A stretch of 64,000 nucleotides of DNA from Methanocaldococcus bathoardescens (GTDB lineage Archaea > AGJL01 > Methanococci > Methanococcales > Methanocaldococcaceae). Below are positions 1 through 64,000 of this stretch, piece after piece. Position 1 is the first letter of the stretch; each line of letters opens with the position of its first letter. The stretch covers positions 1,249,311 through 1,313,310 of the forward strand of contig NZ_CP009149.1 of NCBI RefSeq assembly GCF_000739065.1, in the 5' to 3' direction. The notes beneath the pieces were generated by a model. It did no database searches, was not told the origin of the DNA, and saw nothing but the letters and a program-made list of their open reading frames with translations. Made by a program: the position numbers and the translations under genes.

Positions 1-51
1 TTTTTTTCTAAAAACTTTTTCATGTTTTCACTTAATAAAATTTATAAAAAT

Positions 52-2169
52 TTATAATAATCCCCAAAATCCAATTCTTGGGTTGTATATGTCTCCTGCC
101 TTCTTTAAATATTCTAAGGCACTTTCAACATCTTTCTCAGACAAACCAACACTCTCAGCTCTCTCATATATCTCTTCTTCAGGAGCTAAGCCGTCATCTC
201 TCAAGCTAACAATTTCTCTAATAATATTTAGGACTGCATCCATCTTATCTCTTCTTGATTTTGGAGTTCCAGCTATTTTATCTAAATCTAATGTTCCTGT
301 TTCTGGGTCATAAGCTACCTGCTTTAAGCAATCATCAATTATACTTATCGCCACTTGAGCATCGATATCTTCAACTTTAGTGGATAATCTTGCTTTAGCG
401 TGCATTTCAGCAATTCTAATTATCGCCTCTAACTGTCTTGCAGTTATTGGTATTGGGTTGTCTCCTTCTCCCAACTTTCTCATCTCTAAGTAATACTTTT
501 TAATCATCTTCTTTGCTTTATCAGTTAAATAAGGCATAATTAGCTTTGTTTCATCAAACTCTCCTAAGTATAAATCTTGGTTCTCTTCTATATATGCACA
601 GCTTCTTGCATAGATGATATAGTATTTCAAAAGCTTCTCATCCACAGTTATTCCATCAATATCAATAGCTCCTAAGATTTTGTAGTCTTTTGTAGCTGTT
701 TCAATGTGAGTATTTAATATATGTTCAGCTATCTCCTCATCTCCTTTTCTATTTGGCTTATCCATTAATGGGAATATTAAATCAAACCTACTTAATAATG
801 GGGCTGGAATATCTATCTGCTCTATAACTGTTAGGTTTCTATCAAATCTCCCTCTCTTTGGATTACATGCAGCTAAAACAGCACATCTTGCTGGCAGTTT
901 AACGTTAATCCCCCCTTTATTAACATGGATTGTCTGGCTTTCCATCGCCTCTAAGATGTATTTCATTACATTCTTATCTACTGTTAGCTCATCAATACAG
1001 GCAGTTCCTTCATTAGCCCTAACAAAAACTCCTGGCTTAACAACCCAACCATCTCCAATCTCTGTAGCTTCTCTAATTACGTTGGCAGTTAATCCTCCTC
1101 CAGTAGCAGTAGTTACAGAGGCATAAGCATTTTGAGGGAATAATCTTGCTATCCTTCTAAGCATAGTGGTTTTTCCAATACCCGGGTCTGTAATTAATAA
1201 AATATGGCTATCTCTCCTCAATGGTGTTCCGTCTGGTAAGAATTTAAAAGCTCCTTTTATTTGTTGCAAAAATATTGCTTTTTTAACTAACTCATATCCT
1301 TTTATTTGGGAGATTAGATAATTTGATAAAATGTCAATAATATTCTTCTTCCTTCCTAATTCATTTAGTGTCTCTATAAGTTCTTCATTTCCTAAAATAT
1401 CCCTAACCTCAATCTTTTGATAACTTTCAGATATTTTAACATAATTACTTTTAACAAAAATTTCAAAAACTGGCAATTTTGGTCTTGTTTTTTTCTTTAG
1501 GACAGTCCCCACAACATCAACTCTTCCAGAATAAATCCCAGGACTGTTTTCTAAAAACACCTTTATACTTCTTGGAGGGTCATCCGGGTTTTTCATCAAA
1601 TCAATTGGCTGCTGAATCTCTAACTCTTGAATATTTATATAAGTAGATTCTTCATAATCAATAACCATCTTTTCTTTACAATCCCCATTGTTGCAAATAA
1701 CCTCTGGAATTTCAAAGTAGTTGTGTATAGTTTTATATCTTATATTTCCACATCTTGGACAGACAAAACATGCTCTTTTTAATAAAGCACAAACCTTTCC
1801 AGCTTTAACTATAACACCTTCAAATTTAACCAACTTATTTATATCTGATGATGATATATCCTCAATTAATTTTTCACAACCTTTTGGATTTTTAAAAGCT
1901 ATTTGTATCTTTTCTAACTCTTTATCTTCACCAAATAGCTCAACATAAGCTTCTTTAAATATATCCAATATTATCTCTTCAATTTCTTTTGGTCTCTCAA
2001 TAATTAAATCATTAACTTCACATGCATCTGGAAAGTGCATTAAAAACTTCTCAATATCAAATTCAAAAATATTATCTTTAATTAAGTTGTTAGATAGCTC
2101 TTCTTTTATAAAACTCTTTATTTTATGCTCGTAATATGCTCTAAAAACTTCTTCATCAAAATTTGTCAT
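52..2169 (-). CDS. mcm: MCM-family replicative helicase paralogue
   Basis: This is an MCM (minichromosome maintenance) ATPase, the family that unwinds DNA at archaeal replication forks. The 705-residue product has an N-terminal domain with a zinc ribbon (Cys 137, 140, 159, 164). An AAA+ core follows, with Walker A TDPGIGKTT (327-335), Walker B CIDEL (391-395) and an arginine-finger SRFD (460-463), then a C-terminal winged-helix-like tail. The usual Walker-B extension IDEFDKM is replaced by IDELTVDKN, so this is a divergent paralogue. Methanocaldococcus genomes carry several MCMs and this resembles MJ0961. The ATG follows a GTGAT ribosome-binding site. No intein is visible. Family assignment is certain; whether it is the main replicative helicase is not. 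Confidence 0.93.
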   Translation of the reverse strand: MTNFDEEVFRAYYEHKIKSFIKEELSNNLIKDNIFEFDIEKFLMHFPDACEVNDLIIERPKEIEEIILDIFKEAYVELFGEDKELEKIQIAFKNPKGCEKLIEDISSSDINKLVKFEGVIVKAGKVCALLKRACFVCPRCGNIRYKTIHNYFEIPEVICNNGDCKEKMVIDYEESTYINIQELEIQQPIDLMKNPDDPPRSIKVFLENSPGIYSGRVDVVGTVLKKKTRPKLPVFEIFVKSNYVKISESYQKIEVRDILGNEELIETLNELGRKKNIIDILSNYLISQIKGYELVKKAIFLQQIKGAFKFLPDGTPLRRDSHILLITDPGIGKTTMLRRIARLFPQNAYASVTTATGGGLTANVIREATEIGDGWVVKPGVFVRANEGTACIDELTVDKNVMKYILEAMESQTIHVNKGGINVKLPARCAVLAACNPKRGRFDRNLTVIEQIDIPAPLLSRFDLIFPLMDKPNRKGDEEIAEHILNTHIETATKDYKILGAIDIDGITVDEKLLKYYIIYARSCAYIEENQDLYLGEFDETKLIMPYLTDKAKKMIKKYYLEMRKLGEGDNPIPITARQLEAIIRIAEMHAKARLSTKVEDIDAQVAISIIDDCLKQVAYDPETGTLDLDKIAGTPKSRRDKMDAVLNIIREIVSLRDDGLAPEEEIYERAESVGLSEKDVESALEYLKKAGDIYNPRIGFWGLL

Positions 2170-2356
2170 AGTATCACATGCAAATATATAGTTATAATAT
2201 TATTGAGCCTTAACTAATTTAATAAGTTGTATATACATGAAGTTTATCTACGTTTTGCATAAGATACATTAATTAATTTAGATTTTTAAATAAAAACAAA
2301 TCTTTAATAAGTGGAATAAACTACCATAATGCTAAGGAAAATTATGGTGGTTTAAA

Positions 2357-3436
2357 ATGAAATTTTTCAATAGGGAGAGGGAGATTTATAAGATTTTGTC
2401 TATTATGGAAGGAGAGCCTAATTTGATTTATTTTATCTATGGCTCTATAAACTCTGGAAAGACAGCTTTGATTAATGAGATAATTAATAATAGATTAGAT
2501 AAGGATAGATATGTTGTGTTTTATATAAATCTTAGGGGGATATTCGTATCTAAATACGACGATTTTATAGAGGTTTTGTTTGAAGTTTATGATGATGATA
2601 AAAAACCTATTGAAGTTATAAAAAGCTTATTAAAAGATTTTCCTACACTATTTGGCATCCCCGCACCAAAAAATACTTTGGAAGAAATTTTAAAGAAGAA
2701 AACAACTAAAAATGTATTTAGATATATAACTAATGTTTTAATGGAGATTAAAAAAGATGGCAAACAACCAATATTAATAATAGATGAACTACAAAAGATT
2801 GGAGACATGAAGATTAATGGCTATCTTATATATGAGCTATTTAACTACTTCATTGATTTAACTAAGGAGTTGCATCTATGTCATGTTTTTTGCCTAAGTT
2901 CAGATAGCTTATTTATTGAGAGGGTTTATAACGAGGCAATGTTGGAGGATAGGGTTGATTATATTTTAGTGGATGATTTTGATAAGGAAACTGCTTTAAA
3001 ATTCATGGATTTCTTAGCTAAAGAGATTTTAAATAAAGAATTATCTGATGAGGATAAAGAGCTTATTTATAGCTATGTGGGGGGAAAGCCAGTTTTAATA
3101 ATAAAAGTTATTGATAAGTTAAGATATGAGAGCTTAGAGGATATTTTAGATTATATGCTTAAGGATGCTGTTCAAAAATTAAAATATTTTTTGAAGGAGT
3201 TAGATTATATAAAACCAAAGGTTGCTATTGGGGATGAGGTTATAGAGATTAAAAAAGAAGATATCATTGAAGCGTTAAAATTATTTAAAAATAATTATGA
3301 GATTAGTGATGATGACATATCAGAGCCAGTTTATGTTTATTTAGTTAAAAGAAATATTTTATTCCTAAATCCTATTGAAGGAATTCTAAAACCGCAGAGT
3401 TATTTGGTATGGAATGCAATAAAGAGGATATTATAA
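2357..3436 (+). CDS. archaeal P-loop ATPase (ATPase_2 / MJ-type family)
   Basis: A 359-residue ATPase of the archaeal STAND-like group (Pfam ATPase_2), which is expanded in Methanocaldococcus and of unknown function. Walker A is GSINSGKT (29-36). Walker B is PILIIDEL (138-145). The C-terminal half is a winged-helix-like region ending [12 protein letters not shown], a typical tail for the family. The gene is monocistronic, starting at ATG after an AT-rich leader. Its last roughly 40 bp occur twice more downstream (about 3504-3556 and 3627-3671), separated by hairpin repeats. The family is expanded in multiple copies, so gene conversion with paralogues could be the source of those tails. No substrate or partner can be inferred. 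Confidence 0.88.
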
Positions 3437-3671
3437 CTAAGAGACATTGCTTCCGTAAGGAAGCAATGCATCGGGGTATCGCAATAGGGGATTCCCCTAT
3501 GCCCGCCAGAGTTATTTAGTGTGGAACGCTATAAAGAGATTACTGAATGGACATTAATTGGGGCTGAAAGCCCCAACTTAATGGACAAGTTTTGATGAAA
3601 CTTTTGCTAAAAGTTTCGTTTAAAGTCTCAAAGTTAATTTAGTATGGAATGCAATAAAGAGGATTTTATAG
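3392..3671 (+). repeat. three copies of the ATPase gene 3' tail, separated by hairpins
   Basis: Copy 1 is the true gene end (3392-3436). Copy 2 (about 3504-3556) reads [15 protein letters not shown] then stop. Copy 3 (3627-3671) reads [12 protein letters not shown] then stop. Between copies 1 and 2 lie a 10-bp stem hairpin (3445-3468) and a B-type hairpin (ATAGGGG/CCCCTAT, 3484-3500). Between copies 2 and 3 lie an A-type hairpin (3548-3586) and the hairpin GAAACTTTT-GCT-AAAAGTTTC (about 3596-3616). The copies differ by scattered substitutions, so they are not very recent. Confidence 0.85.
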
Positions 3672-3905
3672 ATTTGTTAATTTAAATTTTTTCATTTATA
3701 ATATATTAAATTAATGTTTTGTTTAAATATGATTTCATGGTTTTTGTGATAAAATATAAAGTATTAATTAAAGATTTAAATTTTATTTTTATATTTTTAA
3801 TTACTATATATCAAAATATATAAATTAATAATAACAGATAACTTTTTAACCCTCAACCATATATAATTTCCTAAACACCCAATAAAATTTTATAGAGGGA
3901 TAGAT
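3437..3905. other. 469-bp intergenic region
   Basis: The first 235 bp hold the hairpins and duplicated ATPase tails described separately. The remainder (3672-3905) is very AT-rich and non-coding. It contains TATA-like stretches near 3805-3830 and the leader of the transaldolase gene, with a GAGGGAT ribosome-binding site just before its ATG. I see no additional gene. Confidence 0.7.
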
Positions 3906-4559
3906 ATGAAATTCTTCTTAGACACAGCAAATGTTGAAGAAATTAAAAAATACGCTGAGCTTGGCTTAGTTGATGGAGTTACAACAAACCCAACATTAGT
4001 AGCTAAGGAAGGAAGAGATTTCTATGAAGTTGTTAAAGAAATTTGTGAAATTGTTGACGGTCCAGTAAGTGCTGAGGTTATATCAACAGATGCTGAAGGA
4101 ATGGTTAAAGAAGCGAGAGAATTGGCTAAAATAGCTGATAACATAGTTATAAAAATCCCAATGACAAAAGATGGAATGAAGGCAGTTAAAATATTATCAG
4201 CTGAAGGAATAAAAACAAATGTAACATTAGTTTTCTCTCCATTACAAGCTTTATTGGCTGCTAAGGCAGGAGCTACCTATGTATCACCATTCGTTGGAAG
4301 GTTAGACGATATTGGACATGTAGGAATGAAATTAATTGAAGATGTTGTAAAAATATACAAAAACTATGATATTAAGACTGAGGTTATAGTTGCTTCTGTT
4401 AGACACCCATGGCATGTTTTAGAGGCAGCTAAGATAGGAGCAGATATAGCAACAATTCCACCAGCAGTTATGGATAAGCTCTTCAACCACCCATTAACAG
4501 ACATTGGTTTAGAGAGATTCTTAAAAGATTGGGAAAATTATCTAAAAAGTAGAAAATAA
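3906..4559 (+). CDS. tal: transaldolase (short archaeal/FSA-like type)
   Basis: A 217-residue transaldolase of the short form. The family transfers dihydroxyacetone units between sugar phosphates (sedoheptulose-7-P plus glyceraldehyde-3-P to erythrose-4-P plus fructose-6-P) in the non-oxidative pentose phosphate branch. The TIM barrel begins [10 protein letters not shown], with TTNPT at 26-30. The Schiff-base lysine is K83 in [20 protein letters not shown] and [10 protein letters not shown] are also typical. It resembles MJ0960. The start has a strong GAGGGAT ribosome-binding site. The last codons (GTAGAAAATAAA) are repeated after the hairpin element immediately downstream. Confidence 0.95.
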
Positions 4560-4667
4560 AGAAAAACAGCAATCTATAATAATGGACATTAATTGGGGCT
4601 GAAAGCCCCAACTTAATGGACGTGGGGTATACCAATAGGGGCCTTGCCCCTATGGGTAGAAAATAAA
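4549..4667 (+). repeat. composite hairpin element (A+B modules) flanked by 12-bp direct repeats
   Basis: Module A is 4583-4621 (stem GGGGCT-GAA-AGCCCC with outer CATTAA/TTAATG arms). Module B is 4622-4655 (GGTATACC palindrome, then a CCAATAGGGGC/GCCCCTATGG stem). The 12-mer GTAGAAAATAAA, which is the transaldolase 3' tail with its stop codon, occurs at 4549-4560 and again directly abutting module B at 4656-4667. Related copies of A and B lie at 3474-3586, 49351-49420 and 56950-57236. Confidence 0.85.
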
Positions 4668-4711
4668 TTGACATCTTCTCTTTCAAATAAATAATTTTAT
4701 GGAGGGAGATT

Positions 4712-5869
4712 ATGAAATTGGAAGCAACTAAAAAATTGTTAATGATTCCAGGGCCTACAATGGTTCCACCAGAGGTTTTAAATGCAATGGCAATGCCAGT
4801 AATTGGGCATAGAACAAAAGATTATGGGGCTTTATTGGAAGATACAATAGAAAAATTAAAAAAAGTATTCATAACTGAAAATGATACATTCTTAATTACC
4901 GGTTCAGGAACAGCAGCAATGGATATGGCAATATCAAACATAATAAAAAGAGGAGATAAGGTTTTAAACATTGTTACAGGAAACTTTGGAGAGAGATTTG
5001 CAAATATAGTTAAAGCATACAAAGGAGAGGCAATTAGATTAGATATAGAATGGGGAGATATGGCTGATCCAGAAGCAGTTAAGGAAATATTGGATAAATA
5101 TGATGATATTAAAGCAGTTACAGTTGTGCATAATGAAACATCAACAGGTGCAAGAAACCCAATAAAAGAGATTGGAGAAGTTGTTAAGGACTATGATGCT
5201 TTATACATTGTTGATACCGTCTCATCATTAGGAGGAGATTATGTAAATGTTGATAAATTCCACATAGATATCTGTGTTACCGGTTCTCAAAAATGTTTAG
5301 CAGCCCCACCAGGATTGGCAGCTATAACAGTCAGCGAGAAAGCATGGGAAGTTATCAAAAAGAATGATGACAAAGTTGGTTTCTACTTAGATTTATTGGC
5401 TTATAAAAAATACTATGAAGAGAAAAAACAAACCCCATACACACCATCAGTTAACTTAACCTATGCAATGAATGTTGCCTTAGATTTAGTTTTAGAGGAA
5501 GGAATTGAGAATAGAGTTAAAAGACATGAAAGATTGGCTAAAGCAACAAGAGCTGGTTTAGAGGCAATGGGAATAGAGTTGTTTGCTAAAGAAAGAGCAA
5601 GGTCAGTAACAGTTACATCAGCAAAATATCCAGAAGGAATTAAAGATAGTGACTTTAGAGGAATATTAAGCAACAAATACAATATAGTTGTTGCTGGTGG
5701 GCAGAAGCACTTAGCTGGAAAGATATTCAGAATTGGACACATGGGAATCTGTGGAGAGAAAGAAATCTTGGCTACATTAGCTTGTGTGGAATTAGCTTTA
5801 AAAGAGCTTGGATTTGAAGTTAAAGAGAGTGGAGTAGAAGTAGCAAAAGAAGTCCTATTGAGAGAATAA
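4712..5869 (+). CDS. class V PLP aminotransferase (phosphoserine/aspartate aminotransferase)
   Basis: A 385-residue fold-type I PLP enzyme of aminotransferase class V. The PLP lysine is K194 in GSQKCLAAPPG, and the PLP-pyridine aspartate is D168 in VDTVSS. The MIPGPTMVPP N-terminus and GSGTAAMD motif are typical of the alanine-glyoxylate/serine-pyruvate aminotransferase group. In Methanococcales the equivalent protein (MJ0959) is a broad-specificity aminotransferase shown to make phosphoserine. I infer the same role here. The start is ATG after GGAGGGAG. It is convergent with hisC, with only five bases between the stop codons. Confidence 0.9.
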   Translation: MKLEATKKLLMIPGPTMVPPEVLNAMAMPVIGHRTKDYGALLEDTIEKLKKVFITENDTFLITGSGTAAMDMAISNIIKRGDKVLNIVTGNFGERFANIVKAYKGEAIRLDIEWGDMADPEAVKEILDKYDDIKAVTVVHNETSTGARNPIKEIGEVVKDYDALYIVDTVSSLGGDYVNVDKFHIDICVTGSQKCLAAPPGLAAITVSEKAWEVIKKNDDKVGFYLDLLAYKKYYEEKKQTPYTPSVNLTYAMNVALDLVLEEGIENRVKRHERLAKATRAGLEAMGIELFAKERARSVTVTSAKYPEGIKDSDFRGILSNKYNIVVAGGQKHLAGKIFRIGHMGICGEKEILATLACVELALKELGFEVKESGVEVAKEVLLRE

Positions 5870-5874
5870 ACCAT

Positions 5875-6984
5875 TTAGCTTATAATCTCTTCTAAAATTT
5901 TTAAAAACCTTTCAATCTCTTCAAATGTTCCTATTGATACCCTAACATAATTATCTCCTAAACCATCAAATGAAGAGCAATCTCTAACAATAACACCTCT
6001 TTTTAATAGTTCTTCACAAAATTCTTTTGCTTTCATTGTTTTTAATTCAACCAATACATAATTAGCTTCTGAAGGATAAACCTTAATATCTTTAAATTTC
6101 TTTAGTCCATTATAGAGCATTTCCCTACTTTTAATTCCATCTCTAACGCATCTTTCAAAGAATTCTCTATCTCTTAACGCAGTTATAGCACAAATTTGGC
6201 TTAACCTTGTTAAACTGAATATTGGCTTAACTCTCATCATGTAATCAATAATTTTTTTATTTGCAACACCATAACCAACTCTCATCCCTGCTAAACCAAA
6301 GACTTTTGAAAATGTCCTTAAAACAATAACATTATCATATTCAGGAGCTTTTTGAGTCCAATCATATTCTTTTTTAGCATACTCAATATATGCATGGTCT
6401 ATAACAACCAAAGCATCTGTTTCATTGATAATTTTTTCAATGTCTTTATTTTCTATTATATTTCCTGTTGGATTGTTTGGAGTGCAGAGGAAGATAACCT
6501 TCGTTTTATCTGTTATATTATTTAAGACACTTTCAACATCCAATTTAAAATCTTTTTCTTTGTCATATTTAGCATATTTTATTTTAGCGTTGTGAATTGT
6601 TGCTGAAACTCTATATTGGGTAAAAGTTGGAATTGGAATTATGACTTCATCGCCATCATCAACAAACGTTCTAAATATTGTGTCTATAATCTCATCAGCC
6701 CCATCGCCACCAACAATAATATTTTCCTCGCTAACATTTAAAAAGTTGCTCAACTCTTTCATTAAAACTGGATTTACTGGCTCTGGATATTGATGGATTT
6801 TGTCAATCTCCTCTAAGATTTTTTCTTTTATCTTTGGAGAAGGTCCCCAAGGATTTTCATTAGAACCAAGTTTTATAATATCTTCTGGTTTTATTCCATA
6901 AGCTCTTGCTATCTCTTCTTTAGATTTTCCTGGAACATAGGGTTTTAATTTTTTAACAACTTCTCTTACTTTATTTCCTATCAT
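5875..6984 (-). CDS. hisC: histidinol-phosphate aminotransferase
   Basis: A 369-residue class I/II PLP aminotransferase that converts imidazole-acetol phosphate plus glutamate to histidinol phosphate in histidine synthesis. Visible motifs are [11 protein letters not shown] (39-49), the TPNNPTG loop (168-174), the PLP aspartate in [11 protein letters not shown] (about 193-203), and the PLP lysine K227 in [18 protein letters not shown]. It resembles MJ0955. The start is ATG with a GTGAT ribosome-binding site. It stands alone rather than in a his operon, which is normal in Methanocaldococcus; hisF is also isolated at about 55.3 kb. Confidence 0.95.
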
Positions 6985-7073
6985 CTAATCACCTAAAAAT
7001 TTTAACCAAAAATATTTTAAATAAGATTCTTGGATTTTTATATATTAACCTTACAAAAGATAGAGGGGTGTAT

Positions 7074-8369
7074 ATGAAGAGGATACTTTTACTTATGCTC
7101 TTATTGGTTATAAGTGTTGGCTATGCTCTACCTACAGAGCCAGTAATCTTTGTAAATAAAAGCACAGTAGATTATCAAAATGCTAAAGTTTTAATGGACA
7201 ATCTTTATTCTTCAAGAGAAATAAATGTTAATAAGGATAATATAACGGTTATTATTAAAGATATTACGTATATTCCAGCTACAGATAAACTTGAAATTGA
7301 GGATAATGATAAAAAGCTCATTATAAAATTTGATAGAGACGGAGACAATGTAAATTATAAAGATATTGAGTGTATTGAATATTTAAACCTTGAAAAAGGA
7401 AAGGAAATAAGCTTATTCAACAAAAGCTACATAGTTGAGGATATTACTTCAAATTATATAATATTAAAGGAAAAATATGGAAAAGAAATAACAACAAATG
7501 ACTCATTTGAATATGATGGATATAAAGTTATTGTAAAGCTTGTTTCATCTGATTTAGACACCATAGTTGTTGATATCTATAAAAATGGAAAAGTTATAGA
7601 TTCTCCTAAATTAACTAAAGGATGCTTTTATTATGTGGAAGGAGGGACGTTGGGAATTGTATTTAAAAATTGCACAAGAAACGGTAGAGACTATTATTTT
7701 ACATTTGATGCATATTCCACAATAAAAATTGAAGAAGATAGGGATTTCCCATTGGATAATAGATTTAAAGTGAAAGATATCAGCGCTGATAAAATAAAGC
7801 TTGAATATAAAAATATAAATGATTTGGGAAGTGAAATAAACTTGTTTAATTGTACTATAATGCCTGAAAAGTGTTATAAAGATTGTGTTCTATTTAAAAT
7901 TATAAAAAGAGAAAATAAAACTCTAAATATCAAAGACAAAGACACTGCTTATCTTGGAGAAGGTATTTACGCTATAAAAATAAATGATACAGTTCATGTA
8001 TATTATAAAGGAAAAGAACTCAAAAATCATGAAAAGATTTATCTTAACACATTGGATATGTTTGATATCGACTCATTAAATATTAATAAAGATATAATCC
8101 TCATTGGAGGTCCAAAAATTAATAAATTTGTTAAAGAGCTTGAAGATAAGGGCTTATTGAAAGTAAATATAACTGACAATTATCCTGGAAATAACAGAGG
8201 GGTTATACAAAAAATAAAAAACCCTTACAATGATAATAATATCTACATTTTAGCGGGTTCTAACAGATGGGGAACAAAAGCGGCAATATTGGCATTTTTA
8301 ACAAAATATGATGATGAAGATGTATTAATGGTAGAATGGGATGAAGGAGATGTGAAAATTATCAAATAG
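7074..8369 (+). CDS. secreted S-layer-domain protein
   Basis: The open frame begins at GTG 7068, but the GGGGTG there is a ribosome-binding site for the ATG at 7074, giving 431 residues. A signal peptide (MKRILLLMLLLVISVGYA) is followed by beta-rich extracellular sequence. Near the C-terminus, IILIGGPKINKFVKELEDKG and IYILAGSNRWGTKAAI closely resemble the C-terminal domain of the Methanocaldococcus S-layer protein (MJ0822 family). It is shorter than the main S-layer protein, so I infer a minor S-layer or envelope protein. It resembles MJ0954 in position. The cysteines are few and scattered. Confidence 0.75.
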   Translation: MKRILLLMLLLVISVGYALPTEPVIFVNKSTVDYQNAKVLMDNLYSSREINVNKDNITVIIKDITYIPATDKLEIEDNDKKLIIKFDRDGDNVNYKDIECIEYLNLEKGKEISLFNKSYIVEDITSNYIILKEKYGKEITTNDSFEYDGYKVIVKLVSSDLDTIVVDIYKNGKVIDSPKLTKGCFYYVEGGTLGIVFKNCTRNGRDYYFTFDAYSTIKIEEDRDFPLDNRFKVKDISADKIKLEYKNINDLGSEINLFNCTIMPEKCYKDCVLFKIIKRENKTLNIKDKDTAYLGEGIYAIKINDTVHVYYKGKELKNHEKIYLNTLDMFDIDSLNINKDIILIGGPKINKFVKELEDKGLLKVNITDNYPGNNRGVIQKIKNPYNDNNIYILAGSNRWGTKAAILAFLTKYDDEDVLMVEWDEGDVKIIK

Positions 8370-8378
8370 AAAAATTAA

Positions 8379-8681
8379 TTAATCAAAGATTTTTTTAATG
8401 TATGGCTCAAATGGAACAATATCTTCTCTACTTCTTGGACTTATTGTGGCTACTTTTAATTTTCTCTCTTCTGGGATTAAATCAATAACTAAAGTTCCTG
8501 GAGTGGCTGTTATAGACCATGACAATAAAACTAAACCAGTAGGGTTATTGATAATTGATTCTATTTCTATAACTTGAGGGTTTATTTCCCCATTTATGCT
8601 TCTTTTAACTACGTCAACCCAAGATTCGCATATTGCTTTAATTAGAACAGCCAAATATCCGATAATTCCTAATAATCTCAT
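8379..8681 (-). CDS. small membrane-associated protein, MnhE/MrpE-like
   Basis: The frame opens at GTG 8690, but the GGTGTG upstream places the start at ATG 8681 ([17 protein letters not shown]), giving 100 residues. There is an N-terminal hydrophobic segment, then [15 protein letters not shown], which matches the SITLTPGT signature of MnhE/MrpE subunits of cation/proton antiporters. The same fold occurs in subunits of energy-converting hydrogenases of methanogens (for example EhbA). No other antiporter or hydrogenase genes flank it, so the host complex cannot be decided here. Ehb genes are known to be scattered in Methanococcales. Confidence 0.6.
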
Positions 8682-8754
8682 AAGCCACACACCTACAAAA
8701 ACTCTGCTACAATAAGTTTTATTAACTACCCAAGATATATATGTATTGCTGATA

Positions 8755-8848
8755 TAGGACTTTCGCAGTTTATATATTTATAATAAGGAATTTTGATGCC
8801 AAAGACATCATTATGTCAATAGAACAATTTATTCCTGCGAAAGTCCTA
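8755..8848. mobile_element. MITE-like element, family 1 copy A
   Basis: A 94-bp element with perfect 14-bp terminal inverted repeats TAGGACTTTCGCAG (8755-8768) and CTGCGAAAGTCCTA (8835-8848), flanked by TA on both sides (753-754, 849-850). The interior has TTTATATA, a TAAGG motif and a small GATG-CCAAAGA-CATC hairpin. It lies between the divergent MnhE-like gene and prefoldin, 30 bp before the prefoldin ATG. No ORF is encoded. Confidence 0.85.
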
Positions 8849-8878
8849 TAATAAATGCTTAATTGTTGAGGTGGAAAT

Positions 8879-9298
8879 ATGAGTGAAGATTTAAGACAAA
8901 AAGCGATGGCTTTAGAAATATACAACCAACAATTACAAATGATTCAAAGTGAATTAGTATCAATAAGAACATTAAAATCTGAAATAATGAATTCAATTAA
9001 AACAATTGAAAATATAAAGGCTAATGAAGAAACATTAATTCCAGTAGGCCCTGGAGTGTTTGTAAAAGGAAAAATTGTTGATGATAAGGCATTAATTGGG
9101 ATAAAGTCAGATATTTATGTTGAGAAACCATTTAGTGAGGTTATTGAAGATTTAAAAAAATCTATTGAGGATTTAGATAAAGCTGAAAAAGAAGGAATGA
9201 AAAAAGCTGAAGAATTAGCTAAGACAATAGCTGCTTTAAGAAAAGAGTTACAGGCAGGAATACAAAAAGCTCAACAAGCTCAAGAGAAGAAACAATAA
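8879..9298 (+). CDS. pfdA: prefoldin alpha subunit
   Basis: A 139-residue alpha-class prefoldin, part of the hexameric chaperone that hands unfolded proteins to the archaeal thermosome. Two long coiled-coil helices (about residues 5-48 and 85-135) flank the alpha-type beta-hairpin insert (LIPVGPGVFVKGKIVDDKALIGI, near 53-75). The C-terminus is Gln/Lys rich. It resembles MJ0952. The ATG follows GAGGTG. A MITE lies immediately upstream and may contribute the promoter. Confidence 0.92.
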   Translation: MSEDLRQKAMALEIYNQQLQMIQSELVSIRTLKSEIMNSIKTIENIKANEETLIPVGPGVFVKGKIVDDKALIGIKSDIYVEKPFSEVIEDLKKSIEDLDKAEKEGMKKAEELAKTIAALRKELQAGIQKAQQAQEKKQ

Positions 9299-9362
9299 AA
9301 AATAGAAAAATTAAAAAATTTTTATCCTTTTTTATCTTATTTTGTAATTTAGAGTGTTTAAC

Positions 9363-9474
9363 TATAGTGTCTTTCAAAATTAATAAAATTTATTAAGAAA
9401 AGTTTGAACGCCTTTCTAAAGGAAGGCGTTCATTAGTGCCTTATATATTCCAAGAAGTTTTGAAAGACACTATA
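9363..9474. mobile_element. MITE-like element, family 2 copy A
   Basis: A 112-bp element with 17-bp perfect inverted termini TATAGTGTCTTTCAAAA and its complement (9458-9474). The interior carries a GC-rich hairpin, GAACGCCTT/AAGGCGTTC, and a GCCTTA motif. It lies between prefoldin and tRNA-Val. It is non-coding. The second copy is at 43296-43406. Confidence 0.85.
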
Positions 9475-9536
9475 AAACTAAAACAGTAATTCCTATATTT
9501 AAATTAACAAATGTTTATGTCTAAAATAAAAAATAG

Positions 9537-9610
9537 TGGGCCCAGCCGGATTCGAACCGGCGACCTTCGCCTTGTAAGGGCGACGTCATAGCCAGCTAGA
9601 CCATGGGCCC
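9537..9610 (-). tRNA. tRNA-Val (UAC)
   Basis: The minus-strand cloverleaf has acceptor GGGCCCA/TGGGCCC, T-arm GCCGG-TTCGAAT-CCGGC and anticodon loop CTTACAA (anticodon UAC). The discriminator is A. CCA is not encoded; the gene is followed by CTA. A TATA-like CTTTATATA lies upstream at about 9639-9647, close to the divergent nucleotidyltransferase gene. Confidence 0.97.
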
Positions 9611-9668
9611 TCAGCATCAATAACAATCTATGTTCTCATATATAAAGTTTATGCCTATTGGTGAAATT

Positions 9669-10733
9669 ATGGATTTAAATCTAAAAAATTTTTTGAAAGA
9701 TAGAGAGGAGATAATTAGAGATGCTGAAAGAAAAGATGAAAAATCTTTTGAAGATTTTAAAAAAATAGTTGAAGAAATAAAAGAAAGAGAAAATAAAGAT
9801 AAAATCGTTTGTGATTTCACTGAATACAACCCATTACATAAAGGGCATAAATATGCATTAGAAAGAGGAAAGGAACATGGAATTTTTATTAGTGTTTTGC
9901 CTGGACCCTTAGAAAGAAGTGGGAGGGGAATTCCTTATTTCTTAAATAGATACATTAGAGCTGAGATGGCTATAAAAGCTGGAGCTGATATTGTTGTTGA
10001 AGGCCCACCTATGGGAATTATGGGTTCTGGGCAGTATATGAGATGCTTAATAAAAATGTTTTATAACTTAGGGGCTGAGGTAATACCAAGGGGCTATATT
10101 CCAGAAGAAACTATGGAAAAAGTTATAAATTGCATAAATAATGGCTATCATATTCAAGTTAAGCCATACAAAATTTGTTGTATAGAGACAGGGGAGATTT
10201 TGGGAGAAAAATTGAATATAGATAACTATGTCATTGCTTCAATGTCTCAGATGATTTATAAACTGAATAAAGAAGGTTTGAGGTTTAATCCAAAATTTGT
10301 TTTTGTTAGGAGGTTGGAAGGAATAAGTGGAACTAAAATTAGAGAAGCAATATTCAGTGGTAAATTTGAAGAAGTTAAAAATATGCTTCCAGAAACAACA
10401 TTAAATATTTTAAAAGAACTCTATGATAGCGGAAAACTCAATGAATTGATATTGAAGAGATTTGAGGATAGAATCTTAGAAACAGCTAATGAGTTTGATT
10501 TATATAAATATCTACCAAACAATGTTGCTGAAATTTTAGAAAAGAGAAGACCATTTAATAATATTGAGGAAATAAAAAACTCTCTACCTTATGGATTTTC
10601 AAGACATTTTAAGGAGAGAATTTTATCTAAATTAGAGGCAAGAATTCCAAATGAAACTTTATCAAAATATATAAATAACTATCCTGCAAAGATAAAAATA
10701 CTTGCGGTTAGAGATGATAATAGAGACGATTAA
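9669..10733 (+). CDS. HIGH-motif nucleotidyltransferase (TmcAL/YlbM-like)
   Basis: The open frame begins at 9630, but GGTGA directly precedes ATG 9669 ([14 protein letters not shown]), giving 354 residues. [17 protein letters not shown] (NPLHKGH 54-60) is the ATP-binding HIGH-type motif of nucleotidyltransferases, and [10 protein letters not shown] is the matching C-terminal substrate motif. The overall architecture fits Pfam HIGH_NTase1, whose bacterial members (TmcAL) make acetyl-cytidine at the wobble base of elongator tRNA-Met. Whether the archaeal enzyme does the same is inference. It resembles MJ0951. A MITE abuts its stop codon. Confidence 0.8.
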
Positions 10734-10734
10734 A

Positions 10735-10826
10735 TAGGACTTTCGCAGGAATAAATATTTTATTGAAAGATGATGCCTTTTAGGAATCAAACTACCTTAT
10801 TAAATATATAAACTGTGAAAGTCCTA
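10735..10826. mobile_element. MITE-like element, family 1 copy B (reverse orientation)
   Basis: A 92-bp element starting two bases after the upstream stop codon. The termini TAGGACTTTCGCAG and CTGTGAAAGTCCTA form 13 of 14 pairs. On the minus strand it aligns with copies A and C, including TTTATATATTTAATAAGG and a small hairpin. It is non-coding and separates the nucleotidyltransferase from the PIN nuclease. Confidence 0.83.
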
Positions 10827-10882
10827 TTTAAAATAAAAAATCATATCAAAAATCTCAAAGAAATTAAATTTTGGGGAGAGAT

Positions 10883-11563
10883 ATGCAAAAACAGAGGTTC
10901 TGCTTAGACACAAGTGCTTTTACTGAACCATCAGTTAGGAAAGCATTAGGGGTTAAAACAGTTACTGAACTAACGGATAAGATTATGGATTTGATAGCAG
11001 AGGCGAGAATAAAGTTAAATATTTCTTGCCATATCCCGTATCCAACAGTATATAATGAGTTGATGGGATTTTTAGAGAATGAGAATTGTCCAAGAGATAT
11101 TATAGTTAAAGTTGATACATGGCTCGTTAAAAAAACCCCAAACAGATATGAGATAAAAATACCTTCAGAGATTTTTTATGAATATGTTAAAGATTTAAGG
11201 GAGAGAATAAATAAAGGAATGAGAATTGGAGAGGAGCATATTATAAGAACATCAGATATGGTTTATGAGTTATCAAAAAAACATCCAGAGATGAATAAAA
11301 ATGAAATCATAAATAAAGTGCTATCAAAAACAATAAATACCTTTAGAAATAAATATAGAAGTGCTTTAAGAGTGGGAACCTTAGATAGCGCCCCTGACTT
11401 AGATGTTTTACTTTTAGCTAAGGAGTTAGATGCCGCAGTAGTGGCAAGTGATGGAGGCATTGAAAAATGGGCTCAAAGGTTGGGATTGAGGTTTGTTAAT
11501 GCCTCTGATTTTCCATTTATGCTTGAAGAATATTTAAGACATAATGAAAGGCATAGAAGATAA
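10883..11563 (+). CDS. RNA-free RNase P-like PIN nuclease (HARP / RNA ligase partner family)
   Basis: The frame opens at TTG 10871, but GGGGAG places the start at ATG 10883, giving 226 residues. The N-terminal RFCLDTSAFTEPSVRKALG and the C-terminal acidic PIN motifs (TLDSAPDLDVLLLAKELDA, VASDGGIEKWA) identify the family once named RNA ligase partner. It was later recognised as homologues of Aquifex RNase P, which remove tRNA 5' leaders without RNA. It resembles MJ0950. Methanocaldococcus also has RNA-based RNase P, so this is an extra activity in vivo. The eponymous RNA ligase is in this window, but 47 kb away. Confidence 0.85.
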   Translation: MQKQRFCLDTSAFTEPSVRKALGVKTVTELTDKIMDLIAEARIKLNISCHIPYPTVYNELMGFLENENCPRDIIVKVDTWLVKKTPNRYEIKIPSEIFYEYVKDLRERINKGMRIGEEHIIRTSDMVYELSKKHPEMNKNEIINKVLSKTINTFRNKYRSALRVGTLDSAPDLDVLLLAKELDAAVVASDGGIEKWAQRLGLRFVNASDFPFMLEEYLRHNERHRR

Positions 11564-11643
11564 AAACAGATTTTCATTTTATTATACAAAAAATGATAAC
11601 TGAATAATAATTAACATTCAAAAAACACGTGTTAGGGATAGTT

Positions 11644-12015
11644 ATGACAATATTGTTGATTAGAGGAGATAGTTATGAAAAATTAAAGAATGCCTTGGCA
11701 GATGTTGATAGGCATGCAGAGCTAACAATTATTGGAAAGCCAAAAATTATTGTTCCAGAAGCGGCTGATGAGATATTGGGAGCTATATTGGGAGAAGTAA
11801 AAAAGCCATGTAAAACTGCATGTTTAGCAAAAATCGCTGAAAAAGCGCCAAAAGCAATAGACAGGATTAGAAAAATTCATCCCCCAGCTCATATTGTAGT
11901 GATTAGTGAGAGATATGGGGATATATATTATAAGTTATTGGATGATTTCCCAAAGCTTCCAGTATTAAAGGGTTATTATAAATCAAAGAAGAAAGATAAG
12001 AAGAAAAAGAAGTAA
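11644..12015 (+). CDS. conserved methanogen protein (possible methanogenesis-marker family)
   Basis: The start is taken as ATG 11644 after AGGGATAG, though the frame opens at GTG 11629; the product has 123 residues. It is a compact alpha/beta protein with MTILLIRGDSYEKLKNAL, a conserved PCKTACLAKIAEKAPKAI segment with two cysteines, IHPPAHIVVISERYGD, and an extremely lysine-rich C-terminus. I recognise it as a methanogen-restricted family (MJ0949-like, possibly DUF2102/marker 6), but I am unsure of the exact family name. No enzymatic motif is visible. Confidence 0.6.
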   Translation: MTILLIRGDSYEKLKNALADVDRHAELTIIGKPKIIVPEAADEILGAILGEVKKPCKTACLAKIAEKAPKAIDRIRKIHPPAHIVVISERYGDIYYKLLDDFPKLPVLKGYYKSKKKDKKKKK

Positions 12016-12059
12016 ATTAGCTTAATTTATTTAATTTTTACTGTTATTAGGTGATTTTA

Positions 12060-12593
12060 ATGAAAAATATTGTTGAATATCCTACTTTAGTTGAAATAAA
12101 AGATAAAAAACAGAAAATAATTGAAGAGGGAGAAAAGAAACTTAGGGAATTAAACAACATTAGAGTAACATTAGAAGAACTAAGAACCAATAGCCAAAAT
12201 GATTTAGATAAGATTGCTCAGTTAGAAGAAAAAGAGAGCTCTTTAACTTCTGAAATTTTAAAGTTGGATTTAAGTATAAAAATCTTAGAAGTGCTTGAAT
12301 ATATAATAGAAAGTAATATATTTGGAGATTACTGGAAGATAATAGAAGAGAAAATTCCATATGAGGAGTTGTTGAATATTGTGGTTGAGAATGGATTAAG
12401 TGTAAAAAAAACATGTATGGAATTATACAAAATTGCTAATATTGATGATAAAAATATTTTAAATAAAATTCAAAATTTACCAGATGATTATTCTAAGGAA
12501 ACAAAAGAAGAGTCAAAACTACAAAATAAATATTTGAATAAGATAATTTCAAGAATTACTCGATTAAAAGAATTTAAAAACAAATATGGATGA
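12060..12593 (+). CDS. coiled-coil protein of unknown function
   Basis: GGTGA before ATG 12060 decides the start (the frame opens at 12051), giving 177 residues. Residues about 10-85 form a charged heptad-like coiled coil rich in Glu/Lys/Leu. Residues 90-140 look like a small helical domain (YEELLNIVVENGLSVKKTCMEL). The C-terminus is basic. I do not recognise a family. It precedes ileS by 38 bp on the same strand and may be cotranscribed with it. Confidence 0.65.
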   Translation: MKNIVEYPTLVEIKDKKQKIIEEGEKKLRELNNIRVTLEELRTNSQNDLDKIAQLEEKESSLTSEILKLDLSIKILEVLEYIIESNIFGDYWKIIEEKIPYEELLNIVVENGLSVKKTCMELYKIANIDDKNILNKIQNLPDDYSKETKEESKLQNKYLNKIISRITRLKEFKNKYG

Positions 12594-12631
12594 GATAATT
12601 TCAGATATAATATCTAACATGAGGTGAGTGG

Positions 12632-15600
12632 ATGAAGAGAGTAGAGCCAGTTAATTTCAGAGAATTGGATAAGAAGATAAAAAAGTTTTGGGAAGAGAAT
12701 GATATATATCAAAAAGTAAAGAAAAAGAATGAAGGAAATAAAGAATTTTACTTTGTTGATGGTCCTCCATACTGTTCTGGAGCAATACACTTGGGGACTG
12801 CATGGAATAAGATAATTAAAGACACTTATTTGAGATTTAAGAGAATGCAAGGATATAATGTTTTAGATAAAGCTGGATGGGACATGCACGGTTTGCCAAT
12901 AGAGGTTAAAGTTGAAAATGAGTTTGGAATAAAAAACAAGAAAGAGATAGAAACAAAAATTGGTGTAGAGCAATTTATAGAGAAGTGTAAGGAATTCGCT
13001 TTAAAACATAAAGAGATTATGGAAAATCAGTTTAAAAACTTAGGAGTTTGGTTGGATTGGGAAAATGCATACATGCCAATAACTAAGGAATATATGGAAA
13101 TTGGCTGGTGGACATTAAAGGTTGCTCATGAGAAGGGATTATTAACAAGAGATTTAAGGGTTGTTTATTGGTGTCCAAGATGTGAAACAGCTTTAGCTGA
13201 GCATGAAGTTAGAGGAGAGTATAAAGAGGTTTACGACCCATCTGTCTATGTAAAATTCAAATTAAAGGATGATGAAAACACCTATGTTGTAATTTGGACA
13301 ACAACACCATGGACTTTGGTAGCTAACTTAGCTGTAACTGTTCATCCTGACTATGATTACGCCTATGTAGAAGTTGAATTTGATGATAAAAAAGAGGTCT
13401 GGATTATTGCTGAAAAGTTAGTTGATGAGGTTATAAACAAAGCTAAAAAAGCTCATAACATCAAAAACTATAAGATAATCAAAAAAGTTAAAGGAAAAGA
13501 ATTAGAAGGGTTAAAGTATATTCATCCATTATTAGATGAGAATGAAAAACAGAAAGAATTTGCAAAATTAGAAACTGCACATACAGTTGTTTTAGGAGAG
13601 CATGTAACCTTAGAGGGAGGAACTGGTTTAGTTCACACAGCTCCAGGGCATGGGGAAGAGGACTTTGAAGTTGGTAAAAAGTATAATTTGCCTATTTATT
13701 CGCCAATAGATGATGAAGGTAAATATATAGAAGGAAAATGGAAAGGTATTTTTGTTAAAGATGCAGATGCAGAAATAATTGAAACTCTAAAAGATAAAGG
13801 ATTGTTAGTTTATGCTGGTAAGATAAAGCACAGTTATCCACACTGTTGGAGATGTAAAACACCTCTCTTGTTTAGAGCTACTGAGCAGTGGTTCTTAGAG
13901 ATATCAAAGATTAAAGATAACATTATAGAGCATGCTAAAACAGTTCAGTGGATTCCACACTGGGTTGAGACAAGATATATAAATGGAGTTAAGTTTGTTG
14001 GAGATTGGAATATAAGTAGGCAGAGATATTGGGGAATCCCTCTCCCTGTTTGGGTTTGTGAGAAGTGTAGAAAATATATAGTTGTGGGAAGTGTTGAAGA
14101 ATTAGAGGAAAAGATGATAAATAAAGATGAAGTTGGAGAAATTAATGATTTACACAAGCCAACAGTTGATAAAATAAAGTTGAGATGTGAATGTGGAGGA
14201 GAAATGAGAAGAGTTCCAGATGTTTTAGATGTTTGGTTTGACTCTGGTTTAGCACCTTATGCTTCAATTGGTTCAAAAACATTGAAAAAAGCTGACTTTA
14301 TAACAGAAGGAAACGACCAAGTTACTAAATGGTTTTATTCACAGCATGCACTGTCAGCTATCGTATTCGACGACATTCCATACAAAAAATGTTTAATGCA
14401 TGGCTTTACCTTGGATGAGCATGGAGACAAGATGAGTAAAAGTTTAGGAAATATAGTTAATCCAGATGATGTTGTTGAAAAGTATGGGGCTGATTTGTTG
14501 AGGTTTTATCTTTTAAGCGCAAATAAGGTTTGGGAAGATTTAAGGTTTGTATGGAGTGAAATGGATGATGTATTGAGTTTATTTAACACATTGTGGAACG
14601 CTTACATGTTCGCTGTAAATTACATGGTCTTAGATAACTTTAAACCAGATGAAAAATACTTTGAATATCTAAAAGATGAAGATAAATGGATTTTGAGTAG
14701 AGTAAATACTGTTGCCAAGATAGCAATTGAAAACCTTGAAGTTCCTTACTTCCATACCTACACATGGACATTAAAAGATTTCATATTAAATGACTTAAGT
14801 AGATGGTATATTAGATTAATTAGGGACAGAACATGGAAGGAAAAAGATGATGTTGATAAATTAGCGGCATATCAAACACTCTACTATGTCTTACTAAAAT
14901 TGGCTACAATAATGGCTCCAGTAGCCCCACACACTGCAGAGGCAATATATCAAAACCTAAAGACAGAAGATATGGAAGAAAGTATCTTCATGAATAAAAT
15001 AGAGGTTGATGAGGAGTTTATTGATGAGGAATTAGAGAGAGACATGGCAATAGTTAGAGATATAGTTGATGCAATCTACAGAGGAAGAGACAGAATAAAA
15101 TACACCTTAAGATATCCATTGAAAGAGATAACCATTGCTGGTGGGGAAGAGGTTAAGAAGGCAGTAGAGAGATTTGAATACATAATAAAAGAGCAGGGTA
15201 ATGTCAAAAATATCAAATTTGGAGAAGTTGAGGGAAGTAAATATATTATAAAACCAAACTACAGAGAGTTAGGTAAGAGATACAGAAGTGAAGTTCCAAA
15301 GGTTGTTGAAGCGTTGAATAAAGCAGATGCTAAAGAGCTAATGGAGAAACTGAAAGAAGGAGCTGTAATATTGGATGGATATGAGATTAAGCCAGAGTAT
15401 GTTGAGATTAGGTTAGAGATTCCTGAGCACATTGCAGGAGTTGAGTTCTCAAAAGGAACAGTCTTTATAAATACTGAAATTACTGATGATTTGATAAGAG
15501 AAGGGTTAATGAGAGAAGTTATAAGAAGAATTCAGGCGATGAGAAAAGATATGGATTTAGATATTGAAGAAAAAATTAAGGTTAAGGTTGAAGGTATTAA

Positions 15601-15751
15601 CTTAGATGAATTTAAGGAAATTATTGAGAGAGAAGTTAGAGGAACATTTGTTGATGATATAAAAGCAGATTATGAAAAAGATTGGGAGATAAAAACACCA
15701 AATGGAGAAAAATATAATGTTAAAATTACCATTGAGAGGATAAATAAATAA
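12632..15751 (+). CDS. ileS: isoleucyl-tRNA synthetase
   Basis: A 1039-residue class I synthetase that charges tRNA-Ile. The HIGH-equivalent motif is PPYCSGAIHLG (45-55). The KMSKS loop is at 600-604 (DKMSKSLGN). The CP1 editing domain includes TTTPWTL and GTGLVHTAPGHGEEDF. WDMHGLPIEVKVE is the archaeal/eukaryotic-type IleRS signature. It resembles MJ0947. The start is ATG after GAGGTGA. The only tRNA-Ile(GAU) gene in the window lies 2 kb downstream. Confidence 0.97.
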   Translation: MKRVEPVNFRELDKKIKKFWEENDIYQKVKKKNEGNKEFYFVDGPPYCSGAIHLGTAWNKIIKDTYLRFKRMQGYNVLDKAGWDMHGLPIEVKVENEFGIKNKKEIETKIGVEQFIEKCKEFALKHKEIMENQFKNLGVWLDWENAYMPITKEYMEIGWWTLKVAHEKGLLTRDLRVVYWCPRCETALAEHEVRGEYKEVYDPSVYVKFKLKDDENTYVVIWTTTPWTLVANLAVTVHPDYDYAYVEVEFDDKKEVWIIAEKLVDEVINKAKKAHNIKNYKIIKKVKGKELEGLKYIHPLLDENEKQKEFAKLETAHTVVLGEHVTLEGGTGLVHTAPGHGEEDFEVGKKYNLPIYSPIDDEGKYIEGKWKGIFVKDADAEIIETLKDKGLLVYAGKIKHSYPHCWRCKTPLLFRATEQWFLEISKIKDNIIEHAKTVQWIPHWVETRYINGVKFVGDWNISRQRYWGIPLPVWVCEKCRKYIVVGSVEELEEKMINKDEVGEINDLHKPTVDKIKLRCECGGEMRRVPDVLDVWFDSGLAPYASIGSKTLKKADFITEGNDQVTKWFYSQHALSAIVFDDIPYKKCLMHGFTLDEHGDKMSKSLGNIVNPDDVVEKYGADLLRFYLLSANKVWEDLRFVWSEMDDVLSLFNTLWNAYMFAVNYMVLDNFKPDEKYFEYLKDEDKWILSRVNTVAKIAIENLEVPYFHTYTWTLKDFILNDLSRWYIRLIRDRTWKEKDDVDKLAAYQTLYYVLLKLATIMAPVAPHTAEAIYQNLKTEDMEESIFMNKIEVDEEFIDEELERDMAIVRDIVDAIYRGRDRIKYTLRYPLKEITIAGGEEVKKAVERFEYIIKEQGNVKNIKFGEVEGSKYIIKPNYRELGKRYRSEVPKVVEALNKADAKELMEKLKEGAVILDGYEIKPEYVEIRLEIPEHIAGVEFSKGTVFINTEITDDLIREGLMREVIRRIQAMRKDMDLDIEEKIKVKVEGINLDEFKEIIEREVRGTFVDDIKADYEKDWEIKTPNGEKYNVKITIERINK

Positions 15752-15854
15752 AAATTTCTTTTTAAATTTCTTTAAGACTTTCTACCTTTTATGGCTCTAT
15801 TTTTAAATTTATTTTTAATTTATAAAACTAAAACAATTTATTCTGTGTGATAAT

Positions 15855-16979
15855 ATGATTCTAAAAGAAGGGGATGTAGTTTTTGAAGTTCCAGATAAAT
15901 TAACAGTTACAAAAAAGGATGAGGTCTTTTACAATCCAAGAATGAAAACAGGTAGGGATATAAGTGTAGTGATAGTTCAGGCATTTCTAAATTTGTATCA
16001 TAAAAAAGATAAGTTTTATGTGTGTGATGCTTTAGCAGGGAGTGGAATTAGAGGACTTAGATATGCAAAAGAGCTTAAGTTTGATGGAGAGTTAAAAGTT
16101 TTCCTAAATGATATAAATCCAAAAGCTTATGAGAAGATAATAAACAATGCCAAATTAAATGAGATTGAGAATATAGAAGTTTTTAATGAAGATGCCAATA
16201 CATTTTTATCAAGGCACTTTAGATTTTTCAATGTTGTTGATTTAGACCCATTTGGTTCTCCAGCTCCATATATTGACCAAGCAATTAGAGCTTTGGTAAC
16301 AAGAAATGGTTTGCTCTGTTTAACAGCAACAGACACTGCTGCTTTATGTGGAAGGGCTAAAAAATCATGCCTAAGGAAATATTTGGCTTATCCTTTATTT
16401 GGCAGGGATTGTCATGAATTTGCATTGAGAGTTTTAGTTGGCTATGCTATGAGGATGGCTACAAAATATGAGCTTGCCTTAAAGCCAGTATTTTGCCACG
16501 CAACCGACCATTATGTTAGAGTTTATTTAGTTACAGATAGAGGAGCTAAGAGGGCTGATAAGGTATTTGAAATGCTTGGATATGTTAAGGATGTTAATGG
16601 GGTTAAAATAATTAGAAAATTTGAAGAAGGTTATGAGAAAGGCTTTTCTGGGCCGCTGTATATTGGTAACTTATATGACAAAGCTCTTGTTGAAGAGGCT
16701 TTAAGGATAGCTGAAGAGAGAAAATGTAGTGAGAGAGTTTTAAAGATTTTAAATGCTATTAAAGGAGAATCTGCTATAAACCAAGTTGGATGCTATGACA
16801 CTCACCAAATCGGAAAAATGTTAAAGATTTCAGTTCCACCAATGCAGGATATTATAAACAAGCTAAAAGAGATGGGGTTTGAAGCTACAGTAACCCATTA
16901 CAATCCGAAAGGAATAAAAACCAATACTACATTAAAGAATGTTATTGAGGCAATGTATAAATGTGCCAATATCAGGTGA
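15855..16979 (+). CDS. trm1: tRNA (guanine-26 N2)-dimethyltransferase Trm1
   Basis: A 374-residue SAM-dependent methyltransferase forming N2,N2-dimethylguanosine at tRNA position 26. The SAM site is DALAGSGIRGLRYA (59-72). The catalytic motif is DLDPFGSPAPYIDQAI (129-144). The C-terminal domain has the family YDTHQIGKMLK and a helix-turn-helix-like end. It resembles MJ0946. The ribosome-binding site of the following lipoprotein gene overlaps its stop codon, so the two are probably cotranscribed. Confidence 0.96.
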   Translation: MILKEGDVVFEVPDKLTVTKKDEVFYNPRMKTGRDISVVIVQAFLNLYHKKDKFYVCDALAGSGIRGLRYAKELKFDGELKVFLNDINPKAYEKIINNAKLNEIENIEVFNEDANTFLSRHFRFFNVVDLDPFGSPAPYIDQAIRALVTRNGLLCLTATDTAALCGRAKKSCLRKYLAYPLFGRDCHEFALRVLVGYAMRMATKYELALKPVFCHATDHYVRVYLVTDRGAKRADKVFEMLGYVKDVNGVKIIRKFEEGYEKGFSGPLYIGNLYDKALVEEALRIAEERKCSERVLKILNAIKGESAINQVGCYDTHQIGKMLKISVPPMQDIINKLKEMGFEATVTHYNPKGIKTNTTLKNVIEAMYKCANIR

Positions 16980-16984
16980 GTATA

Positions 16985-17614
16985 ATGAATCTTAAAAAAA
17001 TAACTGTAGCTTTAATGATTCCAATTCTATATTTAGGATTATGTGGTTGTTTTGAAATTGTCCCGAAATCATTTTATGATGACTTTTCTTCATACTCTGT
17101 AGGAGAAAAAGCTCCATTTGGAGAATGGAAGGTTAAGAAGGGGGGTTTTAAAATTGAAGCTGTAATGAGTGAAGATAAAAAATCAATAAACAATGTTGCA
17201 GTTCCAATAAACAATGGAATAATTTATATTGACAAAAATTACACCAATTTTAAACTTATTGTTGATATAAAACGGTTAGAAGAGGGGGATAACCCAAAAA
17301 TATACTTTAGATTAATAAATAATGCACAAGCCGGATATTATATAGAAATAAAGGGGTATGATATGGGATATGCACTCTATAAATTTAACGGAACTAAGGT
17401 TGAAAAATTGGCTGAATCTTATAGTGCCGCTCCTGCTGGCACAGATTTTTATAGGTATGAAGTTATAGCAAAAGATAATAAAATAATCTTCCTTGCAGGA
17501 GGGCAGAAATATATTGAATACACTGACAATAACACACCAATACTTAAAGGTGGAATAGGAATTGGAGGGGGTAAAGCTTATTATGATAATGTTAGGGTAG
17601 AGCCAATACAATAA
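16985..17614 (+). CDS. predicted lipoprotein with a LamG-like beta-sandwich
   Basis: The start at ATG 16985 follows AGGTGAGT (the frame opens at 16961), giving 209 residues. The N-terminus MNLKKITVALMIPILYLGLCGC ends in a lipobox-like GLCGC, suggesting lipid anchoring outside the membrane. The rest is a beta-rich concanavalin-like sandwich with DFSSYSVGEKAPFGEWKVKKGGFKI and GGIGIGGGKAYYDNVRV, as in proteins with laminin-G/DUF1080-type domains. The ligand is unknown; carbohydrate binding is possible. Confidence 0.68.
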   Translation: MNLKKITVALMIPILYLGLCGCFEIVPKSFYDDFSSYSVGEKAPFGEWKVKKGGFKIEAVMSEDKKSINNVAVPINNGIIYIDKNYTNFKLIVDIKRLEEGDNPKIYFRLINNAQAGYYIEIKGYDMGYALYKFNGTKVEKLAESYSAAPAGTDFYRYEVIAKDNKIIFLAGGQKYIEYTDNNTPILKGGIGIGGGKAYYDNVRVEPIQ

Positions 17615-17646
17615 AAATAACTATGAAATAACTAAATTTATCAATA

Positions 17647-17665
17647 ACCGAAAAGTATATATATC
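17647..17665 (+). promoter_or_regulatory. BRE/TATA promoter of tRNA-Ile
   Basis: ACCGAAAAGTATATATATC is a purine-rich BRE followed by a TATA box, about 38 nt before the mature tRNA 5' end. Nearly the same ACCGAAAA plus TATA arrangement precedes both transcription units of the tRNA/5S cluster. Confidence 0.75.
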
Positions 17666-17701
17666 AGTTATTATTATCTAATTTTTGCTTTTGGTAGTTG
17701 T

Positions 17702-17779
17702 AGGGCGGTGGCTCAGCCTGGTTAGAGTGCTCGGCTGATAACCGAGTGGTCCGGGGTTCGAATCCCCGCCGCCCTACCA
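17702..17779 (+). tRNA. tRNA-Ile (GAU)
   Basis: Acceptor AGGGCGG/CCGCCCT, anticodon stem CTCGG/CCGAG with loop CTGATAA (anticodon GAU), T-arm CGGGG-TTCGAAT-CCCCG. The discriminator is A and CCA is encoded. Confidence 0.97.
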
Positions 17780-17842
17780 TTTTTATTTTTGAATATTGTA
17801 TTAATTAATTTAAATATTAAAAATTAAATAAAAAATAAAAAT

Positions 17843-19798
17843 TTAATTTCTAAATTGACTCATAAACTTTGGAATGTATTTTATAGCCATATCCAAACTC
17901 ATAACCTCATAGTTATCTTTTAGATAACTTTTTTCTCTCATAACTCTTCCTACCCAATCTGCAAATCTCTTATCTTGTATAACTACAACTCCATAATCAT
18001 TTTCTGTTCTTATTAATCTTCCAATCATCTGAACTAATGTCCTTGCCATTCTATCAAATGATGTCATTAAAAAAGCTCTCCAATGGGCATCCCTAATTCC
18101 TCTACTTTTAAATTTCTCTTCTAATATTTTCTGCTCCCTTAATATTAAAGGTGTTGGAACTGGAAATGGAAGGGAATCAATAACAACTCCTACTAAAGCC
18201 TCTCCAGGAATATCTACTCCTTCAGCAAACCTTCCAGTTGCTAATAAAGTCCCACCAATTTTTTCAAATCTTTCTTTTAATTCCTTAGCCTCTTTCCCAT
18301 CCATACCCTGCTCATACACATGGATATTTTTATTTTTAATATTTGTTTTTGCTATCTCTCTTTTTAGATATTTGTAAAAACTATCTAAATCTTCAAAGCT
18401 CTTAAATAAAACTAAAGAGTTTCCATTTATTGATTCCAATATTTTTAACAAATTTTTATTTGCCTTCTCTCTATCTCTTTTTTCATACTTCATATCAACG
18501 CCATCTTTTAAGGCTATAATTTTTTTCCTATTCTTTGGAAATGGACTCTCTAAAATTAAAAACTCTGGATTATCGACTCCCGTCTTTAAAGCATGCATCT
18601 TTAAATTTCCAATTGTTGCTGAGCAGTGAATAACTACAGCATTATCATAAAGCTCTTTTAGGTGAGAACTTACAAAAACTGGCTCGCATAATAAAGAATT
18701 TCCACTTCTATAAATTACATAGTTTTCATTAATATATCTTAAATTTTTGATATTTTCTATGAATTCAAGAAGATACATATCAGATAATTTCTTTTTATGG
18801 ATAAAATCAAGCTCTATAGCAATTAACGCCCTATTATCAATTTCAAATCTAAGCTCTTCTTTATCAATTTCCTCATTTTCATTAAATCTTAATATTTTGT
18901 TCTTTATATTGTTTATTTGGTAATAGCCATCTAAAATAGCACCCAACACAGCGAGTTCTGTCTTATATTTCCAAGAACTTAAATTCTCTCCATCAAAAAT
19001 AATTGTCTCTTTGCAAATATCTATATTGATACCTCTACTTGTTAAATACTTCTCAATAATTTCCCAAAAATTTTCATCTTCAATATTCAACCTCTTTTTT
19101 AAAATATTGGGAGCGTAATGTATAGCCATATATTTTAATCTATTAATTGATAGTTCGGGATTAATAGTTATTGTTGATGTATTTCTTATGCTGTTCTCCA
19201 ATTTATGGGCTTCATCACAAATAATTATATCAATATCTCTTTTTTTCTCAATATCTTCCTTTGCATAGTAAAACATACTGTTGTTCATAACTATAATATC
19301 GGCTAAGATACTCTCAACTTTTGCCTTTTGGTATTCGCAAGTGCAGTATGGACAGTAATAAATAACGTTATCTCCCAAATTTACTGGATGTTTTTTTGTT
19401 CCACAATAACAAATTGGTCTTTTATTTGGTCTGTATAAGCATTTTTTATTTAATTGGCAATACAATCTATTAGCCTTCCCTCCTTTTGATTTGCAAATAA
19501 AGTTACTCTTCCCCATCAAAAATGCGACCTTTAAATTATGCCTTAAAGAGCTTAAATCCTCATAAATCCTAACCTGCTGGTCTATCGTTTCTGTTAGTAT
19601 AGCAACCCGTTTCCCTCTTTCTGCAAAATATAGAGCTGGAATTAAATAACCTAAGGTTTTTCCAACACCTGTTGGTGCTTCAACTATCAAATTTTTTTTA
19701 TTCTTTATGCACTCGTAAATTTTTAGCATCATCCTTTTCTGTGGCTCTCTAACTTTGGGATAAGGAAATTTCTCTTTAATATAGCTTTCAAATTCCAT
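17843..19798 (-). CDS. XPD/DinG-like iron-sulfur superfamily 2 helicase
   Basis: A 651-residue SF2 DNA helicase, 5'-3' in the characterised members of this family. Walker A is APTGVGKT (41-48) and the DEAH box is ICDEAH (193-198). Between them lies a cysteine-rich insertion (Cys 102, 114, 120, 130, 132, 149, 152, 154) that can hold the 4Fe-4S cluster of XPD/DinG proteins. There are more cysteines than the four required. C-terminal motifs TGRFAEGVDIPGE and QMIGRLIRTENDYG (motifs V and VI) are intact. It resembles MJ0942. The role is probably repair or recombination. Confidence 0.9.
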   Translation of the reverse strand: MEFESYIKEKFPYPKVREPQKRMMLKIYECIKNKKNLIVEAPTGVGKTLGYLIPALYFAERGKRVAILTETIDQQVRIYEDLSSLRHNLKVAFLMGKSNFICKSKGGKANRLYCQLNKKCLYRPNKRPICYCGTKKHPVNLGDNVIYYCPYCTCEYQKAKVESILADIIVMNNSMFYYAKEDIEKKRDIDIIICDEAHKLENSIRNTSTITINPELSINRLKYMAIHYAPNILKKRLNIEDENFWEIIEKYLTSRGINIDICKETIIFDGENLSSWKYKTELAVLGAILDGYYQINNIKNKILRFNENEEIDKEELRFEIDNRALIAIELDFIHKKKLSDMYLLEFIENIKNLRYINENYVIYRSGNSLLCEPVFVSSHLKELYDNAVVIHCSATIGNLKMHALKTGVDNPEFLILESPFPKNRKKIIALKDGVDMKYEKRDREKANKNLLKILESINGNSLVLFKSFEDLDSFYKYLKREIAKTNIKNKNIHVYEQGMDGKEAKELKERFEKIGGTLLATGRFAEGVDIPGEALVGVVIDSLPFPVPTPLILREQKILEEKFKSRGIRDAHWRAFLMTSFDRMARTLVQMIGRLIRTENDYGVVVIQDKRFADWVGRVMREKSYLKDNYEVMSLDMAIKYIPKFMSQFRN

Positions 19799-19879
19799 AA
19801 AAACCCCTGGCTTATATTTGTAAATTTTGAATAATAAAAAAATTAAAAATAAAATAGAAAAATTAAGTGGCTTGTATTA

Positions 19880-20854
19880 TTATTTATTCTTCAAGGCTTT
19901 ATGTGTATTTTCTACAGCTTTATTGTAATATTCAATCGCTTTCTTAATATCTCCCTGTCTTTCATATATTCTTGCTTTACTTAAAAGTGCTTTTACATAG
20001 TGTGGCTGTAGTTCAATAACTTTATCATAGCATTTTAATGCTTCATCTAATTTTCCTAATCTCTCATATAGTTCTCCTTTAAAATACCATAAAGCCACAT
20101 CATCCTCTCTCATTTCCAAACCCATATTTATGTATCTCTCAGCATCCTTTAATTCTCCAACAATTAAAAATAAAGAAACAGCATGTCTTATAGCATCTAT
20201 CCATCTAACATTTAGTTCATCTATTAATTTTTTGAAACATTCAACTGCTTCTTTAGGTTTTCCCATTCTTTTTAATAAAACACCCTTTAAATATAAAGCG
20301 TTTTTATCATATGGTTTTAATTCTAAAGCTCTATTTAAACATAGTAGTGCCTCTTCATATCTTCCTAACTTCCTTAGAATTTCAGCTTTTTTAACCCACA
20401 TTGGAACAAAGTTTGGTGCATAAGCCAATATTTCATCATAAATTTTTAATAACTCTTCATATTCACCTAAAAATTCCAAACAAATAGTTTTTAATAAAAA
20501 TGCAGAAGGAAATCTATTTTCGATACCCAATGCTTTGTTATAACATTTTAATGCATCTTCGCAGTTGCCTGACATTCCATATAGCTGTCCAAGAAACATC
20601 CAAGATATTGGATTTTTTGATTCATTACATATCAGATTTTCAAAAGATTCAATAGCTTCCTTCATTTCTCCTTTAGCAGTTAATATTAATCCTCTCAAAA
20701 ATAAAGCTAAGCAAAAATCAGGTTCTAATTCTAAAGCTTTATCAACATAATATAAAGCTTTTAATAAATTCCCTTCAAACAATTCCCTATAAGCTTTTAA
20801 AACATTAGCTGTAGCTTCTAAAGCATCAACTCTTGGGGTTCTTCTTCTATTCAT
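19880..20854 (-). CDS. TPR-repeat protein 1
   Basis: A 324-residue protein made almost wholly of tetratricopeptide repeats. About eight 34-residue units can be counted from residue 20, many with the A-L-E-L/I-x-P spacing (for example YYVDKALELEPDF, CYNKALGIENRF, CYDKVIELQPHY). There is no signal peptide and no catalytic domain, so it is a cytoplasmic scaffold. It resembles MJ0941. It lies 32 bp downstream of a second TPR gene of nearly equal length and parallel layout, so the two are tandem paralogues in one operon. The partner is unknown. Confidence 0.88.
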   Translation of the reverse strand: MNRRRTPRVDALEATANVLKAYRELFEGNLLKALYYVDKALELEPDFCLALFLRGLILTAKGEMKEAIESFENLICNESKNPISWMFLGQLYGMSGNCEDALKCYNKALGIENRFPSAFLLKTICLEFLGEYEELLKIYDEILAYAPNFVPMWVKKAEILRKLGRYEEALLCLNRALELKPYDKNALYLKGVLLKRMGKPKEAVECFKKLIDELNVRWIDAIRHAVSLFLIVGELKDAERYINMGLEMREDDVALWYFKGELYERLGKLDEALKCYDKVIELQPHYVKALLSKARIYERQGDIKKAIEYYNKAVENTHKALKNK

Positions 20855-20886
20855 AAAAGGTCACCAATAAAAATATAAATTTCTCT

Positions 20887-21852
20887 TTATCTATCAAGTG
20901 CTTTATTATAGTATTCTACAGATTCTTCTATCCTTCCTAATTTTTCTAAAACTCTTGCTTTAGCAAGTAAAGCTTTTGTATGGTGAGGCATAAGTTGAAT
21001 TGCTTTGTCATAATATTTTAGAGCTTCTTCAAGCTTATTCTGCTTTTCATACAATCTACCTTTGAAATACCACAAACTCGCATCATCAGGTCTTAATTTT
21101 AGCCCCATTTCAATATACTTCTCAGCCTGATTTAGTTTATTAAATAGGAATGATAGATAGATTCCTTCCTTAATCACCTCAATCCAAGTTACATTTAATT
21201 CATCAATAAGCTTTTTATAATATTTTAGTGCTTCATCATATTTACCCATTTTCTTTAAAATTAATGCTTTTAAATATATAGCATTTTTATCATTTTCTTT
21301 TAGCTCTAATACTTTATTTATGCAAACTAAAGCTTCTTCATATCTTCCTAACTTACGTAGCATGTTTGCTTTAATTACATACGCAGGAATAAAGTTTGGT
21401 GCATATGAAATTAATCTATTACTGCACTTTAATAATTCTTCATATTTACCAGAAAGTCCCAAACATAAACTTTTAAGGAAAAATGCTGTAGCAAATTTCT
21501 CTTCAATGCCTAATGATTTTTCATAACATTCTAATGCTTTGTCAAAATTTCCTAACAGTTCATAACATTGGCCAAGAAGAGCATGAGCTATAGGGTCTTT
21601 AGAATCTTTTGTAATCTCTTCAAGATATTTTGTAGATTTTTGTATATCACCTAAAATTGCTAAAGAAATTGCTTTTAAAAATTTTGCAAATTTTAAATTA
21701 GGGTTTAGTTCTAACGCTTTATTAAGATAATATACTGATTCTAAAAAATTTCCTTTATCCCTGTATTCATACGACTTAATTAGATAAGTTAGTGATAATA
21801 ATATATCGGATATTTCTATATTTTCCTTTGCTTTTTTGTTTTTCGTTTCCAT
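20887..21852 (-). CDS. TPR-repeat protein 2 (tandem paralogue)
   Basis: A 321-residue TPR protein, first of the pair. Repeats run from about residue 28 to the end (YYLNKALELNPNLKFA, CYEKSLGIEEKF, YYDKAIQLMPHHTKA). The repeat-by-repeat layout matches the downstream gene, including KYEELLK, APNFIPAYVIKANMLRKLGRYEEAL and LNVTWIE/LNVRWID. It therefore arose by gene duplication. The N-terminus is Lys-rich with no signal peptide. It resembles MJ0940. Function unknown. Confidence 0.88.
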   Translation of the reverse strand: METKNKKAKENIEISDILLSLTYLIKSYEYRDKGNFLESVYYLNKALELNPNLKFAKFLKAISLAILGDIQKSTKYLEEITKDSKDPIAHALLGQCYELLGNFDKALECYEKSLGIEEKFATAFFLKSLCLGLSGKYEELLKCSNRLISYAPNFIPAYVIKANMLRKLGRYEEALVCINKVLELKENDKNAIYLKALILKKMGKYDEALKYYKKLIDELNVTWIEVIKEGIYLSFLFNKLNQAEKYIEMGLKLRPDDASLWYFKGRLYEKQNKLEEALKYYDKAIQLMPHHTKALLAKARVLEKLGRIEESVEYYNKALDR

Positions 21853-22003
21853 ATGATTTCACCAAATAAGATTGATTAAAGTAAAATTTTTGATACTTAA
21901 TTATAATTATCCTCGATTATAGTTATTTCAGAGCATATATTAAAATTATGTTATGTATTGGTATTTTAGTAGTGCCATATGTTAAGAATATAAATATAAA
22001 ACT

Positions 22004-22825
22004 TTATAGTTGATTTAGGAACAATTTTTTATCAACTTCTCCCTCTCCTTTAAATACGTTTTTGAATTTAGTTAGATAAGTCCCTATATCTAAGAGTTTA
22101 TTAACCTCTTTATAGAAAGGAAGTTTTCTAAAATGCTCTCTCCTATTCAGCTCTAACAAATACCTTAAAATTTCTTCCTCATTCTCTTTGGTATTATATC
22201 TTAATAGACCACTTTTTATTTCATCAAATTTTTTGATGTTTAGAGTATTTATGTTGCTGCCAAAAATTTCTTTGCATCTTTCAAACATTTCATCAAATGT
22301 CTTACTACTAAAAATATACCTTCCAAATTCTTCTCTCTCTTCCCAATCAACTCTAAAATTCCCAAATATTTCTGTCTTACTGCTATGTTCCATTCCATTT
22401 TCTATAATCTCTTCAAAAATATCAAAATAGAGCTCTTTTATTAACTCAATAGTTTCATCAATAACTTTTTTGTCAACTTCTCCTTTTTTAATTCCTTTAC
22501 AGTAATGTTTTATTATTAAGAGAGGAGTTCCGTCCCATTTTACCATACAACTGAAAGGGAAAATCATGCACATTAGTGGTTTAAATTCATATCCCTTTTC
22601 TAAATGAACTCTGCATAGATTGTTATCTAATAAAATACAACCTTTCTCATTAATTTTTAATCTATACTTAAACTCCCCTTCACATGTTTCTATGGCATAT
22701 TCATAATCTTTAAGTTTTAATTTATCAAAATAATTCAAATATATTCGCCAACCCTCACATGAGCAACAGTAAGCACAATTTATGCATTCATAAGTTATCC
22801 CGTTAAATGTTATTTCCCATTCCAT
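22004..22825 (-). CDS. YkgJ-type CxxCxxCC metal-cluster protein
   Basis: The frame opens at GTG 22834, but GTGAT spacing favours ATG 22825 (MEWEITFNGI), giving 273 residues. CINCAYCCSC (14-23) plus GCILLDNNLCRVH and KPLMCMIFPFSC match the YkgJ/FliB family (PF03692). That family has eight or so conserved cysteines thought to bind an Fe-S or zinc centre. The C-terminal 120 residues are helical and charged. The reaction is unknown. It is divergent from the UPF0014 gene. Confidence 0.78.
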   Translation of the reverse strand: MEWEITFNGITYECINCAYCCSCEGWRIYLNYFDKLKLKDYEYAIETCEGEFKYRLKINEKGCILLDNNLCRVHLEKGYEFKPLMCMIFPFSCMVKWDGTPLLIIKHYCKGIKKGEVDKKVIDETIELIKELYFDIFEEIIENGMEHSSKTEIFGNFRVDWEEREEFGRYIFSSKTFDEMFERCKEIFGSNINTLNIKKFDEIKSGLLRYNTKENEEEILRYLLELNRREHFRKLPFYKEVNKLLDIGTYLTKFKNVFKGEGEVDKKLFLNQL

Positions 22826-22897
22826 AGGCATCACTAAATAATTTTATATATTATGTGAATTTAATAAAATTTGATTATAAAAATCGTGGTGATGTTA

Positions 22898-23623
22898 TTG
22901 ATAGAGCTTACCTATGCCTTTATATTTGTTATTATCGCAGTTCTTATTGCATATAGAGAAAAATTAGGCATTGAGAAAAAAATACTCTATGTGTCAATCT
23001 TAGCACTAATTCAACTGTTTATTTTGGGGTTTGTTTTACTCTATATCTTTTCATTTGGGATGATTGGGGCATTTTTAATGATTTCTGTAATGATTATTTT
23101 AGCATCTTATTTAATAATGAGAGAAATTAACTTAGAAAATAAAACAAAACTCTTTATTAGCTTATTTATTACATTTTTAACTACCACTATAGTTTCATTG
23201 GCAATATTGGTAATTCCAAAAGTTATCAAATTTGAGCCAATTTATGTAATTCCATTAATGGGAATGGTTATTGGGAACACAATGAACACTGTCCATTTAG
23301 CACTGGATAAAATAATAGATTTAGTTAAGTCAGAGAGAGATATCTTGTGGGGATATTTAGCTTTAGGAGCTACTGAAATAGAAGCTTTAAGACCATTTAT
23401 AAAAAATGCAGTAAAATCTGCAGTAATTCCTCAAATGAATAGAACAAAGTCAGTTGGTGTTATCTTTATCCCAGGGGCAATGGTTGGTATGCTGTTGAGT
23501 GGGGCAAATCCTTTATATGCAGCGGAAATCCAAATTATCATTATGTGGATGATTTTAAGCTCTGCAGTAATTTCTGGGGTTTTGATATGCTACTTAATGT
23601 ATAAAGAAATTATTAGAGTTTAA
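22898..23623 (+). CDS. UPF0014 / FetB-like membrane protein
   Basis: An integral membrane protein of the UPF0014 family (PF03649), about 241 residues with seven predicted hydrophobic segments. The conserved cytoplasmic signature is present: [71 protein letters not shown] (given in pieces; about residues 125-215). The bacterial member FetB works with an ABC ATPase (FetA) in metal homeostasis, but no FetA gene is adjacent. The start is uncertain: GGTGATG suits TTG 22898, ATG 22892 overlaps the ribosome-binding site, and the frame opens at 22871. It resembles MJ0938. Confidence 0.85.
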
Positions 23624-23638
23624 AAAAGGTTTAAAATT

Positions 23639-24973
23639 TTATCCTCTTAATTGTTTCATTTTCTCTATTCTCTTCTTAATTAGCTCTTTTTTACCTATAT
23701 CACTTCTATGATAGACTTCTCCTTTAATGTATTTAACTGCCTCTTCAGCAATCTTTTCAGCTTCTTCTATTGTATCAGCAACTCCAACTACAGCAACTGC
23801 TCTTGAACCAGTCATGTATAGGGTTCCATTATCTTCATTAACTGATGCGTAGTGTAAGATAGCTCCAGTTTTCTTAATTGCTTCTTCATCAACTGTAATT
23901 GGTTCTCCTTTAACAGGATTGTCAGGATATCCTTTTGGAACTACATACTTACAAACAGTAGCTTTGTTTTCAAACTCAACATCAACATCTTTAAGTTTTT
24001 TATTTACTATTGCCTCACAAACATCAACAAAGTCATTCTTTAATATAGCCAATAAGTTCATTGCCTCAGGGTCTCCAAATCTTGCATTGTATTCAATAAT
24101 TTTAGGTCCTTCTTTTGTTAGCATGAACTGCCCATATAAAATTCCTTTATACCCTCCAACCTCTTCTTTTAATGCTTTAACTGTCTCTTCCATAATTTCT
24201 TTTGCTAACTTTACATCCTCTTCTGTCATAAATGGTAATTCATGATTTGGACATGAGTAAGAACCCATTCCTCCTGTTATGCTTCCCATATCTCCCTCTA
24301 ATGCATGTGGGTGGTCTTGAACAAATGGTGTAAATTTGATGGTGTCCCCATCAACAAATCCGTGTAATGTGAATTCAACTCCCTCTAATTTTTCTTCAAT
24401 TAAGACCTTTCCTCCTCCCAACCCTGTCTCAAAAATCTCTTTAGCATATTTCTTTGCCTCTTCATTATCTTTTAACTGCTCTCCAACTACTTTAACTCCT
24501 TTACCTCCAGTCAATCCAACCGGTTTAACAACTGCCTTTATACCTTTCTCAGTTAATTCATCAATAAAGCTCTCTAACTCTTCTCCATACTCTTCAAATG
24601 CTTTATACATTAAAGAACCTTTTATATTGTATTTTTTGAATAAATTTCTCATGAATTCTTTGTTTGTTTCTATTTGAGCAGCTGCCTTTTTAGGCCCAAC
24701 TGATAGAATGCCCATTTCTTCTAATAAATCAACAACTCCTTCTCCTAAAGGAGCTTCTGGACCTATAACAGCTAAATCTGGTTTAATTTTTTCAGCAAAT
24801 TCTTTAACAGCATCTAAATCTGTTTCTTTTGCTAATTTTATCTCTTCAGATAATCTTGCAATTCCTGGGTTTCTATTTTTCATTAATGTGTAGAGTTTAA
24901 CATCTCCATTCTTTTTTAAAGCATGTGCTATTGCACTCTCCCTTGCTCCTCCTCCAATCAATAAGATTTTCAT
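23639..24973 (-). CDS. purD: phosphoribosylamine-glycine ligase
   Basis: A 444-residue ATP-grasp enzyme joining glycine to phosphoribosylamine (second step of purine synthesis). It starts with the nucleotide-binding [19 protein letters not shown]. Further motifs are [15 protein letters not shown], the ATP-grasp stretch [22 protein letters not shown], and [14 protein letters not shown] near residue 300. It resembles MJ0937. purB is in the same window about 7 kb further on, in an independent unit. Confidence 0.96.
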
Positions 24974-25039
24974 AACCTCACCTTTTTATTTTTTAAAATT
25001 AAGATAAATAATAAAAAATAAAAAAGTGATTTAAATCTT

Positions 25040-25540
25040 TTACTCTAAAACTATCTCTCTATACTCTTTCTTTTCAGTATCTAAGATACCTATTGTTGGC
25101 ATATTTGTGAGATAACCACAACATTCTCCTGGGTTTATAACTAAAACATCATCAACCTCTTCAAAAACCCTCTCATGAGTATGACCATAAATAACAACAT
25201 CATACAAACCAGATTTAATAGCCATCTCTAAAACAGATTGATGATGTCCATGGGTTATAAAAAATCTTAGTCCATCAATTTCAATTGATATGAAGTCATC
25301 AATTATATTTTCTTCGTTTATATTCTTTAGCCATTCTCTCAATTTGCATCTCTCTCCATCGTTATTTCCATAGGTAGCTATGATATTTGCGTTTAAGTTT
25401 TCAAATTCCTTTATAACAAATAAACTAACAAAATCCCCACAGTGTATAACTGTCTCAACTTCTTCTTCATTAAAAATCTCTATAGCTTTTCTTATATTTG
25501 GCAGATGGTCGTGAGTGTCGCTCATTATTCCAATTTTCAT
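25040..25540 (-). CDS. calcineurin-like metallophosphodiesterase (MJ0936/YfcE type)
   Basis: A 166-residue YfcE-family phosphoesterase. Metal ligands are visible: D8 and H10 in SDTHDH, D36 in HCGDFVS, GNND (58-61), H97 in THGHH, and GHTH (119-122). The M. jannaschii orthologue MJ0936 has been crystallised and shown to be a nickel-activated phosphodiesterase active on bis-p-nitrophenyl phosphate. The physiological substrate is unknown. It starts at ATG with a short leader and lies upstream of purD on the same strand. Confidence 0.93.
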   Translation of the reverse strand: MKIGIMSDTHDHLPNIRKAIEIFNEEEVETVIHCGDFVSLFVIKEFENLNANIIATYGNNDGERCKLREWLKNINEENIIDDFISIEIDGLRFFITHGHHQSVLEMAIKSGLYDVVIYGHTHERVFEEVDDVLVINPGECCGYLTNMPTIGILDTEKKEYREIVLE

Positions 25541-25621
25541 TATCTCCCCCCAAAGATATTTTATACAATCTTACATTTATTTATTAAATCCTTCTATAAT
25601 AATTTTTTGATGAAAGAAAAA

Positions 25622-26248
25622 TTATTTTTTCTTAAAATGTTCAATTACCTCAGCTATCAAATCAACCACATACTTTACGTTATCGCTCTTTATTATTACA
25701 CTGTCTGATGTTGCAACAACTTCTTTATTTTTAAGCTCGTAATCACAATTTTTAACACAAAAAACCTCCCCCTCTATACCTAAAGCTTTCATCTTCTCTC
25801 TGATGTTTTTAGCTAATATTCCACTTTTTGACACTTGGGCGTCTAAATAAATAACAGCTTTGATATTATAATGCTTAAGAATCTCCAATAAAAGAGATAT
25901 GGCTTTTTCAGTGTATTCATTTATCTTGTATTTGCCATATACATTTTCAAAATCTCTATAAATGTTATCATCACACAAAATAACTTCATTACCTTTAATT
26001 AACGCCTCTAAGCCGATAAGAACATTAAATCCATCAATATATATTGTTTTTCCTTTAAAATCTTTTAATTTTTTAAGCTTTCTTTTGGTTAATTCAATTT
26101 CTTTATCGTTGTGAGTAGTTCTAATAATTCTAATCCTATCTTCTTTACTCAACTTATAATGATTGGCTACAAAATTTAAAGCAACATCCTTTTTATATCC
26201 CCTATTTATCAAATACTTAAAATCTTCTTTAGCCTTTTCTATACTCAT
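25622..26248 (-). CDS. DUF434/DUF5616 protein, possible NYN-type nuclease
   Basis: A 208-residue protein. The N-terminal DUF434-like segment (about 1-55: KEDFKYLINRGYKKDVALNFV, NHYKLSKEDRIRI) is followed by a Rossmann-like domain. That domain has KTIYIDGFNVLIGLEAL (66-82), YLDAQVSKSG and ATSDSVIIKS, whose acidic residues resemble PIN/NYN ribonucleases. It resembles MJ0935. Its start overlaps the end of the polyferredoxin gene by 20 bp, indicating coupled translation. Confidence 0.8.
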   Translation of the reverse strand: MSIEKAKEDFKYLINRGYKKDVALNFVANHYKLSKEDRIRIIRTTHNDKEIELTKRKLKKLKDFKGKTIYIDGFNVLIGLEALIKGNEVILCDDNIYRDFENVYGKYKINEYTEKAISLLLEILKHYNIKAVIYLDAQVSKSGILAKNIREKMKALGIEGEVFCVKNCDYELKNKEVVATSDSVIIKSDNVKYVVDLIAEVIEHFKKK

Positions 26249-26849
26249 AATTTCCCCTTATTGGGCAAACTTCTTCACACTCTCTACAAAATATACAGCT
26301 ATCTATATCTACTTTAACAATTAGAGAGTTTATATACTCATCTGGTGATAAAATTGCCTGTAAAGGGCATTTTTCAATACATTTTAAGCAGAGTTTGCAT
26401 TTTTCTGGATTAATTTCTTTATTTATTATATCAATTGCCTCACATTCACATAAACCACAGCTATTACACCTATCTTTTAAAATAACTGGTGTTTTTGGCT
26501 TAGGAATTTCTCTTTTTAGTATTGGTATTGGGCAAACTAACACACAGACCCCACATTTTGTGCATTTATCGGCATCTATAGTAAACCTATCTTTTATTAT
26601 TGCATTGTTTGGGCAAATCTCTACGCAAGTTCCACAGACAGAGCATATTGTTTCTCTAAAATCAAATATCTTTATTGCATTTGTAGGGCAGACATCTACA
26701 CAAAGACCACAACCTATGCACTCAGTTAATTGTATTGGCTTAGTTTTTGAAGGTTTTGAAAACTTATTCCTATTTGTTAAAAAAATGCTTCTTATTAGAG
26801 TTTTTATTAATCCCGCCCCTTTAAAAATTTTATAAAACTCTTCTTCCAT
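26229..26849 (-). CDS. polyferredoxin with six ferredoxin-type motifs
   Basis: The start is ATG 26849 (MEEEFYKIFKG) after GTGAGG; the frame opens at 26858. The product has 206 residues. Five complete CxxCxxCxxxCP motifs are seen (CIGCGLCVDVCP, CSVCGTCVEICP, CTKCGVCVLVCP, CKLCLKCIEKCP, CIFCRECEEVCP). A sixth, CNSCGLCECEA, is incomplete and lacks the proline. It can therefore carry several 4Fe-4S clusters as a soluble electron carrier. It resembles MJ0934. No redox enzyme is adjacent, so the partner is unknown. It is translationally coupled to the DUF434 gene. Confidence 0.9.
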   Translation of the reverse strand: MEEEFYKIFKGAGLIKTLIRSIFLTNRNKFSKPSKTKPIQLTECIGCGLCVDVCPTNAIKIFDFRETICSVCGTCVEICPNNAIIKDRFTIDADKCTKCGVCVLVCPIPILKREIPKPKTPVILKDRCNSCGLCECEAIDIINKEINPEKCKLCLKCIEKCPLQAILSPDEYINSLIVKVDIDSCIFCRECEEVCPIRGNYEYRKG

Positions 26850-26917
26850 AAACCTCACTTACTTAAAATATTTTAAAAATATTCAAATTTATCGATTAAT
26901 TGTTCTAAAATAAAAAT

Positions 26918-26995
26918 TGGCGCCCTGGCCGGGATTTGAACCCGAGTCACGGGAGTGACAGTCCCGTATGATAGGCCGGGCTACACCACCAGGGC
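26918..26995 (-). tRNA. tRNA-Asp (GUC)
   Basis: Acceptor GCCCTGG/CCAGGGC, anticodon loop CTGTCAC (anticodon GUC), T-arm TCGGG-TTCAAAT-CCCGG. The discriminator is G and CCA is encoded (26918-26920). It is the last gene of the Lys-5S-Asp unit. Confidence 0.97.
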
Positions 26996-27043
26996 ATAGT
27001 AATGCCAAGGACAACCTTAAGATTAATAATAAAATAATAAAAA

Positions 27044-27163
27044 GTGGCCGGCGGCGTCGCCCCTTTCCCGCCAGACGGCAGTACTCGGGGCATCGCTGGG
27101 GGGCTTAACTTCCGAGTTCGGGATGGGTTCGGGTGTGGCCCCCCCGCTATGACCGCCGTACCA
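27044..27163 (-). rRNA. rrf: 5S ribosomal RNA, unlinked to 16S/23S
   Basis: The minus strand reads TGGTACGGCGGTCATAGCGG at its 5' end and CGCCGCCGGCCAC at its 3' end. It contains the conserved loop CCATCCCGAACTCGGAAG and is about 120 nt long. It sits between tRNA-Lys and tRNA-Asp with no 16S or 23S nearby. An extra 5S gene inside a tRNA cluster is known in Methanococcales. The ends are estimated to within a few bases. Confidence 0.93.
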
Positions 27164-27173
27164 AAGGAAATAG

Positions 27174-27250
<77 letters not shown>

Positions 27251-27294
27251 TCAGCCCTTAGCTCGTTCGCGTTTCAAACATATTGCGTTTCTCA

Positions 27295-27311
27295 TATATA
27301 TACTTTTCGGT
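27295..27311 (-). promoter_or_regulatory. BRE/TATA promoter of the Lys-5S-Asp unit
   Basis: The minus strand reads ACCGAAAAGTATATATA, about 50 nt before the tRNA-Lys 5' end. It is the same motif as upstream of tRNA-Ile. The interval to the tRNA would be a short processed leader. Confidence 0.75.
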
Positions 27312-27331
27312 CGAACCCTCAAAGAGGGAGA

Positions 27332-27408
27332 TGGTCCGGCGGGCCGGATTTGAACCAGCGACATGCGGATCTACAGTCCGCCGTTCTACCAGGCTGAACT
27401 ACCGCCGG
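27332..27408 (-). tRNA. tRNA-Tyr (GUA)
   Basis: Acceptor CCGGCGG/CCGCCGG with the archaeal C1-G72 pair typical of tRNA-Tyr, anticodon loop CTGTAGA (anticodon GUA), T-arm GCTGG-TTCAAAT-CCGGC. The discriminator is A and CCA is encoded. It is the third gene of the Thr-Pro-Tyr unit. Confidence 0.97.
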
Positions 27409-27416
27409 ACACGAAG

Positions 27417-27494
27417 TGGTGGGCCTGCCCAGATTTGAACTGGGGTCTCAGGATCCCAAATCCCAAAGGATAGACCAGGCTACCCCACAGGCCC
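27417..27494 (-). tRNA. tRNA-Pro (UGG)
   Basis: Acceptor GGGCCTG/CAGGCCC, anticodon loop TTTGGGA (anticodon UGG), T-arm CCCAG-TTCAAAT-CTGGG. The discriminator is A and CCA is encoded. It lies 8 bp upstream of tRNA-Tyr in the same unit. Confidence 0.97.
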
Positions 27495-27507
27495 ACTAAA
27501 GAAGAAA

Positions 27508-27584
27508 TGGAGCCCCGGGGGGGATTTGAACCCCCGACCACCTGATTACAAGTCAGGCGCTCTACCAGGCTGAGCCACCGAGGC
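27508..27584 (-). tRNA. tRNA-Thr (UGU)
   Basis: Acceptor GCCTCGG/CCGGGGC, anticodon loop CTTGTAA (anticodon UGU), T-arm GGGGG-TTCAAAT-CCCCC. The discriminator is U and CCA is encoded. It is the first gene of the Thr-Pro-Tyr unit. Confidence 0.97.
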
Positions 27585-27615
27585 TCGTTTGCAGTATTAG
27601 TAAATTACTGATGTA

Positions 27616-27633
27616 GTATATAAACTTTTCGGT
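27616..27633 (-). promoter_or_regulatory. BRE/TATA promoter of the Thr-Pro-Tyr unit
   Basis: The minus strand reads ACCGAAAAGTTTATATAC, about 32 nt before the tRNA-Thr 5' end. With the promoter at 27295-27311 it shows that the cluster is two transcription units rather than one. Confidence 0.75.
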
Positions 27634-27671
27634 TATCGAATCATTTATTTATTTGGATGCTTCTGGTATAT

Positions 27672-28373
27672 TTATAATATATAGTAGATGAATATTCCAA
27701 CCACTCCACCAACAATAGTGGCTATTAAATTAACATGCTCGTTATTTAAAATTCCTTTCCTTTCAAATAAGGCTCCAACTAAACTATCTGCCAAATTTCC
27801 AGAGATACCTCCAATAGTTCCGCATAGAATAATTTTAGTATCACCAAAAAATAGATACCCAAATAACCCTATTAAAAACGCTCCTAAAACACCAGCTAAT
27901 GTACCAAATATTGTTATTGCCCCATCAGTTCCTTTTTCAACAACTTCAAAGGTAGTTATTAATCTCGGCTTTTCATTAGATAAAACTCCAAGCTCTGAAG
28001 AAAAAGTGTCTGATGTGGCAGCGGCTATTGATGATATATAACCTATCAAAGCCCAGTTAAATCCAAATATTGTTAGAACTGCAAATAATATAGGAATTAA
28101 TCCATTTGCTAAAACATTTCTTAAACTCCTACAGGTTTCATCTATCTTTTTAGCTTTCTTTTTTTCTAAACCAATCCTACTCACTAAAACTCCTAATATA
28201 AAAAAAGATAAAAGTAATATCAAATATTCAAATCCACAGAAATAAAGTAATATAAAACCCATAATTGATGAACCAACAATGCCAGTATTGTCTAAACATT
28301 TGCTCTTTTTAATCAACAATGCCAATACACATATAACTAAGATAGATACGAATAATCTTATCAGAGGTTCCAT
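27672..28373 (-). CDS. DUF92 integral membrane protein
   Basis: A 233-residue polytopic membrane protein of the DUF92/TMEM19 family, about six to seven hydrophobic segments. Conserved features are DNTGIVGSSIMGFILLYFCG near the N-terminus, the AAATSDTFSSELGVLS motif (about 119-134), EKGTDGAITIFGTLAG, and SGNLADSLVGALFERKG near the C-terminus. Plant relatives are phytyl-phosphate kinases, so an isoprenoid-phosphate substrate is possible, but this is inference. It resembles MJ0933. It lies between the Thr-unit promoter and tRNA-Arg. Confidence 0.85.
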   Translation of the reverse strand: MEPLIRLFVSILVICVLALLIKKSKCLDNTGIVGSSIMGFILLYFCGFEYLILLLSFFILGVLVSRIGLEKKKAKKIDETCRSLRNVLANGLIPILFAVLTIFGFNWALIGYISSIAAATSDTFSSELGVLSNEKPRLITTFEVVEKGTDGAITIFGTLAGVLGAFLIGLFGYLFFGDTKIILCGTIGGISGNLADSLVGALFERKGILNNEHVNLIATIVGGVVGIFIYYIL

Positions 28374-28409
28374 TGTCTCAACTTTCCCTACTGTATATTA
28401 GTTAATTAG

Positions 28410-28481
28410 AGCCCTGGCCGGGATTTGAACCCGGGTTTGGGGATCCGAAGTCCCCCGTGCTGTCCCCTACACCACCAGGGC
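28410..28481 (-). tRNA. tRNA-Arg (UCG)
   Basis: Acceptor GCCCTGG/CCAGGGC, anticodon loop CTTCGGA (anticodon UCG), T-arm CCGGG-TTCAAAT-CCCGG. The discriminator is U. CCA is not encoded; CTA follows. Its 5' end is only 8 bp from the stop codon of the homing endonuclease gene. I see no ACCGAAAA/TATA promoter between them. Confidence 0.96.
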
Positions 28482-28489
28482 TCGATGAG

Positions 28490-29542
28490 TCATTTACATA
28501 ACATCTCAAGTTTTTCCTGTTTTCTTTTAATGTTAAACCTGATTTTATCTTTAAAATCTATTAAACTTTTTTTCTTAATTCTAATTGTCCATGAATCTTT
28601 ATAGTTTTCACGTTTTTCATGATATATACTGAATTCAATTTTTAATTTATCAAGAAATTTACAACATAAATCTATTAAATCCTTATTAGTATTTGTCATC
28701 CGTATGCTACTGCTCACACTTCCTTCACTATCAAAAACTCCTCTTAAAAATAAACCCATAAGTTTTTCACTGTTAAACATCTTTTCATAATCCTTATATT
28801 TTTCTAACTTACGATACCATTCGCAAAATGGTGCAGAGAATACATAAACCTCGTATGCTTCCTTACGACCAGGTTTTTTGATAATACAACGTTTTATATT
28901 ATCAAAACCAATAATCTTTAAATGTCTCTCAAATTCATCTGCAAAATCTTTATCTGTAACGTATAATTTAATACGATTTTTAGATATGCATCCATCTCCT
29001 TCAATAACACCCAATATATAAGCCAAACTTTCAGAAGGATTTAGATTAACTTTTTTAAATCTCTCTAATGCTCTTTGTTTAGACCTGTATCCTGAATTTA
29101 ATAGTTTAACATCTTTTTTCTTTAACCAATATCTAACGGTTTCATCATTAACATTATATTCTTTTGCTATTCTAACTATTGACCATCCATTTTTATATAG
29201 TTTAACCCATTTTTCAGCTGTTTCATCAGTAACCTTACCCTTTCTCATGTTAATGCCGCTTTTTATCAGCCATTTTCTTACGGTTTCATATCCAATATTA
29301 TACATTGTAGCAATTTGTCTTACGGTTAAACCATCTTTATATAATTTAATCCATTTTATAATCATTTCATTAGTGACTTTGCGACATTGTTTATTTTTTA
29401 TTTCAATGCCATGTTTTTTTAGATACCTTCTTACAGTTTTTCTATCGATATTGAAATAATTGGCTATTTTGTATATTGACCATCCTTTGTTGTATAATTC
29501 AACTATTTTATTTGCTATTTCGTCAGTTACTTTTCTTTTCAT
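28490..29542 (-). CDS. free-standing LAGLIDADG homing endonuclease with three helix-turn-helix repeats
   Basis: A 350-residue protein. Three tandem repeats of about 42 residues (5-46, 56-97, 104-145) each have VT(D/N)E...W/V-K-LY..G....IA..YNI...TVR.WL, a resolvase-like helix-turn-helix. They are followed by a two-motif LAGLIDADG domain: LAYILGVIEGDG (173-184) and LFLRGVFDSEG (264-274), with both acidic catalytic residues (D in EGDG, E in DSEG). It is not inside an intron or intein. It starts at ATG after GAGGAAG and ends 8 bp before tRNA-Arg. Presumably a mobile gene; target unknown. Confidence 0.88.
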   Translation of the reverse strand: MKRKVTDEIANKIVELYNKGWSIYKIANYFNIDRKTVRRYLKKHGIEIKNKQCRKVTNEMIIKWIKLYKDGLTVRQIATMYNIGYETVRKWLIKSGINMRKGKVTDETAEKWVKLYKNGWSIVRIAKEYNVNDETVRYWLKKKDVKLLNSGYRSKQRALERFKKVNLNPSESLAYILGVIEGDGCISKNRIKLYVTDKDFADEFERHLKIIGFDNIKRCIIKKPGRKEAYEVYVFSAPFCEWYRKLEKYKDYEKMFNSEKLMGLFLRGVFDSEGSVSSSIRMTNTNKDLIDLCCKFLDKLKIEFSIYHEKRENYKDSWTIRIKKKSLIDFKDKIRFNIKRKQEKLEMLCK

Positions 29543-29723
29543 ATAATCTTCCTCAAAATATTTTCACATACAAACTTCAATTCTAAGCTACGGGGGCATA
29601 TATGGTTGTTTATAGCAGTCTCTCTAAAATAACAATAAAAATCTAAAATCTAACTAAAACTAATTTAAAATAATTCTTTGCTCATAAAATAAACAAAAAA
29701 TAAAAAATTAGAAATTTAGCAAT

Positions 29724-29927
29724 TTACTGTTTTAAAGCTAATTTTATGTCTTCAACTTTTACTGTTTTTCTCTTTGCGTGCTTAGCTAACTCAACTGCTT
29801 CTTTTGCAATTTCTAATGCGATTTCTTCAACTGCTTCTGCTAAGTATTCTGCAGCTGCTCTGCTAACTCTCTCTGCTCCAGCTTTTTTCAAGATTCTTTC
29901 AAATGGTGCAACTGGAAGCTCAGCCAT
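29724..29927 (-). CDS. archaeal histone
   Basis: A 67-residue histone-fold protein that forms dimers and wraps DNA. The sequence [17 protein letters not shown]...[27 protein letters not shown]...[16 protein letters not shown] shows all three helices and the RKTVK/EDIKLAL C-terminal motif. There are no extensions. It resembles MJ0932. The ribosome-binding site is GAGGTGG. The promoter motif ACCGAAAATTTTAAATACC lies at about 29977-29995 on the minus strand, similar to the stable RNA promoters, which suggests high expression. Confidence 0.97.
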
Positions 29928-29976
29928 AATACCACCTCAGAAGTTTTACAAGGATTTTTTATTAAAAATAGGGTAT

Positions 29977-29995
29977 TTAAAATTTTCGGTTTAGT
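29977..29995 (-). promoter_or_regulatory. BRE/TATA promoter of the histone gene
   Basis: The minus strand reads ACCGAAAATTTTAAATACC, about 50-70 bp before the histone ATG. It shares the ACCGAAAA BRE with the tRNA promoters. Confidence 0.6.
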
Positions 29996-30079
29996 TTGAT
30001 GCTTATGATAGCTTAGCTGATAGAATAAAACTTTATATGGAAAATAGAAATTTTTATAAAATTAATGAATGCCTCATCT

Positions 30080-31201
30080 TTATGCAAGCTTAACTTTTTC
30101 CTTTATCTTTTTGATATCTTCTGGTTTAGCGATGGTTTTTGGATATTTTGGAAGATATGGACATTTTATTTCTTTTTCAGTAGATATCTCATAAGTTCCA
30201 ATTTCTTTGGCTATCTCTATAATATCATTCTTATCCAAACCAATTAAAGGCCTTAAAATTGGATATTTTATATCCTCACTTATAACTCTCAAGTTCTTTA
30301 ATGTTTGAGATGCTACCTGTCCTAAATTATCTCCAGTAACAATAGCATCACAATCTAAATATTTTGCATACTTCTCAGCCATTTTTAGCATTTTTCTCTT
30401 ACAGAATATGCATGTATAGTTCTCTCTTTTAATGCTCTTGAGTTTTTCTACGATATCTTTCATATCTTTTGAGTAATCATAGACAACAAATTCTAATTCG
30501 GTATCGTAATCGCTTAAAATCTCTACTATTCTTCTTACTTTATTTAATGCCTCTTCACTCATCTTTAAATGTAACAAAACAGCTCTACAGCCCCTTCTAA
30601 TCATCATAAAAGCTGCTACAGGGCTATCTATTCCGTCAGAGAGTAGGCAGAGAACTTTTCCCTGGCTACCAGCTGGCAATCCACCAATGCCTTCATATTT
30701 TTCTGTGAAGATATAAGCCCTATCGTTTAAAATTTCTATCCCCAAAACTATATCTGGGTTTTCTAAATCAACCTCTAATCCAAGTTTTTCAACTATAGCT
30801 TCTCCAACTTTTTTATTTACTTCAACTGATGTAAATGGGAATTTTTTATAACTTCTTTTTGTTTTAACTGCAAAAGTTACTTTTTCTTTATTTAGTGTTT
30901 TTAATTTTTTCTTCATAACTTGGATTGCAAAACTTACAATTTCGTTGATATCTAATGGGCACTCATAAACTGGGCTATATGAAACAATACCAGCAACTTT
31001 TTTTAATAATTTTATAGCTAAATCTTCTTTATCTTTTGTATTCACTTTAACCAACAATCTTCTATGTAAAATCTTAACATCACAGTCAATCTCGTATTTT
31101 CTAAACAATTTTATAATATTTTTTCTTAAGATTTCCTCTAAATTTCTTCTAATTGGGTCTGATTTTAAACCAATTTCTCCGTATCTAACTAATATTTCCA
31201 T
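30080..31201 (-). CDS. thiI: tRNA 4-thiouridine synthase ThiI
   Basis: The start is ATG 31201 after GGTGAT (the frame opens at 31213), giving 373 residues. The layout is an N-terminal ferredoxin-like segment, THUMP domain (about 60-170) and PP-loop ATP pyrophosphatase domain with SDGIDSP (188-194). It activates U8 of tRNA for thiolation. The C-terminal rhodanese domain of bacterial ThiI is absent, as in other methanogens, so sulfur must come by a different route. Cysteines in CIFCKRK and KCPYLP are candidates. It resembles MJ0931. It is cotranscribed with cbiC, 11 bp downstream of its stop. Confidence 0.93.
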   Translation of the reverse strand: MEILVRYGEIGLKSDPIRRNLEEILRKNIIKLFRKYEIDCDVKILHRRLLVKVNTKDKEDLAIKLLKKVAGIVSYSPVYECPLDINEIVSFAIQVMKKKLKTLNKEKVTFAVKTKRSYKKFPFTSVEVNKKVGEAIVEKLGLEVDLENPDIVLGIEILNDRAYIFTEKYEGIGGLPAGSQGKVLCLLSDGIDSPVAAFMMIRRGCRAVLLHLKMSEEALNKVRRIVEILSDYDTELEFVVYDYSKDMKDIVEKLKSIKRENYTCIFCKRKMLKMAEKYAKYLDCDAIVTGDNLGQVASQTLKNLRVISEDIKYPILRPLIGLDKNDIIEIAKEIGTYEISTEKEIKCPYLPKYPKTIAKPEDIKKIKEKVKLA

Positions 31202-31212
31202 GTTAATCACCA

Positions 31213-31854
31213 TTAAGCTTTTTCATCTTTTGAATATGCAATAATTCCATTAATTATAGCAACAGCTATTGGTGTTCCCCCTTTAGGCCCTATAGTTGAT
31301 ATATTTGGAATATTTAACTCTCTAAGTGCTTCTTTTGACTCTGATGCCTGAACAAACCCCACCGGAACACCAACAACTAATTTTGGTTTTATATTTTCTT
31401 CTTTAACTAATCTTATAACCTCAAACAATGCGGTTGGGGAGTTTCCAATAACTACAATTCCATCATCTATCAAATCCTTAGCCAATCTCATTGAAGCAAC
31501 AGCCCTTGTTATTCCTTCTTTTTTAGCAATTTCATAAACATCTGGATGATTTATAAAACAATAAACCTCATCATATCTAATTCCTGCTTTAATCATATTT
31601 ACATCAACAATTATTGGCTTTTTATCTTTTATAGCTTTAATTCCTTCTTCTATTGGGTTATTTTTAAACATCAAAAGTTTGGCATATTCAGGGTCTGCTG
31701 TAGCATGAACTACTCTTTCAATAATCCCCATCTCTTTTTCATTGAATTCATTTATTTTGTCTCCTAAAACTTCTTTTATTTTATTTCTAACAATTTCTCT
31801 TGATTTATTTGCTATATTTAGGCCATCTTTTGATATTGCTCCCATAAAATCCAT
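31213..31854 (-). CDS. cbiC: cobalt-precorrin-8 methylmutase
   Basis: The start is ATG 31854 (MDFMGAISKDG) after GGTGAT, giving 213 residues. CbiC moves the C11 methyl group to C12 in anaerobic cobalamin synthesis, needed for methyltransferases of methanogenesis. The catalytic-histidine region is ERVVHATADPEYAKLL (about 46-61). The ring-binding motif is VVGVPVGFVQASESKEAL, and GTPIAVAIINGIIAY ends the protein. It resembles MJ0930. It is followed immediately by thiI. Confidence 0.95.
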   Translation of the reverse strand: MDFMGAISKDGLNIANKSREIVRNKIKEVLGDKINEFNEKEMGIIERVVHATADPEYAKLLMFKNNPIEEGIKAIKDKKPIIVDVNMIKAGIRYDEVYCFINHPDVYEIAKKEGITRAVASMRLAKDLIDDGIVVIGNSPTALFEVIRLVKEENIKPKLVVGVPVGFVQASESKEALRELNIPNISTIGPKGGTPIAVAIINGIIAYSKDEKA

Positions 31855-31919
31855 AAAAATCACCAAATTAAAATAGAAAAGTTAAAAATAGAAAAAATAA
31901 AAATAATTTTGGTAATTTT

Positions 31920-33272
31920 TTAGTAATTCTTATTCCTCAAAGTTTTTATAACTTCATCAACTATTTGTGGTGCTAAACCAATATATGTCTTTGGATTCAT
32001 CAATTCTTCTAACTCTTCTTTTGTTAAATACTTTATAACTTCCTCATTTTCTAATAAAACATCTTTTAAATGTCTCTTTTCTTCATAGGCTTTCATTGCA
32101 CACTGCCTAACAACTTCATGGGCTGTTTGCCTGCCCATACCTCTTTTAGCTAATTCAATCATTATTCTCTCAGCCATTATAAGTCCTTTTGTTAATTCTA
32201 AGTTTCTCTCAACATTTTCAATATTAACTCTTAATTTTTTAACCCCTTTAATTGCTAAGGTTAAGATATGGTCTGTTAAAACGCAAACCTCCGCAAATAT
32301 ACATCTTTCAGCAGATGAGTTTGTTAAATCTCTCTCTTCCCATAATGGGATGTTGTCCATCTCAGCTATGCATAGAGACTTTATAACTCTTGAAAGCCCA
32401 CAAATTTGCTCAAAAGTTATTGGATTTCTCTTGTGAGGCATTGTTGATGAACCTGTCTGCTTAGTTGGGTCAAACTCTTCTTCTAACTCTCCAATTTCAG
32501 TTCTCTGCATACTTCTAACAGTAACACCAATTTTATTTAATGTTTGAGCAATTAAAGCCATTAAAGCAATGAATTCAGCATGTCTATCTCTCTGAATAAC
32601 TTGATTTGAAATTAAAACTGGCTCTAATCCTAAAATCTCAGCAACTCTTTTATGCACCTCCAATCCTTTCTCTCCCATAGCAGCCATTGTTCCAACAGCT
32701 CCAGTAATCATAGAGACGCAGATTCTTTTCTTAGCTTCTTTTAATCTCTCTAAGTGTCTATCAATTTCAGCTGCCCATAGAGCAAATCTCATCCCATAGG
32801 TTGTTGGAATTGCATGCTGTCCATGAGTTCTACCAACACAAACAGTGTATTTGTGCTCTTCTGCTTTATCTAATAAAATATCTCTTAACTGCTTTAATTT
32901 TTCTTCTATAATTTCAATTGATTCTTTTAACAGTAGAGAGTTGGCAGTATCAACAATATCGTTTGATGTAGCTCCAAAGTGTATGTATTCTCCAGCATTT
33001 CCTTCACAAACTTCAGCTAAAGCTCTAATCATTGCAACAACATCATGTCTTGTTTGTTTTTCAATTTCTTTAACTCTCTCTAATTTTACATATTTTGTTG
33101 ATGCTTTTCTGTTAATTTCTTCAGCGGCTTCTTTTGGGATTAAGCCGAGTTCTGCTTGAGCTTTAGCTAATGCCGCTTCAACTTTCAACATTTTTTCTAA
33201 TTTATTTTCCTCTTCCCAAACTCTTCTCATCTCAGGAGTTCCATATCTATAATCAATTGGATGCACAGCCAT
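31920..33272 (-). CDS. purB: adenylosuccinate lyase
   Basis: A 450-residue fumarase/aspartase-superfamily lyase acting twice in purine synthesis (SAICAR to AICAR, adenylosuccinate to AMP). It starts with the typical MAVHPIDYRYGTPEMRRVW. Catalytic histidine regions are TRHDVVAMI and GRTHGQHAIPTTYG. The signature loop is GSSTMPHKRNP (about 280-290). It resembles MJ0929. Start ATG after GGTGAA. It is the last gene of the first syntenic block. Confidence 0.97.
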   Translation of the reverse strand: MAVHPIDYRYGTPEMRRVWEEENKLEKMLKVEAALAKAQAELGLIPKEAAEEINRKASTKYVKLERVKEIEKQTRHDVVAMIRALAEVCEGNAGEYIHFGATSNDIVDTANSLLLKESIEIIEEKLKQLRDILLDKAEEHKYTVCVGRTHGQHAIPTTYGMRFALWAAEIDRHLERLKEAKKRICVSMITGAVGTMAAMGEKGLEVHKRVAEILGLEPVLISNQVIQRDRHAEFIALMALIAQTLNKIGVTVRSMQRTEIGELEEEFDPTKQTGSSTMPHKRNPITFEQICGLSRVIKSLCIAEMDNIPLWEERDLTNSSAERCIFAEVCVLTDHILTLAIKGVKKLRVNIENVERNLELTKGLIMAERIMIELAKRGMGRQTAHEVVRQCAMKAYEEKRHLKDVLLENEEVIKYLTKEELEELMNPKTYIGLAPQIVDEVIKTLRNKNY

Positions 33273-33417
33273 TTTTTCACCACAAGGGTTTTATTATTTG
33301 ATTAAGTTTCAGTTTTACTTTTATGATTTTTATAGTTTGGCGGTAAAAATATGGTATTGTTCACAATGAAATTTAAGATTAGAGTATTTATTTATATTAA
33401 AATTAAAAAGCATATTT

Positions 33418-33440
33418 GAAGCTTTATAATATAAAGCTTC
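33418..33440. repeat. perfect 11-bp inverted repeat (1-nt centre)
   Basis: GAAGCTTTATA-A-TATAAAGCTTC, extended by one more T/A pair. It lies 54 bp beyond the stop codon of the shortened cas6 and 146 bp upstream of the purB start. There is no poly-T run. It could be an operator or a terminator hairpin; nothing decides between these. Confidence 0.6.
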
Positions 33441-33493
33441 AGAACTTCCTTATTCATTCCAAAATATTTTGCAAAATATAATTTGCTAAGTGC

Positions 33494-33919
33494 TTACTTA
33501 ATATTCATAACCATTCCAAAACCCATACTATTCTTTTCCCCAAACCCACACTCATAACCAAATTTTATTAGCTCATAATCCCCCCAAACCTTAAACACCA
33601 TTTCAGAACACCTACAATAAATATCCTTTATTCTCATCCTCTTAGGCTTATATTTTAAAATTTCAAATTCAAAGTTCATATCACATTTTTCATTATAAAA
33701 TGCCTCATATTTCTTTTTTAGGTTATTTTTTAAGTTTTCATAAAATTTTGAATTGTTTGGAAGTAAATCATAAGTTTTTAATCCATCTTCTGTCTCAATC
33801 ATTGTCTTTAAGTAATTTGCAGAATGAATTTTATTATATATGGCTGATGCTAAATAGTACTGGTGGTTGTAAGGAATTGCTGTAAAATAATCAGCTCTAA
33901 TTCTAACTAGGAATACCAT
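33494..33919 (-). pseudogene. cas6: internally deleted cas6 (CRISPR RNA endonuclease remnant)
   Basis: From ATG 33919 the frame encodes 141 residues. It starts MVFLVRIRADYFTAIPYNHQYYLASAIYNKI, the typical Cas6 N-terminus. It then jumps to TEDGLKTYDLLPNNSKFYENLKNNLKKKYEAFY and ends with the Cas6 glycine-rich GFGEKNSMGFGMVMN. Cas6 proteins are normally about 230-250 residues, so roughly 90-100 residues are missing after residue 35. The missing part includes the segment that usually holds the catalytic histidine (HDEG region). The reading frame extends upstream to 34105 without Cas6 similarity. No other cas gene and no CRISPR array is visible in the window. Probably non-functional. Confidence 0.78.
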
Positions 33920-34090
33920 AACCACACTGTCAGTAAATAAATCTCCATACTCTCCCTCATAAATATTTACAGAAATACCTTTGTTATCCCTCACATACTT
34001 GTTATTTTTTTGTGTTGTGATTAATAGATTCAATTTATATAGATTCAATTTATGGAGTAATTCTTCGAAAATTGTACTAATTTTCGATTT

Positions 34091-34372
34091 TTGAACCAAA
34101 AACAATTTATTAACAGATTAATACAAATAATAGCACTTTCAAAAGTTCCAGGAAAAGTTGTTAAAGTTGCACTTGAAAATGAAGATGGCTATGTTGTGTA
34201 TGGCGTAGAAATCTCAACATCTAACGGAATAAAAGATGTTAAAGTAGATGCTGAAAATGGGAAAATATTTAAGATTGACGGAGATTATAACGAAAAAGAC
34301 AACAATGATAAGGAAGTAGATGATGATAAAGCAGATAACGATAAAGAAACAAATGATGATAATATACAATAA
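34091..34372 (+). pseudogene. N-terminally truncated PepSY-domain protein with acidic tail
   Basis: From a TTG at 34091 the frame gives 93 residues. The segment LSKVPGKVVKVALENEDGYVVYGVEI...GIKDVKVDAENGKIFKID is a PepSY domain, normally secreted or membrane-linked. It is followed by a tail of Asp/Glu/Lys/Asn (NEKDNNDKEVDDDKADNDKE). There is no ATG and no signal peptide. The region is bracketed by near-identical copies of TTCGATTTTTGNACCAAAA at about 34083-34101 and 34419-34437. I read it as a fragment of a longer gene, possibly left by a rearrangement. Confidence 0.6.
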
Positions 34373-34509
34373 TTAGCAAATAGAAAATTTAAAATTCACT
34401 TTTTTATTAATGGATTATTCGATTTTTGTACCAAAAGACTTATTTGAACCAAGTTATATCAACAATTTTTGATTTTTATTTTTTTAATTAGTTAGATGAG
34501 GTGTTTATA

Positions 34510-34779
34510 ATGGTTGCAGATGTTGATGAGATAATAAGATTTTTATCAAGCATTCTTGCACTTTTAATATTTACTATATCTATAATTGCGTATCATAGAG
34601 AACGTAGGAAAAAGCTTTTTTTAGTATCGTTAGCATTCTTTTTTTATGCATTGAAAGGATTTTTAAAGATTTCAGATATTTTTATTCCACAAAAAGGAGA
34701 TTTTATTGAAATTTTTGCTAATTTACTTGATTTTATAATATTAGCATTATTTTTTATGGCGATAATTATGGATAAGTAG
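34510..34779 (+). CDS. small three-helix membrane protein
   Basis: The start is ATG 34510 after GAGGTG (the frame opens at 34501), giving 89 residues. Three hydrophobic segments are seen: SSILALLIFTISIIAY, LFLVSLAFFFYALKGFL and FANLLDFIILALFFMAIIM. A basic loop, HRERRKKL, lies between the first two. It lies 7 bp upstream of a winged-helix regulator gene, an arrangement common in archaea for membrane protein/regulator pairs. No family recognised. Confidence 0.65.
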   Translation: MVADVDEIIRFLSSILALLIFTISIIAYHRERRKKLFLVSLAFFFYALKGFLKISDIFIPQKGDFIEIFANLLDFIILALFFMAIIMDK

Positions 34780-34786
34780 GGAAAGT

Positions 34787-35311
34787 ATGGAGTTAGAGCT
34801 TGAGTTGAGAAGAAAGATTTATAACTCAATAAAAAAACATCCAGGAATTCACTTTAGAGAATTGGAAAGAAGAGTAAACATTGCTACTGGTAATTTACAA
34901 TATCATCTTCAATATTTAGAAAAGAAAAACTTGATAAAATCTGAAAATGATGGTGGTTATGTAAGATATTTCCCAAAAGATTGTCAATTAGATGAAAATG
35001 GAAAAAAGATAATGTCATTCTTGAGAAGAAAGACATCAAGGCATATTATTTTATACCTATTAAGCAAAGAATCTGCTAATAACAAAGATATTGCAAAAGA
35101 CTTAAACCTATCACCATCAACAGTATCTTAGCACTTAAATAATTTAATTAATGCAGGGATTGTTGAGAAAGAAAAAATAGGAAGAGAAAGTTTATTTAAA
35201 ATTAAAAACCCTGAAAAGATTGTTGATATTTTAATAACATATAAAGAAAGCTTCCTTGATAAGATTATTGATAGGTTTATAGATACATGGGAACCGATAG
35301 TATTAAAATAA
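34787..35311 (+). pseudogene. double winged-helix transcriptional regulator interrupted by an in-frame amber codon
   Basis: The frame opens at ATG 34787 and runs MELELELRRKIYNSIKKHPGIHFRELERR..., a first winged helix (about 5-65). A second follows from about 83 (HIILYLLSKESANNKDIAKDLNLSPSTVS). Codon 115 (35129-35131) is TAG. In the same frame it continues HLNNLINAGIVEKEKIGRESLFKIKNPEKIV to TAA at 35309-35311. Homologues usually have SPSTVSWHL here, so TGG to TAG is the simplest explanation. Without readthrough the product stops inside the recognition helix region of the second domain. Confidence 0.8.
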
Positions 35312-35343
35312 TATATTTACCAATATAAAATTGGGTGATTACC

Positions 35344-36369
35344 GTGGATTTATATGCAATAGCTGAACAGATTGTAATAAATTATGGTTATCTTGGAGTA
35401 TTTATAATATCATTTACAGAAGCGTTTATACAACCCATTCCTCCAGATGTTTTTATAATAGGAGCATCTTTTTTTGGTTTAAACCCAATAATTTCTGCAA
35501 TAGTTGCTACAATAGGCTCAACCTTGGGAGGTTTATTTGGATATTTTTTAGGAGATAAGTTAGGACATTCAGTTTTTGTAAAACTTTTTGGAGGGAAGAA
35601 TTTACATAAGGGGGAAGAGTTTTTTAACAAGTATGGTGTTTTTGGAGTAATTATAGCAGGTATTTCTCCATTACCATATAAAGTTATTGCATGGCTTTCA
35701 GGAATTTTTGAAATGCATAAATTATTATTTACAATTGGGACAATAATTGGAAGGTTGCCGAGATTTTTGGCTGTAGCCTATTTTGGAGATATTTTAGGAA
35801 ATGTAAATAAATTGAATGAGTTTAATATTTGGCTCTTTTGTCTAATAAACTCTCACTACAATTCTATACTTGATATAATTATGCCAATAATCTCTAAAAC
35901 CGTATATCCTTTAATTGCTATCACAATTCTAATAATCTTAATAAAAAATAGAAAATTTGGAATAAAGCTAATTTCTATTTTGTTTTTAGCTGTTATAATT
36001 TTATTTTCATTAAAATATTTGATAAATGAGCCAAGACCTTATTTGGTTTTGGAAAATGTCCATTTGTTATGCTATGAAGGAAATGAGCCAAGTTTTCCAA
36101 GTGGTCATACAACCTTAGCATTTACGTTAGCAACATCCCTCTTATATTATTCAAGAAAAATAGGATTGTTATTTTTAATTTGGGCAATTTTTGTAGCTTA
36201 TAGCAGAGTTTATGTTGGAGTTCATTATCCTTTTGATGTTCTTGCTGGAATCATTATTGGAATAGTTTGCGGATACTTAATAAAAATTGATATATTGAAA
36301 TTAATAAATAAATATAGAAAATACATTAAAAGTTATATCATTAAAAGAAAAATAAAAAAAGAGAAATAA
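35344..36369 (+). CDS. DedA (SNARE-associated) and PAP2 phosphatase fusion membrane protein
   Basis: The start is inferred at GTG 35344 after GGGTGA (the frame opens at 35335), giving 341 residues. Residues 1-165 are a DedA/VTT domain with [18 protein letters not shown], the glycine-rich [17 protein letters not shown], and [16 protein letters not shown]. Residues 175-325 are a PAP2 lipid phosphatase with all three motifs: [15 protein letters not shown] and [12 protein letters not shown]. It presumably acts on polyprenyl or phospholipid phosphates at the membrane. It resembles MJ0374. Convergent with L11. Confidence 0.88.
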
Positions 36370-36370
36370 T

Positions 36371-36856
36371 TTATTCTTCTTTAAAGTATTCGTCATAAAC
36401 TCCAGCATCAACTTCTTTTTGAACTTCTTTAGGATCTTTTCCTTCAACTGTTACTCCCATTGAACCACAGGTTCCTAAAACTTCTTTTACAGCATTTTTT
36501 AATGTATAGGAGAGCATTGAATCCATTTTCATTTTAGCTATTTTAACAACTTGCTCCATTGTCAAGTTTCCAACAACTTCATGTCTTGGTTCGTGAGCGG
36601 CTGTTTCAATTCCCAACTCTTTTTTAATTAAAGCAGTTGTTGGTGGAATACCAACTTCAATTTCAAACTTTCTTGTTTCAGTATCAACTATAACTTTAAC
36701 TGGGACTTGCATTCCTTCATAGTCCTTTGTTTTTTCGTTAATTTCCTTAACAACCTGCATGACGTTAACTCCTAAAGGCCCAATTGCAGGTCCTAATGGT
36801 GGCCCTGCTGTTGCTCTACCTCCAGTAACTAATACCTCAACAACTTCCTTAGCCAT
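36371..36856 (-). CDS. rpl11: ribosomal protein L11
   Basis: A 161-residue L11 that binds the GTPase-associated region of 23S rRNA. GAGGTGA sits just before ATG 36856 ([20 protein letters not shown]), so the frame's earlier GTG at 36865 is the ribosome-binding site. The hallmark [21 protein letters not shown] (about 11-31) and the C-terminal RNA-binding domain ([32 protein letters not shown]) are intact. It resembles MJ0373. Promoter CTTTATATAC lies at about 36927-36937. It is downstream of nusG with its own promoter. Confidence 0.97.
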
Positions 36857-36954
36857 AATATTCACCTCAATATATGGAAGTGTTTCATTAAGAGAATTAA
36901 TGTGTAGATAAAATTAATGCATTAAGTATATAAAGTTATGCCTTCATATAAAAT

Positions 36955-37398
36955 TTAATCTTTATGCTTTGAAACTATTTTAACACCTTCAACAGATAAG
37001 GTTATTGGTATAGGAACGGCAGCATTCTCAAGTTCCAATGTAACTTCCTCTTTATTCTTATCAACTCTAATAACCTTTGCCCTCTCTCCTTTAAACGGCC
37101 CAGCAATGATTTCAACGACATCTCCTTTCTCAATATTTTCAATAATTTTCTTTGGAGTTAATAATGGCTCTATTTCTTCAATAGCAACTGTTCCTGGAAC
37201 TATTCCTCTAACTCTTGGCATTCCTTTTATTAATTCCTCAACATCTCCTTTTGTCTCTGCCTCAACTAAAACATATCCTTTTAAAGACTCTGAAGCTAAT
37301 ATTGAATAAACATCTAACTGCTCTTTTTCAGCCCTACTTGCCATCAATCCAGCTATATTCTTTTCCTGACCAACCATAGTTCTAACTGCAAAAATCAT
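36955..37398 (-). CDS. nusG: transcription elongation factor NusG/Spt5
   Basis: A 147-residue Spt5/NusG with an NGN domain (MIFAVRTMVGQEKNIAGLM...MPRVRGIVPGTV, 1-75) and a KOW domain (KGDVVEIIAGPFKGERAKVIRVD, 92-115). It binds the RNA polymerase clamp and promotes processivity together with Spt4. It resembles MJ0372. It is part of the ftsZ-secE-nusG gene order conserved in Methanococcales. Confidence 0.96.
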   Translation of the reverse strand: MIFAVRTMVGQEKNIAGLMASRAEKEQLDVYSILASESLKGYVLVEAETKGDVEELIKGMPRVRGIVPGTVAIEEIEPLLTPKKIIENIEKGDVVEIIAGPFKGERAKVIRVDKNKEEVTLELENAAVPIPITLSVEGVKIVSKHKD

Positions 37399-37487
37399 AA
37401 TCCCACCTAATAAATTTTAAAAAATAAAATAAAAAATAAGTTAAAAATTCTGTATAAAAAAGTTTCTAAATTTATTGTTTGATTAAC

Positions 37488-37712
37488 TTATACTCTTGGA
37501 GTTGTAGGAGGTTTTAATAGACCTTTAATGTATGTTGCTGGGACGTGAATTATATAGCCAATAATCCCTAATAAAGATATCCCTAAAGCTGTAACTTTAG
37601 CAACAGATAAAAATTCATCTTTTGTGGGCTTTTTCAAAACTAACCAAACTCTTCTACATTCTTCAATAAATTCTTTAATTTGTTCTATTTTTTGATTAAA
37701 ATTTGCTTCCAT
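37488..37712 (-). CDS. secE: preprotein translocase subunit SecE (Sss1)
   Basis: A 74-residue single-pass membrane protein. An amphipathic N-terminal helix (NQKIEQIKEFIEECRRVWLVLKKPTKDEF, about 5-33) is followed by one transmembrane helix (VTALGISLLGIIGYIIHVPATYI). This is the Sec61-gamma pattern that clamps SecY. It resembles MJ0371. It starts 9 bp after ftsZ, so it is cotranscribed. Confidence 0.95.
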   Translation of the reverse strand: MEANFNQKIEQIKEFIEECRRVWLVLKKPTKDEFLSVAKVTALGISLLGIIGYIIHVPATYIKGLLKPPTTPRV

Positions 37713-37721
37713 TGTATCCCC

Positions 37722-38816
37722 TTAGATTTTTGGAATATTTAGTAAATCAGTTTTTTTCCTTTTAAGTCCAGTTTCTCCAAATTCAACTCTTGACTGAACT
37801 CCAGTAACAACCAATAAAACTCTTACAGTATTTTCTAAGTTCTCATCTATTGTAGCTCCCCATATTATTGTAGCATTTGGGTCTAATCTTGAAGATACTG
37901 TAGCAACAACATCTTTAGCTTCATCCAATGTTAAATCTTCAGGACCCATTATATGTATTAGAGCCCCAGTAGCTCCATCTATGTCAACATCTAATAGTGG
38001 AGAGTTTAATGCCATGTTAATAGCTTCTTTAGCCCTTTTCTCGCTATCGCTTTCACCAATACCAATCATTGCTAAGCCTCCATTGCTCATTACAGCTTTG
38101 ACATCAGCAAAATCGACATTAATTAATCCATCTTTAGTAATTAATTCAACTAACCCCTTTACAGCGTTAATTAAAACTTCATCAGCTACTTTAAATGCTA
38201 ATTTTAATGGCATGTTAGGAACTATATCAAATAATTTTTCATTTGGAATAACAACCAATGTGTCAGTATGTTGCTTTAATCTTTCCAAACCTTCCATTGC
38301 ATTCTTCATTCTAACTTTTCCTTCCATAGCAAATGGTAGGGTAACTACAGCAACAGTTAAAGCTCCTATCTTCTTAGAGATCTCAGCTACAACAGGAGCT
38401 GAACCAGTCCCTGTTCCTCCACCCAACCCGCAGGTGATAAATACCATATCTGAATCTTGAATTGCTGCTTTAATCTCTTCAGCACTTTCTTTCGCTGCCT
38501 CTTCACCAATTTTTGGATTACCTCCAGCTCCAAGACCTCTTGTTAATTTTTTACCAATTAAAATCTTTTTATCAGCTTTTGTTCTAATTAATTGCTGGGC
38601 ATCTGTATTAAGAGCAACTGTTTTAGCTCCTTCTATACCTTCTAACATTAATCTTGTGATAGTGTTATTTCCAGCTCCACCACAACCGACTACAGTAATC
38701 TTTGCTTTAGTTTGTTGCAAATATTCCAATAACTCCTTATCTTCTGGAGATAATTCTAATTCATTAAACTCCTCTAATTTACTTCCTTCCTCTAAAACAT
38801 TTTTTAGAAATTTCAC
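37722..38816 (-). CDS. ftsZ: cell division GTPase FtsZ
   Basis: A 364-residue FtsZ that polymerises into the division ring. Motifs are [17 protein letters not shown] (40-56), the GTP signature GGGTGTG (132-138) and the T7 catalytic loop NVDFAD (233-238). The 20-residue N-terminal extension and long alpha-0 helix match the crystallised M. jannaschii FtsZ1 (MJ0370). The divergent gene is top6A. The 260 bp between holds AT-rich promoter sequence. Confidence 0.97.
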
Positions 38817-39076
38817 GTTATGACCTCCATAAAATTATTTATTTTAAATAATTTAATAAATATAATAGATTTTACCGATATTATGACCTAAATAATTATA
38901 TATGAATATTTTATATAGTATTTCCCTACGTGGATGTTCATCAGGTATCGTTGATGTTGCATATTATTATTATTCAATTTTAAAATTAGGTATAAAAATC
39001 TATTGGTTATGACTTTTCATAATAAAATAATTTAGGTTGAAATCATTGGGCATTAAAAAGTTATTTGGTGAGTATT

Positions 39077-40186
39077 ATGGTTAAACTTCCTGCCATATCA
39101 AAAAAACCAAGAGAAATTGCAAAACAAAAAATTATTGAATTGGCTAAAAAGATGTATGATGATTTAATGAGGGGTAAAAGACCAAAAATAACAATGCCAA
39201 TTAGAAGTTTATCTAATGCTGTATTTGATAAAGAGAAGGGTTCATTCACTTTGGTAGGTAAAGAAAAGGCAAGAACATTAACTGTAAATCAGGCGAAGAT
39301 TTTTGCACAAACAACTAAGATGTTGGAATTTGCTAAGCAGTTATTAGAAAGTAATGATTTTTCAACATTAAGGGAAGCTTATTACGTCTCAAAAAACTGG
39401 GGGGAAGCAAGATTTGATGACCAACAAGCATCAAACAATGTTATTGAGGATTTAGAAGCGGCTTTAGGAGTGTTGAGGGAGCATCTTGGATTTATTCCTG
39501 AAGAAGATGGTTCCTCAGTAGTTGGGCCGTTAAAAATTATTGAAGAAACACCAGAAGGAGAGCTTGTTGTTGATTGCTCAAAGTTGGGAACTGGAGCTTA
39601 TAATATCCCAAATGATGTAACAAAATTAAATCTTGAGACAGATGCTGACTTTATATTGGCAATAGAAACATCTGGTATGTTTGCAAGGTTGAATGCAGAG
39701 AGATTTTGGGACAAGCATAACTGTATATTGGTTTCATTAAAAGGAGTCCCAGCGAGAGCTACAAGAAGGTTTATAAAAAGGCTTCATGAAGAACACGACT
39801 TACCTGTTTTAGTATTTACTGACGGAGACCCTTATGGGTATTTAAATATTTATAGAACTCTAAAAGTTGGAAGTGGTAAGGCAATACACTTAGCTGATAA
39901 ATTATCAATTCCTGCAGCGAGGCTGATTGGAGTTACTCCACAAGATATTGTTGATTATGATTTACCAACACATCCATTAAAAGAGCAAGATATTAAGAGA
40001 ATAAAAGATGGATTAAAGAATGATGACTTTGTGAGAAGTTTTCCAGAATGGCAGAAAGCTTTAAAGCAGATGCTTGATATGGGAGTGAGAGCAGAACAGC
40101 AGTCTTTAGCTAAGTATGGTTTAAAGTATGTTGTTAATACTTATTTACCTGAAAAAATTAAGGATGAAAGCACATGGCTACCATAA
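39077..40186 (+). CDS. top6A: DNA topoisomerase VI subunit A
   Basis: The start is ATG 39077 (MVKLPAISKK) after GGTGAG, giving 369 residues. This is the cleaving subunit of topoisomerase VI, a relative of Spo11. The catalytic tyrosine is Y103 in EAYYVSKNW. The Toprim metal residues are E197 (AIETSG), D249 and D251 (VFTDGDPYG), exactly the numbering of the crystallised M. jannaschii protein MJ0369. The B subunit gene is not in this window. Confidence 0.97.
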   Translation: MVKLPAISKKPREIAKQKIIELAKKMYDDLMRGKRPKITMPIRSLSNAVFDKEKGSFTLVGKEKARTLTVNQAKIFAQTTKMLEFAKQLLESNDFSTLREAYYVSKNWGEARFDDQQASNNVIEDLEAALGVLREHLGFIPEEDGSSVVGPLKIIEETPEGELVVDCSKLGTGAYNIPNDVTKLNLETDADFILAIETSGMFARLNAERFWDKHNCILVSLKGVPARATRRFIKRLHEEHDLPVLVFTDGDPYGYLNIYRTLKVGSGKAIHLADKLSIPAARLIGVTPQDIVDYDLPTHPLKEQDIKRIKDGLKNDDFVRSFPEWQKALKQMLDMGVRAEQQSLAKYGLKYVVNTYLPEKIKDESTWLP

Positions 40187-40377
40187 TTTTGAATAATATT
40201 TAATAATATTTTAAATTTTAAATTAATAAATTTTAGATTAATAATCTCTATTTTTGCCATTCTTTCTTTAGATATTTTTTCAAGTTCATCAAAAAGACAT
40301 TTTCTCTATTGTCAATATTAATCTAATATATTTAAATTATCCAATTTTAATAGCTAAAATAAAAAATTTTGGAATTA
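40187..40377. other. AT-rich intergenic stretch before tRNA-Ser
   Basis: This stretch and the tRNA gene make the gap between top6A and the NifX-like gene 361 bp. I see no gene. A short minus-strand frame at about 40250-40300 (MNLKKYLKKEWQK) has no convincing ribosome-binding site and is too short to call. Confidence 0.5.
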
Positions 40378-40467
40378 TGGCGCAGGGGCTGGGATTTGAA
40401 CCCAGGCGGGGCAAAGCCCCACTGGATCTCAAGTCCAGCGCCGTAGTCCTGGCTTGGCTACCCCTGC
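40378..40467 (-). tRNA. tRNA-Ser (UGA)
   Basis: A long-variable-arm tRNA. Acceptor GCAGGGG/CCCCTGC, anticodon loop CTTGAGA (anticodon UGA), variable stem GGGGC-TTT-GCCCC, T-arm CTGGG-TTCAAAT-CCCAG. The discriminator is G and CCA is encoded. Promoter ACCGTAAAATTTATATACC lies at 40501-40519 on the minus strand. Confidence 0.97.
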
Positions 40468-40500
40468 ACAAAACAGGCATAATGAAGAATATAATGATTT

Positions 40501-40519
40501 GGTATATAAATTTTACGGT
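40501..40519 (-). promoter_or_regulatory. BRE/TATA promoter of tRNA-Ser
   Basis: The minus strand reads ACCGTAAAATTTATATACC, 34 nt before the mature 5' end. It is one more example of the stable RNA promoter consensus in this window. Confidence 0.7.
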
Positions 40520-40547
40520 TATATTTTTTAAGATATAAGAAAATAAA

Positions 40548-40853
40548 TTATGGAATAGTTATTTTATTTAGTTTTCCTTCAACGAATAAAGAGACATTTT
40601 TATCAACATCATTTCCTTCAGCATAATAAATTTCCATTTTTTTACTAAATTTTTTGTAATTTTCTTCATTTATACTTTTACATATAATTGCACTGACCTT
40701 TTCTTTTATAATAGATTTTTGCCCACTTTCATCATTGAAAATAACTTTTGTTCCCTTAATTTCATTATCTTCTATTCTAACAATTAAAAAATACTCACAA
40801 TCTTCAAAACTATCGCTAATTTTATCAACATCCATTGAAACAGCTATTTTCAT
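40548..40853 (-). CDS. NifX/MTH1175-like dinitrogenase cofactor-type protein
   Basis: A 101-residue RNase H-like protein of the dinitrogenase iron-molybdenum cofactor family (PF02579). It begins MKIAVSMDVDKISDSFEDCEYFLIV. It has the middle alternation of strands and helices and ends FVEGKLNKITIP. Family members bind Fe-Mo or Fe-S clusters. There are no nif genes here, so its role is unknown. It resembles MJ0368 in position. Confidence 0.65.
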   Translation of the reverse strand: MKIAVSMDVDKISDSFEDCEYFLIVRIEDNEIKGTKVIFNDESGQKSIIKEKVSAIICKSINEENYKKFSKKMEIYYAEGNDVDKNVSLFVEGKLNKITIP

Positions 40854-40916
40854 ACTCTCAACTCATAAATTGATAATATTAAAAAAATAAATATGATTAA
40901 GAGTTATTTAAATACT

Positions 40917-42221
40917 TTACCCTGCAAGATACACAAATCTCAGTGCAAATATTATAGCTAAGACATATACAAGCCAGTGAACCTCTTTCCATCTTCCAGT
41001 AAATACCTTCAAGATTGGATAAGTAATAAATCCTAAAGCAAGCCCTGTAGCTATACTGAATGTTAAAGGAATTGTTAATATTGTTATAAATGCAGGAATC
41101 GCCTCTGTATAATCATCAAAATTAATATTCTTTATAGATTTCATCATTAAAGCTCCTACAATAACAAGAGCTGCTGCTGTAGCATAAGGTGGAATTGCCT
41201 TAACTACTGGGTAGAAGAATAAAGATAGTAAAAACAGCACTGCTACAACTACTGAAACAAAACCTGTTCTTCCTCCAAGTGCAATACCACTTGCAGATTC
41301 TATATAGGTTGTTACTGTTGAGGTTCCCAATAGAGAGCCAACAACAGTTCCAGTAGCATCTGCCATTAATGCCTTTTCAACTCTTGGCAGTTTTCCATCT
41401 TTATCTAAATATCCAGCTTGTGAAGATAATGCACTTAAAGTCCCTAAGGTATCAAACATATCAACAAAGAAGAATGCTAAGACAATTGTTAAAAGTCCTA
41501 AGTTTAAAGCCCCCATTATATCTAACTGCAAGAATGTTGGTGCAATTGAAGGAGGCATTGAAAATATTCCTTCTGGGAATGGTGAAATTCCTAAAATCAT
41601 TCCTATAAGTGAAGTTACTATAATCCCAATTAAAATAGCCCCAATTACATTTCTACTGACTAAGATTGATGTTAAAAATATTCCAAACAATGCCAACAGT
41701 GTGGATGGTTCCATTAAATTCCCTAATGTAACTAACGTAGCTTCACTATCAACTATAATACCTGCACTCTTCAACCCAATAAATGCAATAAATAAACCAA
41801 TACCAACAGCAGTTCCATATTTTATAGCATTTGGTATAACATTAAAAATCCATGTCCTTATTTTTGTTAATGTTAAGATTATAAACAACACTCCAGAGAT
41901 AAAAACAGCACCTAACGCAACTCTCCAATCAATACCCATTCCCAAACAAACACCGTAAGTGAAGTAAGCGTTAAGCCCCATCCCTGGAGCTAAGGCAAAT
42001 GGGTATCTTGCATATAAACCCATGGTTAATGTGGCTATTGCTGATGCTATACATGTAGCGACCATAACTGCCCCAAAATCCATCCCAGCAGTGCTTAAAA
42101 TTTGTGGATTAACAAAGATTATATATGCCATTGTCATAAATGTTGTTATTCCTGCAAGAGTCTCTACTTTTAGATTAGTCCCATATTTTTCAAATTCAAA
42201 GTATCTTTCAATAAATTTCAT
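40917..42221 (-). CDS. adenine/guanine/hypoxanthine permease (AzgA type)
   Basis: The start is ATG 42221 (MKFIERYFEFEKYGTNLKVE) after GGTGAT, giving 434 residues with 12-14 hydrophobic segments. It is an NCS2-family purine permease of the AzgA branch, with LAGITTFMTMAYIIFVNP, APGMGLNAYFTYGVC, the VDMFDTLGTLSALSSQAG motif and STVTTYIESASGIALGGRTG. It imports purine bases, likely by proton symport. It resembles MJ0326. Divergent from the EF-Tu-like gene. Confidence 0.92.
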   Translation of the reverse strand: MKFIERYFEFEKYGTNLKVETLAGITTFMTMAYIIFVNPQILSTAGMDFGAVMVATCIASAIATLTMGLYARYPFALAPGMGLNAYFTYGVCLGMGIDWRVALGAVFISGVLFIILTLTKIRTWIFNVIPNAIKYGTAVGIGLFIAFIGLKSAGIIVDSEATLVTLGNLMEPSTLLALFGIFLTSILVSRNVIGAILIGIIVTSLIGMILGISPFPEGIFSMPPSIAPTFLQLDIMGALNLGLLTIVLAFFFVDMFDTLGTLSALSSQAGYLDKDGKLPRVEKALMADATGTVVGSLLGTSTVTTYIESASGIALGGRTGFVSVVVAVLFLLSLFFYPVVKAIPPYATAAALVIVGALMMKSIKNINFDDYTEAIPAFITILTIPLTFSIATGLALGFITYPILKVFTGRWKEVHWLVYVLAIIFALRFVYLAG

Positions 42222-42373
42222 TATCACCACCTAACATTTGCTATAATAGTTTATCTGTAGTCAATGTTTTATAAATCTTTAATATAGAATAGAAAGTTAT
42301 AGTTAGCTCTTAAAATAGTTAATTCTTTAGAGAAGATAATTGGGATACTAAAAACATTAATTATGGTGATTAA

Positions 42374-43300
42374 ATGGAAGGTTTAACAGTAGGATTATTT
42401 GGGCATGTTGAAGGTGTTGGAAAAGAGTTAGGGAAAAAAGGGACATCAACAGATATAACATTATACAATTACAAGCAAGGGGATAAAGCTATTTGCTATG
42501 TTGAGCCCACAAGATATCCAGATAGGATAAACCCCCTAATCTATGCAATAAACATGATGGATTACGCTTTAGTTTTTATTGATGAGATTACAGGAGAGTT
42601 AGGGGAGACACTTTTAGCATTGGATATGTTTGGAATAAATAGAGGAGCTTTTGTTGTTGGAGATTATGTTGATTTAGACATGTTGAAAAATATAATATCT
42701 CAAACATCAATGAAAGATTTTGAAATCTTAGAGAAAGATTTTATAAACATTAGAGAAAAGATGGTTAATTTAAATGTGGATAGAGATTATGATGGAGTTG
42801 TTAAAATTCCAATAGACCACTACTTTACAGTTAGGAGTGTTGGAACAGTCATATTAGGAAAAGTTGAAACTGGGACAGTAAAAGTTCATGATAACCTAAG
42901 GGCTTATCCAACAGACAAAACAGTGATGGTTAGAAGTATTCAAATCCACGATAATGATTTTAAAGAGGCGAAAGCTGGGAATAGAGTAGGTTTAGCTTTA
43001 AAAGGAATAACTACAGATGAGTTGGATAGAGGAATGATATTATCAAATGGTGAGTTAAAAGTTGCTAAGGAAATTGAGGTGGATATTAATTGGAATCCAT
43101 TCATGCAAAAAACAGTAAAAGAAGGAGAAAATTACCAAATAATTGTTGGTTTGCAAAGTGTTTCTTGCAATGTTGAAGAAGTAAATAACAACAAAATAAA
43201 GCTTTCTTTACAAAAGGAAATAGCTTATGATGTTGGAGATAAGTTATGTTTAGTTGATGGTAGTGCAAAAATTAGAATATTGGGTGTTGGAAAATTATAG
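42374..43300 (+). CDS. EF-Tu/SelB-like protein with a degenerate GTPase domain
   Basis: A 308-residue relative of translation factors EF-1A/SelB. The N-terminal domain aligns in layout, but the P-loop reads FGHVEGVGKELGKKGTS instead of GHVDHGKS/T. The NKxD base-recognition motif is absent (FVVGDYVDLDML). Domains II and III (about 140-308) are well kept, with VKIPIDHYFTVRSVGTVILGKVETGTVKVHDNL and VRSIQIHDNDFKEAKAGNRVGLALKGI. It probably cannot bind GTP in the usual way. It resembles MJ0325. Its TAG stop codon lies inside the left terminus of a MITE. Confidence 0.82.
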   Translation: MEGLTVGLFGHVEGVGKELGKKGTSTDITLYNYKQGDKAICYVEPTRYPDRINPLIYAINMMDYALVFIDEITGELGETLLALDMFGINRGAFVVGDYVDLDMLKNIISQTSMKDFEILEKDFINIREKMVNLNVDRDYDGVVKIPIDHYFTVRSVGTVILGKVETGTVKVHDNLRAYPTDKTVMVRSIQIHDNDFKEAKAGNRVGLALKGITTDELDRGMILSNGELKVAKEIEVDINWNPFMQKTVKEGENYQIIVGLQSVSCNVEEVNNNKIKLSLQKEIAYDVGDKLCLVDGSAKIRILGVGKL

Positions 43301-43406
43301 TGTTTTTCAAAATTAACAAAATTTATTAAGGAAGGTTTGAACGCCTTCCAAAGGAAGGCGTTCATCTATACCTTAGTTATTTCAAAAAGTTTTGAAAAAC
43401 ACTATA
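43296..43406. mobile_element. MITE-like element, family 2 copy B
   Basis: A 111-bp element with 17-bp perfect inverted termini TATAGTGTTTTTCAAAA and complement. The interior hairpin is GAACGCCTTCC/GGAAGGCGTTC. It overlaps the last bases of the EF-Tu-like gene: the TATAG terminus provides that gene's TAG stop. The companion copy is at 9363-9474. Confidence 0.87.
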
Positions 43407-43414
43407 GAATAAAG

Positions 43415-43422
43415 TATTTATA
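43415..43422 (+). promoter_or_regulatory. TATA box for the candidate ncRNA
   Basis: TTTATATG lies about 25 nt upstream of the first base of the GC-rich candidate RNA at about 43444, the standard archaeal TATA-to-start distance. Confidence 0.5.
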
Positions 43423-43443
43423 TGAAAAATTTAAAATTTTTAA

Positions 43444-43517
43444 TTTCCCCCTACGGCCCACGCTCTCGACATGGCGGAGCCAAGGATGAGAGAGGGTAGG
43501 ATATAGGGGGAACACTT
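43444..43517 (+). ncRNA. candidate H/ACA guide RNA with kink-turn
   Basis: A GC-rich island in an AT-rich genome. The lower stem is TTCCCCCTA/TAGGGGGAA (9 bp). It is followed by two unpaired arms that could form a pseudouridylation pocket, and an upper stem CTCTC/GAGAG. Above this are tandem GA/GA, a 3-nt bulge (GAT) and stem CATGGC-GGA-GCCAAG, matching kink-turn topology. The 3' end is ACA (43512-43514) followed by a T-run. A TATA box lies about 25 nt upstream. All of this is read by eye; the target is not determined. Confidence 0.6.
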
Positions 43518-43552
43518 TTTTAAATCTTAATATTTCCTATTTTGTTGATAAC

Positions 43553-44368
43553 ATGGTTAATCTTAAAGAACTTTCTCAAAAAGAGATATTGGAACTTATA
43601 GATTATGTTAGATTACTAAGGAAGCAAAATTTTAGCTATTCTCAAATATCTAAAAAGATTGAAGTTGAGAGAGATATTAAAATTTCTAAATCTACGATTA
43701 TTAGATGGTGTAAAAATACAAACAGCCCTTTCAATAAAATAAAATTTTTGGATTTATCTCTATCTCCTGAGATTTCTTATATAATTGGTGTCTATTTTGG
43801 AGATGCCAACATTTATTATAGAAAAAAGACAGGAACTTACTATTTTAGAATTAAAGTTGTTGATAAGGACTTTGCAGAAGTCGTTAAAAACAGTTTAATA
43901 AAAATCGGATTAAATCCAACAATTATCTATGTGGAGGAGAAAACAAGAAGTAATAGATGGCATGTTGAAGCAAGTAGTAAAAGTTTGTATAAGTTTTTAA
44001 ATCAAAATAAGGAAGAGCTTTTTAAAATAGCTGAAAAATATCCTGAAGATTTTTTAAGAGGATTTTTTGATAGTGAGGGATACATTACTTCAAATAAAAT
44101 AGCATTAGAAAATTATAATTTAGAACTTTTGGAATTTTCAAAAGAGCTGTTAAAAAAGTTAGATATACATTCAACAATCCACATAGCAAAGAAAAAAGGA
44201 ACTGAATCAAATATTAGAGGTGAAATTTACCATTATAAAGACGATTTTTATAGATTGTCAATCCATAGAAAAGAATCTGTTAAGAACTTTGCTATAAAAG
44301 TCAGTTTCTCTATAAAAAGAAAACGAGAAAAACTCCAAAAATTCTTGGAATCTATGGATAAACATTAA
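43553..44368 (+). CDS. free-standing LAGLIDADG homing endonuclease
   Basis: A 271-residue protein. An N-terminal helix-turn-helix (about 22-54, YSQISKKIEVERDIKISKSTIIRWCKN) is followed by two LAGLIDADG motifs, EISYIIGVYFGDA (73-85) and FLRGFFDSEGY (167-177), with both catalytic acids present. It is not inside an intron or intein. It resembles MJ0398. It is preceded by the candidate H/ACA RNA and a MITE, and is convergent with the initiator tRNA gene, 48 bp away. Presumably mobile; target unknown. Confidence 0.88.
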   Translation: MVNLKELSQKEILELIDYVRLLRKQNFSYSQISKKIEVERDIKISKSTIIRWCKNTNSPFNKIKFLDLSLSPEISYIIGVYFGDANIYYRKKTGTYYFRIKVVDKDFAEVVKNSLIKIGLNPTIIYVEEKTRSNRWHVEASSKSLYKFLNQNKEELFKIAEKYPEDFLRGFFDSEGYITSNKIALENYNLELLEFSKELLKKLDIHSTIHIAKKKGTESNIRGEIYHYKDDFYRLSIHRKESVKNFAIKVSFSIKRKREKLQKFLESMDKH

Positions 44369-44416
44369 TTCTTACATTTAAATATATAAATATAATATAT
44401 TAAAATATAGAAATAG

Positions 44417-44492
44417 TAGCGGGGGGAGGATTTGAACCTCCGATCTCCGGGTTATGAGCCCGGCGGGATGGACCTGGCTACCCTACCCCGCT
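44417..44492 (-). tRNA. initiator tRNA-Met (CAU)
   Basis: Acceptor AGCGGGG/CCCCGCT with A1-U72, anticodon loop CTCATAA (anticodon CAU), and the three consecutive G-C pairs of the anticodon stem (CCGGG/CCCGG), hallmarks of the initiator. T-arm GGAGG-TTCAAAT-CCTCC. The discriminator is A. CCA is not encoded; CTA follows. Promoter AACCAAAATCTTTATATATTG lies at about 44534-44554 on the minus strand. Confidence 0.96.
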
Positions 44493-44592
44493 TCTCTCAA
44501 TCTAAAACAGGCAAAACTACTATAACTACAAACCAATATATAAAGATTTTGGTTTAGTGTATGCTAAAGACACAACCATAAAAATTTAAAGA

Positions 44593-45933
44593 TTAGAGTT
44601 CTAAGGATTTATCGAGTTTTTCAATCAAGTTTTTAATCTCATTTACTTTTTCTAACATGATTTCTTCAGCACCTGCTTCTAAATTTAACCTTAACAATGG
44701 TTCAGTGTTAGAAGGTCTTAAATTAAACCAGAAGTTTTTACAATAAATAGATATTCCATCCAACTCTTCAAGCTTACAATCTTTAAAATGCTCCTTTATT
44801 TTTTCCATGATGTATTTTTGGTCTTTGACTCTGAAGTTTATCTCCCCACTGTGAGGATATTTATTGAATTCCTTATTTAGCTCAGACAATGTTTTGTTTT
44901 CTTCATCCATAGCTTTTAAAATATAGTTTAAAGCTAACAATGGACTCTCAAAATAACCAATTTCTTTAAAGTAAAAATGATTACTTAGCTCTCCAGCAAA
45001 TTCAGCATCTATTTCATGCATTAATTTTTTAATGAAATAGTGCCCAACTCTACTTTTTATTGGTATTCCTCCAAATTTTTCAATAATTTCTGGAACTATT
45101 TTAGAACATCTTAAATCATAAACTATCTTAGCTTTTGGCTTTTCTTTTAAAATTTTTTCTGCCATTATAGCTGTTAATATATCTCCTCTCAAAACATTTC
45201 CATTTTCATCAACAATCCCTAATCTATCTCCATCTCCATCAAAAATTAAACCTAAATCACAGTTATTTTCTTTAACTGCCTTTATTATATCTTTTAAGCA
45301 TTCCATCTTTAATGTATCTGGCTGATGAGCAGGGAAAGAGCCGTCAGGATAATCATTTATAAAGATAGCATTATCAAACAACTCACTTAAAATCTCTTTC
45401 TCAGCTATTGTTGTAGCTCCATTGGCAAAATCAACAGCTATTTTTTTATCAGATATATCGCATCTCTTCAAAAAGAACTTTTTATAATCATTTACAATAT
45501 CAACCTTAAAATCATCTAAGTTTAGATTTTTAATTTCTTCTTTTACACTTTCTGTTAAATCATATTTTTTGAATATTGGTTTTATTTCTTCTATTGGTGA
45601 TAGAGGGATAGCTTCTTTATCACACATCTTAAAGCCAGTGTATTCAGGTGGGTTATGAGAAGCTGTCAATATAACTCCTAAATCATACTTCCCTTTAGTT
45701 CCAAAATACATTAGAGGTGTTGAGATAGTTCCTGCATAAAATACATCAGCATATTCCTTTAAACCAACAATAAAATATGGTAGAAGTTTTTTGGAACCAA
45801 TTCTTACATCATTTCCAACTAATATTTTTTTATTTTCAAATTTTTTACCAATACATTTTCCTAGGGAATAGGCAAAGTTTTCATCCAAATCTTTATCATA
45901 AACCCCTCTAATATCATAAGCTTTAAATACCAT
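44593..45933 (-). CDS. phosphomannomutase/phosphoglucomutase family
   Basis: A 446-residue alpha-D-phosphohexomutase interconverting hexose 1- and 6-phosphates. The phosphoserine is S92 in LTASHNPPEYTGFK. The metal loop is DGDGDR (232-237). The sugar-recognition motif is GELSNHFYFKEIGYFES, and the phosphate-binding loop RPSNTEPLLRL is near the C-terminus. It resembles MJ0399. The substrate (mannose, glucose or glucosamine phosphate) cannot be fixed from sequence. Divergent from the ADTH synthase gene by 104 bp. Confidence 0.92.
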   Translation of the reverse strand: MVFKAYDIRGVYDKDLDENFAYSLGKCIGKKFENKKILVGNDVRIGSKKLLPYFIVGLKEYADVFYAGTISTPLMYFGTKGKYDLGVILTASHNPPEYTGFKMCDKEAIPLSPIEEIKPIFKKYDLTESVKEEIKNLNLDDFKVDIVNDYKKFFLKRCDISDKKIAVDFANGATTIAEKEILSELFDNAIFINDYPDGSFPAHQPDTLKMECLKDIIKAVKENNCDLGLIFDGDGDRLGIVDENGNVLRGDILTAIMAEKILKEKPKAKIVYDLRCSKIVPEIIEKFGGIPIKSRVGHYFIKKLMHEIDAEFAGELSNHFYFKEIGYFESPLLALNYILKAMDEENKTLSELNKEFNKYPHSGEINFRVKDQKYIMEKIKEHFKDCKLEELDGISIYCKNFWFNLRPSNTEPLLRLNLEAGAEEIMLEKVNEIKNLIEKLDKSLEL

Positions 45934-46037
45934 AAAATCACCACAAACATAAATTTTAAATATTGATATCTGACATTTCTATATTAAAAGTTTAACTTTT
46001 GTATCAATAAAAACAATAAATTTGTAAATGTGAGAAT

Positions 46038-46859
46038 ATGGAGTTATTTAAGGATATAAAAAATCTTGGAAAACTTGTAAGGTTGGAGAGGATATTCGAC
46101 AGAGATAGTGAAAAAACCGTAATAGTTCCAATGGACCACGGGGTTTCAAACGGTCCAATTAAGGGACTTATAGATATGAAAAAAACAGTAAATGATGTTG
46201 CTGAGGGAGGAGCTAACGCTGTCCTTTTACACAAAGGAATTGTTAGACATGGACACAGAGGATATGGCAAAGATGTTGGATTAATTATTCACTTATCAGG
46301 AGGTACAGCAATATCACCAAATCCATTAAAGAAAGTTATAGTTACAACTGTTGAAGAAGCTATTAGAATGGGTGCTGATGCTGTCTCAATCCATGTAAAT
46401 GTTGGTTCAGATGAAGATTGGGAGGCATACAGAGATTTAGGTATGATTGCTGAGACTTGTGAATACTGGGGAATGCCATTAATTGCTATGATGTATCCAA
46501 GAGGAAAACACATTCAAAATGAGAGAGACCCTGAGTTAGTAGCTCATGCAGCAAGATTGGGAGCTGAGTTAGGAGCTGATATAGTTAAAACAAGCTATAC
46601 AGGAGATATTGATTCATTTAGAGAGGTTGTTAGAGGTTGCCCAGCACCAATTGTTGTTGCTGGAGGACCAAAAACAAATACAGATGAAGAATTTTTACAA
46701 ATGATTAAAGATGCTATGGAAGCTGGAGCTGCTGGAGTAGCAGTTGGTAGAAATATATTCCAACATGATGATGTTGTTGGCATAACAAGAGCTGTTTGTA
46801 AGATAGTCCATGAAAACGCAGATGTTGAAGAGGCATTAAAAGAGATTAGAAAGAAATAA
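46038..46859 (+). CDS. 2-amino-3,7-dideoxy-D-threo-hept-6-ulosonate synthase
   Basis: A 273-residue DhnA-type class I aldolase. In methanogens it starts the alternative shikimate route, condensing 6-deoxy-5-ketofructose-1-phosphate with aspartate semialdehyde. Catalytic residues match the M. jannaschii enzyme MJ0400: D33 (PMDHGV), Y153 (MMYPRG) and the Schiff-base lysine K184 (DIVKTSY). Phosphate-binding GGPKT and [12 protein letters not shown] complete the barrel. The start ATG follows GTGAGAAT. Confidence 0.94.
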
Positions 46860-46958
46860 AAGACTTAATATTTTATTCTCTTTATTTTTTTATTTATTTT
46901 TTAGAAAAAATAATTTAAATATTTTGATAAATAAAACAAAAAAGAAGAGTTTTTAGAT

Positions 46959-47159
46959 TTACTCTCTTCCCAATTTTTCTATCATTCTCATTCCACATTT
47001 CCTACCTCTTCCAGGACCTAAACCTCTTCCACCGGCATCAATTCTATGGATAAATGTTGCTGGGACTCCACAGTATGGACAGAAGTCAGGTTTTGGAATG
47101 CCATAAGGGACTTCAATAACTTTTTGACACTTTGAGCACAAAAATTTTTTCATTTCCAT
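46959..47159 (-). CDS. small zinc-ribbon protein
   Basis: A 66-residue protein with two CxxC pairs (FLCSKCQKVI and FCPYCGVP) forming a zinc ribbon. A basic glycine-rich tail follows (GGRGLGPGRGRKCGMRMIEKLGR). It lies 8 bp downstream of the DUF5320-like gene in the same operon. Similar small zinc-ribbon proteins occur near cofactor-insertion genes in methanogens; function unknown. Confidence 0.75.
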   Translation of the reverse strand: MEMKKFLCSKCQKVIEVPYGIPKPDFCPYCGVPATFIHRIDAGGRGLGPGRGRKCGMRMIEKLGRE

Positions 47160-47167
47160 TGTATCAC

Positions 47168-47482
47168 TTAATCTTTCTTTAATTCATCCAATCTTTTTTT
47201 AATTCTTGCTAATTCTTCTTCTAACATCTTTTTCTCTTCTTCTAACTCTTTTATAGTCTCTTCTAAATATGTTCTCTCATCTGTTCCAACAAATCCTGGA
47301 GCATATCCTCTATATATATCCCATGCATGGACTAAAGCTCCAGTTTTTTCATCAACATAGAATGCGTGAGGGCCGAGACCACATCTGCATGGTCCTACAT
47401 ATCTGTATCTACCTCCAACTCCAACAGGAAATTTGAAGTGTCTCCAAAATCTTCTACCAAGTCCTCTTCCCCAACCAAGCAT
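47168..47482 (-). CDS. DUF5320-like glycine-rich/coiled-coil protein
   Basis: The start is ATG 47482 (MLGWGRGLGRRFWRHFK) after GGTGA (the frame opens at 47491), giving 104 residues. A glycine/aromatic-rich N-terminus with CRCGLGPHAFYVDEK is followed by a C-terminal coiled coil (EETIKELEEEKKMLEEELARIKKRLDEL). The layout is that of DUF5320 proteins. It is first in a two-gene operon with the zinc-ribbon gene. Function unknown. Confidence 0.68.
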   Translation of the reverse strand: MLGWGRGLGRRFWRHFKFPVGVGGRYRYVGPCRCGLGPHAFYVDEKTGALVHAWDIYRGYAPGFVGTDERTYLEETIKELEEEKKMLEEELARIKKRLDELKKD

Positions 47483-47651
47483 ATTTTTCACCTTATTTTT
47501 TTCTAATAATACACATATGCGTAAAAATATAAAAACTTTTCTATTCTGTGAATTATAGTGTCATAATTACGCACAAATACTTATATAAACAACAAAAGAC
47601 AATTTTAAATATTAAGTTATAATGTTTTAACAAAATCATTGGGGGATAATT

Positions 47652-48515
47652 ATGACTAAAATTAGATATCCAGCAGTTGCAGGGATGTTTTATCCTTCAC
47701 ATCCTGATGAACTTATAGAATTAATTGAGCAGTGCTATTTACACAAATACGGCCCTAAGTCAATGCCAACTCATGGAAATTATGAAAAACCTATTGGCTT
47801 GCTTTGCCCTCATGCAGGATATATTTATTCAGGACCTATACAAGCTCACTCTTATTATGAATTATCAAAGAGAGTTGATGCTTTTGAAGAAATAACTGCT
47901 GTTATTTTAGGTCCTAACCACACTGGATTAGGTTCTGGAGTTAGTGTAATGGATGGAATTTGGAGAACACCGTTAGGAGATGTAAAGTGTGATGAAGAAT
48001 TTGTTGAAGAGCTTTGGAGGAAATGTGAGATTATTGATTTAGATGAAACTGCTCATTTAAATGAACATTCTATAGAAGTGCAATTACCATTTTTAAAGCA
48101 TTTGGAGTTACTAAATATAGCTAAATTTAGGATAGTTCCAATATGTATGATGTTCCAAGATTATGAAACAGCTGTGGAAGTTGGATATTTCATAGCTAAA
48201 ATTGCTAAAGAGTTGAATAGAAGAGTGGTTATTATTGCCTCTTCAGATTTAACTCACTATGAGCCACAAGAAGTGGCATCAAAAAAGGATGCTATAGTTA
48301 TTAAGGACATATTAGAGATGAATGAAAAAGAACTATACGAGGATGTTGTAAATTATAACATCTCAATGTGTGGTTATGGCCCTGTAATAGCTATGCTAAA
48401 AGCAATGAAAACTTTGGGAGCTGAAAAAGCTAATTTATTAGCTTATGCAACTTCTGGAGATATGACTGGAGATTATTCAGCTGTTGTTGGCTATGCATCA
48501 GCAATTGTTGAGTAG
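47652..48515 (+). CDS. MEMO1 family protein
   Basis: A 287-residue member of the MEMO family (PF01875), a nonheme dioxygenase-like fold related to LigB. It has [79 protein letters not shown] and [18 protein letters not shown]. The conserved His/Asp residues (H in CPHAGY, H in GPNHT, D in SSDLTH) are kept. It resembles MJ0403. Archaeal function is unknown. It has a GGGGGAT ribosome-binding site and a TATA box near 47580. Confidence 0.93.
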
Positions 48516-48546
48516 AATTATCAAAATAAAATAGTTTAAAAATAAA

Positions 48547-48753
48547 TTAAATCTTCCCTTCTAAAACAAGTTTTGCAAATGTTTCAAAGCTTCTATCATA
48601 AGTTTTTTCTACATCAGGTGGGAAACAGCAAGCTGGTAACTGTCTATTTTTTAAATGATAGTGCAAACATTCACAGCACATTCCCTTTTTAAAGCATGAA
48701 GGATAACTGCAATTGCATCTTTCTAAATTAATTTCTTTGTTAGGACATTCCAT
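48547..48753 (-). CDS. small cysteine-rich protein (DUF6485-like)
   Basis: A 68-residue protein with ten cysteines in pairs (MECPNKE, ERCNCSYPSCFKKGMCCECLHYH, PACCFPPD). It probably binds one or two metal ions or Fe-S clusters. I recall this as DUF6485, found in anaerobes and methanogens; function unknown. It is followed in the genome by a MITE and then by the 150-residue marker-type gene on the same strand. Confidence 0.75.
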   Translation of the reverse strand: MECPNKEINLERCNCSYPSCFKKGMCCECLHYHLKNRQLPACCFPPDVEKTYDRSFETFAKLVLEGKI

Positions 48754-48778
48754 CTTATCACCAAAATTTTATTTTTAA

Positions 48779-48867
48779 TAGGACTTTCGCAGTTTATATA
48801 TTCCATAAGGCATTTAGATGCCAAAGGTATCAGTTCCTTAAAAAATATTATTCCTGCGAAAGTCCTA
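48779..48867. mobile_element. MITE-like element, family 1 copy C
   Basis: An 89-bp element with perfect 14-bp termini TAGGACTTTCGCAG/CTGCGAAAGTCCTA. The interior has TTTATATATTCC, TAAGGCA and a GATGCC-AAA-GGTATC hairpin. Its right end is one base from the stop codon of the neighbouring gene (48869). It is non-coding. Confidence 0.86.
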
Positions 48868-48868
48868 T

Positions 48869-49321
48869 TTAATTTTCCTGATTTTCCTCTAAGCTCTTTA
48901 AGAAATTAGCTATCTTATTAACTAAAATTTCTGCCTCTTCTTCATTTGTTGGATATTTCACTCTCAATATTGGAATATTTTTTCTTCTTACTAAATAGAG
49001 TGTTAATTCATTTGTTCTCTGGCATCCAATGCATCCAAAGGCAATAGGGGCATCTTCCATTATTATTGCCGCTTCAGCCTCTTCAATTAATGGCCCAATT
49101 AATGCCATTCTTCCTCTAACACCAGAAGGAACTTCTACAGCAGCATATTTTAAACCTTTCTTTGGTTCTTCATCGGTTATGTTCATAGGAGGGCTGTCTA
49201 TTTCTGGGTTTCTAACTAATTTCCCCATAACTATATTTAGATTTAATGGCTTATGTCCAAATCTTTCAACTAAATCTGTTAATATTAAACTATTTGGAGG
49301 ATATATGAATATTTTTTTCAT
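48869..49321 (-). CDS. methanogenesis-marker 5-type protein
   Basis: A 150-residue protein with [23 protein letters not shown], then [46 protein letters not shown] (about residues 68-113). The [11 protein letters not shown] motif, with two cysteines, is the signature of a family restricted to methanogens, which I recall as putative methanogenesis marker 5. It likely binds a metal or cofactor through those cysteines; the reaction is unknown. ATG start after AAGGTGATG. Confidence 0.75.
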
Positions 49322-49330
49322 TTCATCACC

Positions 49331-49420
49331 TTAAAACTTTTATTTTGAAACCATAGGGGGAACCCCTATTGGTATACCCACGTCCATTAAGTTGCCCCTT
49401 TTAGGGGCAATTAATGTCCA
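49331..49420 (-). repeat. composite hairpin element (B+A modules) plus duplicated tail
   Basis: On the minus strand, module A (49382-49420, stem GCCCCT-AAA-AGGGGC) is followed by module B (49351-49381, ATAGGGG-TTC-CCCCTAT). TTTCAAAATAAAAG (49337-49350) comes next, resembling the 3' end of the upstream DUF2111 gene (TTTCCAAAATAAG). It is the same A-B-tail order as after transaldolase, with different stem bases. A related hairpin, CCATAA/TTATGG, lies at about 49452-49473. Confidence 0.78.
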
Positions 49421-49501
49421 GCTCTTTTTAAATATTAGGACGTATTTGCAACCATAAGAGCAAACCGTTATGGTACGGGATTTTTATAGTTTTATATTTA
49501 C

Positions 49502-49888
49502 TTATTTTGGAAATGCATCTTCAGGTAGAAACTTATATAATTCAGGCCTTCTTGCAATTGCTAAAACATCTTCAAATATTCCTGCTGTGATATCAACTAC
49601 ACCGATAGCTCCTACTACTTTATCCCCGTTTTTTATAGGGGCTACAATAACTGGGAGTCCAGCATAAGGCCCTACAATAGGTGTTGCTCTAATAACTTTT
49701 CCTTCTTTAATAGCCAATCTTAGAACATAACCTTCATAGTTTGTATCTACAACTTCCCCTTTTTCTAATCTAATCCCTGGCTTATTTTTACTTCTCATAG
49801 ACACAGGAAGTTTATTAACCAATATATGGACAGCTTGAGCAATAGGTATTAATTCCTTTGCTTCAGAATTTTCAGATATGGTTATCAT
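49502..49888 (-). CDS. DUF2111 methanogen protein
   Basis: A 128-residue protein of the DUF2111 family, confined to methanogens. It has a profilin/GAF-like alternation of strands and helices, with KPGIRLEKGEVVDTNYEGYVLRLAIKEGKVIRATPIVGPYAGLPVIVAPI (about residues 39-88) and VGAIGVVDITAGIFEDVLAI. The tail ELYKFLPEDAFPK ends in TAA. It resembles MJ0405. Function unknown, perhaps a small-molecule sensor. ATG after AGGTGGG. Confidence 0.78.
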   Translation of the reverse strand: MITISENSEAKELIPIAQAVHILVNKLPVSMRSKNKPGIRLEKGEVVDTNYEGYVLRLAIKEGKVIRATPIVGPYAGLPVIVAPIKNGDKVVGAIGVVDITAGIFEDVLAIARRPELYKFLPEDAFPK

Positions 49889-50048
49889 TTTCCCACCTAA
49901 AAATCTTTAAGTAATAGTTTAATAATTTTAACTTTAAAGTTACTCTATATAAACAATTTTTGCTAATCTACTATAAAGGATTATTGTTCTAATACTAACG
50001 TTCAATTTATCCAATCATTAAGTTATTCTTAAAAATTAGGTGGTAAAA

Positions 50049-50951
50049 ATGGAAAAAATTACCTGTGTAGGACATACGGCTCTTGATTATATTTTCAATG
50101 TAGAAAAATTTCCAGAACCAAATACCTCAATTCAAATTCCTTCAGCAAGAAAATATTATGGTGGAGCAGCGGCAAATACAGCAGTAGGAATAAAAAAACT
50201 TGGTGTAGATTCTGAACTTTTATCATGTGTTGGTTATGATTTTAAAAACAGTGGATATGAAAGATATTTAAAGAATTTAGGAATAAATATTTCTAAACTT
50301 TACTATTCTGAAGAAGAAGAGACACCAAAAGCATGGATATTTACAGATAAAGATAATAACCAAATTACTTTCTTCTTATGGGGAGCGGCTAAGCACTATA
50401 AGGAGTTAAATCCACCAAACTTCAATACAGAAATTGTCCATATAGCAACAGGAGACCCAGAGTTTAACTTAAAATGTGCAAAAAAAGCTTATGGAAATAA
50501 TTTGGTATCTTTCGACCCTGGGCAAGATTTACCACAATATTCAAAAGAAAATTTATTAGAGATTATTGAACATACAAACTTTTTGTTTATGAATAGGCAT
50601 GAATTTGAAAGGGCTTCAAAGTTATTGAATTTTGAAATTAATGATTATTTGGAGAGGGTTGATGTCCTTATAGTAACAAAAGGTTCTAAAGGTAGCACAA
50701 TATATACCAAAGATAAAAAAATAGAGATTCCATGTATTAAAGCGGAAGAAGTTATAGACCCAACAGGAGCTGGAGACAGCTACAGAGCAGGATTTTTATC
50801 TGCTTATGTTAAAGGATATGATTTGGAGAAATGTGGTTTAATTGGGGCTGCAACCGCTTCATTTGTTGTTGAGGCAAAGGGATGTCAAACGAATTTACCA
50901 ACATGGGATAAAGTTGTTGAGAGATTAGAAAAACATGGATTCAAAATATAA
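50049..50951 (+). CDS. PfkB/ribokinase-family nucleoside kinase
   Basis: The start is ATG 50049 (MEKITCVGHTALDYIF) after AGGTGG, giving 300 residues. It is a PfkB-family sugar/nucleoside kinase with YYGGAAANTAVGIKKLG (substrate side) and DPTGAGDSYRAGF (about 237-249, anion hole and catalytic Asp). The orthologue MJ0406 was shown to phosphorylate several nucleosides (such as inosine, guanosine, cytidine) with broad specificity. I infer nucleoside salvage here. Confidence 0.92.
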   Translation: MEKITCVGHTALDYIFNVEKFPEPNTSIQIPSARKYYGGAAANTAVGIKKLGVDSELLSCVGYDFKNSGYERYLKNLGINISKLYYSEEEETPKAWIFTDKDNNQITFFLWGAAKHYKELNPPNFNTEIVHIATGDPEFNLKCAKKAYGNNLVSFDPGQDLPQYSKENLLEIIEHTNFLFMNRHEFERASKLLNFEINDYLERVDVLIVTKGSKGSTIYTKDKKIEIPCIKAEEVIDPTGAGDSYRAGFLSAYVKGYDLEKCGLIGAATASFVVEAKGCQTNLPTWDKVVERLEKHGFKI

Positions 50952-51003
50952 AATCCAAAACTAAATATAAAACTCTTTCAATAATAAAATTATGAGGGAT
51001 ATT

Positions 51004-51924
51004 ATGGATATAGTAGAAAGAATAAACAAATTAAAAGAAGAAAAAAATGCAATAATCTTAGCTCATAACTACCAACTAAAGGAAATACAGAAAATAGCTG
51101 ATTTCCGTGGAGATTCATTAGAACTCTGTATTAAAGCAAAGGAAACAGATGCAGATATAATTGTATTTTGTGGAGTAGATTTTATGGGAGAGTCTGCTAA
51201 AATTTTAAATCCAGATAAGAAAGTTTTAATGCCAGAAATTGAAGGAACTCAATGTCCAATGGCTCATCAATTATCTGCAGAGATTATAAAAAAATATAGA
51301 GAAAAATATCCAGAAGCCCCATTAGTTGTTTATGTGAATACAACAGCAGAGACAAAGGCATTGGCAGATATAACTTGCACATCAGCAAATGCAGATAAAG
51401 TTGTTAATTCCTTAGAGGCAGATACAATTTTATTCGGTCCAGATAACAATTTGGCTTATTATGTGCAGAAAAGGACTGATAAAAAAATAATACCTATCCC
51501 AGAAGGAGGAGGCTGTTATGTGCATAAAAAATTCACCATGGAAGATTTAAAGAGAGCTAAAGAGAAATATCCAAATGCTAAAGTTTTAATTCATCCAGAA
51601 TGTAGCCCAGAATTGCAAGATAACGCTGATTATATAGCAAGTACAAGTGGAATAATAAGAATAGTGTTAAATTCTGACCATGAAGAGTTTATAATTGGTA
51701 CTGAAGTAGGGATTATAGATAGAATAGAATTAGAGCTTGAAAAAATAGGTAAAAAGAAAACTCTCATTCCATTAAGAGAAGATGCTATTTGCCATGAGAT
51801 GAAAAGAATAACCTTAGAGAAGATAGAAAGATGTTTATTAGAAGAAAAGTATGAGGTTAAATTAGATAAAGATATTATTGAAAAAGCCAGAAATGCCATT
51901 GAAAGAATGTTAGAAATTAAATAG
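51004..51924 (+). CDS. nadA: quinolinate synthase
   Basis: The start is ATG 51004 (MDIVERINKLKEE), with GAGGGAT upstream serving as the ribosome-binding site although an ATG at 50992 is in frame. The product has 306 residues. NadA condenses iminoaspartate and dihydroxyacetone phosphate to quinolinate for NAD synthesis. Three cluster cysteines are visible: C84 (GTQCPMAH), HPECSPEL and DAICHEMKR. AHNYQ (20-24) and GDSLELC are conserved. It resembles MJ0407. mptD follows 8 bp later. Confidence 0.95.
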   Translation: MDIVERINKLKEEKNAIILAHNYQLKEIQKIADFRGDSLELCIKAKETDADIIVFCGVDFMGESAKILNPDKKVLMPEIEGTQCPMAHQLSAEIIKKYREKYPEAPLVVYVNTTAETKALADITCTSANADKVVNSLEADTILFGPDNNLAYYVQKRTDKKIIPIPEGGGCYVHKKFTMEDLKRAKEKYPNAKVLIHPECSPELQDNADYIASTSGIIRIVLNSDHEEFIIGTEVGIIDRIELELEKIGKKKTLIPLREDAICHEMKRITLEKIERCLLEEKYEVKLDKDIIEKARNAIERMLEIK

Positions 51925-51932
51925 GGAATAAC

Positions 51933-52298
51933 ATGAGAGTAGAAGAAACTGAAATCTTTAAAAAATATTTTAAAAACCTAACAGACAGAGAGAGGGCAGT
52001 GTTTGAAGGGGGAATTACCTTAGGAGCTTTATTTCATCAATTTGTTGGCACTCCGGTAAGTAAAGATAATAAAGAATCATTAGAGAGAGCTATAGAAGAG
52101 GCTATGAAAAATCAGCCATGTGTTTATGATATAAAAGTAAGAATTAAGGATGTTGGGGAAAAGTATGTTTCTCTTGATGGAAAGATGTTAGATGTTGATT
52201 TAAAAATTAAAGTAAATAGAACTATTGCCCATTTAAAACTTGAATATATTCCAGAAATTGACTACCCTCTTATGTATGTGAAAAAGTTCGAAGAATAA
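51933..52298 (+). CDS. mptD: archaeal dihydroneopterin aldolase MptD
   Basis: A 121-residue protein of the COG2098/DUF381 family. In methanogens it makes 6-hydroxymethyl-7,8-dihydropterin from dihydroneopterin in tetrahydromethanopterin synthesis. Conserved features are RERAVFEGGITLGALFHQFVGTPV and the C-terminal LEYIPEIDYPLMYVKK. The orthologue MJ0408 has been assigned this function. It starts 8 bp after nadA and is likely cotranscribed. Confidence 0.9.
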   Translation: MRVEETEIFKKYFKNLTDRERAVFEGGITLGALFHQFVGTPVSKDNKESLERAIEEAMKNQPCVYDIKVRIKDVGEKYVSLDGKMLDVDLKIKVNRTIAHLKLEYIPEIDYPLMYVKKFEE

Positions 52299-52368
52299 AT
52301 AATTTATTTTACTAATTACAGACTTTTGAAACTATGATTAAATATATAACATTGTTTAGGTGAATGGG

Positions 52369-54474
52369 ATGAAAAAGTTTGTTTTTATATTTTTGATATT
52401 TACCATGTTCAGTTATGTTTATTCTTCAAACATTGAATATAAATATACGAGTTCAATTCCAATAGAATTTGTTCCATTATCAAAAGTTGAAAATGTTGAG
52501 AAGCTTAATGAATTTTTAGATAAAAATAACTCTCTAACTGTGTTCTGTTTTGATAATGATTCAATTGATGAGAATATTTTATATTATTTAGGAATAAAGA
52601 AATACTTGCCATCGAAAATTCCTGATTATGGGAATTATACATACGTAAATAAAAACGGAGTTATTGTTGTATATCCAAAATACAGTGTTTATAGAGAAGA
52701 TGGGGCTTTAATATTCAACCCGCCAAAAGAAGAGAATTACAGTGAGTATGAGTTTGTAAAGCCATATAAAATTAAAGTTCCAAATACTTCAAAAGTCCCA
52801 AATTATGATGGATACGTATTGATAGAAAACGCTACATTTATCCTTTATCCAAAAAAATACATCATTAGAGGAGATGAAGGGGAAATTTATTATATCCCGC
52901 CAAAAGAAAGTTCTGATGAATATTATTGTAAATACTCTTACAATCTTCCAGTAAAATACATCCCTGACTATTATGATTATGTATTTGTTGATAATAATGG
53001 TATTTTCATAATCTATCCAAAAAAATATGTTACAAGAAATGATGAAGGAGTTTTAATATTCAACCCACCCGTAGAAGTAAGAGAAGTTCCAATTTATAAG
53101 ATTAATTATAGAAAAGTAGCAGACGGTGTTTATGAAATTAAAGAAAATAAACTACTCTTCATGTATCCAACATCTTTGAATGATAAAGAAACTCTTGACA
53201 TTATTGGAGAGTATATAGCTAAAAATGGTGGAGTTTTTGCATATATAAATAAAGTTCCGCCATATTATAAGCATATACTCGTTTCAGGAGTTGCTGTAAA
53301 TAAAATAATCCCAGATGAGAATGGAGATTATGCTATAGACGTTGCAGGAAGAAAAATTAAAGTGGATATGTTGGATGATGAGATAATCAACAAAAAATTA
53401 AAATACATAAAGGCTTTGAAGGCTTTAGATATAAATGTAAGTTACATAGTAACTGGTAGTGAGGGTATTGATATTGTTGAAAAATCTGATGTTGATGTAG
53501 ATGAACTTAAGGATTTATACAATTATTATTGGTTTAAAAAATGGTGGCAAAATTACACCCATCTTTACTTTAATCCATCAAAATTAGAAAGCATTGAATC
53601 AGAAGATATATTGGCTTTAAGCTATTATCCTCTAATTTATGTTGATAAAGCACCAGAAACATTTAGAAATGACCCTATTGGCGGTTATTATCCTCAAGTT
53701 ATAAGTTATAAAGGAACAGAAGATTATGGTTATTGGGAAGAAGGGGCTAAGAGTGAAAACATTTATTATCACTTAGATTATGGAGAACCTTATTGGGATG
53801 GAAAAGCTAAAGAGCCATCAAAATGGTATTATGAAGGAGAACCAGTTTCAATGAAAGATGACAGCGAAATGTGGGATAAATATAAGTATTTCAACCGATG
53901 GTTTGTGAAAAATTATGCCTATGCATTGGCACGAGGATGTGATGGGTTATTCTTGGAGAGTTCAGATAAAAACTTGGTAGATGCAATTTTTGGAAATGAT
54001 AATGAAGATTTAGATTGGAAATTGGATTTAGACGGTAAAGTGGATTATGTAGTAATTCCTGGACATAAAGGGTTTGAAATTTATAATGGAATTCCAATTA
54101 TCAGAATTCCAACACCACTCAAAGAAATTTATGGAGTAAATGTTGTTAATACTCTCTATATTCCACCAAAAGATGAGGACTTTGGAATTTATATTGCAGA
54201 TATTAGGGATTATGATAGAAAGTTAATTATTAAACTAAAAGAAAATGGAACTGAAGTAGTTTCATTTAAAGATTTGGCCAAATGGCTTAATAAATACACT
54301 AAAAATAATATCTTCTACAATGGAACTGCTATAAGGATAAATGACAATAATGGAATAAAAATCACCTTATTTAAAAAGAACTTTGATATGAGCAATTATA
54401 CTTTTGAAGAGTTTGATAAAGAACACTGCAAATATGTAATAGTAAATCCACCAAAAATAATCCCTTTAAACTAA
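52369..54474 (+). CDS. large secreted protein with three internal repeats, function unknown
   Basis: The start is ATG 52369 ([20 protein letters not shown], a signal peptide) after GGTGA, giving 701 residues. Between about residues 85 and 245 three repeats of roughly 65-75 residues are visible, each with Y(T/V)(Y/L/F)(V/I)(N/E/D)N...(I/F)(V/I)(V/L/I)YPK(Y/K)Y.....(D/E)G....(N/I)PP. The C-terminal half has [38 protein letters not shown] and [24 protein letters not shown], suggesting an alpha/beta domain, possibly deacetylase- or glycosidase-like. I do not recognise a named family. Confidence 0.75.
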
Positions 54475-54498
54475 ATCTATAATATTTTGGTGATAATA

Positions 54499-55296
54499 AT
54501 GAAAATAGGATTTTATAATATTCAAGGGGGGACTGGAAAAACAACAATTGCTGCAAATTTTGCTTACATACTTAGTCATTCAGCTAAAACTATATTGATT
54601 GATTGTGATATATATGGAGGAACTACTGCTTTGCTATTTGGTCTTGAAGATAAAGAACACAACCTAAATACATACCTTTCAGGAGACTCTGCAATTGAAG
54701 ATATAATATATCAATACGATGACTTGGCAATTATACATACTGATGTTTCCTCAAGAGTTTTTGGATACAAAGTTGATTTATACAGATTTGAGGATTTAAT
54801 CAAAACGTTGGAGGAAGAGTATGATGTTATAGTTTATGATTTCCCACCAAACATTACTGAAGATAATCCATTGGTTGGATATGTTGGTGAGTTTGAATTG
54901 GTTAATAAAGTTGTTATAGTTGGAGAAGATAGTATTCCATCAATTGTGAACTCACTAAAATCTATGGAGCTTATAAGAGATTTAGGTATAGGGCTTACGG
55001 GGATAATTATAAATAAATATAAGGGGCTTACGGATATTAGTGAGATAATAGACGATGTTATTGGAATTCTACCTTATGACCAAAATGTAGAGAGGCAGTG
55101 GGTAGAGAGTACACCAATAGTAAAAATTAAAACAAAATTCACAAAGGAAATGACTAAATTAACCAATGAGCTTGCAAGTGTATATTTAGAGAAAGATTTG
55201 GCATCATTAAGAGCCTTGAAATTAGCAAAAGCTATATCAGAGCTAACTGAAGAAGAAAAATTAGAAAAAGAATTAGAATTCAAAGATTTAGAATAA
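54499..55296 (+). CDS. ParA/MinD-like ATPase
   Basis: The start is ATG 54499 (MKIGFYNIQGGTGKTTIAAN) after GGTGAT, giving 265 residues. It is a deviant Walker A ATPase (GGTGKTT, residues 10-16, with the Q preceding in place of the usual signature lysine of KGGxGK). TILIDCDIYGGTTALLFG and VIVYDFPPNITEDNP carry switch I and II. The C-terminal helical tail is charged (ELTEEEKLEKELEFKDLE). Whether it segregates DNA or positions proteins is unknown. It lies just after the large secreted protein and 15 bp before hisF. Confidence 0.85.
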   Translation: MKIGFYNIQGGTGKTTIAANFAYILSHSAKTILIDCDIYGGTTALLFGLEDKEHNLNTYLSGDSAIEDIIYQYDDLAIIHTDVSSRVFGYKVDLYRFEDLIKTLEEEYDVIVYDFPPNITEDNPLVGYVGEFELVNKVVIVGEDSIPSIVNSLKSMELIRDLGIGLTGIIINKYKGLTDISEIIDDVIGILPYDQNVERQWVESTPIVKIKTKFTKEMTKLTNELASVYLEKDLASLRALKLAKAISELTEEEKLEKELEFKDLE

Positions 55297-55311
55297 AATG
55301 AAGTGATAGGG

Positions 55312-56130
55312 ATGTTAACAAAGAGGATAATTCCATGTTTGGATATTAAAGATGGGAGAGTAGTTAAAGGGACAAAATTTTTAAATCTGAGAGATGCTGG
55401 AGACCCCGTTGAGTTAGCCCAGTACTATGATAATGAAGGAGCTGATGAACTTGTATTTTTGGATATAACTGCTTCAGCTGAAAAGAGAGATATAATTATT
55501 GATGTTGTGGAAAGAACAGCTGAAAAAGTTTTTATTCCATTAACTGTTGGTGGTGGAATTAAATCAATTGAAGATTTTAGAAAGATATTGAGGGCTGGAG
55601 CTGATAAAGTTTCAATAAATACTGCAGCAGTAAAAAATCCTAATTTAATTAAAGAAGCAAGTGAAATATTTGGCTCTCAATGTGTTGTTGTTGCTATTGA
55701 TGCTAAGAGGCATTATGTTAATGAGGATGAGATAGATAAGATAGATAAGAATGTTGTTAAGGTAGAGGATGGTTATTGCTGGTTTGAAGTTTATATATAT
55801 GGAGGAAAGAAAGAAACTGGTATAGATGCAATAGAATGGGCTAAGAAAGCTGAAGAATTGGGAGCTGGAGAGATTTTATTGACAAGTATAGATAAAGATG
55901 GGACAAAAAGTGGCTATGATTTAGTATTAACAAAAGAGATTTCTAAAAGTGTTAAACTCCCTGTTATTGCGAGTGGAGGTTGTGGAAAACCAGAACATGT
56001 TTATGAAGCATTCACTATAGGAAAAGCAGATGCCGCATTAATGGCAGGGATATTGCATTATAGAGAATATACAATAGAGGAAATAAAGAAATACTGTGCT
56101 GATAGAGGAATACCTATGAGATTGTTATAA
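55312..56130 (+). CDS. hisF: imidazole glycerol phosphate synthase, cyclase subunit HisF
   Basis: The start is ATG 55312 ([20 protein letters not shown]) after AGTGATAGGG, giving 272 residues. This TIM-barrel cyclase uses ammonia from HisH to make imidazole glycerol phosphate and AICAR. Catalytic D11 (CLDIKDG) and the second aspartate in VVVAIDAKR are present, as are phosphate loops TVGGGIKS and [11 protein letters not shown]. It resembles MJ0411. HisH is not adjacent. Convergent with the ABC ATPase. Confidence 0.96.
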
Positions 56131-56157
56131 ATCCCATTATTTTATCTTTAATTTTTA

Positions 56158-56925
56158 TTATTTTAGAGATTTTAAGACTTCATCCTTCAATATATTTAAT
56201 ATTTTTTTTCTATATTCAAGAAATTCTATACTTGTTCTATCTCTTGGCCTTTCCAAATCAATTTCAACAATCTCTTTTATCCTCCCAGGTCTTGCGGTTA
56301 ATACAACAACTCTATCTGAAAGATAAACTGCCTCATCAACGCTATGGGTGACGAAAAACACCGTCTTTTTCTCCTTTTGCCATATTTTCAATAGCTCATT
56401 CTGTAAGATGTTTCTTGTTTGGGCATCTAATGCTGCAAACGGCTCATCCATTAAAACAATCTCTGGGTCGTTGGCTAAAGTTCTCGCTATCGCAACTCTT
56501 TGCTGCATCCCTCCACTTAATTGATAAGGATAAGCATCTTCAAACCCTTCTAATCCAACCATTTTAATGAATTTTTTAGCAATCTCTATTCTTTCTTTTT
56601 TTGGAATACCTTTTAACTCTAAACCAAATGTAACGTTTTTTAAAACAGTTCTCCAAGGCATTAATGTATATTGCTGAAATACAACTCCTCTATCAGCTCC
56701 TGGTCCCTTAACTTCTTTTCCATCCAACAAAACTTTTCCTTTAGTTGGATAATCTAAACCGGCTATAATCCTTAGTAATGTTGTTTTTCCACAACCACTC
56801 GGACCCATAACTGTTAAAAATTCATTCTCATAAACCTCTAAATTAATATTATCTAATGCTTTAACTCTATTTCCATTAAATTCAAAAATTTTTGTTAGAT
56901 TTTCAACTTTCAGCTTCACTTTCAT
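56158..56925 (-). CDS. ABC transporter ATPase, SsuB/TauB type
   Basis: A 255-residue importer ATPase. Walker A GPSGCGKT (41-48), Q-loop [11 protein letters not shown], signature [15 protein letters not shown] and Walker [14 protein letters not shown] are complete. The H-loop is [13 protein letters not shown]. The sequence is most like the nitrate/sulfonate/taurine group. It resembles MJ0412. The permease gene lies 347 bp upstream on the same strand, with a hairpin/MITE composite in between. No substrate-binding protein gene is visible. Confidence 0.9.
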
Positions 56926-56949
56926 CCTATCCCTTTTTTATTTCTTAGA

Positions 56950-57236
56950 CCATAGGAGGAAACCTCCTATTGGTATGAACCTTTTAGTAAAAGCTTCACC
57001 AAAATATAACACCTCCTCGCTTCGCTCGGAGGTGTAACTTAGAGTTTTTTGGGTATACCAATAGGGCGAAGCCCTATGGTTGCGGATACCACACGTCCAT
57101 TAACCAATTATCAAAGATTTTAAATTAAATAAGGCACTTATAGAAGCCCAAAGGGCTTCTAAATATTCCTTAGTAAATAATATCTTCCTTTGATAATTGG
57201 TTATAAGTTGCCTCTTTCAGAGGCAATTAATGTCCA
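56950..57236 (-). repeat. composite hairpin element, largest copy, interrupted by a MITE
   Basis: Read on the minus strand: module A (stem GCCTCT/AGAGGC, split by the MITE at 57102-57202), a reversed B hairpin (ATAGGGC-GAA-GCCCTAT), a CCTCCGAGC/GCGAGGAGG hairpin, a loop resembling AAGCTTTTACTAAAAGG, and a final B hairpin (ATAGGAGG-TTT-CCTCCTAT) ending CCTATGG. The stems differ from the other copies but pairing is kept. Confidence 0.75.
57102..57202. mobile_element. MITE-like element, family 3 (nested)
   Basis: A 101-bp element with perfect 15-bp inverted termini AACCAATTATCAAAG and CTTTGATAATTGGTT. The core is AATAAGGCACTTAT, a hairpin AGAAGCCC-AAA-GGGCTTCT and ATTCCTTAG. It splits module A of the surrounding hairpin element between CGTCCATTA and TAAGTTGCC, so it is younger than that element. 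It has no ORF. Confidence 0.82.
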
Positions 57237-57272
57237 ATATATGTCTTTTAATGATGCCTTAATTATTTCATT

Positions 57273-58049
57273 CTATTTCATCATTTTTCTCCATACGAAA
57301 TACTTGTCTTCAATATATCTTAGCCCTCTGTCTAATATAAGCCCAATTAATCCAATAATTATCATACAGGCAATAACAACATCCATTCTACTTAATGAAT
57401 AGGCATACATAATTAGATAACCTAAACCAGCATTACTTGATGGTAGCATTTCAGCAGCAACAACACACATCCATGCTATACCTGCTCCAACTCTAAGTCC
57501 AGTTAAAATACTTGGAGATGATGCAGGGATAACAACTTTTATTAAAATATCTCTACCTTTAGCTCCTAATGTTAAAGCCGCTTCAATTAATGGGGTAGGA
57601 ACTCCTTTAACTCCGGATATGGTGTTTATTAATATTGGGAAGAACGCTCCAATGAATATTATAAATATCATTGACATCTCTCCAAGTCCAAACCATGCCA
57701 ATGATAGAGGAACCCAAGCTAATGGTGGAATTGGTCTTAATAGTTCAATTAAAGTATCGCATAAGCTGTTTATTGTTCTATAATATCCCATCAATATTCC
57801 TAAAGGTATTGCTACAATTGAGGCTAATAAAAAACCACCTAAAACTCTCTTTATGCTAATTATTGTATTGTCTATTAAACTTCCAGTTCCTAAAATTCCT
57901 TCAAATGGATGAATTAGAACGTTAATAACTGCCTCAACTTTTGGCAAGATAACAGGTTTATTTAGATATATAGCTAAAATTTCCCATGCAATGACGACAC
58001 CTATTGGAAGAGCTACTTTTAGTATTATATCTCTCGAACTTATCTTCAC
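57273..58049 (-). CDS. ABC transporter permease, SsuC/TauC type
   Basis: A 258-residue permease with about six transmembrane helices. The EAA loop that docks the ATPase is PLIEAALTLGAKGRDILIKVVIPASSPSILTGL (about residues 151-183). The N-terminal LPIGVVIAWEILAIYL is typical of the nitrate/sulfonate/taurine family. It resembles MJ0413. It is the upstream partner of the ATPase gene, but the pair is now separated by repeat elements, which may place terminator-like hairpins inside the operon. Confidence 0.9.
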   Translation of the reverse strand: MKISSRDIILKVALPIGVVIAWEILAIYLNKPVILPKVEAVINVLIHPFEGILGTGSLIDNTIISIKRVLGGFLLASIVAIPLGILMGYYRTINSLCDTLIELLRPIPPLAWVPLSLAWFGLGEMSMIFIIFIGAFFPILINTISGVKGVPTPLIEAALTLGAKGRDILIKVVIPASSPSILTGLRVGAGIAWMCVVAAEMLPSSNAGLGYLIMYAYSLSRMDVVIACMIIIGLIGLILDRGLRYIEDKYFVWRKMMK

Positions 58050-58127
58050 ACATATCCCCTTTTTGATTCATCTCTTGTCTCATAATTTAACAAAACTTTA
58101 AAAATACTATGAAGTATTTAAATTTTG

Positions 58128-59300
58128 TTATTCCCAAAGTGTTCCATTTAAATAGCTAATAATTTTGTCGTTAGTTTTATTGTAAATCTTTCCAATTAAC
58201 GCCTTAATTTTAACTCCTTCATCAGTATTAATTTCTTCAACATTTTTTATTGTTATAACCATCTTCATCTTTCTCATAAAATCTAAAAACTCATCAAAAT
58301 CCTCTTCACTATCAAATATTAGCTCAAAATCTTCAGAAACTCTCTCTCCATTAGCTACTTTATTAATTGTTTCAACCATTGGGGATAAAATTGCTTCCCC
58401 TAAATCTTTAGCCCTCTTTTTTCTTTCTTCAAGAGTTTCTTTAAACTCATAACTCATAAATCCTTCTCTCACAATTCTACTAAATATAAAGTCAATACCT
58501 AAATCAAAGAAAAATGTAAATGCTGATTTTAAATCTTCACATTGAGTGTAGTGAGTTGTGTATTTTATAGGGGAAATAGCCATGTCAGGGTCTTTTAAAA
58601 CAACACCCTCCCTCCCTTCTTTATTTAACTCTTCAATAATTTTTCTTACATGTATGTGGGCTTCATCCTTATCAACAATAGCTAAGGGCTTAACATGAGG
58701 CAAGTTATATTTTTCACATAACTTTATTCTCTCTTTTACTGGCAGGGATTTGTTAGTTTCCCTCTCTTTTATGTCAAATATATAAAATCCTAAATTTTCA
58801 TAACCTCTATCAACTTCCTTATAATAATAAGGAGTGTAAGGGTTGTTTAAACCAATCATCTCCCCACATAGCATGTATTCATTATAATCATCTAAAATCT
58901 CTAAATTTAAGAATTTTTTAACTTTTTTTGTTGTGAATGGGCAGATATATCCACTTCTTGTTAATGCATAAACTTCGCCATCTATTTTAACTATTCTTAT
59001 ATTATAGCCGTTCAATTTTTCTTCAACAACAACTTTATCAATAAAGTGCTTTTTTATTGTTGGATAGAGAGTTATAGCTCTATATGTCTTTGGATAACCT
59101 CTAACAACATCAAGATTATCATTTAAAAATATAACTGTCCCCTTCTCTACCCCTTTAAATTCTTTTTTGAATAATAAGTGTTTTTGTTCTTTATATTCAT
59201 CTTCCCTTAAAATTTTCTTTTTAAAAGCTTTATCCAAATCTTTTATAGATAAATTGAGTTTTTCCGCTATTTTATCTAAATCGTATGTTGAAACTTGCAT
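58128..59300 (-). CDS. ATP-dependent RNA ligase (Rnl3 family)
   Basis: The start is ATG 59300 (MQVSTYDLDKIAEKLN) after GGTTGAT (the frame opens at 59315), giving 390 residues. The nucleotidyl-accepting lysine is K95 in VEEKLNGYNIRIV (motif I). Motifs include CGEMIGLNNPYTPYY (III), EGVVLKDPD (IV) and the C-terminal dimerisation domain. Archaeal Rnl3 enzymes adenylate and circularise single-stranded RNA in vitro; the biological substrate is unsettled. It resembles MJ0414. The HARP partner gene is elsewhere in this window (10883-11563). Confidence 0.93.
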   Translation of the reverse strand: MQVSTYDLDKIAEKLNLSIKDLDKAFKKKILREDEYKEQKHLLFKKEFKGVEKGTVIFLNDNLDVVRGYPKTYRAITLYPTIKKHFIDKVVVEEKLNGYNIRIVKIDGEVYALTRSGYICPFTTKKVKKFLNLEILDDYNEYMLCGEMIGLNNPYTPYYYKEVDRGYENLGFYIFDIKERETNKSLPVKERIKLCEKYNLPHVKPLAIVDKDEAHIHVRKIIEELNKEGREGVVLKDPDMAISPIKYTTHYTQCEDLKSAFTFFFDLGIDFIFSRIVREGFMSYEFKETLEERKKRAKDLGEAILSPMVETINKVANGERVSEDFELIFDSEEDFDEFLDFMRKMKMVITIKNVEEINTDEGVKIKALIGKIYNKTNDKIISYLNGTLWE

Positions 59301-59430
59301 AACTATCAACCCCATGTATTCTATAAATCTGAAATGCTTTGATAATATGCTAAAGTTATAAATAACTTTAGTTACAAAATTAATATTAGTTGTTTTAACC
59401 TAAAAATATTTACTAAAAAGTGGGATAAGA

Positions 59431-59919
59431 ATGAGACGATTTGGAATAATGAGTGTGGTTGTAATTTTTACCTTAATTAGCTTGGTAATGAGTGGTTGTA
59501 TGGTAATCCTTCCAAAAAAATACCCCGATGTTTTGTATAAAGAATATGATGTAGTAAAGATTGAGAATAGGACAATAAACGGTGTAAAGACAGCCATAGT
59601 GTATCAAGTAAAGACAAAGATTGGGCCAAGAAGTAGTGCATCTGACTTAGATGCAGATAGTAAAAAAGATATTGGAGCAATAACATATTATGTTTTTAAA
59701 AATACTGATGTTGATGAAGTGCAAATTATCTGCTACTACGCAGGAGGAGGAGGGCTCCAGCCATATTATAAATTTAAGATAAAGAGAAGGGATGCTGAGC
59801 TGTCTGGGTTTTTGAATGCTTCAGAAAAGGAACTACCTTCTGCAGTGTTATATTACTTTAATAAGCTAAAATCTTTGGGGGATATTTGGATTAATGACAG
59901 ATTGCCAGTAAATGAATAA
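59431..59919 (+). CDS. predicted lipoprotein
   Basis: A 162-residue protein with signal sequence MRRFGIMSVVVIFTLISLVMSGC and lipobox VMSGC, so probably anchored on the outer face of the membrane. The mature part is beta-rich with DVVKIENRTINGVKTAIVYQV and a Tyr/Gly-rich segment (IICYYAGGGGLQPYYKFKI). No family recognised. The zinc-ribbon gene begins 27 bp later on the same strand. Confidence 0.7.
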   Translation: MRRFGIMSVVVIFTLISLVMSGCMVILPKKYPDVLYKEYDVVKIENRTINGVKTAIVYQVKTKIGPRSSASDLDADSKKDIGAITYYVFKNTDVDEVQIICYYAGGGGLQPYYKFKIKRRDAELSGFLNASEKELPSAVLYYFNKLKSLGDIWINDRLPVNE

Positions 59920-59946
59920 ATGCTATAATATAACTATGGTGATAAT

Positions 59947-60519
59947 ATGGTTCGAGTAGTTCCTTTAACTGATGAAGAAAAAATGAGTATAGTTTCAGGA
60001 TTAAGAAGTTCAGTACCTGCTACAAAATTGGTTACATTAAGAAAATTGCAAGAGATTGCTGAAACTAGACCAGAGGCAATTTTATACTTAGATGCTTATG
60101 ACAAAGTAACATTGAATGAGATAATTACATTATTAAATCAGATAATTGAATACGACCCTGATGAGATTCTAAGAAGAGAAGCAATGATAACCCTTGAAAA
60201 AGTTAAAAAAGCATTAGGTGCTAAATTTTCAACGTTTGTTCCACTTTGTAATTCCTGTAACTCTCCAATTGACTTAGGATGGGGTTATTGTACCAACTGT
60301 GGGGCTGAAATTAAAAATATGACATTTGAGGAAGAAATAGAAAGATGTAAGAACTGTAATAATTACATTTCAGATTCTTGGAAATTCTGTGCTCACTGTG
60401 GTACAAAGTTAAAAGAAGAGGAAGAAGAAGTTTTAAGATGTCCAAACTGTAAAAGACCTGTACAGCCTGAATGGCTTATATGTCCATACTGTGGTTATAG
60501 ACTTAAAAGAAAGCCATAA
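59947..60519 (+). CDS. triple zinc-ribbon protein with helical N-terminus
   Basis: A 190-residue protein. Residues 1-95 are a HEAT-like helical domain (DEEKMSIVSGLRSSVPATKLVTLRKLQEIA..., EILRREAMITLEKVKKAL). Three zinc ribbons follow: CNSC/CTNCG, CKNC/CAHCG, CPNC/CPYCG (about residues 100-185). The double zinc ribbon arrangement suggests nucleic acid or protein binding. It resembles MJ0416. Function unknown. Confidence 0.8.
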   Translation: MVRVVPLTDEEKMSIVSGLRSSVPATKLVTLRKLQEIAETRPEAILYLDAYDKVTLNEIITLLNQIIEYDPDEILRREAMITLEKVKKALGAKFSTFVPLCNSCNSPIDLGWGYCTNCGAEIKNMTFEEEIERCKNCNNYISDSWKFCAHCGTKLKEEEEEVLRCPNCKRPVQPEWLICPYCGYRLKRKP

Positions 60520-60534
60520 TACATAATAAATAAT

Positions 60535-61248
60535 TTAAATATTCAATCCTTTCCTGACTTTTTTAACAACTTTGCTATATACTGCAATATTGTATTTACT
60601 TCCCAACTTTCCAAAATGCCATCTTGTTTTCCACGGATTTTTTAGTAAATTAGATTTTGCCTTTAATAACTCTTTAGTTTTTATTTCTAATAAATTTAAA
60701 AACTCTTTTGGTGATAAATCATCAGGTTTTTCTATATTTAGCTCACTAAATTTTGTATAGGCGTTTCCAACTTCCCAAATAAAGTGTGCATCGCTTCCAA
60801 AAGCCATTGCAAAGTCGTATTTTTCAGCATATTCCAAAGCTTTTAAATTTGGCTCTATGCTACGGCATCTGCTATTAAAAACTTCGACAATATGAACATA
60901 TTTCAAAAACTCTTTCTCCTCTAACACATTAAATTTTGCTAAACTTCTTCTTCTACTCATATCAAAAGGGTGTGGAAGATAAATCAAAGCCCCTTGCTCT
61001 CTAACTCTATCTAATGCTTCATACAAATCTAAGTTTGGAGGAATTTCTTCATTTAAAAATAAACCAATAAATTCTCCCCTATTTGTTGCTATTTCTTCCC
61101 CGGGTATCGCAAAATTTAGTTTAGTTAGCTTATTGTGGTCACAAATCGCTGGGATAATATTTCTCTTTATACAAAATTTTTCTAAGAAGCTTCTTGGATT
61201 TAAAGAACATTTACTTACTATAGAATGAACATGTAAATCTACTTTCAT
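60535..61248 (-). CDS. PHP-domain metallo-phosphoesterase
   Basis: A 237-residue PHP protein. Metal-binding motifs VDLHVHSIVSKCS (3-15), ICDHNKLT (about 35-42), YLPHPFDMSRR (about 95-105) and FGSDAHF (about 152-158) are present. The family is related to the DNA polymerase PHP domain and to histidinol-phosphatase-like phosphoesterases. It resembles MJ0417. Substrate unknown. Confidence 0.87.
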   Translation of the reverse strand: MKVDLHVHSIVSKCSLNPRSFLEKFCIKRNIIPAICDHNKLTKLNFAIPGEEIATNRGEFIGLFLNEEIPPNLDLYEALDRVREQGALIYLPHPFDMSRRRSLAKFNVLEEKEFLKYVHIVEVFNSRCRSIEPNLKALEYAEKYDFAMAFGSDAHFIWEVGNAYTKFSELNIEKPDDLSPKEFLNLLEIKTKELLKAKSNLLKNPWKTRWHFGKLGSKYNIAVYSKVVKKVRKGLNI

Positions 61249-61363
61249 TGATGTCCCCGATACTATTTATAAGAATTTTTAGAATTTTAAGATTCATTAA
61301 GACAATCTATTAATTTAAGTTTTACTCATAAATTACTAATACTTTTATGATTTGGTGATAATT

Positions 61364-62128
61364 ATGAAAAAAATTGGCATACTCGAAGTAGTTGTTATAT
61401 TGTCTATATTAATAACTTCTATATCCTTGGCATATAAATTTTATAGTAATAATGGAAATGATTATGAGTTTGATGGAAACCAGATGTATAAATGTGCATG
61501 GGTATGTGAAAAAATTTTGAATAAAAATTTTCCTTTAAACGCCACTGTCATTGGAAAATGGACGCTATCTAAAAAACCTTTCAATGAAGAGGTTGTGATA
61601 TACGATGCAAAAGGGGGAACGTTATATGCAATATATAATGGAACACCAATAACTATTGGGGGAGAATTAGCTTATCAGGAAGATATAGCTGCAAAAAAAA
61701 TAATATTGCATCCAATTGGAAAGTCAATAATATTTTATGAATTAGATCCAATAGAAGGAAAGTCATTCAGAGATATTGCAAATGAAATAGAAAACACAAC
61801 AAAAAACTTTAGTGGGTTGAATATTGTTGATGTTATAGTTGAGGGTAGTATGGGAGTTGATTCAAAAACATATACGCCAGCTGGGAGACAGAGGATTATA
61901 AACAATCTTGATGTTGATATTAAAAAAGGTTTAGAACTATATTTTGTTGAGTATGGAATTATAATTAATGGAAAAATCCATTTGAATACATTAAAAAATC
62001 TTGATAAATGTATGGGAGCTTCAAATATATCAACATCAAAACTAACTGTCTATGTTGTGGTAAATAATTCGATAGATGAAATACCTACCAAAATAAAGGA
62101 AAAATATGCCATTGTTACATTGGGATAA
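61364..62128 (+). CDS. secreted or membrane-anchored protein of unknown function
   Basis: The start is ATG 61364 (MKKIGILEVVVILSILITSISLAYKFY) after GGTGAT, giving 254 residues. An uncleaved signal-anchor at residues 1-25 is followed by an extracellular domain with CAWVCEKIL, KGGTLYAIYNGTPITIGGELAYQEDIAAKKII and several N-glycosylation sequons (NTT, NFS, NIS, NNS). No family recognised. It ends one base before the start of the polymerase-like gene, so the two are probably cotranscribed and related in envelope glycan work. Confidence 0.68.
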   Translation: MKKIGILEVVVILSILITSISLAYKFYSNNGNDYEFDGNQMYKCAWVCEKILNKNFPLNATVIGKWTLSKKPFNEEVVIYDAKGGTLYAIYNGTPITIGGELAYQEDIAAKKIILHPIGKSIIFYELDPIEGKSFRDIANEIENTTKNFSGLNIVDVIVEGSMGVDSKTYTPAGRQRIINNLDVDIKKGLELYFVEYGIIINGKIHLNTLKNLDKCMGASNISTSKLTVYVVVNNSIDEIPTKIKEKYAIVTLG

Positions 62129-62129
62129 C

Positions 62130-63170
62130 ATGAGAAAGATTGAGCTTCATCATGTATTTGTTATATTATCTTGCATTTATTTAATATTTTCAGACATTTC
62201 AATAAATTCAGCAGTTATATTTTTATTTTCAGCAATATTCTTTTATATATCTTTTATTGCTGGTAAAAGGTTATATTATTTAATTTGCATAGATAAGGAG
62301 AATTTAAAAATAAACTTAAAGAAACATTATAATTTTGGAATTTTTTTAATGATAGTTGGATTAATAGCAGTTATCTCTGATTTAATTTGGGTAAAGGATG
62401 TCCCTTTATTTAATCCATTATCAAGAAAATTTTTAAATGTATATTTTACAACATTATCACATCTATTTTTAGTAGGTTGGGCAATTGTAGTAGCTTCTTC
62501 CGATATTGATAAGAAAAAAGTTTTATTTTATACGATTATATTTTCAATACTAATTATGCTTCTTGGATATAGGACAAATGTATTAGTTTTGTTAATTTCT
62601 GTCGGTGCAATTCTCTACTATAAAAATAAAATATCTAACAGAGAGATTTTGAAATATGGCATTCTTGTCTTTGTTATTTTGTTGGGATTGTCAATATTGA
62701 GATTATATGCTTTGAGAGTAGAAGGAAATCCAATTACATCAAGAATAACATTAACTATGAGCGTCTATGATATAATATTCAATAATTTTAATGGGGTTTT
62801 TAATGGCTACATACACTATGCAGCAATATTTTCGTATTTTGGGCTGTGTAATGGAGCGAGAACCGTTATAGCTAAAACGTTAGGGATTTATAGCGTTAGC
62901 ATTACACCAACAATAGTTGGGGCAATTGTTGGAGATTATGGAACTTTGGCTATAATTCCATACTTTGGGATGTTGGGGATATTTTTAGGATTTTTTTATA
63001 AATTGGCAAAAGATTTTAGAGGAGTTTATTTGGGAATTTATGGAATATTATTTGCCTATACACTTATAGGAATTGAGAGCGGGATTTTAGATTTAGATGT
63101 AATTCTCTATTATTTCTTTGGGTTGATATTATGCATATATGTAATATTATTGAGAAAATTAAAAAGATAG
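62130..63170 (+). CDS. oligosaccharide repeat-unit polymerase-like membrane protein 1
   Basis: The start is ATG 62130 (MRKIELHHVFVILSC), one base after the preceding stop (TTGGGATAACATG), giving 346 residues. About ten hydrophobic segments are present. LLGYRTNVLVLLISVGAILYY and the periplasm-facing GARTVIAKTLGIYS...TIVGAIVGDYG...IPYFGMLGIFLG are typical of Wzy-like repeat-unit polymerases (TIGR04370-like). It probably acts in envelope or glycoprotein glycan assembly. The 3' end overlaps the next gene by 40 bp. Confidence 0.72.
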   Translation: MRKIELHHVFVILSCIYLIFSDISINSAVIFLFSAIFFYISFIAGKRLYYLICIDKENLKINLKKHYNFGIFLMIVGLIAVISDLIWVKDVPLFNPLSRKFLNVYFTTLSHLFLVGWAIVVASSDIDKKKVLFYTIIFSILIMLLGYRTNVLVLLISVGAILYYKNKISNREILKYGILVFVILLGLSILRLYALRVEGNPITSRITLTMSVYDIIFNNFNGVFNGYIHYAAIFSYFGLCNGARTVIAKTLGIYSVSITPTIVGAIVGDYGTLAIIPYFGMLGIFLGFFYKLAKDFRGVYLGIYGILFAYTLIGIESGILDLDVILYYFFGLILCIYVILLRKLKR

Positions 63171-64000
63171 ATTTGTTTCATCCAGTACCTATTGTTATAA
63201 TTGGGCATTTGATAATTTTTATATTAGCTCTACCGTATTTAGATGATATTGGATTATATCCTTTGCTTAAAATTTTAGGAGTTTTATCAATTTTTATTGC
63301 AGGGTTTTCTTTACCATTTCTTTTTCCTATGCAAATTAAATTTAATGGATGTCTTTTATATATTTCATTTCTTCTGCTATCTTCTTTATCAATATTTGGA
63401 GCTTTTAAAATTACGCATTCATTAGTACTTTCTATTGTTTATTTATTATTTGTCCTTATAATTGCAGAACTCTTTGTTAAATTTTATAAAAAAAAGATAT
63501 TTACAAATATTTTGTTTGTTATTGGAATTACTGCGTTTATTTTGATAGTTTTAATTTATGGAGCAATACCCATACTAAATTACAACGTAAGGATGGCTAT
63601 TAATTCAGAGCCATTAAGATTAGTATCCATGGGGGCTTTAATTTATGCGGGCATTGAGAATAAAATTTATTTTATAGTTGCATTTGTAATTTTGGTATTG
63701 TTGGGCTATAAAGCAGGAGTTTTAATGCTTTTTATTACCTACCTTGTATATAGATATAAAGAAATGTCATTTAAGTATATGGTTCTATCAGTATTTGGAT
63801 TGTTAATTTTTTTAGGAATTATGGGAAAAATTATTTTATTGTCATCTAACCAAAGTTGGAAACTAAATCCAATAGAGCTTTTATGTTATAGAGCTTATTT
63901 TGATTTGTATGTTCTTAGCAAAATTATTGAGAGCAATATAATGACGTTTGGAAAAATCACTTTAATCCCCAACGGAGAACAGCTTATAGGTGAGTTGTTG
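63131..64000 (+). CDS. oligosaccharide polymerase-like membrane protein 2 (cut by window end)
   Basis: The open frame starts at ATG 63131 (MHICNIIEKIKKIDLFHP) after GGTTGAT, and runs through the last base without a stop: 290 codons seen. It overlaps the previous gene by 40 bp in another frame. It is very hydrophobic with about eight segments. LLGYKAGVLMLFITYLVYRYKEM parallels LLGYRTNVLVLLISVGAILYYKNK in the preceding gene, so the two may be distant paralogues in one glycan operon. The C-terminus is not in the window. Confidence 0.72.
   Translation, partial: MHICNIIEKIKKIDLFHPVPIVIIGHLIIFILALPYLDDIGLYPLLKILGVLSIFIAGFSLPFLFPMQIKFNGCLLYISFLLLSSLSIFGAFKITHSLVLSIVYLLFVLIIAELFVKFYKKKIFTNILFVIGITAFILIVLIYGAIPILNYNVRMAINSEPLRLVSMGALIYAGIENKIYFIVAFVILVLLGYKAGVLMLFITYLVYRYKEMSFKYMVLSVFGLLIFLGIMGKIILLSSNQSWKLNPIELLCYRAYFDLYVLSKIIESNIMTFGKITLIPNGEQLIGELL

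Follow-up and report, generated by a model that had tools for sequence, protein, structure and literature searches.

The hairpin repeats that fill the intergenic space of Methanocaldococcus archaea are very probably small non-autonomous mobile elements, the insertion of which is accompanied by a long duplication of the target that preserves or rebuilds the gene ends they enter. Such elements would be assembled from tandem sets of palindromic modules with an overall size of ~65-200 bp, and each insertion would duplicate an unusually long target stretch, typically of 30-50 bp. To our knowledge, this is about three times the length of the duplications left by known transposons, with a variability in length exceeding that of any known transposase, and a length outside the known transposase range implies an as yet undescribed enzyme or repair route. 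A long target duplication would explain how repeats of this kind can enter a gene-packed genome without killing genes, and the flanking repeat marks and dates each insertion. The evidence is computational throughout.

The window, a stretch of 64,000 nucleotides comprising bases 1,249,311-1,313,310 of a 1,607,556-bp Methanocaldococcus genome, harbours the gene for an ATPase, one of ten ATPase_2 genes with an MJ1010-like C-terminal domain in this genome, behind which two hairpin elements alternate with additional copies of the gene tail:

2357 to 3436, forward strand: ATPase gene (ATPase_2 and MJ1010-like_2nd domains), the host gene; ORF of 359 aa with Pfam matches to PF01637 (4.6e-74) and PF21690 (2.5e-38)
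3392 to 3436, forward strand: T1, the host gene's own tail and left repeat copy flanking HP1, with the stop codon at 3434-3436
3437 to 3502, forward strand: HP1, hairpin element composed of module C (~3439-3471) and module B (3473-3501, ending CTATGC), from sequence and fold
3507 to 3545, forward strand: T2, second tail copy, starting 5 nt past the HP1 end, 74% identical to T1 over 34 nt
3546 to 3619, forward strand: HP2, hairpin element composed of module A (3548-3588) and module D (3597-3617), from the fold and from the copy at rpl39e
3620 to 3671, forward strand: T3, third tail copy, 94% identical to T1 over 34 nt and followed by ordinary intergenic sequence

The presence of the ATPase tail (VWNAIKRIL plus stop) in three copies, as claimed by a preceding sequence-only reading, has been confirmed in the sequence itself and by a repeat search, with spacings of 112 and 123 between the copies T1, T2 and T3. 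Extra copies had been placed at 3504-3556 and 3627-3671; the copies are real, with their limits corrected to 3507-3545 for T2 and 3620-3671 for T3. Equally, a hairpin does precede each extra tail, HP1 being located between T1 and T2 and HP2 between T2 and T3, and the T2 repeat starts at the end of module B. Each element consists of two hairpins, with a predicted fold of -30 kcal/mol (-30.1) for HP1 and -31 kcal/mol for HP2. The frames of T2 and T3 are both open up to a stop, in agreement with the initial description; as a start codon is contained in neither, nothing points to translation of either one. The match between T1 and T3 scores 31.9 against 19.1 for the 99.9th percentile of a control with the tails of other ORFs, and among the 63 window ORFs scanned, the ATPase gene is the sole protein-coding ORF with a clear nearby tail copy, the second-ranked match being a tRNA cluster. 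An Rfam search of the window retrieved matches to tRNA and 5S only, and the hairpins match no known RNA family.

Further module B elements in the window show this arrangement as a trace or lack a clear repeat, one of them being located downstream behind a single-copy gene:

3906 to 4559, forward strand: transaldolase gene, single copy
4549 to 4560, forward strand: left copy of the 12-bp repeat GTAGAAAATAAA at the transaldolase stop
4582 to 4655, forward strand: hairpin element of modules A and B behind the transaldolase gene
4656 to 4667, forward strand: right copy of GTAGAAAATAAA, immediately 3' of module B
49352 to 49379, reverse strand: module B of an A+B element behind a gene, with only a repeat trace left
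57051 to 57078, forward strand: module B of a composite element, without clear flanking repeat

The pair of 12-bp repeats is a trace of the kind of transaldolase tail duplication that can be seen in relatives, as the last 42-45 bp of the gene, stop included, are repeated behind an A+B or C+B element in G001, G007 and G013, with the tail being single in eight other genomes. Equally, the G003 counterpart (L231) of the gene beside the element at 49352 to 49379 possesses a 42-bp repeat.

Module B, as present in HP1, was subsequently scanned throughout the genus with an exact 12-base pattern, a sampling which is biased toward this module, and 150 distinct module B ends (GGTATNSCAATAGG..CCTATG) were compiled from sampled loci, mainly of the window's own genome, G001 and G003. 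At 75 of these 150 ends the left flank is repeated with a score of at least 15, starting 0-6 nt past the hairpin, compared to 1.3% upon swapping of the flanks among elements and 5/310 (1.6%) at random positions of the same loci; the 75 include the CRISPR repeats L135, L166, L171, L184, L186 and L263 and the doubtful matches L250 and L261, which do not enter the finer counts. The B element has a sharp right end, made up of CTATG plus one base, and the repeat starts 0-1 nt thereafter in 61 of the 88 scoring cases. With strict scoring (n=29), the duplication is variable in length, spanning 27-71 bp with a median of 37 (IQR 34-47). About half of the elements are without a detectable flanking repeat, which may be due to age. 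The abundance of the module differs among genomes, with ~50 exact matches each in G000 and G003, rare occurrence in the near-complete Methanocaldococcus genome G012 and near absence from the near-complete G002 (1,328,194 bp, two cas1 genes), where no exact extended copy has been found.

The location of the repeats can be assessed with the 57 that score at least 18, some of which represent both ends of a single element or orthologous events, leaving fewer independent insertions than repeats. Most of them lie over ORF 3' ends, approximately a dozen span a gene start with its ribosome site and a further five the 3' half of a tRNA, with L137 as a sixth, weaker tRNA case; several insertion events are at orthologous sites and hence not independent. 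Insertion at a gene end with restoration of the tail, as had been proposed for the ATPase gene, holds for dozens of unrelated genes present in single copy, for which other species have empty sites. It is confined neither to ATPase genes nor to tails, since gene starts and tRNA 3' halves are duplicated as well. The tail targets are mostly ordinary genes such as transaldolase, hypE, cas4 and rpl39e, the latter three named from translated ends and neighbouring genes rather than by family search. Among the 18 tail cases under strict scoring, 12 have a repeat that terminates no more than 4 nt from the stop codon, which may in part be a bias as selection keeps the coding part only. Affected tRNAs are those for Ala, Val, Ile, Gly and Leu and one with an opal anticodon, which we take to be the selenocysteine tRNA; in all six cases, duplication sets in at the T-loop edge, 23-24 nt upstream of the tRNA 3' end, and extends 5-12 nt beyond that end. 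While selection alone may explain the enrichment at gene ends, it can hardly account for the T-loop boundary.

For 18 loci, the flanks were joined into a predicted empty site, which was then searched across the genus. For 15 of the 18 loci, two or more other genomes gave an unbroken alignment across the junction with ~74-94% identity, with L143 empty in seven genomes and L123, L160, L233+ and L254 in six each; at L128, L140 and L241 the downstream sequence does not align, so that no empty site was called. Because of these empty sites in other genomes, the repeats are to be considered insertion products and not older tandem repeats, although, in a comparison between species, loss of an ancestral insertion is not always separable from gain. 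Insertion with target duplication is supported by three features, namely the exactness of the right end, the preferred boundary at the T-loop and the presence of empty sites. Insertions inside genes would mostly be lost, while a duplication spanning the stop or the start of a gene or a tRNA 3' half would yield an intact gene next to a dead copy, with gene-tail, hairpin and tail as the resulting order at gene ends. Survival at gene ends would thus be a consequence of the long duplication restoring the very end it spans in a gene-dense genome.

Recombination among paralogous ATPase genes had been named as the alternative, and would, if acting alone, have produced the extra tails with the hairpins included. 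As sole or general cause this is improbable and has been rejected, as the same architecture is found at the single-copy transaldolase, hypE, cas4 and rpl39e genes and at tRNA genes; at the ATPase locus in the window, however, paralogue exchange probably contributed a part. HP2 is present as a 95% identical copy at the rpl39e tail (L002) with its own short rpl39e-tail target repeat, which indicates that HP2 is mobile. Four further ATPase loci have HP2 in their tails as well, two in G003 (L069, L257) and two in G011 (L081, L266). The left junction of HP2 (TTACTGAATGGAC) is shared by the five ATPase loci of three genomes, being given as AAATTACTGAATGGAC with the form AGATTACTGAATGGAC in the window, and the tail spacing is 122-123 at four of the five. 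The junction ATTACTGAATGGAC carried by T2 with HP2 thus recurs at the four ATPase loci of G003 and G011, pointing to paralogue exchange. Among 58 compared tails, T3 is nearest to T1, whereas T2 finds its top match in the HP2-flanking tail of L069. On the other hand, locus-private variants are common to both tails at L266 and L069. At L266 these variants extend over 43 bp, with the left tail ending in LLN and the right tail in IIQ, which suggests that the junction arrived with the element and that the tail is local; this pattern would be obtainable from recurrent insertion at one spot or from gene conversion between paralogues. With T3 nearest to T1 and T2 nearest to an HP2-flanking tail elsewhere, HP1 would have been inserted first with duplication and T2-HP2 would have come thereafter by exchange, two insertion events and an exchange with an HP2-bearing ATPase paralogue giving rise to T1-HP1-T2-HP2-T3. 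The tails are too short and too diverged (74% between T1 and T2) to fix this order, and a tree-like ordering of T1, T2 and T3 was dropped as 45 bp carry too little signal.

Concerning the mechanism of insertion with target duplication, the leading model is a staggered double joining with subsequent gap repair. An integrase would most likely join the element to two target strands 30-50 nt apart, with repair synthesis copying the span between the joined strands; integrating enzyme and staggered joining, like the event order at the ATPase locus, are steps that we infer. Tentatively, an undescribed archaeal integration system, distinct from reverse transcriptase and Y1 enzymes, might be at work, which would join strands 30-50 nt apart with a preference for tRNA T-loops and gene ends and rebuild the gene that is hit. 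No mobilising gene has been found for the elements. The main rival is template switching, whereby a polymerase copies a remote hairpin and rejoins its own template 30-50 nt upstream with no need for a transposase. Variable length, modular mixed hairpins, some short junction matches (TAA, GAAC) and the fact that neither a transposase nor a reverse transcriptase was identified are in line with such a process, which is nevertheless rather unlikely in view of the sharp right end of B (61/88 at 0-1 nt) and the T-loop boundary in 6/6 cases, both of which suggest recognition of ends and targets.

The normal reaction of CRISPR Cas1-Cas2 duplicates the ~30 bp repeat, and off-target integration by these proteins would be attractive as Cas1 chemistry yields long duplications, Cas1 is encoded in 12/14 genomes and the tRNA T-loop region and the EF-2 gene at its 3' end are among the targets of casposases (PMC9939771). 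This is very improbable, as G002 has two Cas1 genes yet no exact extended B module, G012 is without a Cas1 match yet contains an element with repeat (L174), and the inserts exceed spacer size; the presence of Cas1 does not track element number, and the Cas1 gene of the window's genome is located elsewhere in the genome. Least probable of all is retroposition, by which nicked targets would receive reverse-transcribed hairpin RNA in the manner of SINEs with their variable duplications: target duplications of variable length and a right end that is conserved while the left ends are diverse would fit, but the reverse transcriptase domain RVT_1 (PF00078) was found in 0/14 genomes of the genus, with a control search positive in 3/14 known genomes, and SINE-like movement has been rejected on this basis. 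Equally rejected has been mobilisation as REP elements by RAYT, as the Y1 transposase (PF01797) occurs only in G006 and G013 among the 14 genomes, being absent from the window's genome, from G003 and from the most element-rich genomes.

Suyama, Lathe and Bork reportedly described, in 2005, the elements MJRE1-3 of M. jannaschii as palindromic, dispersed and mostly intergenic. The hairpins analysed here resemble these elements, being from the same genus, palindromic and dispersed, with modules that fold as hairpins; we know of no gene-end-restoring target duplication of 30-50 bp for MJRE. A literature search for archaeal palindromic elements with long target duplications, which did not cover the 2005 study, found none. 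The M. jannaschii elements are cited as sometimes residing inside ORFs without breaking them and as archaeal repeats fused into protein genes (PMC2229807). The YPAL / RU-2 elements of Yersinia are similarly small, non-coding, palindromic and mobile with variable-length target duplications of 3-26 bp (PMC2229807); different from these are the longer duplications (27-71 bp, median 37), the modular hairpins and the prominence of gene ends and T-loops as targets in Methanocaldococcus. In casposons, the Cas1 transposons of archaea, the target duplication amounts to ~15 bp, with insertion beside the tRNA T-loop or at the EF-2 3' end (PMC9939771); the present elements likewise adjoin the tRNA T-loop (6/6) or, for the most part, gene tails and duplicate their target. 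Casposons, however, carry cas1 and polB, whereas the elements here are gene-free and, with 65-200 bp, too small to do so, and their duplications have a median of 37 and a minimum of 27 bp with strict scoring. Mitochondrial GC clusters and double-hairpin elements are small mobile hairpin modules which merge and shuffle and have no known enzyme (PMC4478555; PMC2800124); duplications are 2-3 bp for the yeast GC clusters (PMC4478555) and reportedly do not occur for the Allomyces elements, as opposed to the median of 37 bp here. As short, non-coding elements that duplicate their target, the hairpins are also reminiscent of MITEs; some composites possess CCATAG...CTATGG ends and many have other left ends, with long and variable duplications. 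The hairpins are of a known kind, while the novelty appears to lie in the long duplication that restores genes.

New gene ends can also be built by this process. At L247 (G003:C1:1249382-1249440), the one case inside an ORF, an ATPase ORF runs in frame through the whole hairpin element, which may thus be translated. A 25-bp repeat flanks this element, the encoded residues being DYILVDD on its upstream and EYILVDD on its downstream side. Hairpins have furthermore been observed in the vicinity of CRISPR loci. An element with a duplicated tail of 50-62 bp lies exactly between cas4, called by neighbourhood, and cas1 at L303 (G003:C1:342448-346248) and L293 (G013), and B-type hairpins adjoin CRISPR arrays at L134, L135 and L138 in the window's own genome and at L171, L184 and L186. 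Lone ATPase tails without a full upstream gene are present on contig C2 of G003 (L259 near 726, L260), with orphan tail sites also in G004, G005 and G013; together with the many broken ATPase copies, these suggest that the ATPase family turns over fast across the genus. Two near-identical clusters of three B hairpins each (L116-L121; G000:C1:145600 and 146470) are located ~870 bp apart.

What the first reader, a model, noticed from the sequence alone, without database searches (positions are those of the whole stretch)
3474..57236. Composite hairpin elements with covarying stems at four loci
Two modules recur: A (TGGACATTAATT-stem-AACTTAATGGAC) and B (GGTATACCAATA-stem-TATGG). Read in one orientation, the A stems are GGGGCT/AGCCCC (3548, 4583), GCCCCT/AGGGGC (49382) and GCCTCT/AGAGGC (57202 side). 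The B stems are ATAGGGG/CCCCTAT (three loci), ATAGGGC/GCCCTAT and ATAGGAGG/CCTCCTAT. Flanking arms and loops are conserved while stem bases change in compensating pairs. That is the signature of a structure kept as RNA or cruciform DNA, or of a mobile unit that tolerates only paired changes. The modules sit downstream of genes and carry no ORF. I know of no named family matching them.
Basis: seen in the sequence. Interest (0 to 1): 0.82.

Follow-up and report, generated by a model that had tools for sequence, protein, structure and literature searches.

The report
Mobile hairpin repeats that duplicate gene ends
The hairpins belong to a family of short mobile DNA repeats, found only in Methanocaldococcus and close kin, that insert mostly at gene ends, copy 20-60 letters of the target on both sides, and keep their hairpin stems matched at the level of DNA rather than RNA; the family itself was probably described in M. 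jannaschii in 2005.

Summary
Modules A and B are at the stated places and their stems change in matched pairs. This 1.6-Mb genome holds 22 A and about 60 B copies; relatives occur in most genomes of the genus and in no other genus searched, bar one chance-like match. Over 42 distinct A and 89 distinct B sequences, 140 cells carry matched double changes against 15 G.T and 13 A.C. That lack of strand bias points to a palindrome kept as DNA, not a one-strand RNA. The modules are ends of short mosaic mobile elements. Of 196 B right ends, 58 have a flanking direct repeat (2 expected), in 39 starting exactly after CTATGG. Empty sites in 12 other genomes confirm one insertion. The repeats are long and variable (22-62 bp in young copies) and usually span a gene end. 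The right end sits at TTNNNRAA (A at +7, p=6e-18); the A left end shows no such motif. No reverse transcriptase is found in the genus, no Y1 transposase in this genome. The family is very probably MJRE of M. jannaschii (Suyama 2005), whose sequences I could not read. The insertion signature appears undescribed; its enzyme is unknown.

The parts
3393..3436 (+). 3' end of an ATPase-like gene (ORF 2357-3436), first of three copies (peptide [12 protein letters not shown])
   Evidence: (D7)
3440..3472 (+). D-type left hairpin AGAGACATTGC..GCAATGCATC, left part of element 1
   Evidence: sequence; same module in many copies
3473..3502 (+). module B, right end of element 1 (ends CTATGC)
   Evidence: match 3473-3505
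3507..3545 (+). second copy of the gene 3' end; differs from the first mostly at synonymous sites
   Evidence: L003
3549..3586 (+). module A, left part of element 2
3587..3618 (+). module C hairpin (GATGAAACTTTTGCTAAAAGTTTC), right part of element 2
   Evidence: module C right ends
3619..3671 (+). third copy of the gene 3' end
   Evidence: (D7)
4549..4560 (+). left copy of a 12-bp flanking repeat GTAGAAAATAAA (end of a transaldolase-like gene, ORF 3906-4559)
   Evidence: sequence; ORF
4584..4621 (+). module A of element 3
4624..4655 (+). module B of element 3, ends CTATGG
4656..4667 (+). right copy of the 12-bp flanking repeat, directly after CTATGG
   Evidence: sequence
49351..49380 (-). module B of element 4 (reads ..CTATGG on the - strand)
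49382..49419 (-). module A of element 4, stem GCCCCT/AGGGGC
56950..56981 (-). module B, right end of composite element 5 (stem ATAGGAGG/CCTCCTAT)
57005..57038 (-). module E hairpin (TTACACCTCCGAGCG..GAGGAGGTGTTA)
   Evidence: sequence
57050..57079 (+). inverted module B inside element 5
57095..57103 (-). right arm (foot) of module A of element 5, cut off by the insert
   Evidence: sequence
57104..57200 (.). 97-bp insert with inverted repeats CCAATTATCAAAG..CTTTGATAATTGG inside module A
   Evidence: sequence; same insert at the same place in other copies
57200..57235 (-). left arm and hairpin of module A of element 5, stem GCCTCT/AGAGGC

Best explanation
A and B are end modules of a family of short (about 70-300 bp), ORF-less mobile elements of Methanocaldococcus, built as mosaics of hairpins. 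The right end is B (..CTATGG) or C; the left end is A, D, E, F or an inverted B (CCATAG..). Shown here: copies are flanked by direct repeats of the target, empty sites exist in relatives, and the right end joins target DNA at a TTNNNRAA-like site while the A left end shows no such motif. Inferred: a host or unidentified enzyme recognises the right-end hairpin, joins it to one strand at the motif, and the left end is joined to the other strand at an unfixed distance, so gap filling gives a duplication of variable length. Such a long duplication restores an intact gene when the element lands across a gene boundary, so these insertions survive. Also inferred: the stems stay matched because the hairpin is used as DNA, by selection for a foldable end or by copying of one arm from the other. 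Recombination between copies then swaps modules at fixed sites.
For: Flanking repeats at 58 of 196 B right ends, 2 expected, 39 starting at offset 0 after CTATGG; earlier own-genome test 17 of 55 at p<0.02, about 1 expected. Empty single-copy site in 12 other genomes for the L092:305 element; at the L018 site G012 and G004 carry A-B, G001 carries D-B at the same point, and G008, G000 and others are empty. Motif after CTATGG over 135 distinct flanks: T1 55%, T2 60%, A7 72% (p=6e-18), A8 57%; similar motif after C ends (17 flanks), not outside A ends (88 flanks). Full-length copy at G000 205.7 kb has CCATAG/CTATGG ends and a 35-bp repeat on both sides. Young repeats range 22-62 bp. Matched double changes 140 v G.T 15 v A.C 13. 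Different module content at the same site in different species.
Against: No enzyme is identified. About 70% of B ends have no detectable flanking repeat; age could erase it, and inverted B ends inside elements are counted too. Long variable duplications do not fit any transposase class I know. Differences between the two repeat copies are mostly at third codon positions (44/30/132 for positions 1/2/3), more than decay of a non-coding copy predicts, so later recombination or another process is needed.
Confidence: 0.74

Rival explanations
1. The hairpins are a conserved RNA element in 3' untranslated regions (terminator, stability or processing signal) kept by selection on the transcript.
For: Strong covariation and frequent position just after stop codons.
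Against: G.T and A.C intermediates are equally rare (15 v 13); RNA selection tolerates G.U. 14 of 54 copies lie at gene starts. Orthologous sites are empty in most species. No Rfam family matches.
Confidence: 0.1
2. No dedicated enzyme: copies arise by replication template switching at hairpins, which both duplicates flanks and repairs one stem arm from the other.
For: Explains variable duplications, mosaics and matched stem changes together.
Against: No microhomology between CTATGG and the native bases before the duplication (matches 7-27% per position). A fixed target motif at +7/+8 implies recognition.
Confidence: 0.12
3. A REP-like or IS200/IS605-type element moved by a Y1 transposase that recognises bulged hairpins.
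For: A and B are imperfect hairpins with a one-base bulge and conserved feet.
Against: Y1_Tnp is absent from G000, G008 and ten others; present only in G001 and broken in G012. Those systems make no target duplication (established knowledge).
Confidence: 0.04
4. Fragments of a known insertion sequence or of CRISPR arrays.
For: About a dozen B ends abut degenerate CRISPR repeats.
Against: The modules are not CRISPR repeats, and most copies lie at ordinary genes. No longer relative with an ORF was seen at any fetched locus, though this was not searched systematically.
Confidence: 0.1

Closest known systems
MJRE1-3, palindromic repetitive elements of M. jannaschii (Suyama, Lathe and Bork 2005)
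   Same: Same genus; palindromic, about 100 bp, multi-copy, mostly intergenic (from memory). G008, whose contig length equals the M. jannaschii chromosome as I remember it, carries 28 A and 59 B matches.
   Different: I could not read the paper, so sequence identity is unproven. As far as I remember it does not report flanking duplications, a target motif, pair-type analysis or other species.
MITEs (non-autonomous derivatives of DNA transposons)
   Same: Short, no ORF, palindromic, inverted ends in full-length copies, target duplications, gene-flank positions.
   Different: Duplications are long and variable (22-62 bp), not a fixed 2-14 bp; motif seen at the right ends and not at the A left end; no parent transposon found.
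REP/BIME palindromes with RAYT (TnpA_REP)
   Same: Bulged hairpins in mosaic arrangements between genes.
   Different: No Y1 transposase in this genome; target duplications present.
Target-primed retroposons (LINE/SINE type)
   Same: Motif at one end only and duplications of variable length.
   Different: No RVT_1 reverse transcriptase in any of 14 genomes of the genus.

Membership tests
MJRE (M. jannaschii palindromic repeats) | Published consensus sequences match A/B | not testable with these tools
   Paper not held; only its citation is seen.
MJRE (M. jannaschii palindromic repeats) | Palindromic, multi-copy in the M. jannaschii genome | tested here: met
   28 A and 59 B matches in G008, inferred to be M. 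jannaschii from contig length 1,664,970.
MITE | Terminal inverted repeats | tested here: inconclusive
   CCATAG..CTATGG only in full-length copies (G000 205695, 281122; L092:305; L106:1960); most copies end left in A, D, E or F.
MITE | Target-site duplication | tested here: met
   58 of 196 at p<0.01 and empty sites in 12 genomes.
MITE | Duplication of fixed short length set by a parent transposase | tested here: not met
   22-62 bp in copies with at least 93% identity.
REP/RAYT or IS200/IS605 | Y1 (HUH) transposase in the genome | tested here: not met
   PF01797 absent from G000; 2 of 14 genomes positive; controls ring.
Retroposon by target-primed reverse transcription | Reverse transcriptase in the genome | tested here: not met
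   PF00078 absent in 14 of 14; controls ring.
Structured RNA family in Rfam | Match above gathering score | tested here: not met
   Only tRNA and 5S in the window.
Structured RNA kept by selection on one strand | Wobble G.U intermediates exceed A.C | tested here: not met
   15 G.T v 13 A.C over 131 distinct sequences.
CRISPR repeat | Regularly spaced identical repeats with unique spacers | tested here: not met
   Copies are scattered over the genome in both orientations.

The most novel reading that the evidence does not exclude
An archaeal DNA mobility mechanism without reverse transcriptase or Y1 transposase, in which one hairpin end is joined at a short target motif and the other end is joined at an unfixed distance, giving long variable duplications that rebuild genes at their boundaries; stems are renewed as DNA palindromes, and copies pass between species at the same sites together with recoded gene ends.
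Probability: 0.3. Interest if true: 0.78.

Novelty: new variant of a known kind. Interest (0 to 1): 0.56.

Why it matters
It shows that strong stem covariation can come from mobile DNA palindromes and should not be read as RNA structure without checking wobble pairs and strand. The long, variable, gene-restoring target duplications and the motif found on one side only are an unusual insertion signature, and may explain how a compact genome tolerates insertions inside gene ends. The doubled gene ends will also mislead annotation of gene termini.

Tried and rejected
(1) One-strand RNA element: rejected on pair types. (2) Y1/REP and reverse-transcriptase mechanisms: the enzymes were not found where needed. 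(3) I first read the doubled gene ends as brought in with the element from another species; in G008 at the L083 site the upstream copy looked like the G012/G004 version by eye, but alignment gave about equal distance to all species, and element-bearing species showed no general acceleration of gene ends at two loci. (4) Microhomology-driven joining: no match of native flank to CTATGG. (5) Literature: three searches for MJRE-type terms found only citations; one general repeat search, two on archaeal MITEs or insertion sequences and one on termination found nothing closer. A first version of the end-search script failed on an index error and was corrected.

Full report
The window lies in a complete 1,607,556-bp genome of a Methanocaldococcus species. 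The genus is shown by named relatives carrying the same modules. Contig lengths suggest M. bathoardescens for G000 and M. jannaschii for G008, but that rests on my memory of lengths.

Observation. All A and B modules quoted are present. A pattern search with the arms fixed and the stem free gave 11 A copies in the genome, 0 with the reversed pattern. Covariance models built from 9 A and 10 B sequences gave 22 A matches and about 60 B matches in the genome. Other genomes of the genus carry 0-28 A matches and, in seven tested, 0-59 B matches. Eight genomes of other genera of the order have no A. A scan of 84,980 species with a B pattern returned 61 loci: 60 from Methanocaldococcus, Methanocaldococcaceae or Methanococci records and one lone match in Sphingobacterium that I take as chance. 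No Rfam family other than tRNA and 5S matches in the window.

Covariation. On structure-fitted alignments of 42 distinct A and 89 distinct B sequences, 97.9% and 99.2% of cells are paired, and cells changed on both sides are 75 and 66 against shuffled means of 17.4 and 19.3, none of 500 shuffles reaching them. Copies share descent, so these cells are not independent events. The informative result is the kind of intermediate: over both modules 140 double Watson-Crick changes (74 in A, 66 in B), 15 G.T and 13 A.C (one search counts 75 for A because it includes a double change to U.G). An RNA read from one strand should tolerate G.U and not A.C. Equality means neither strand is favoured, as expected for DNA palindromes, whether kept by selection on a DNA hairpin or cruciform or by copying of one arm from the other. 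I cannot separate those two.

Anatomy. Lined up, the copies are mosaics: left hairpins A, D (AGAGGCATTGC..GCAATGCATC, sharing the A-type foot), E (TTACACCTCC..GGAGGTGTTAG), F (GTGGGGCTGAACG..GAAGCCCCGC) or an inverted B, and right hairpins B or C (GATGAAACTTTT..AAAAGTTTC). Full-length copies run from CCATAG to CTATGG, for example G000 205,695-205,816 with a 35-bp repeat abutting both ends.

Mobility. Some of these are CRISPR repeats rather than target duplications; they were left out of the codon and length work. Comparison of orthologous sites shows the insertion directly: at L092:305 one genome has the element and both repeat copies, and twelve others have one copy and no element. At the L018 site two genomes carry A-B with a nearly identical 40-49-bp repeat, a third carries D-B at the same point, and at least eight are empty. 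In young copies the repeat is 22-62 bp.

Target. After removing near-duplicates and element-internal ends, 135 flanks show T at +1 (55%) and +2 (60%), A at +7 (72%, p=6e-18) and +8 (57%). Module C right ends show a similar pattern (17 flanks); A left ends (88 flanks) show weaker AT-rich preferences and no such motif. The native bases before the duplication do not resemble CTATGG. So the right end is placed by recognition, the left end apparently is not.

Gene ends. Of 63 distinct repeat pairs, 40 cover a gene 3' end and 14 a gene start. The window shows this at 3393-3671, where the last 12-13 codons of an ATPase-like gene occur three times around two elements. A long duplication that spans the boundary leaves the gene whole, so selection on survivors may be enough to explain the position. 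The two copies differ mainly at third codon positions (44, 30, 132), more than expected if one copy simply decays; 46% at third positions is my rough expectation, 64% was seen. Gene conversion, import of alleles by recombination, or refreshment of the downstream copy when the element crosses between species could do this; tests at two loci did not decide.

Mechanism. Shown: insertion, duplication, motif, absence of strand bias in stem changes. Inferred: enzyme recognition of the right-end hairpin, separate joining of the two ends, swapping of modules. Not found: Y1 transposase in this genome and reverse transcriptase in the genus. Other transposases were not surveyed.

Novelty. The family is very likely the MJRE family of M. 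jannaschii (Suyama et al. 2005). That paper could not be opened; its citation is confirmed. What I did not find described, in a library that lacks most subscription journals, is the insertion signature and the pair-type evidence. Hence 'new variant of a known kind'.

Noticed in passing
window 57104-57200; also G000 131567, 1086043, 1433503 and L105, L106, L025, L032, L036: A roughly 97-bp MITE-like insert (CCAATTATCAAAG..CTTTGATAATTGG) sits at exactly the same place inside module A in many copies and several species, as if it and A now travel as one unit.
   Followed up: partly
window 10712-10838 and 48767-48890; L107 about 4560-4770: A second MITE-like family with inverted repeats around AATAGGACTTTCGCAG; a related one is nested inside a module B in L107.
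   Followed up: no
L171:5370-5640, L163, L165, L182, L189, L153, L198, L156, L169, L031; G000 160319 and 320158: In several genomes elements of the family sit inside or at the far end of CRISPR arrays, flush against a degenerate last repeat; in L171 the unit is present twice in tandem with repeat and spacer. A cas2-like ORF lies nearby in L171.
   Followed up: partly
63 repeat pairs across loci: The non-coding copy of the duplicated gene end differs from the coding copy mostly at synonymous sites; the cause is open.
   Followed up: partly
L014, L087, L074: Some copies sit at tRNA-like genes, and the flanking repeat holds part of the tRNA sequence.
   Followed up: no
G000 745360 site (L053, L088, L210, L211, L215, L216): One gene end is an insertion hot spot: about seven species carry different elements there and several are empty.
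   Followed up: partly
window 43296-43406: A 54-bp imperfect inverted repeat (74% complementary) with a 3-nt gap, not part of this family.
   Followed up: no
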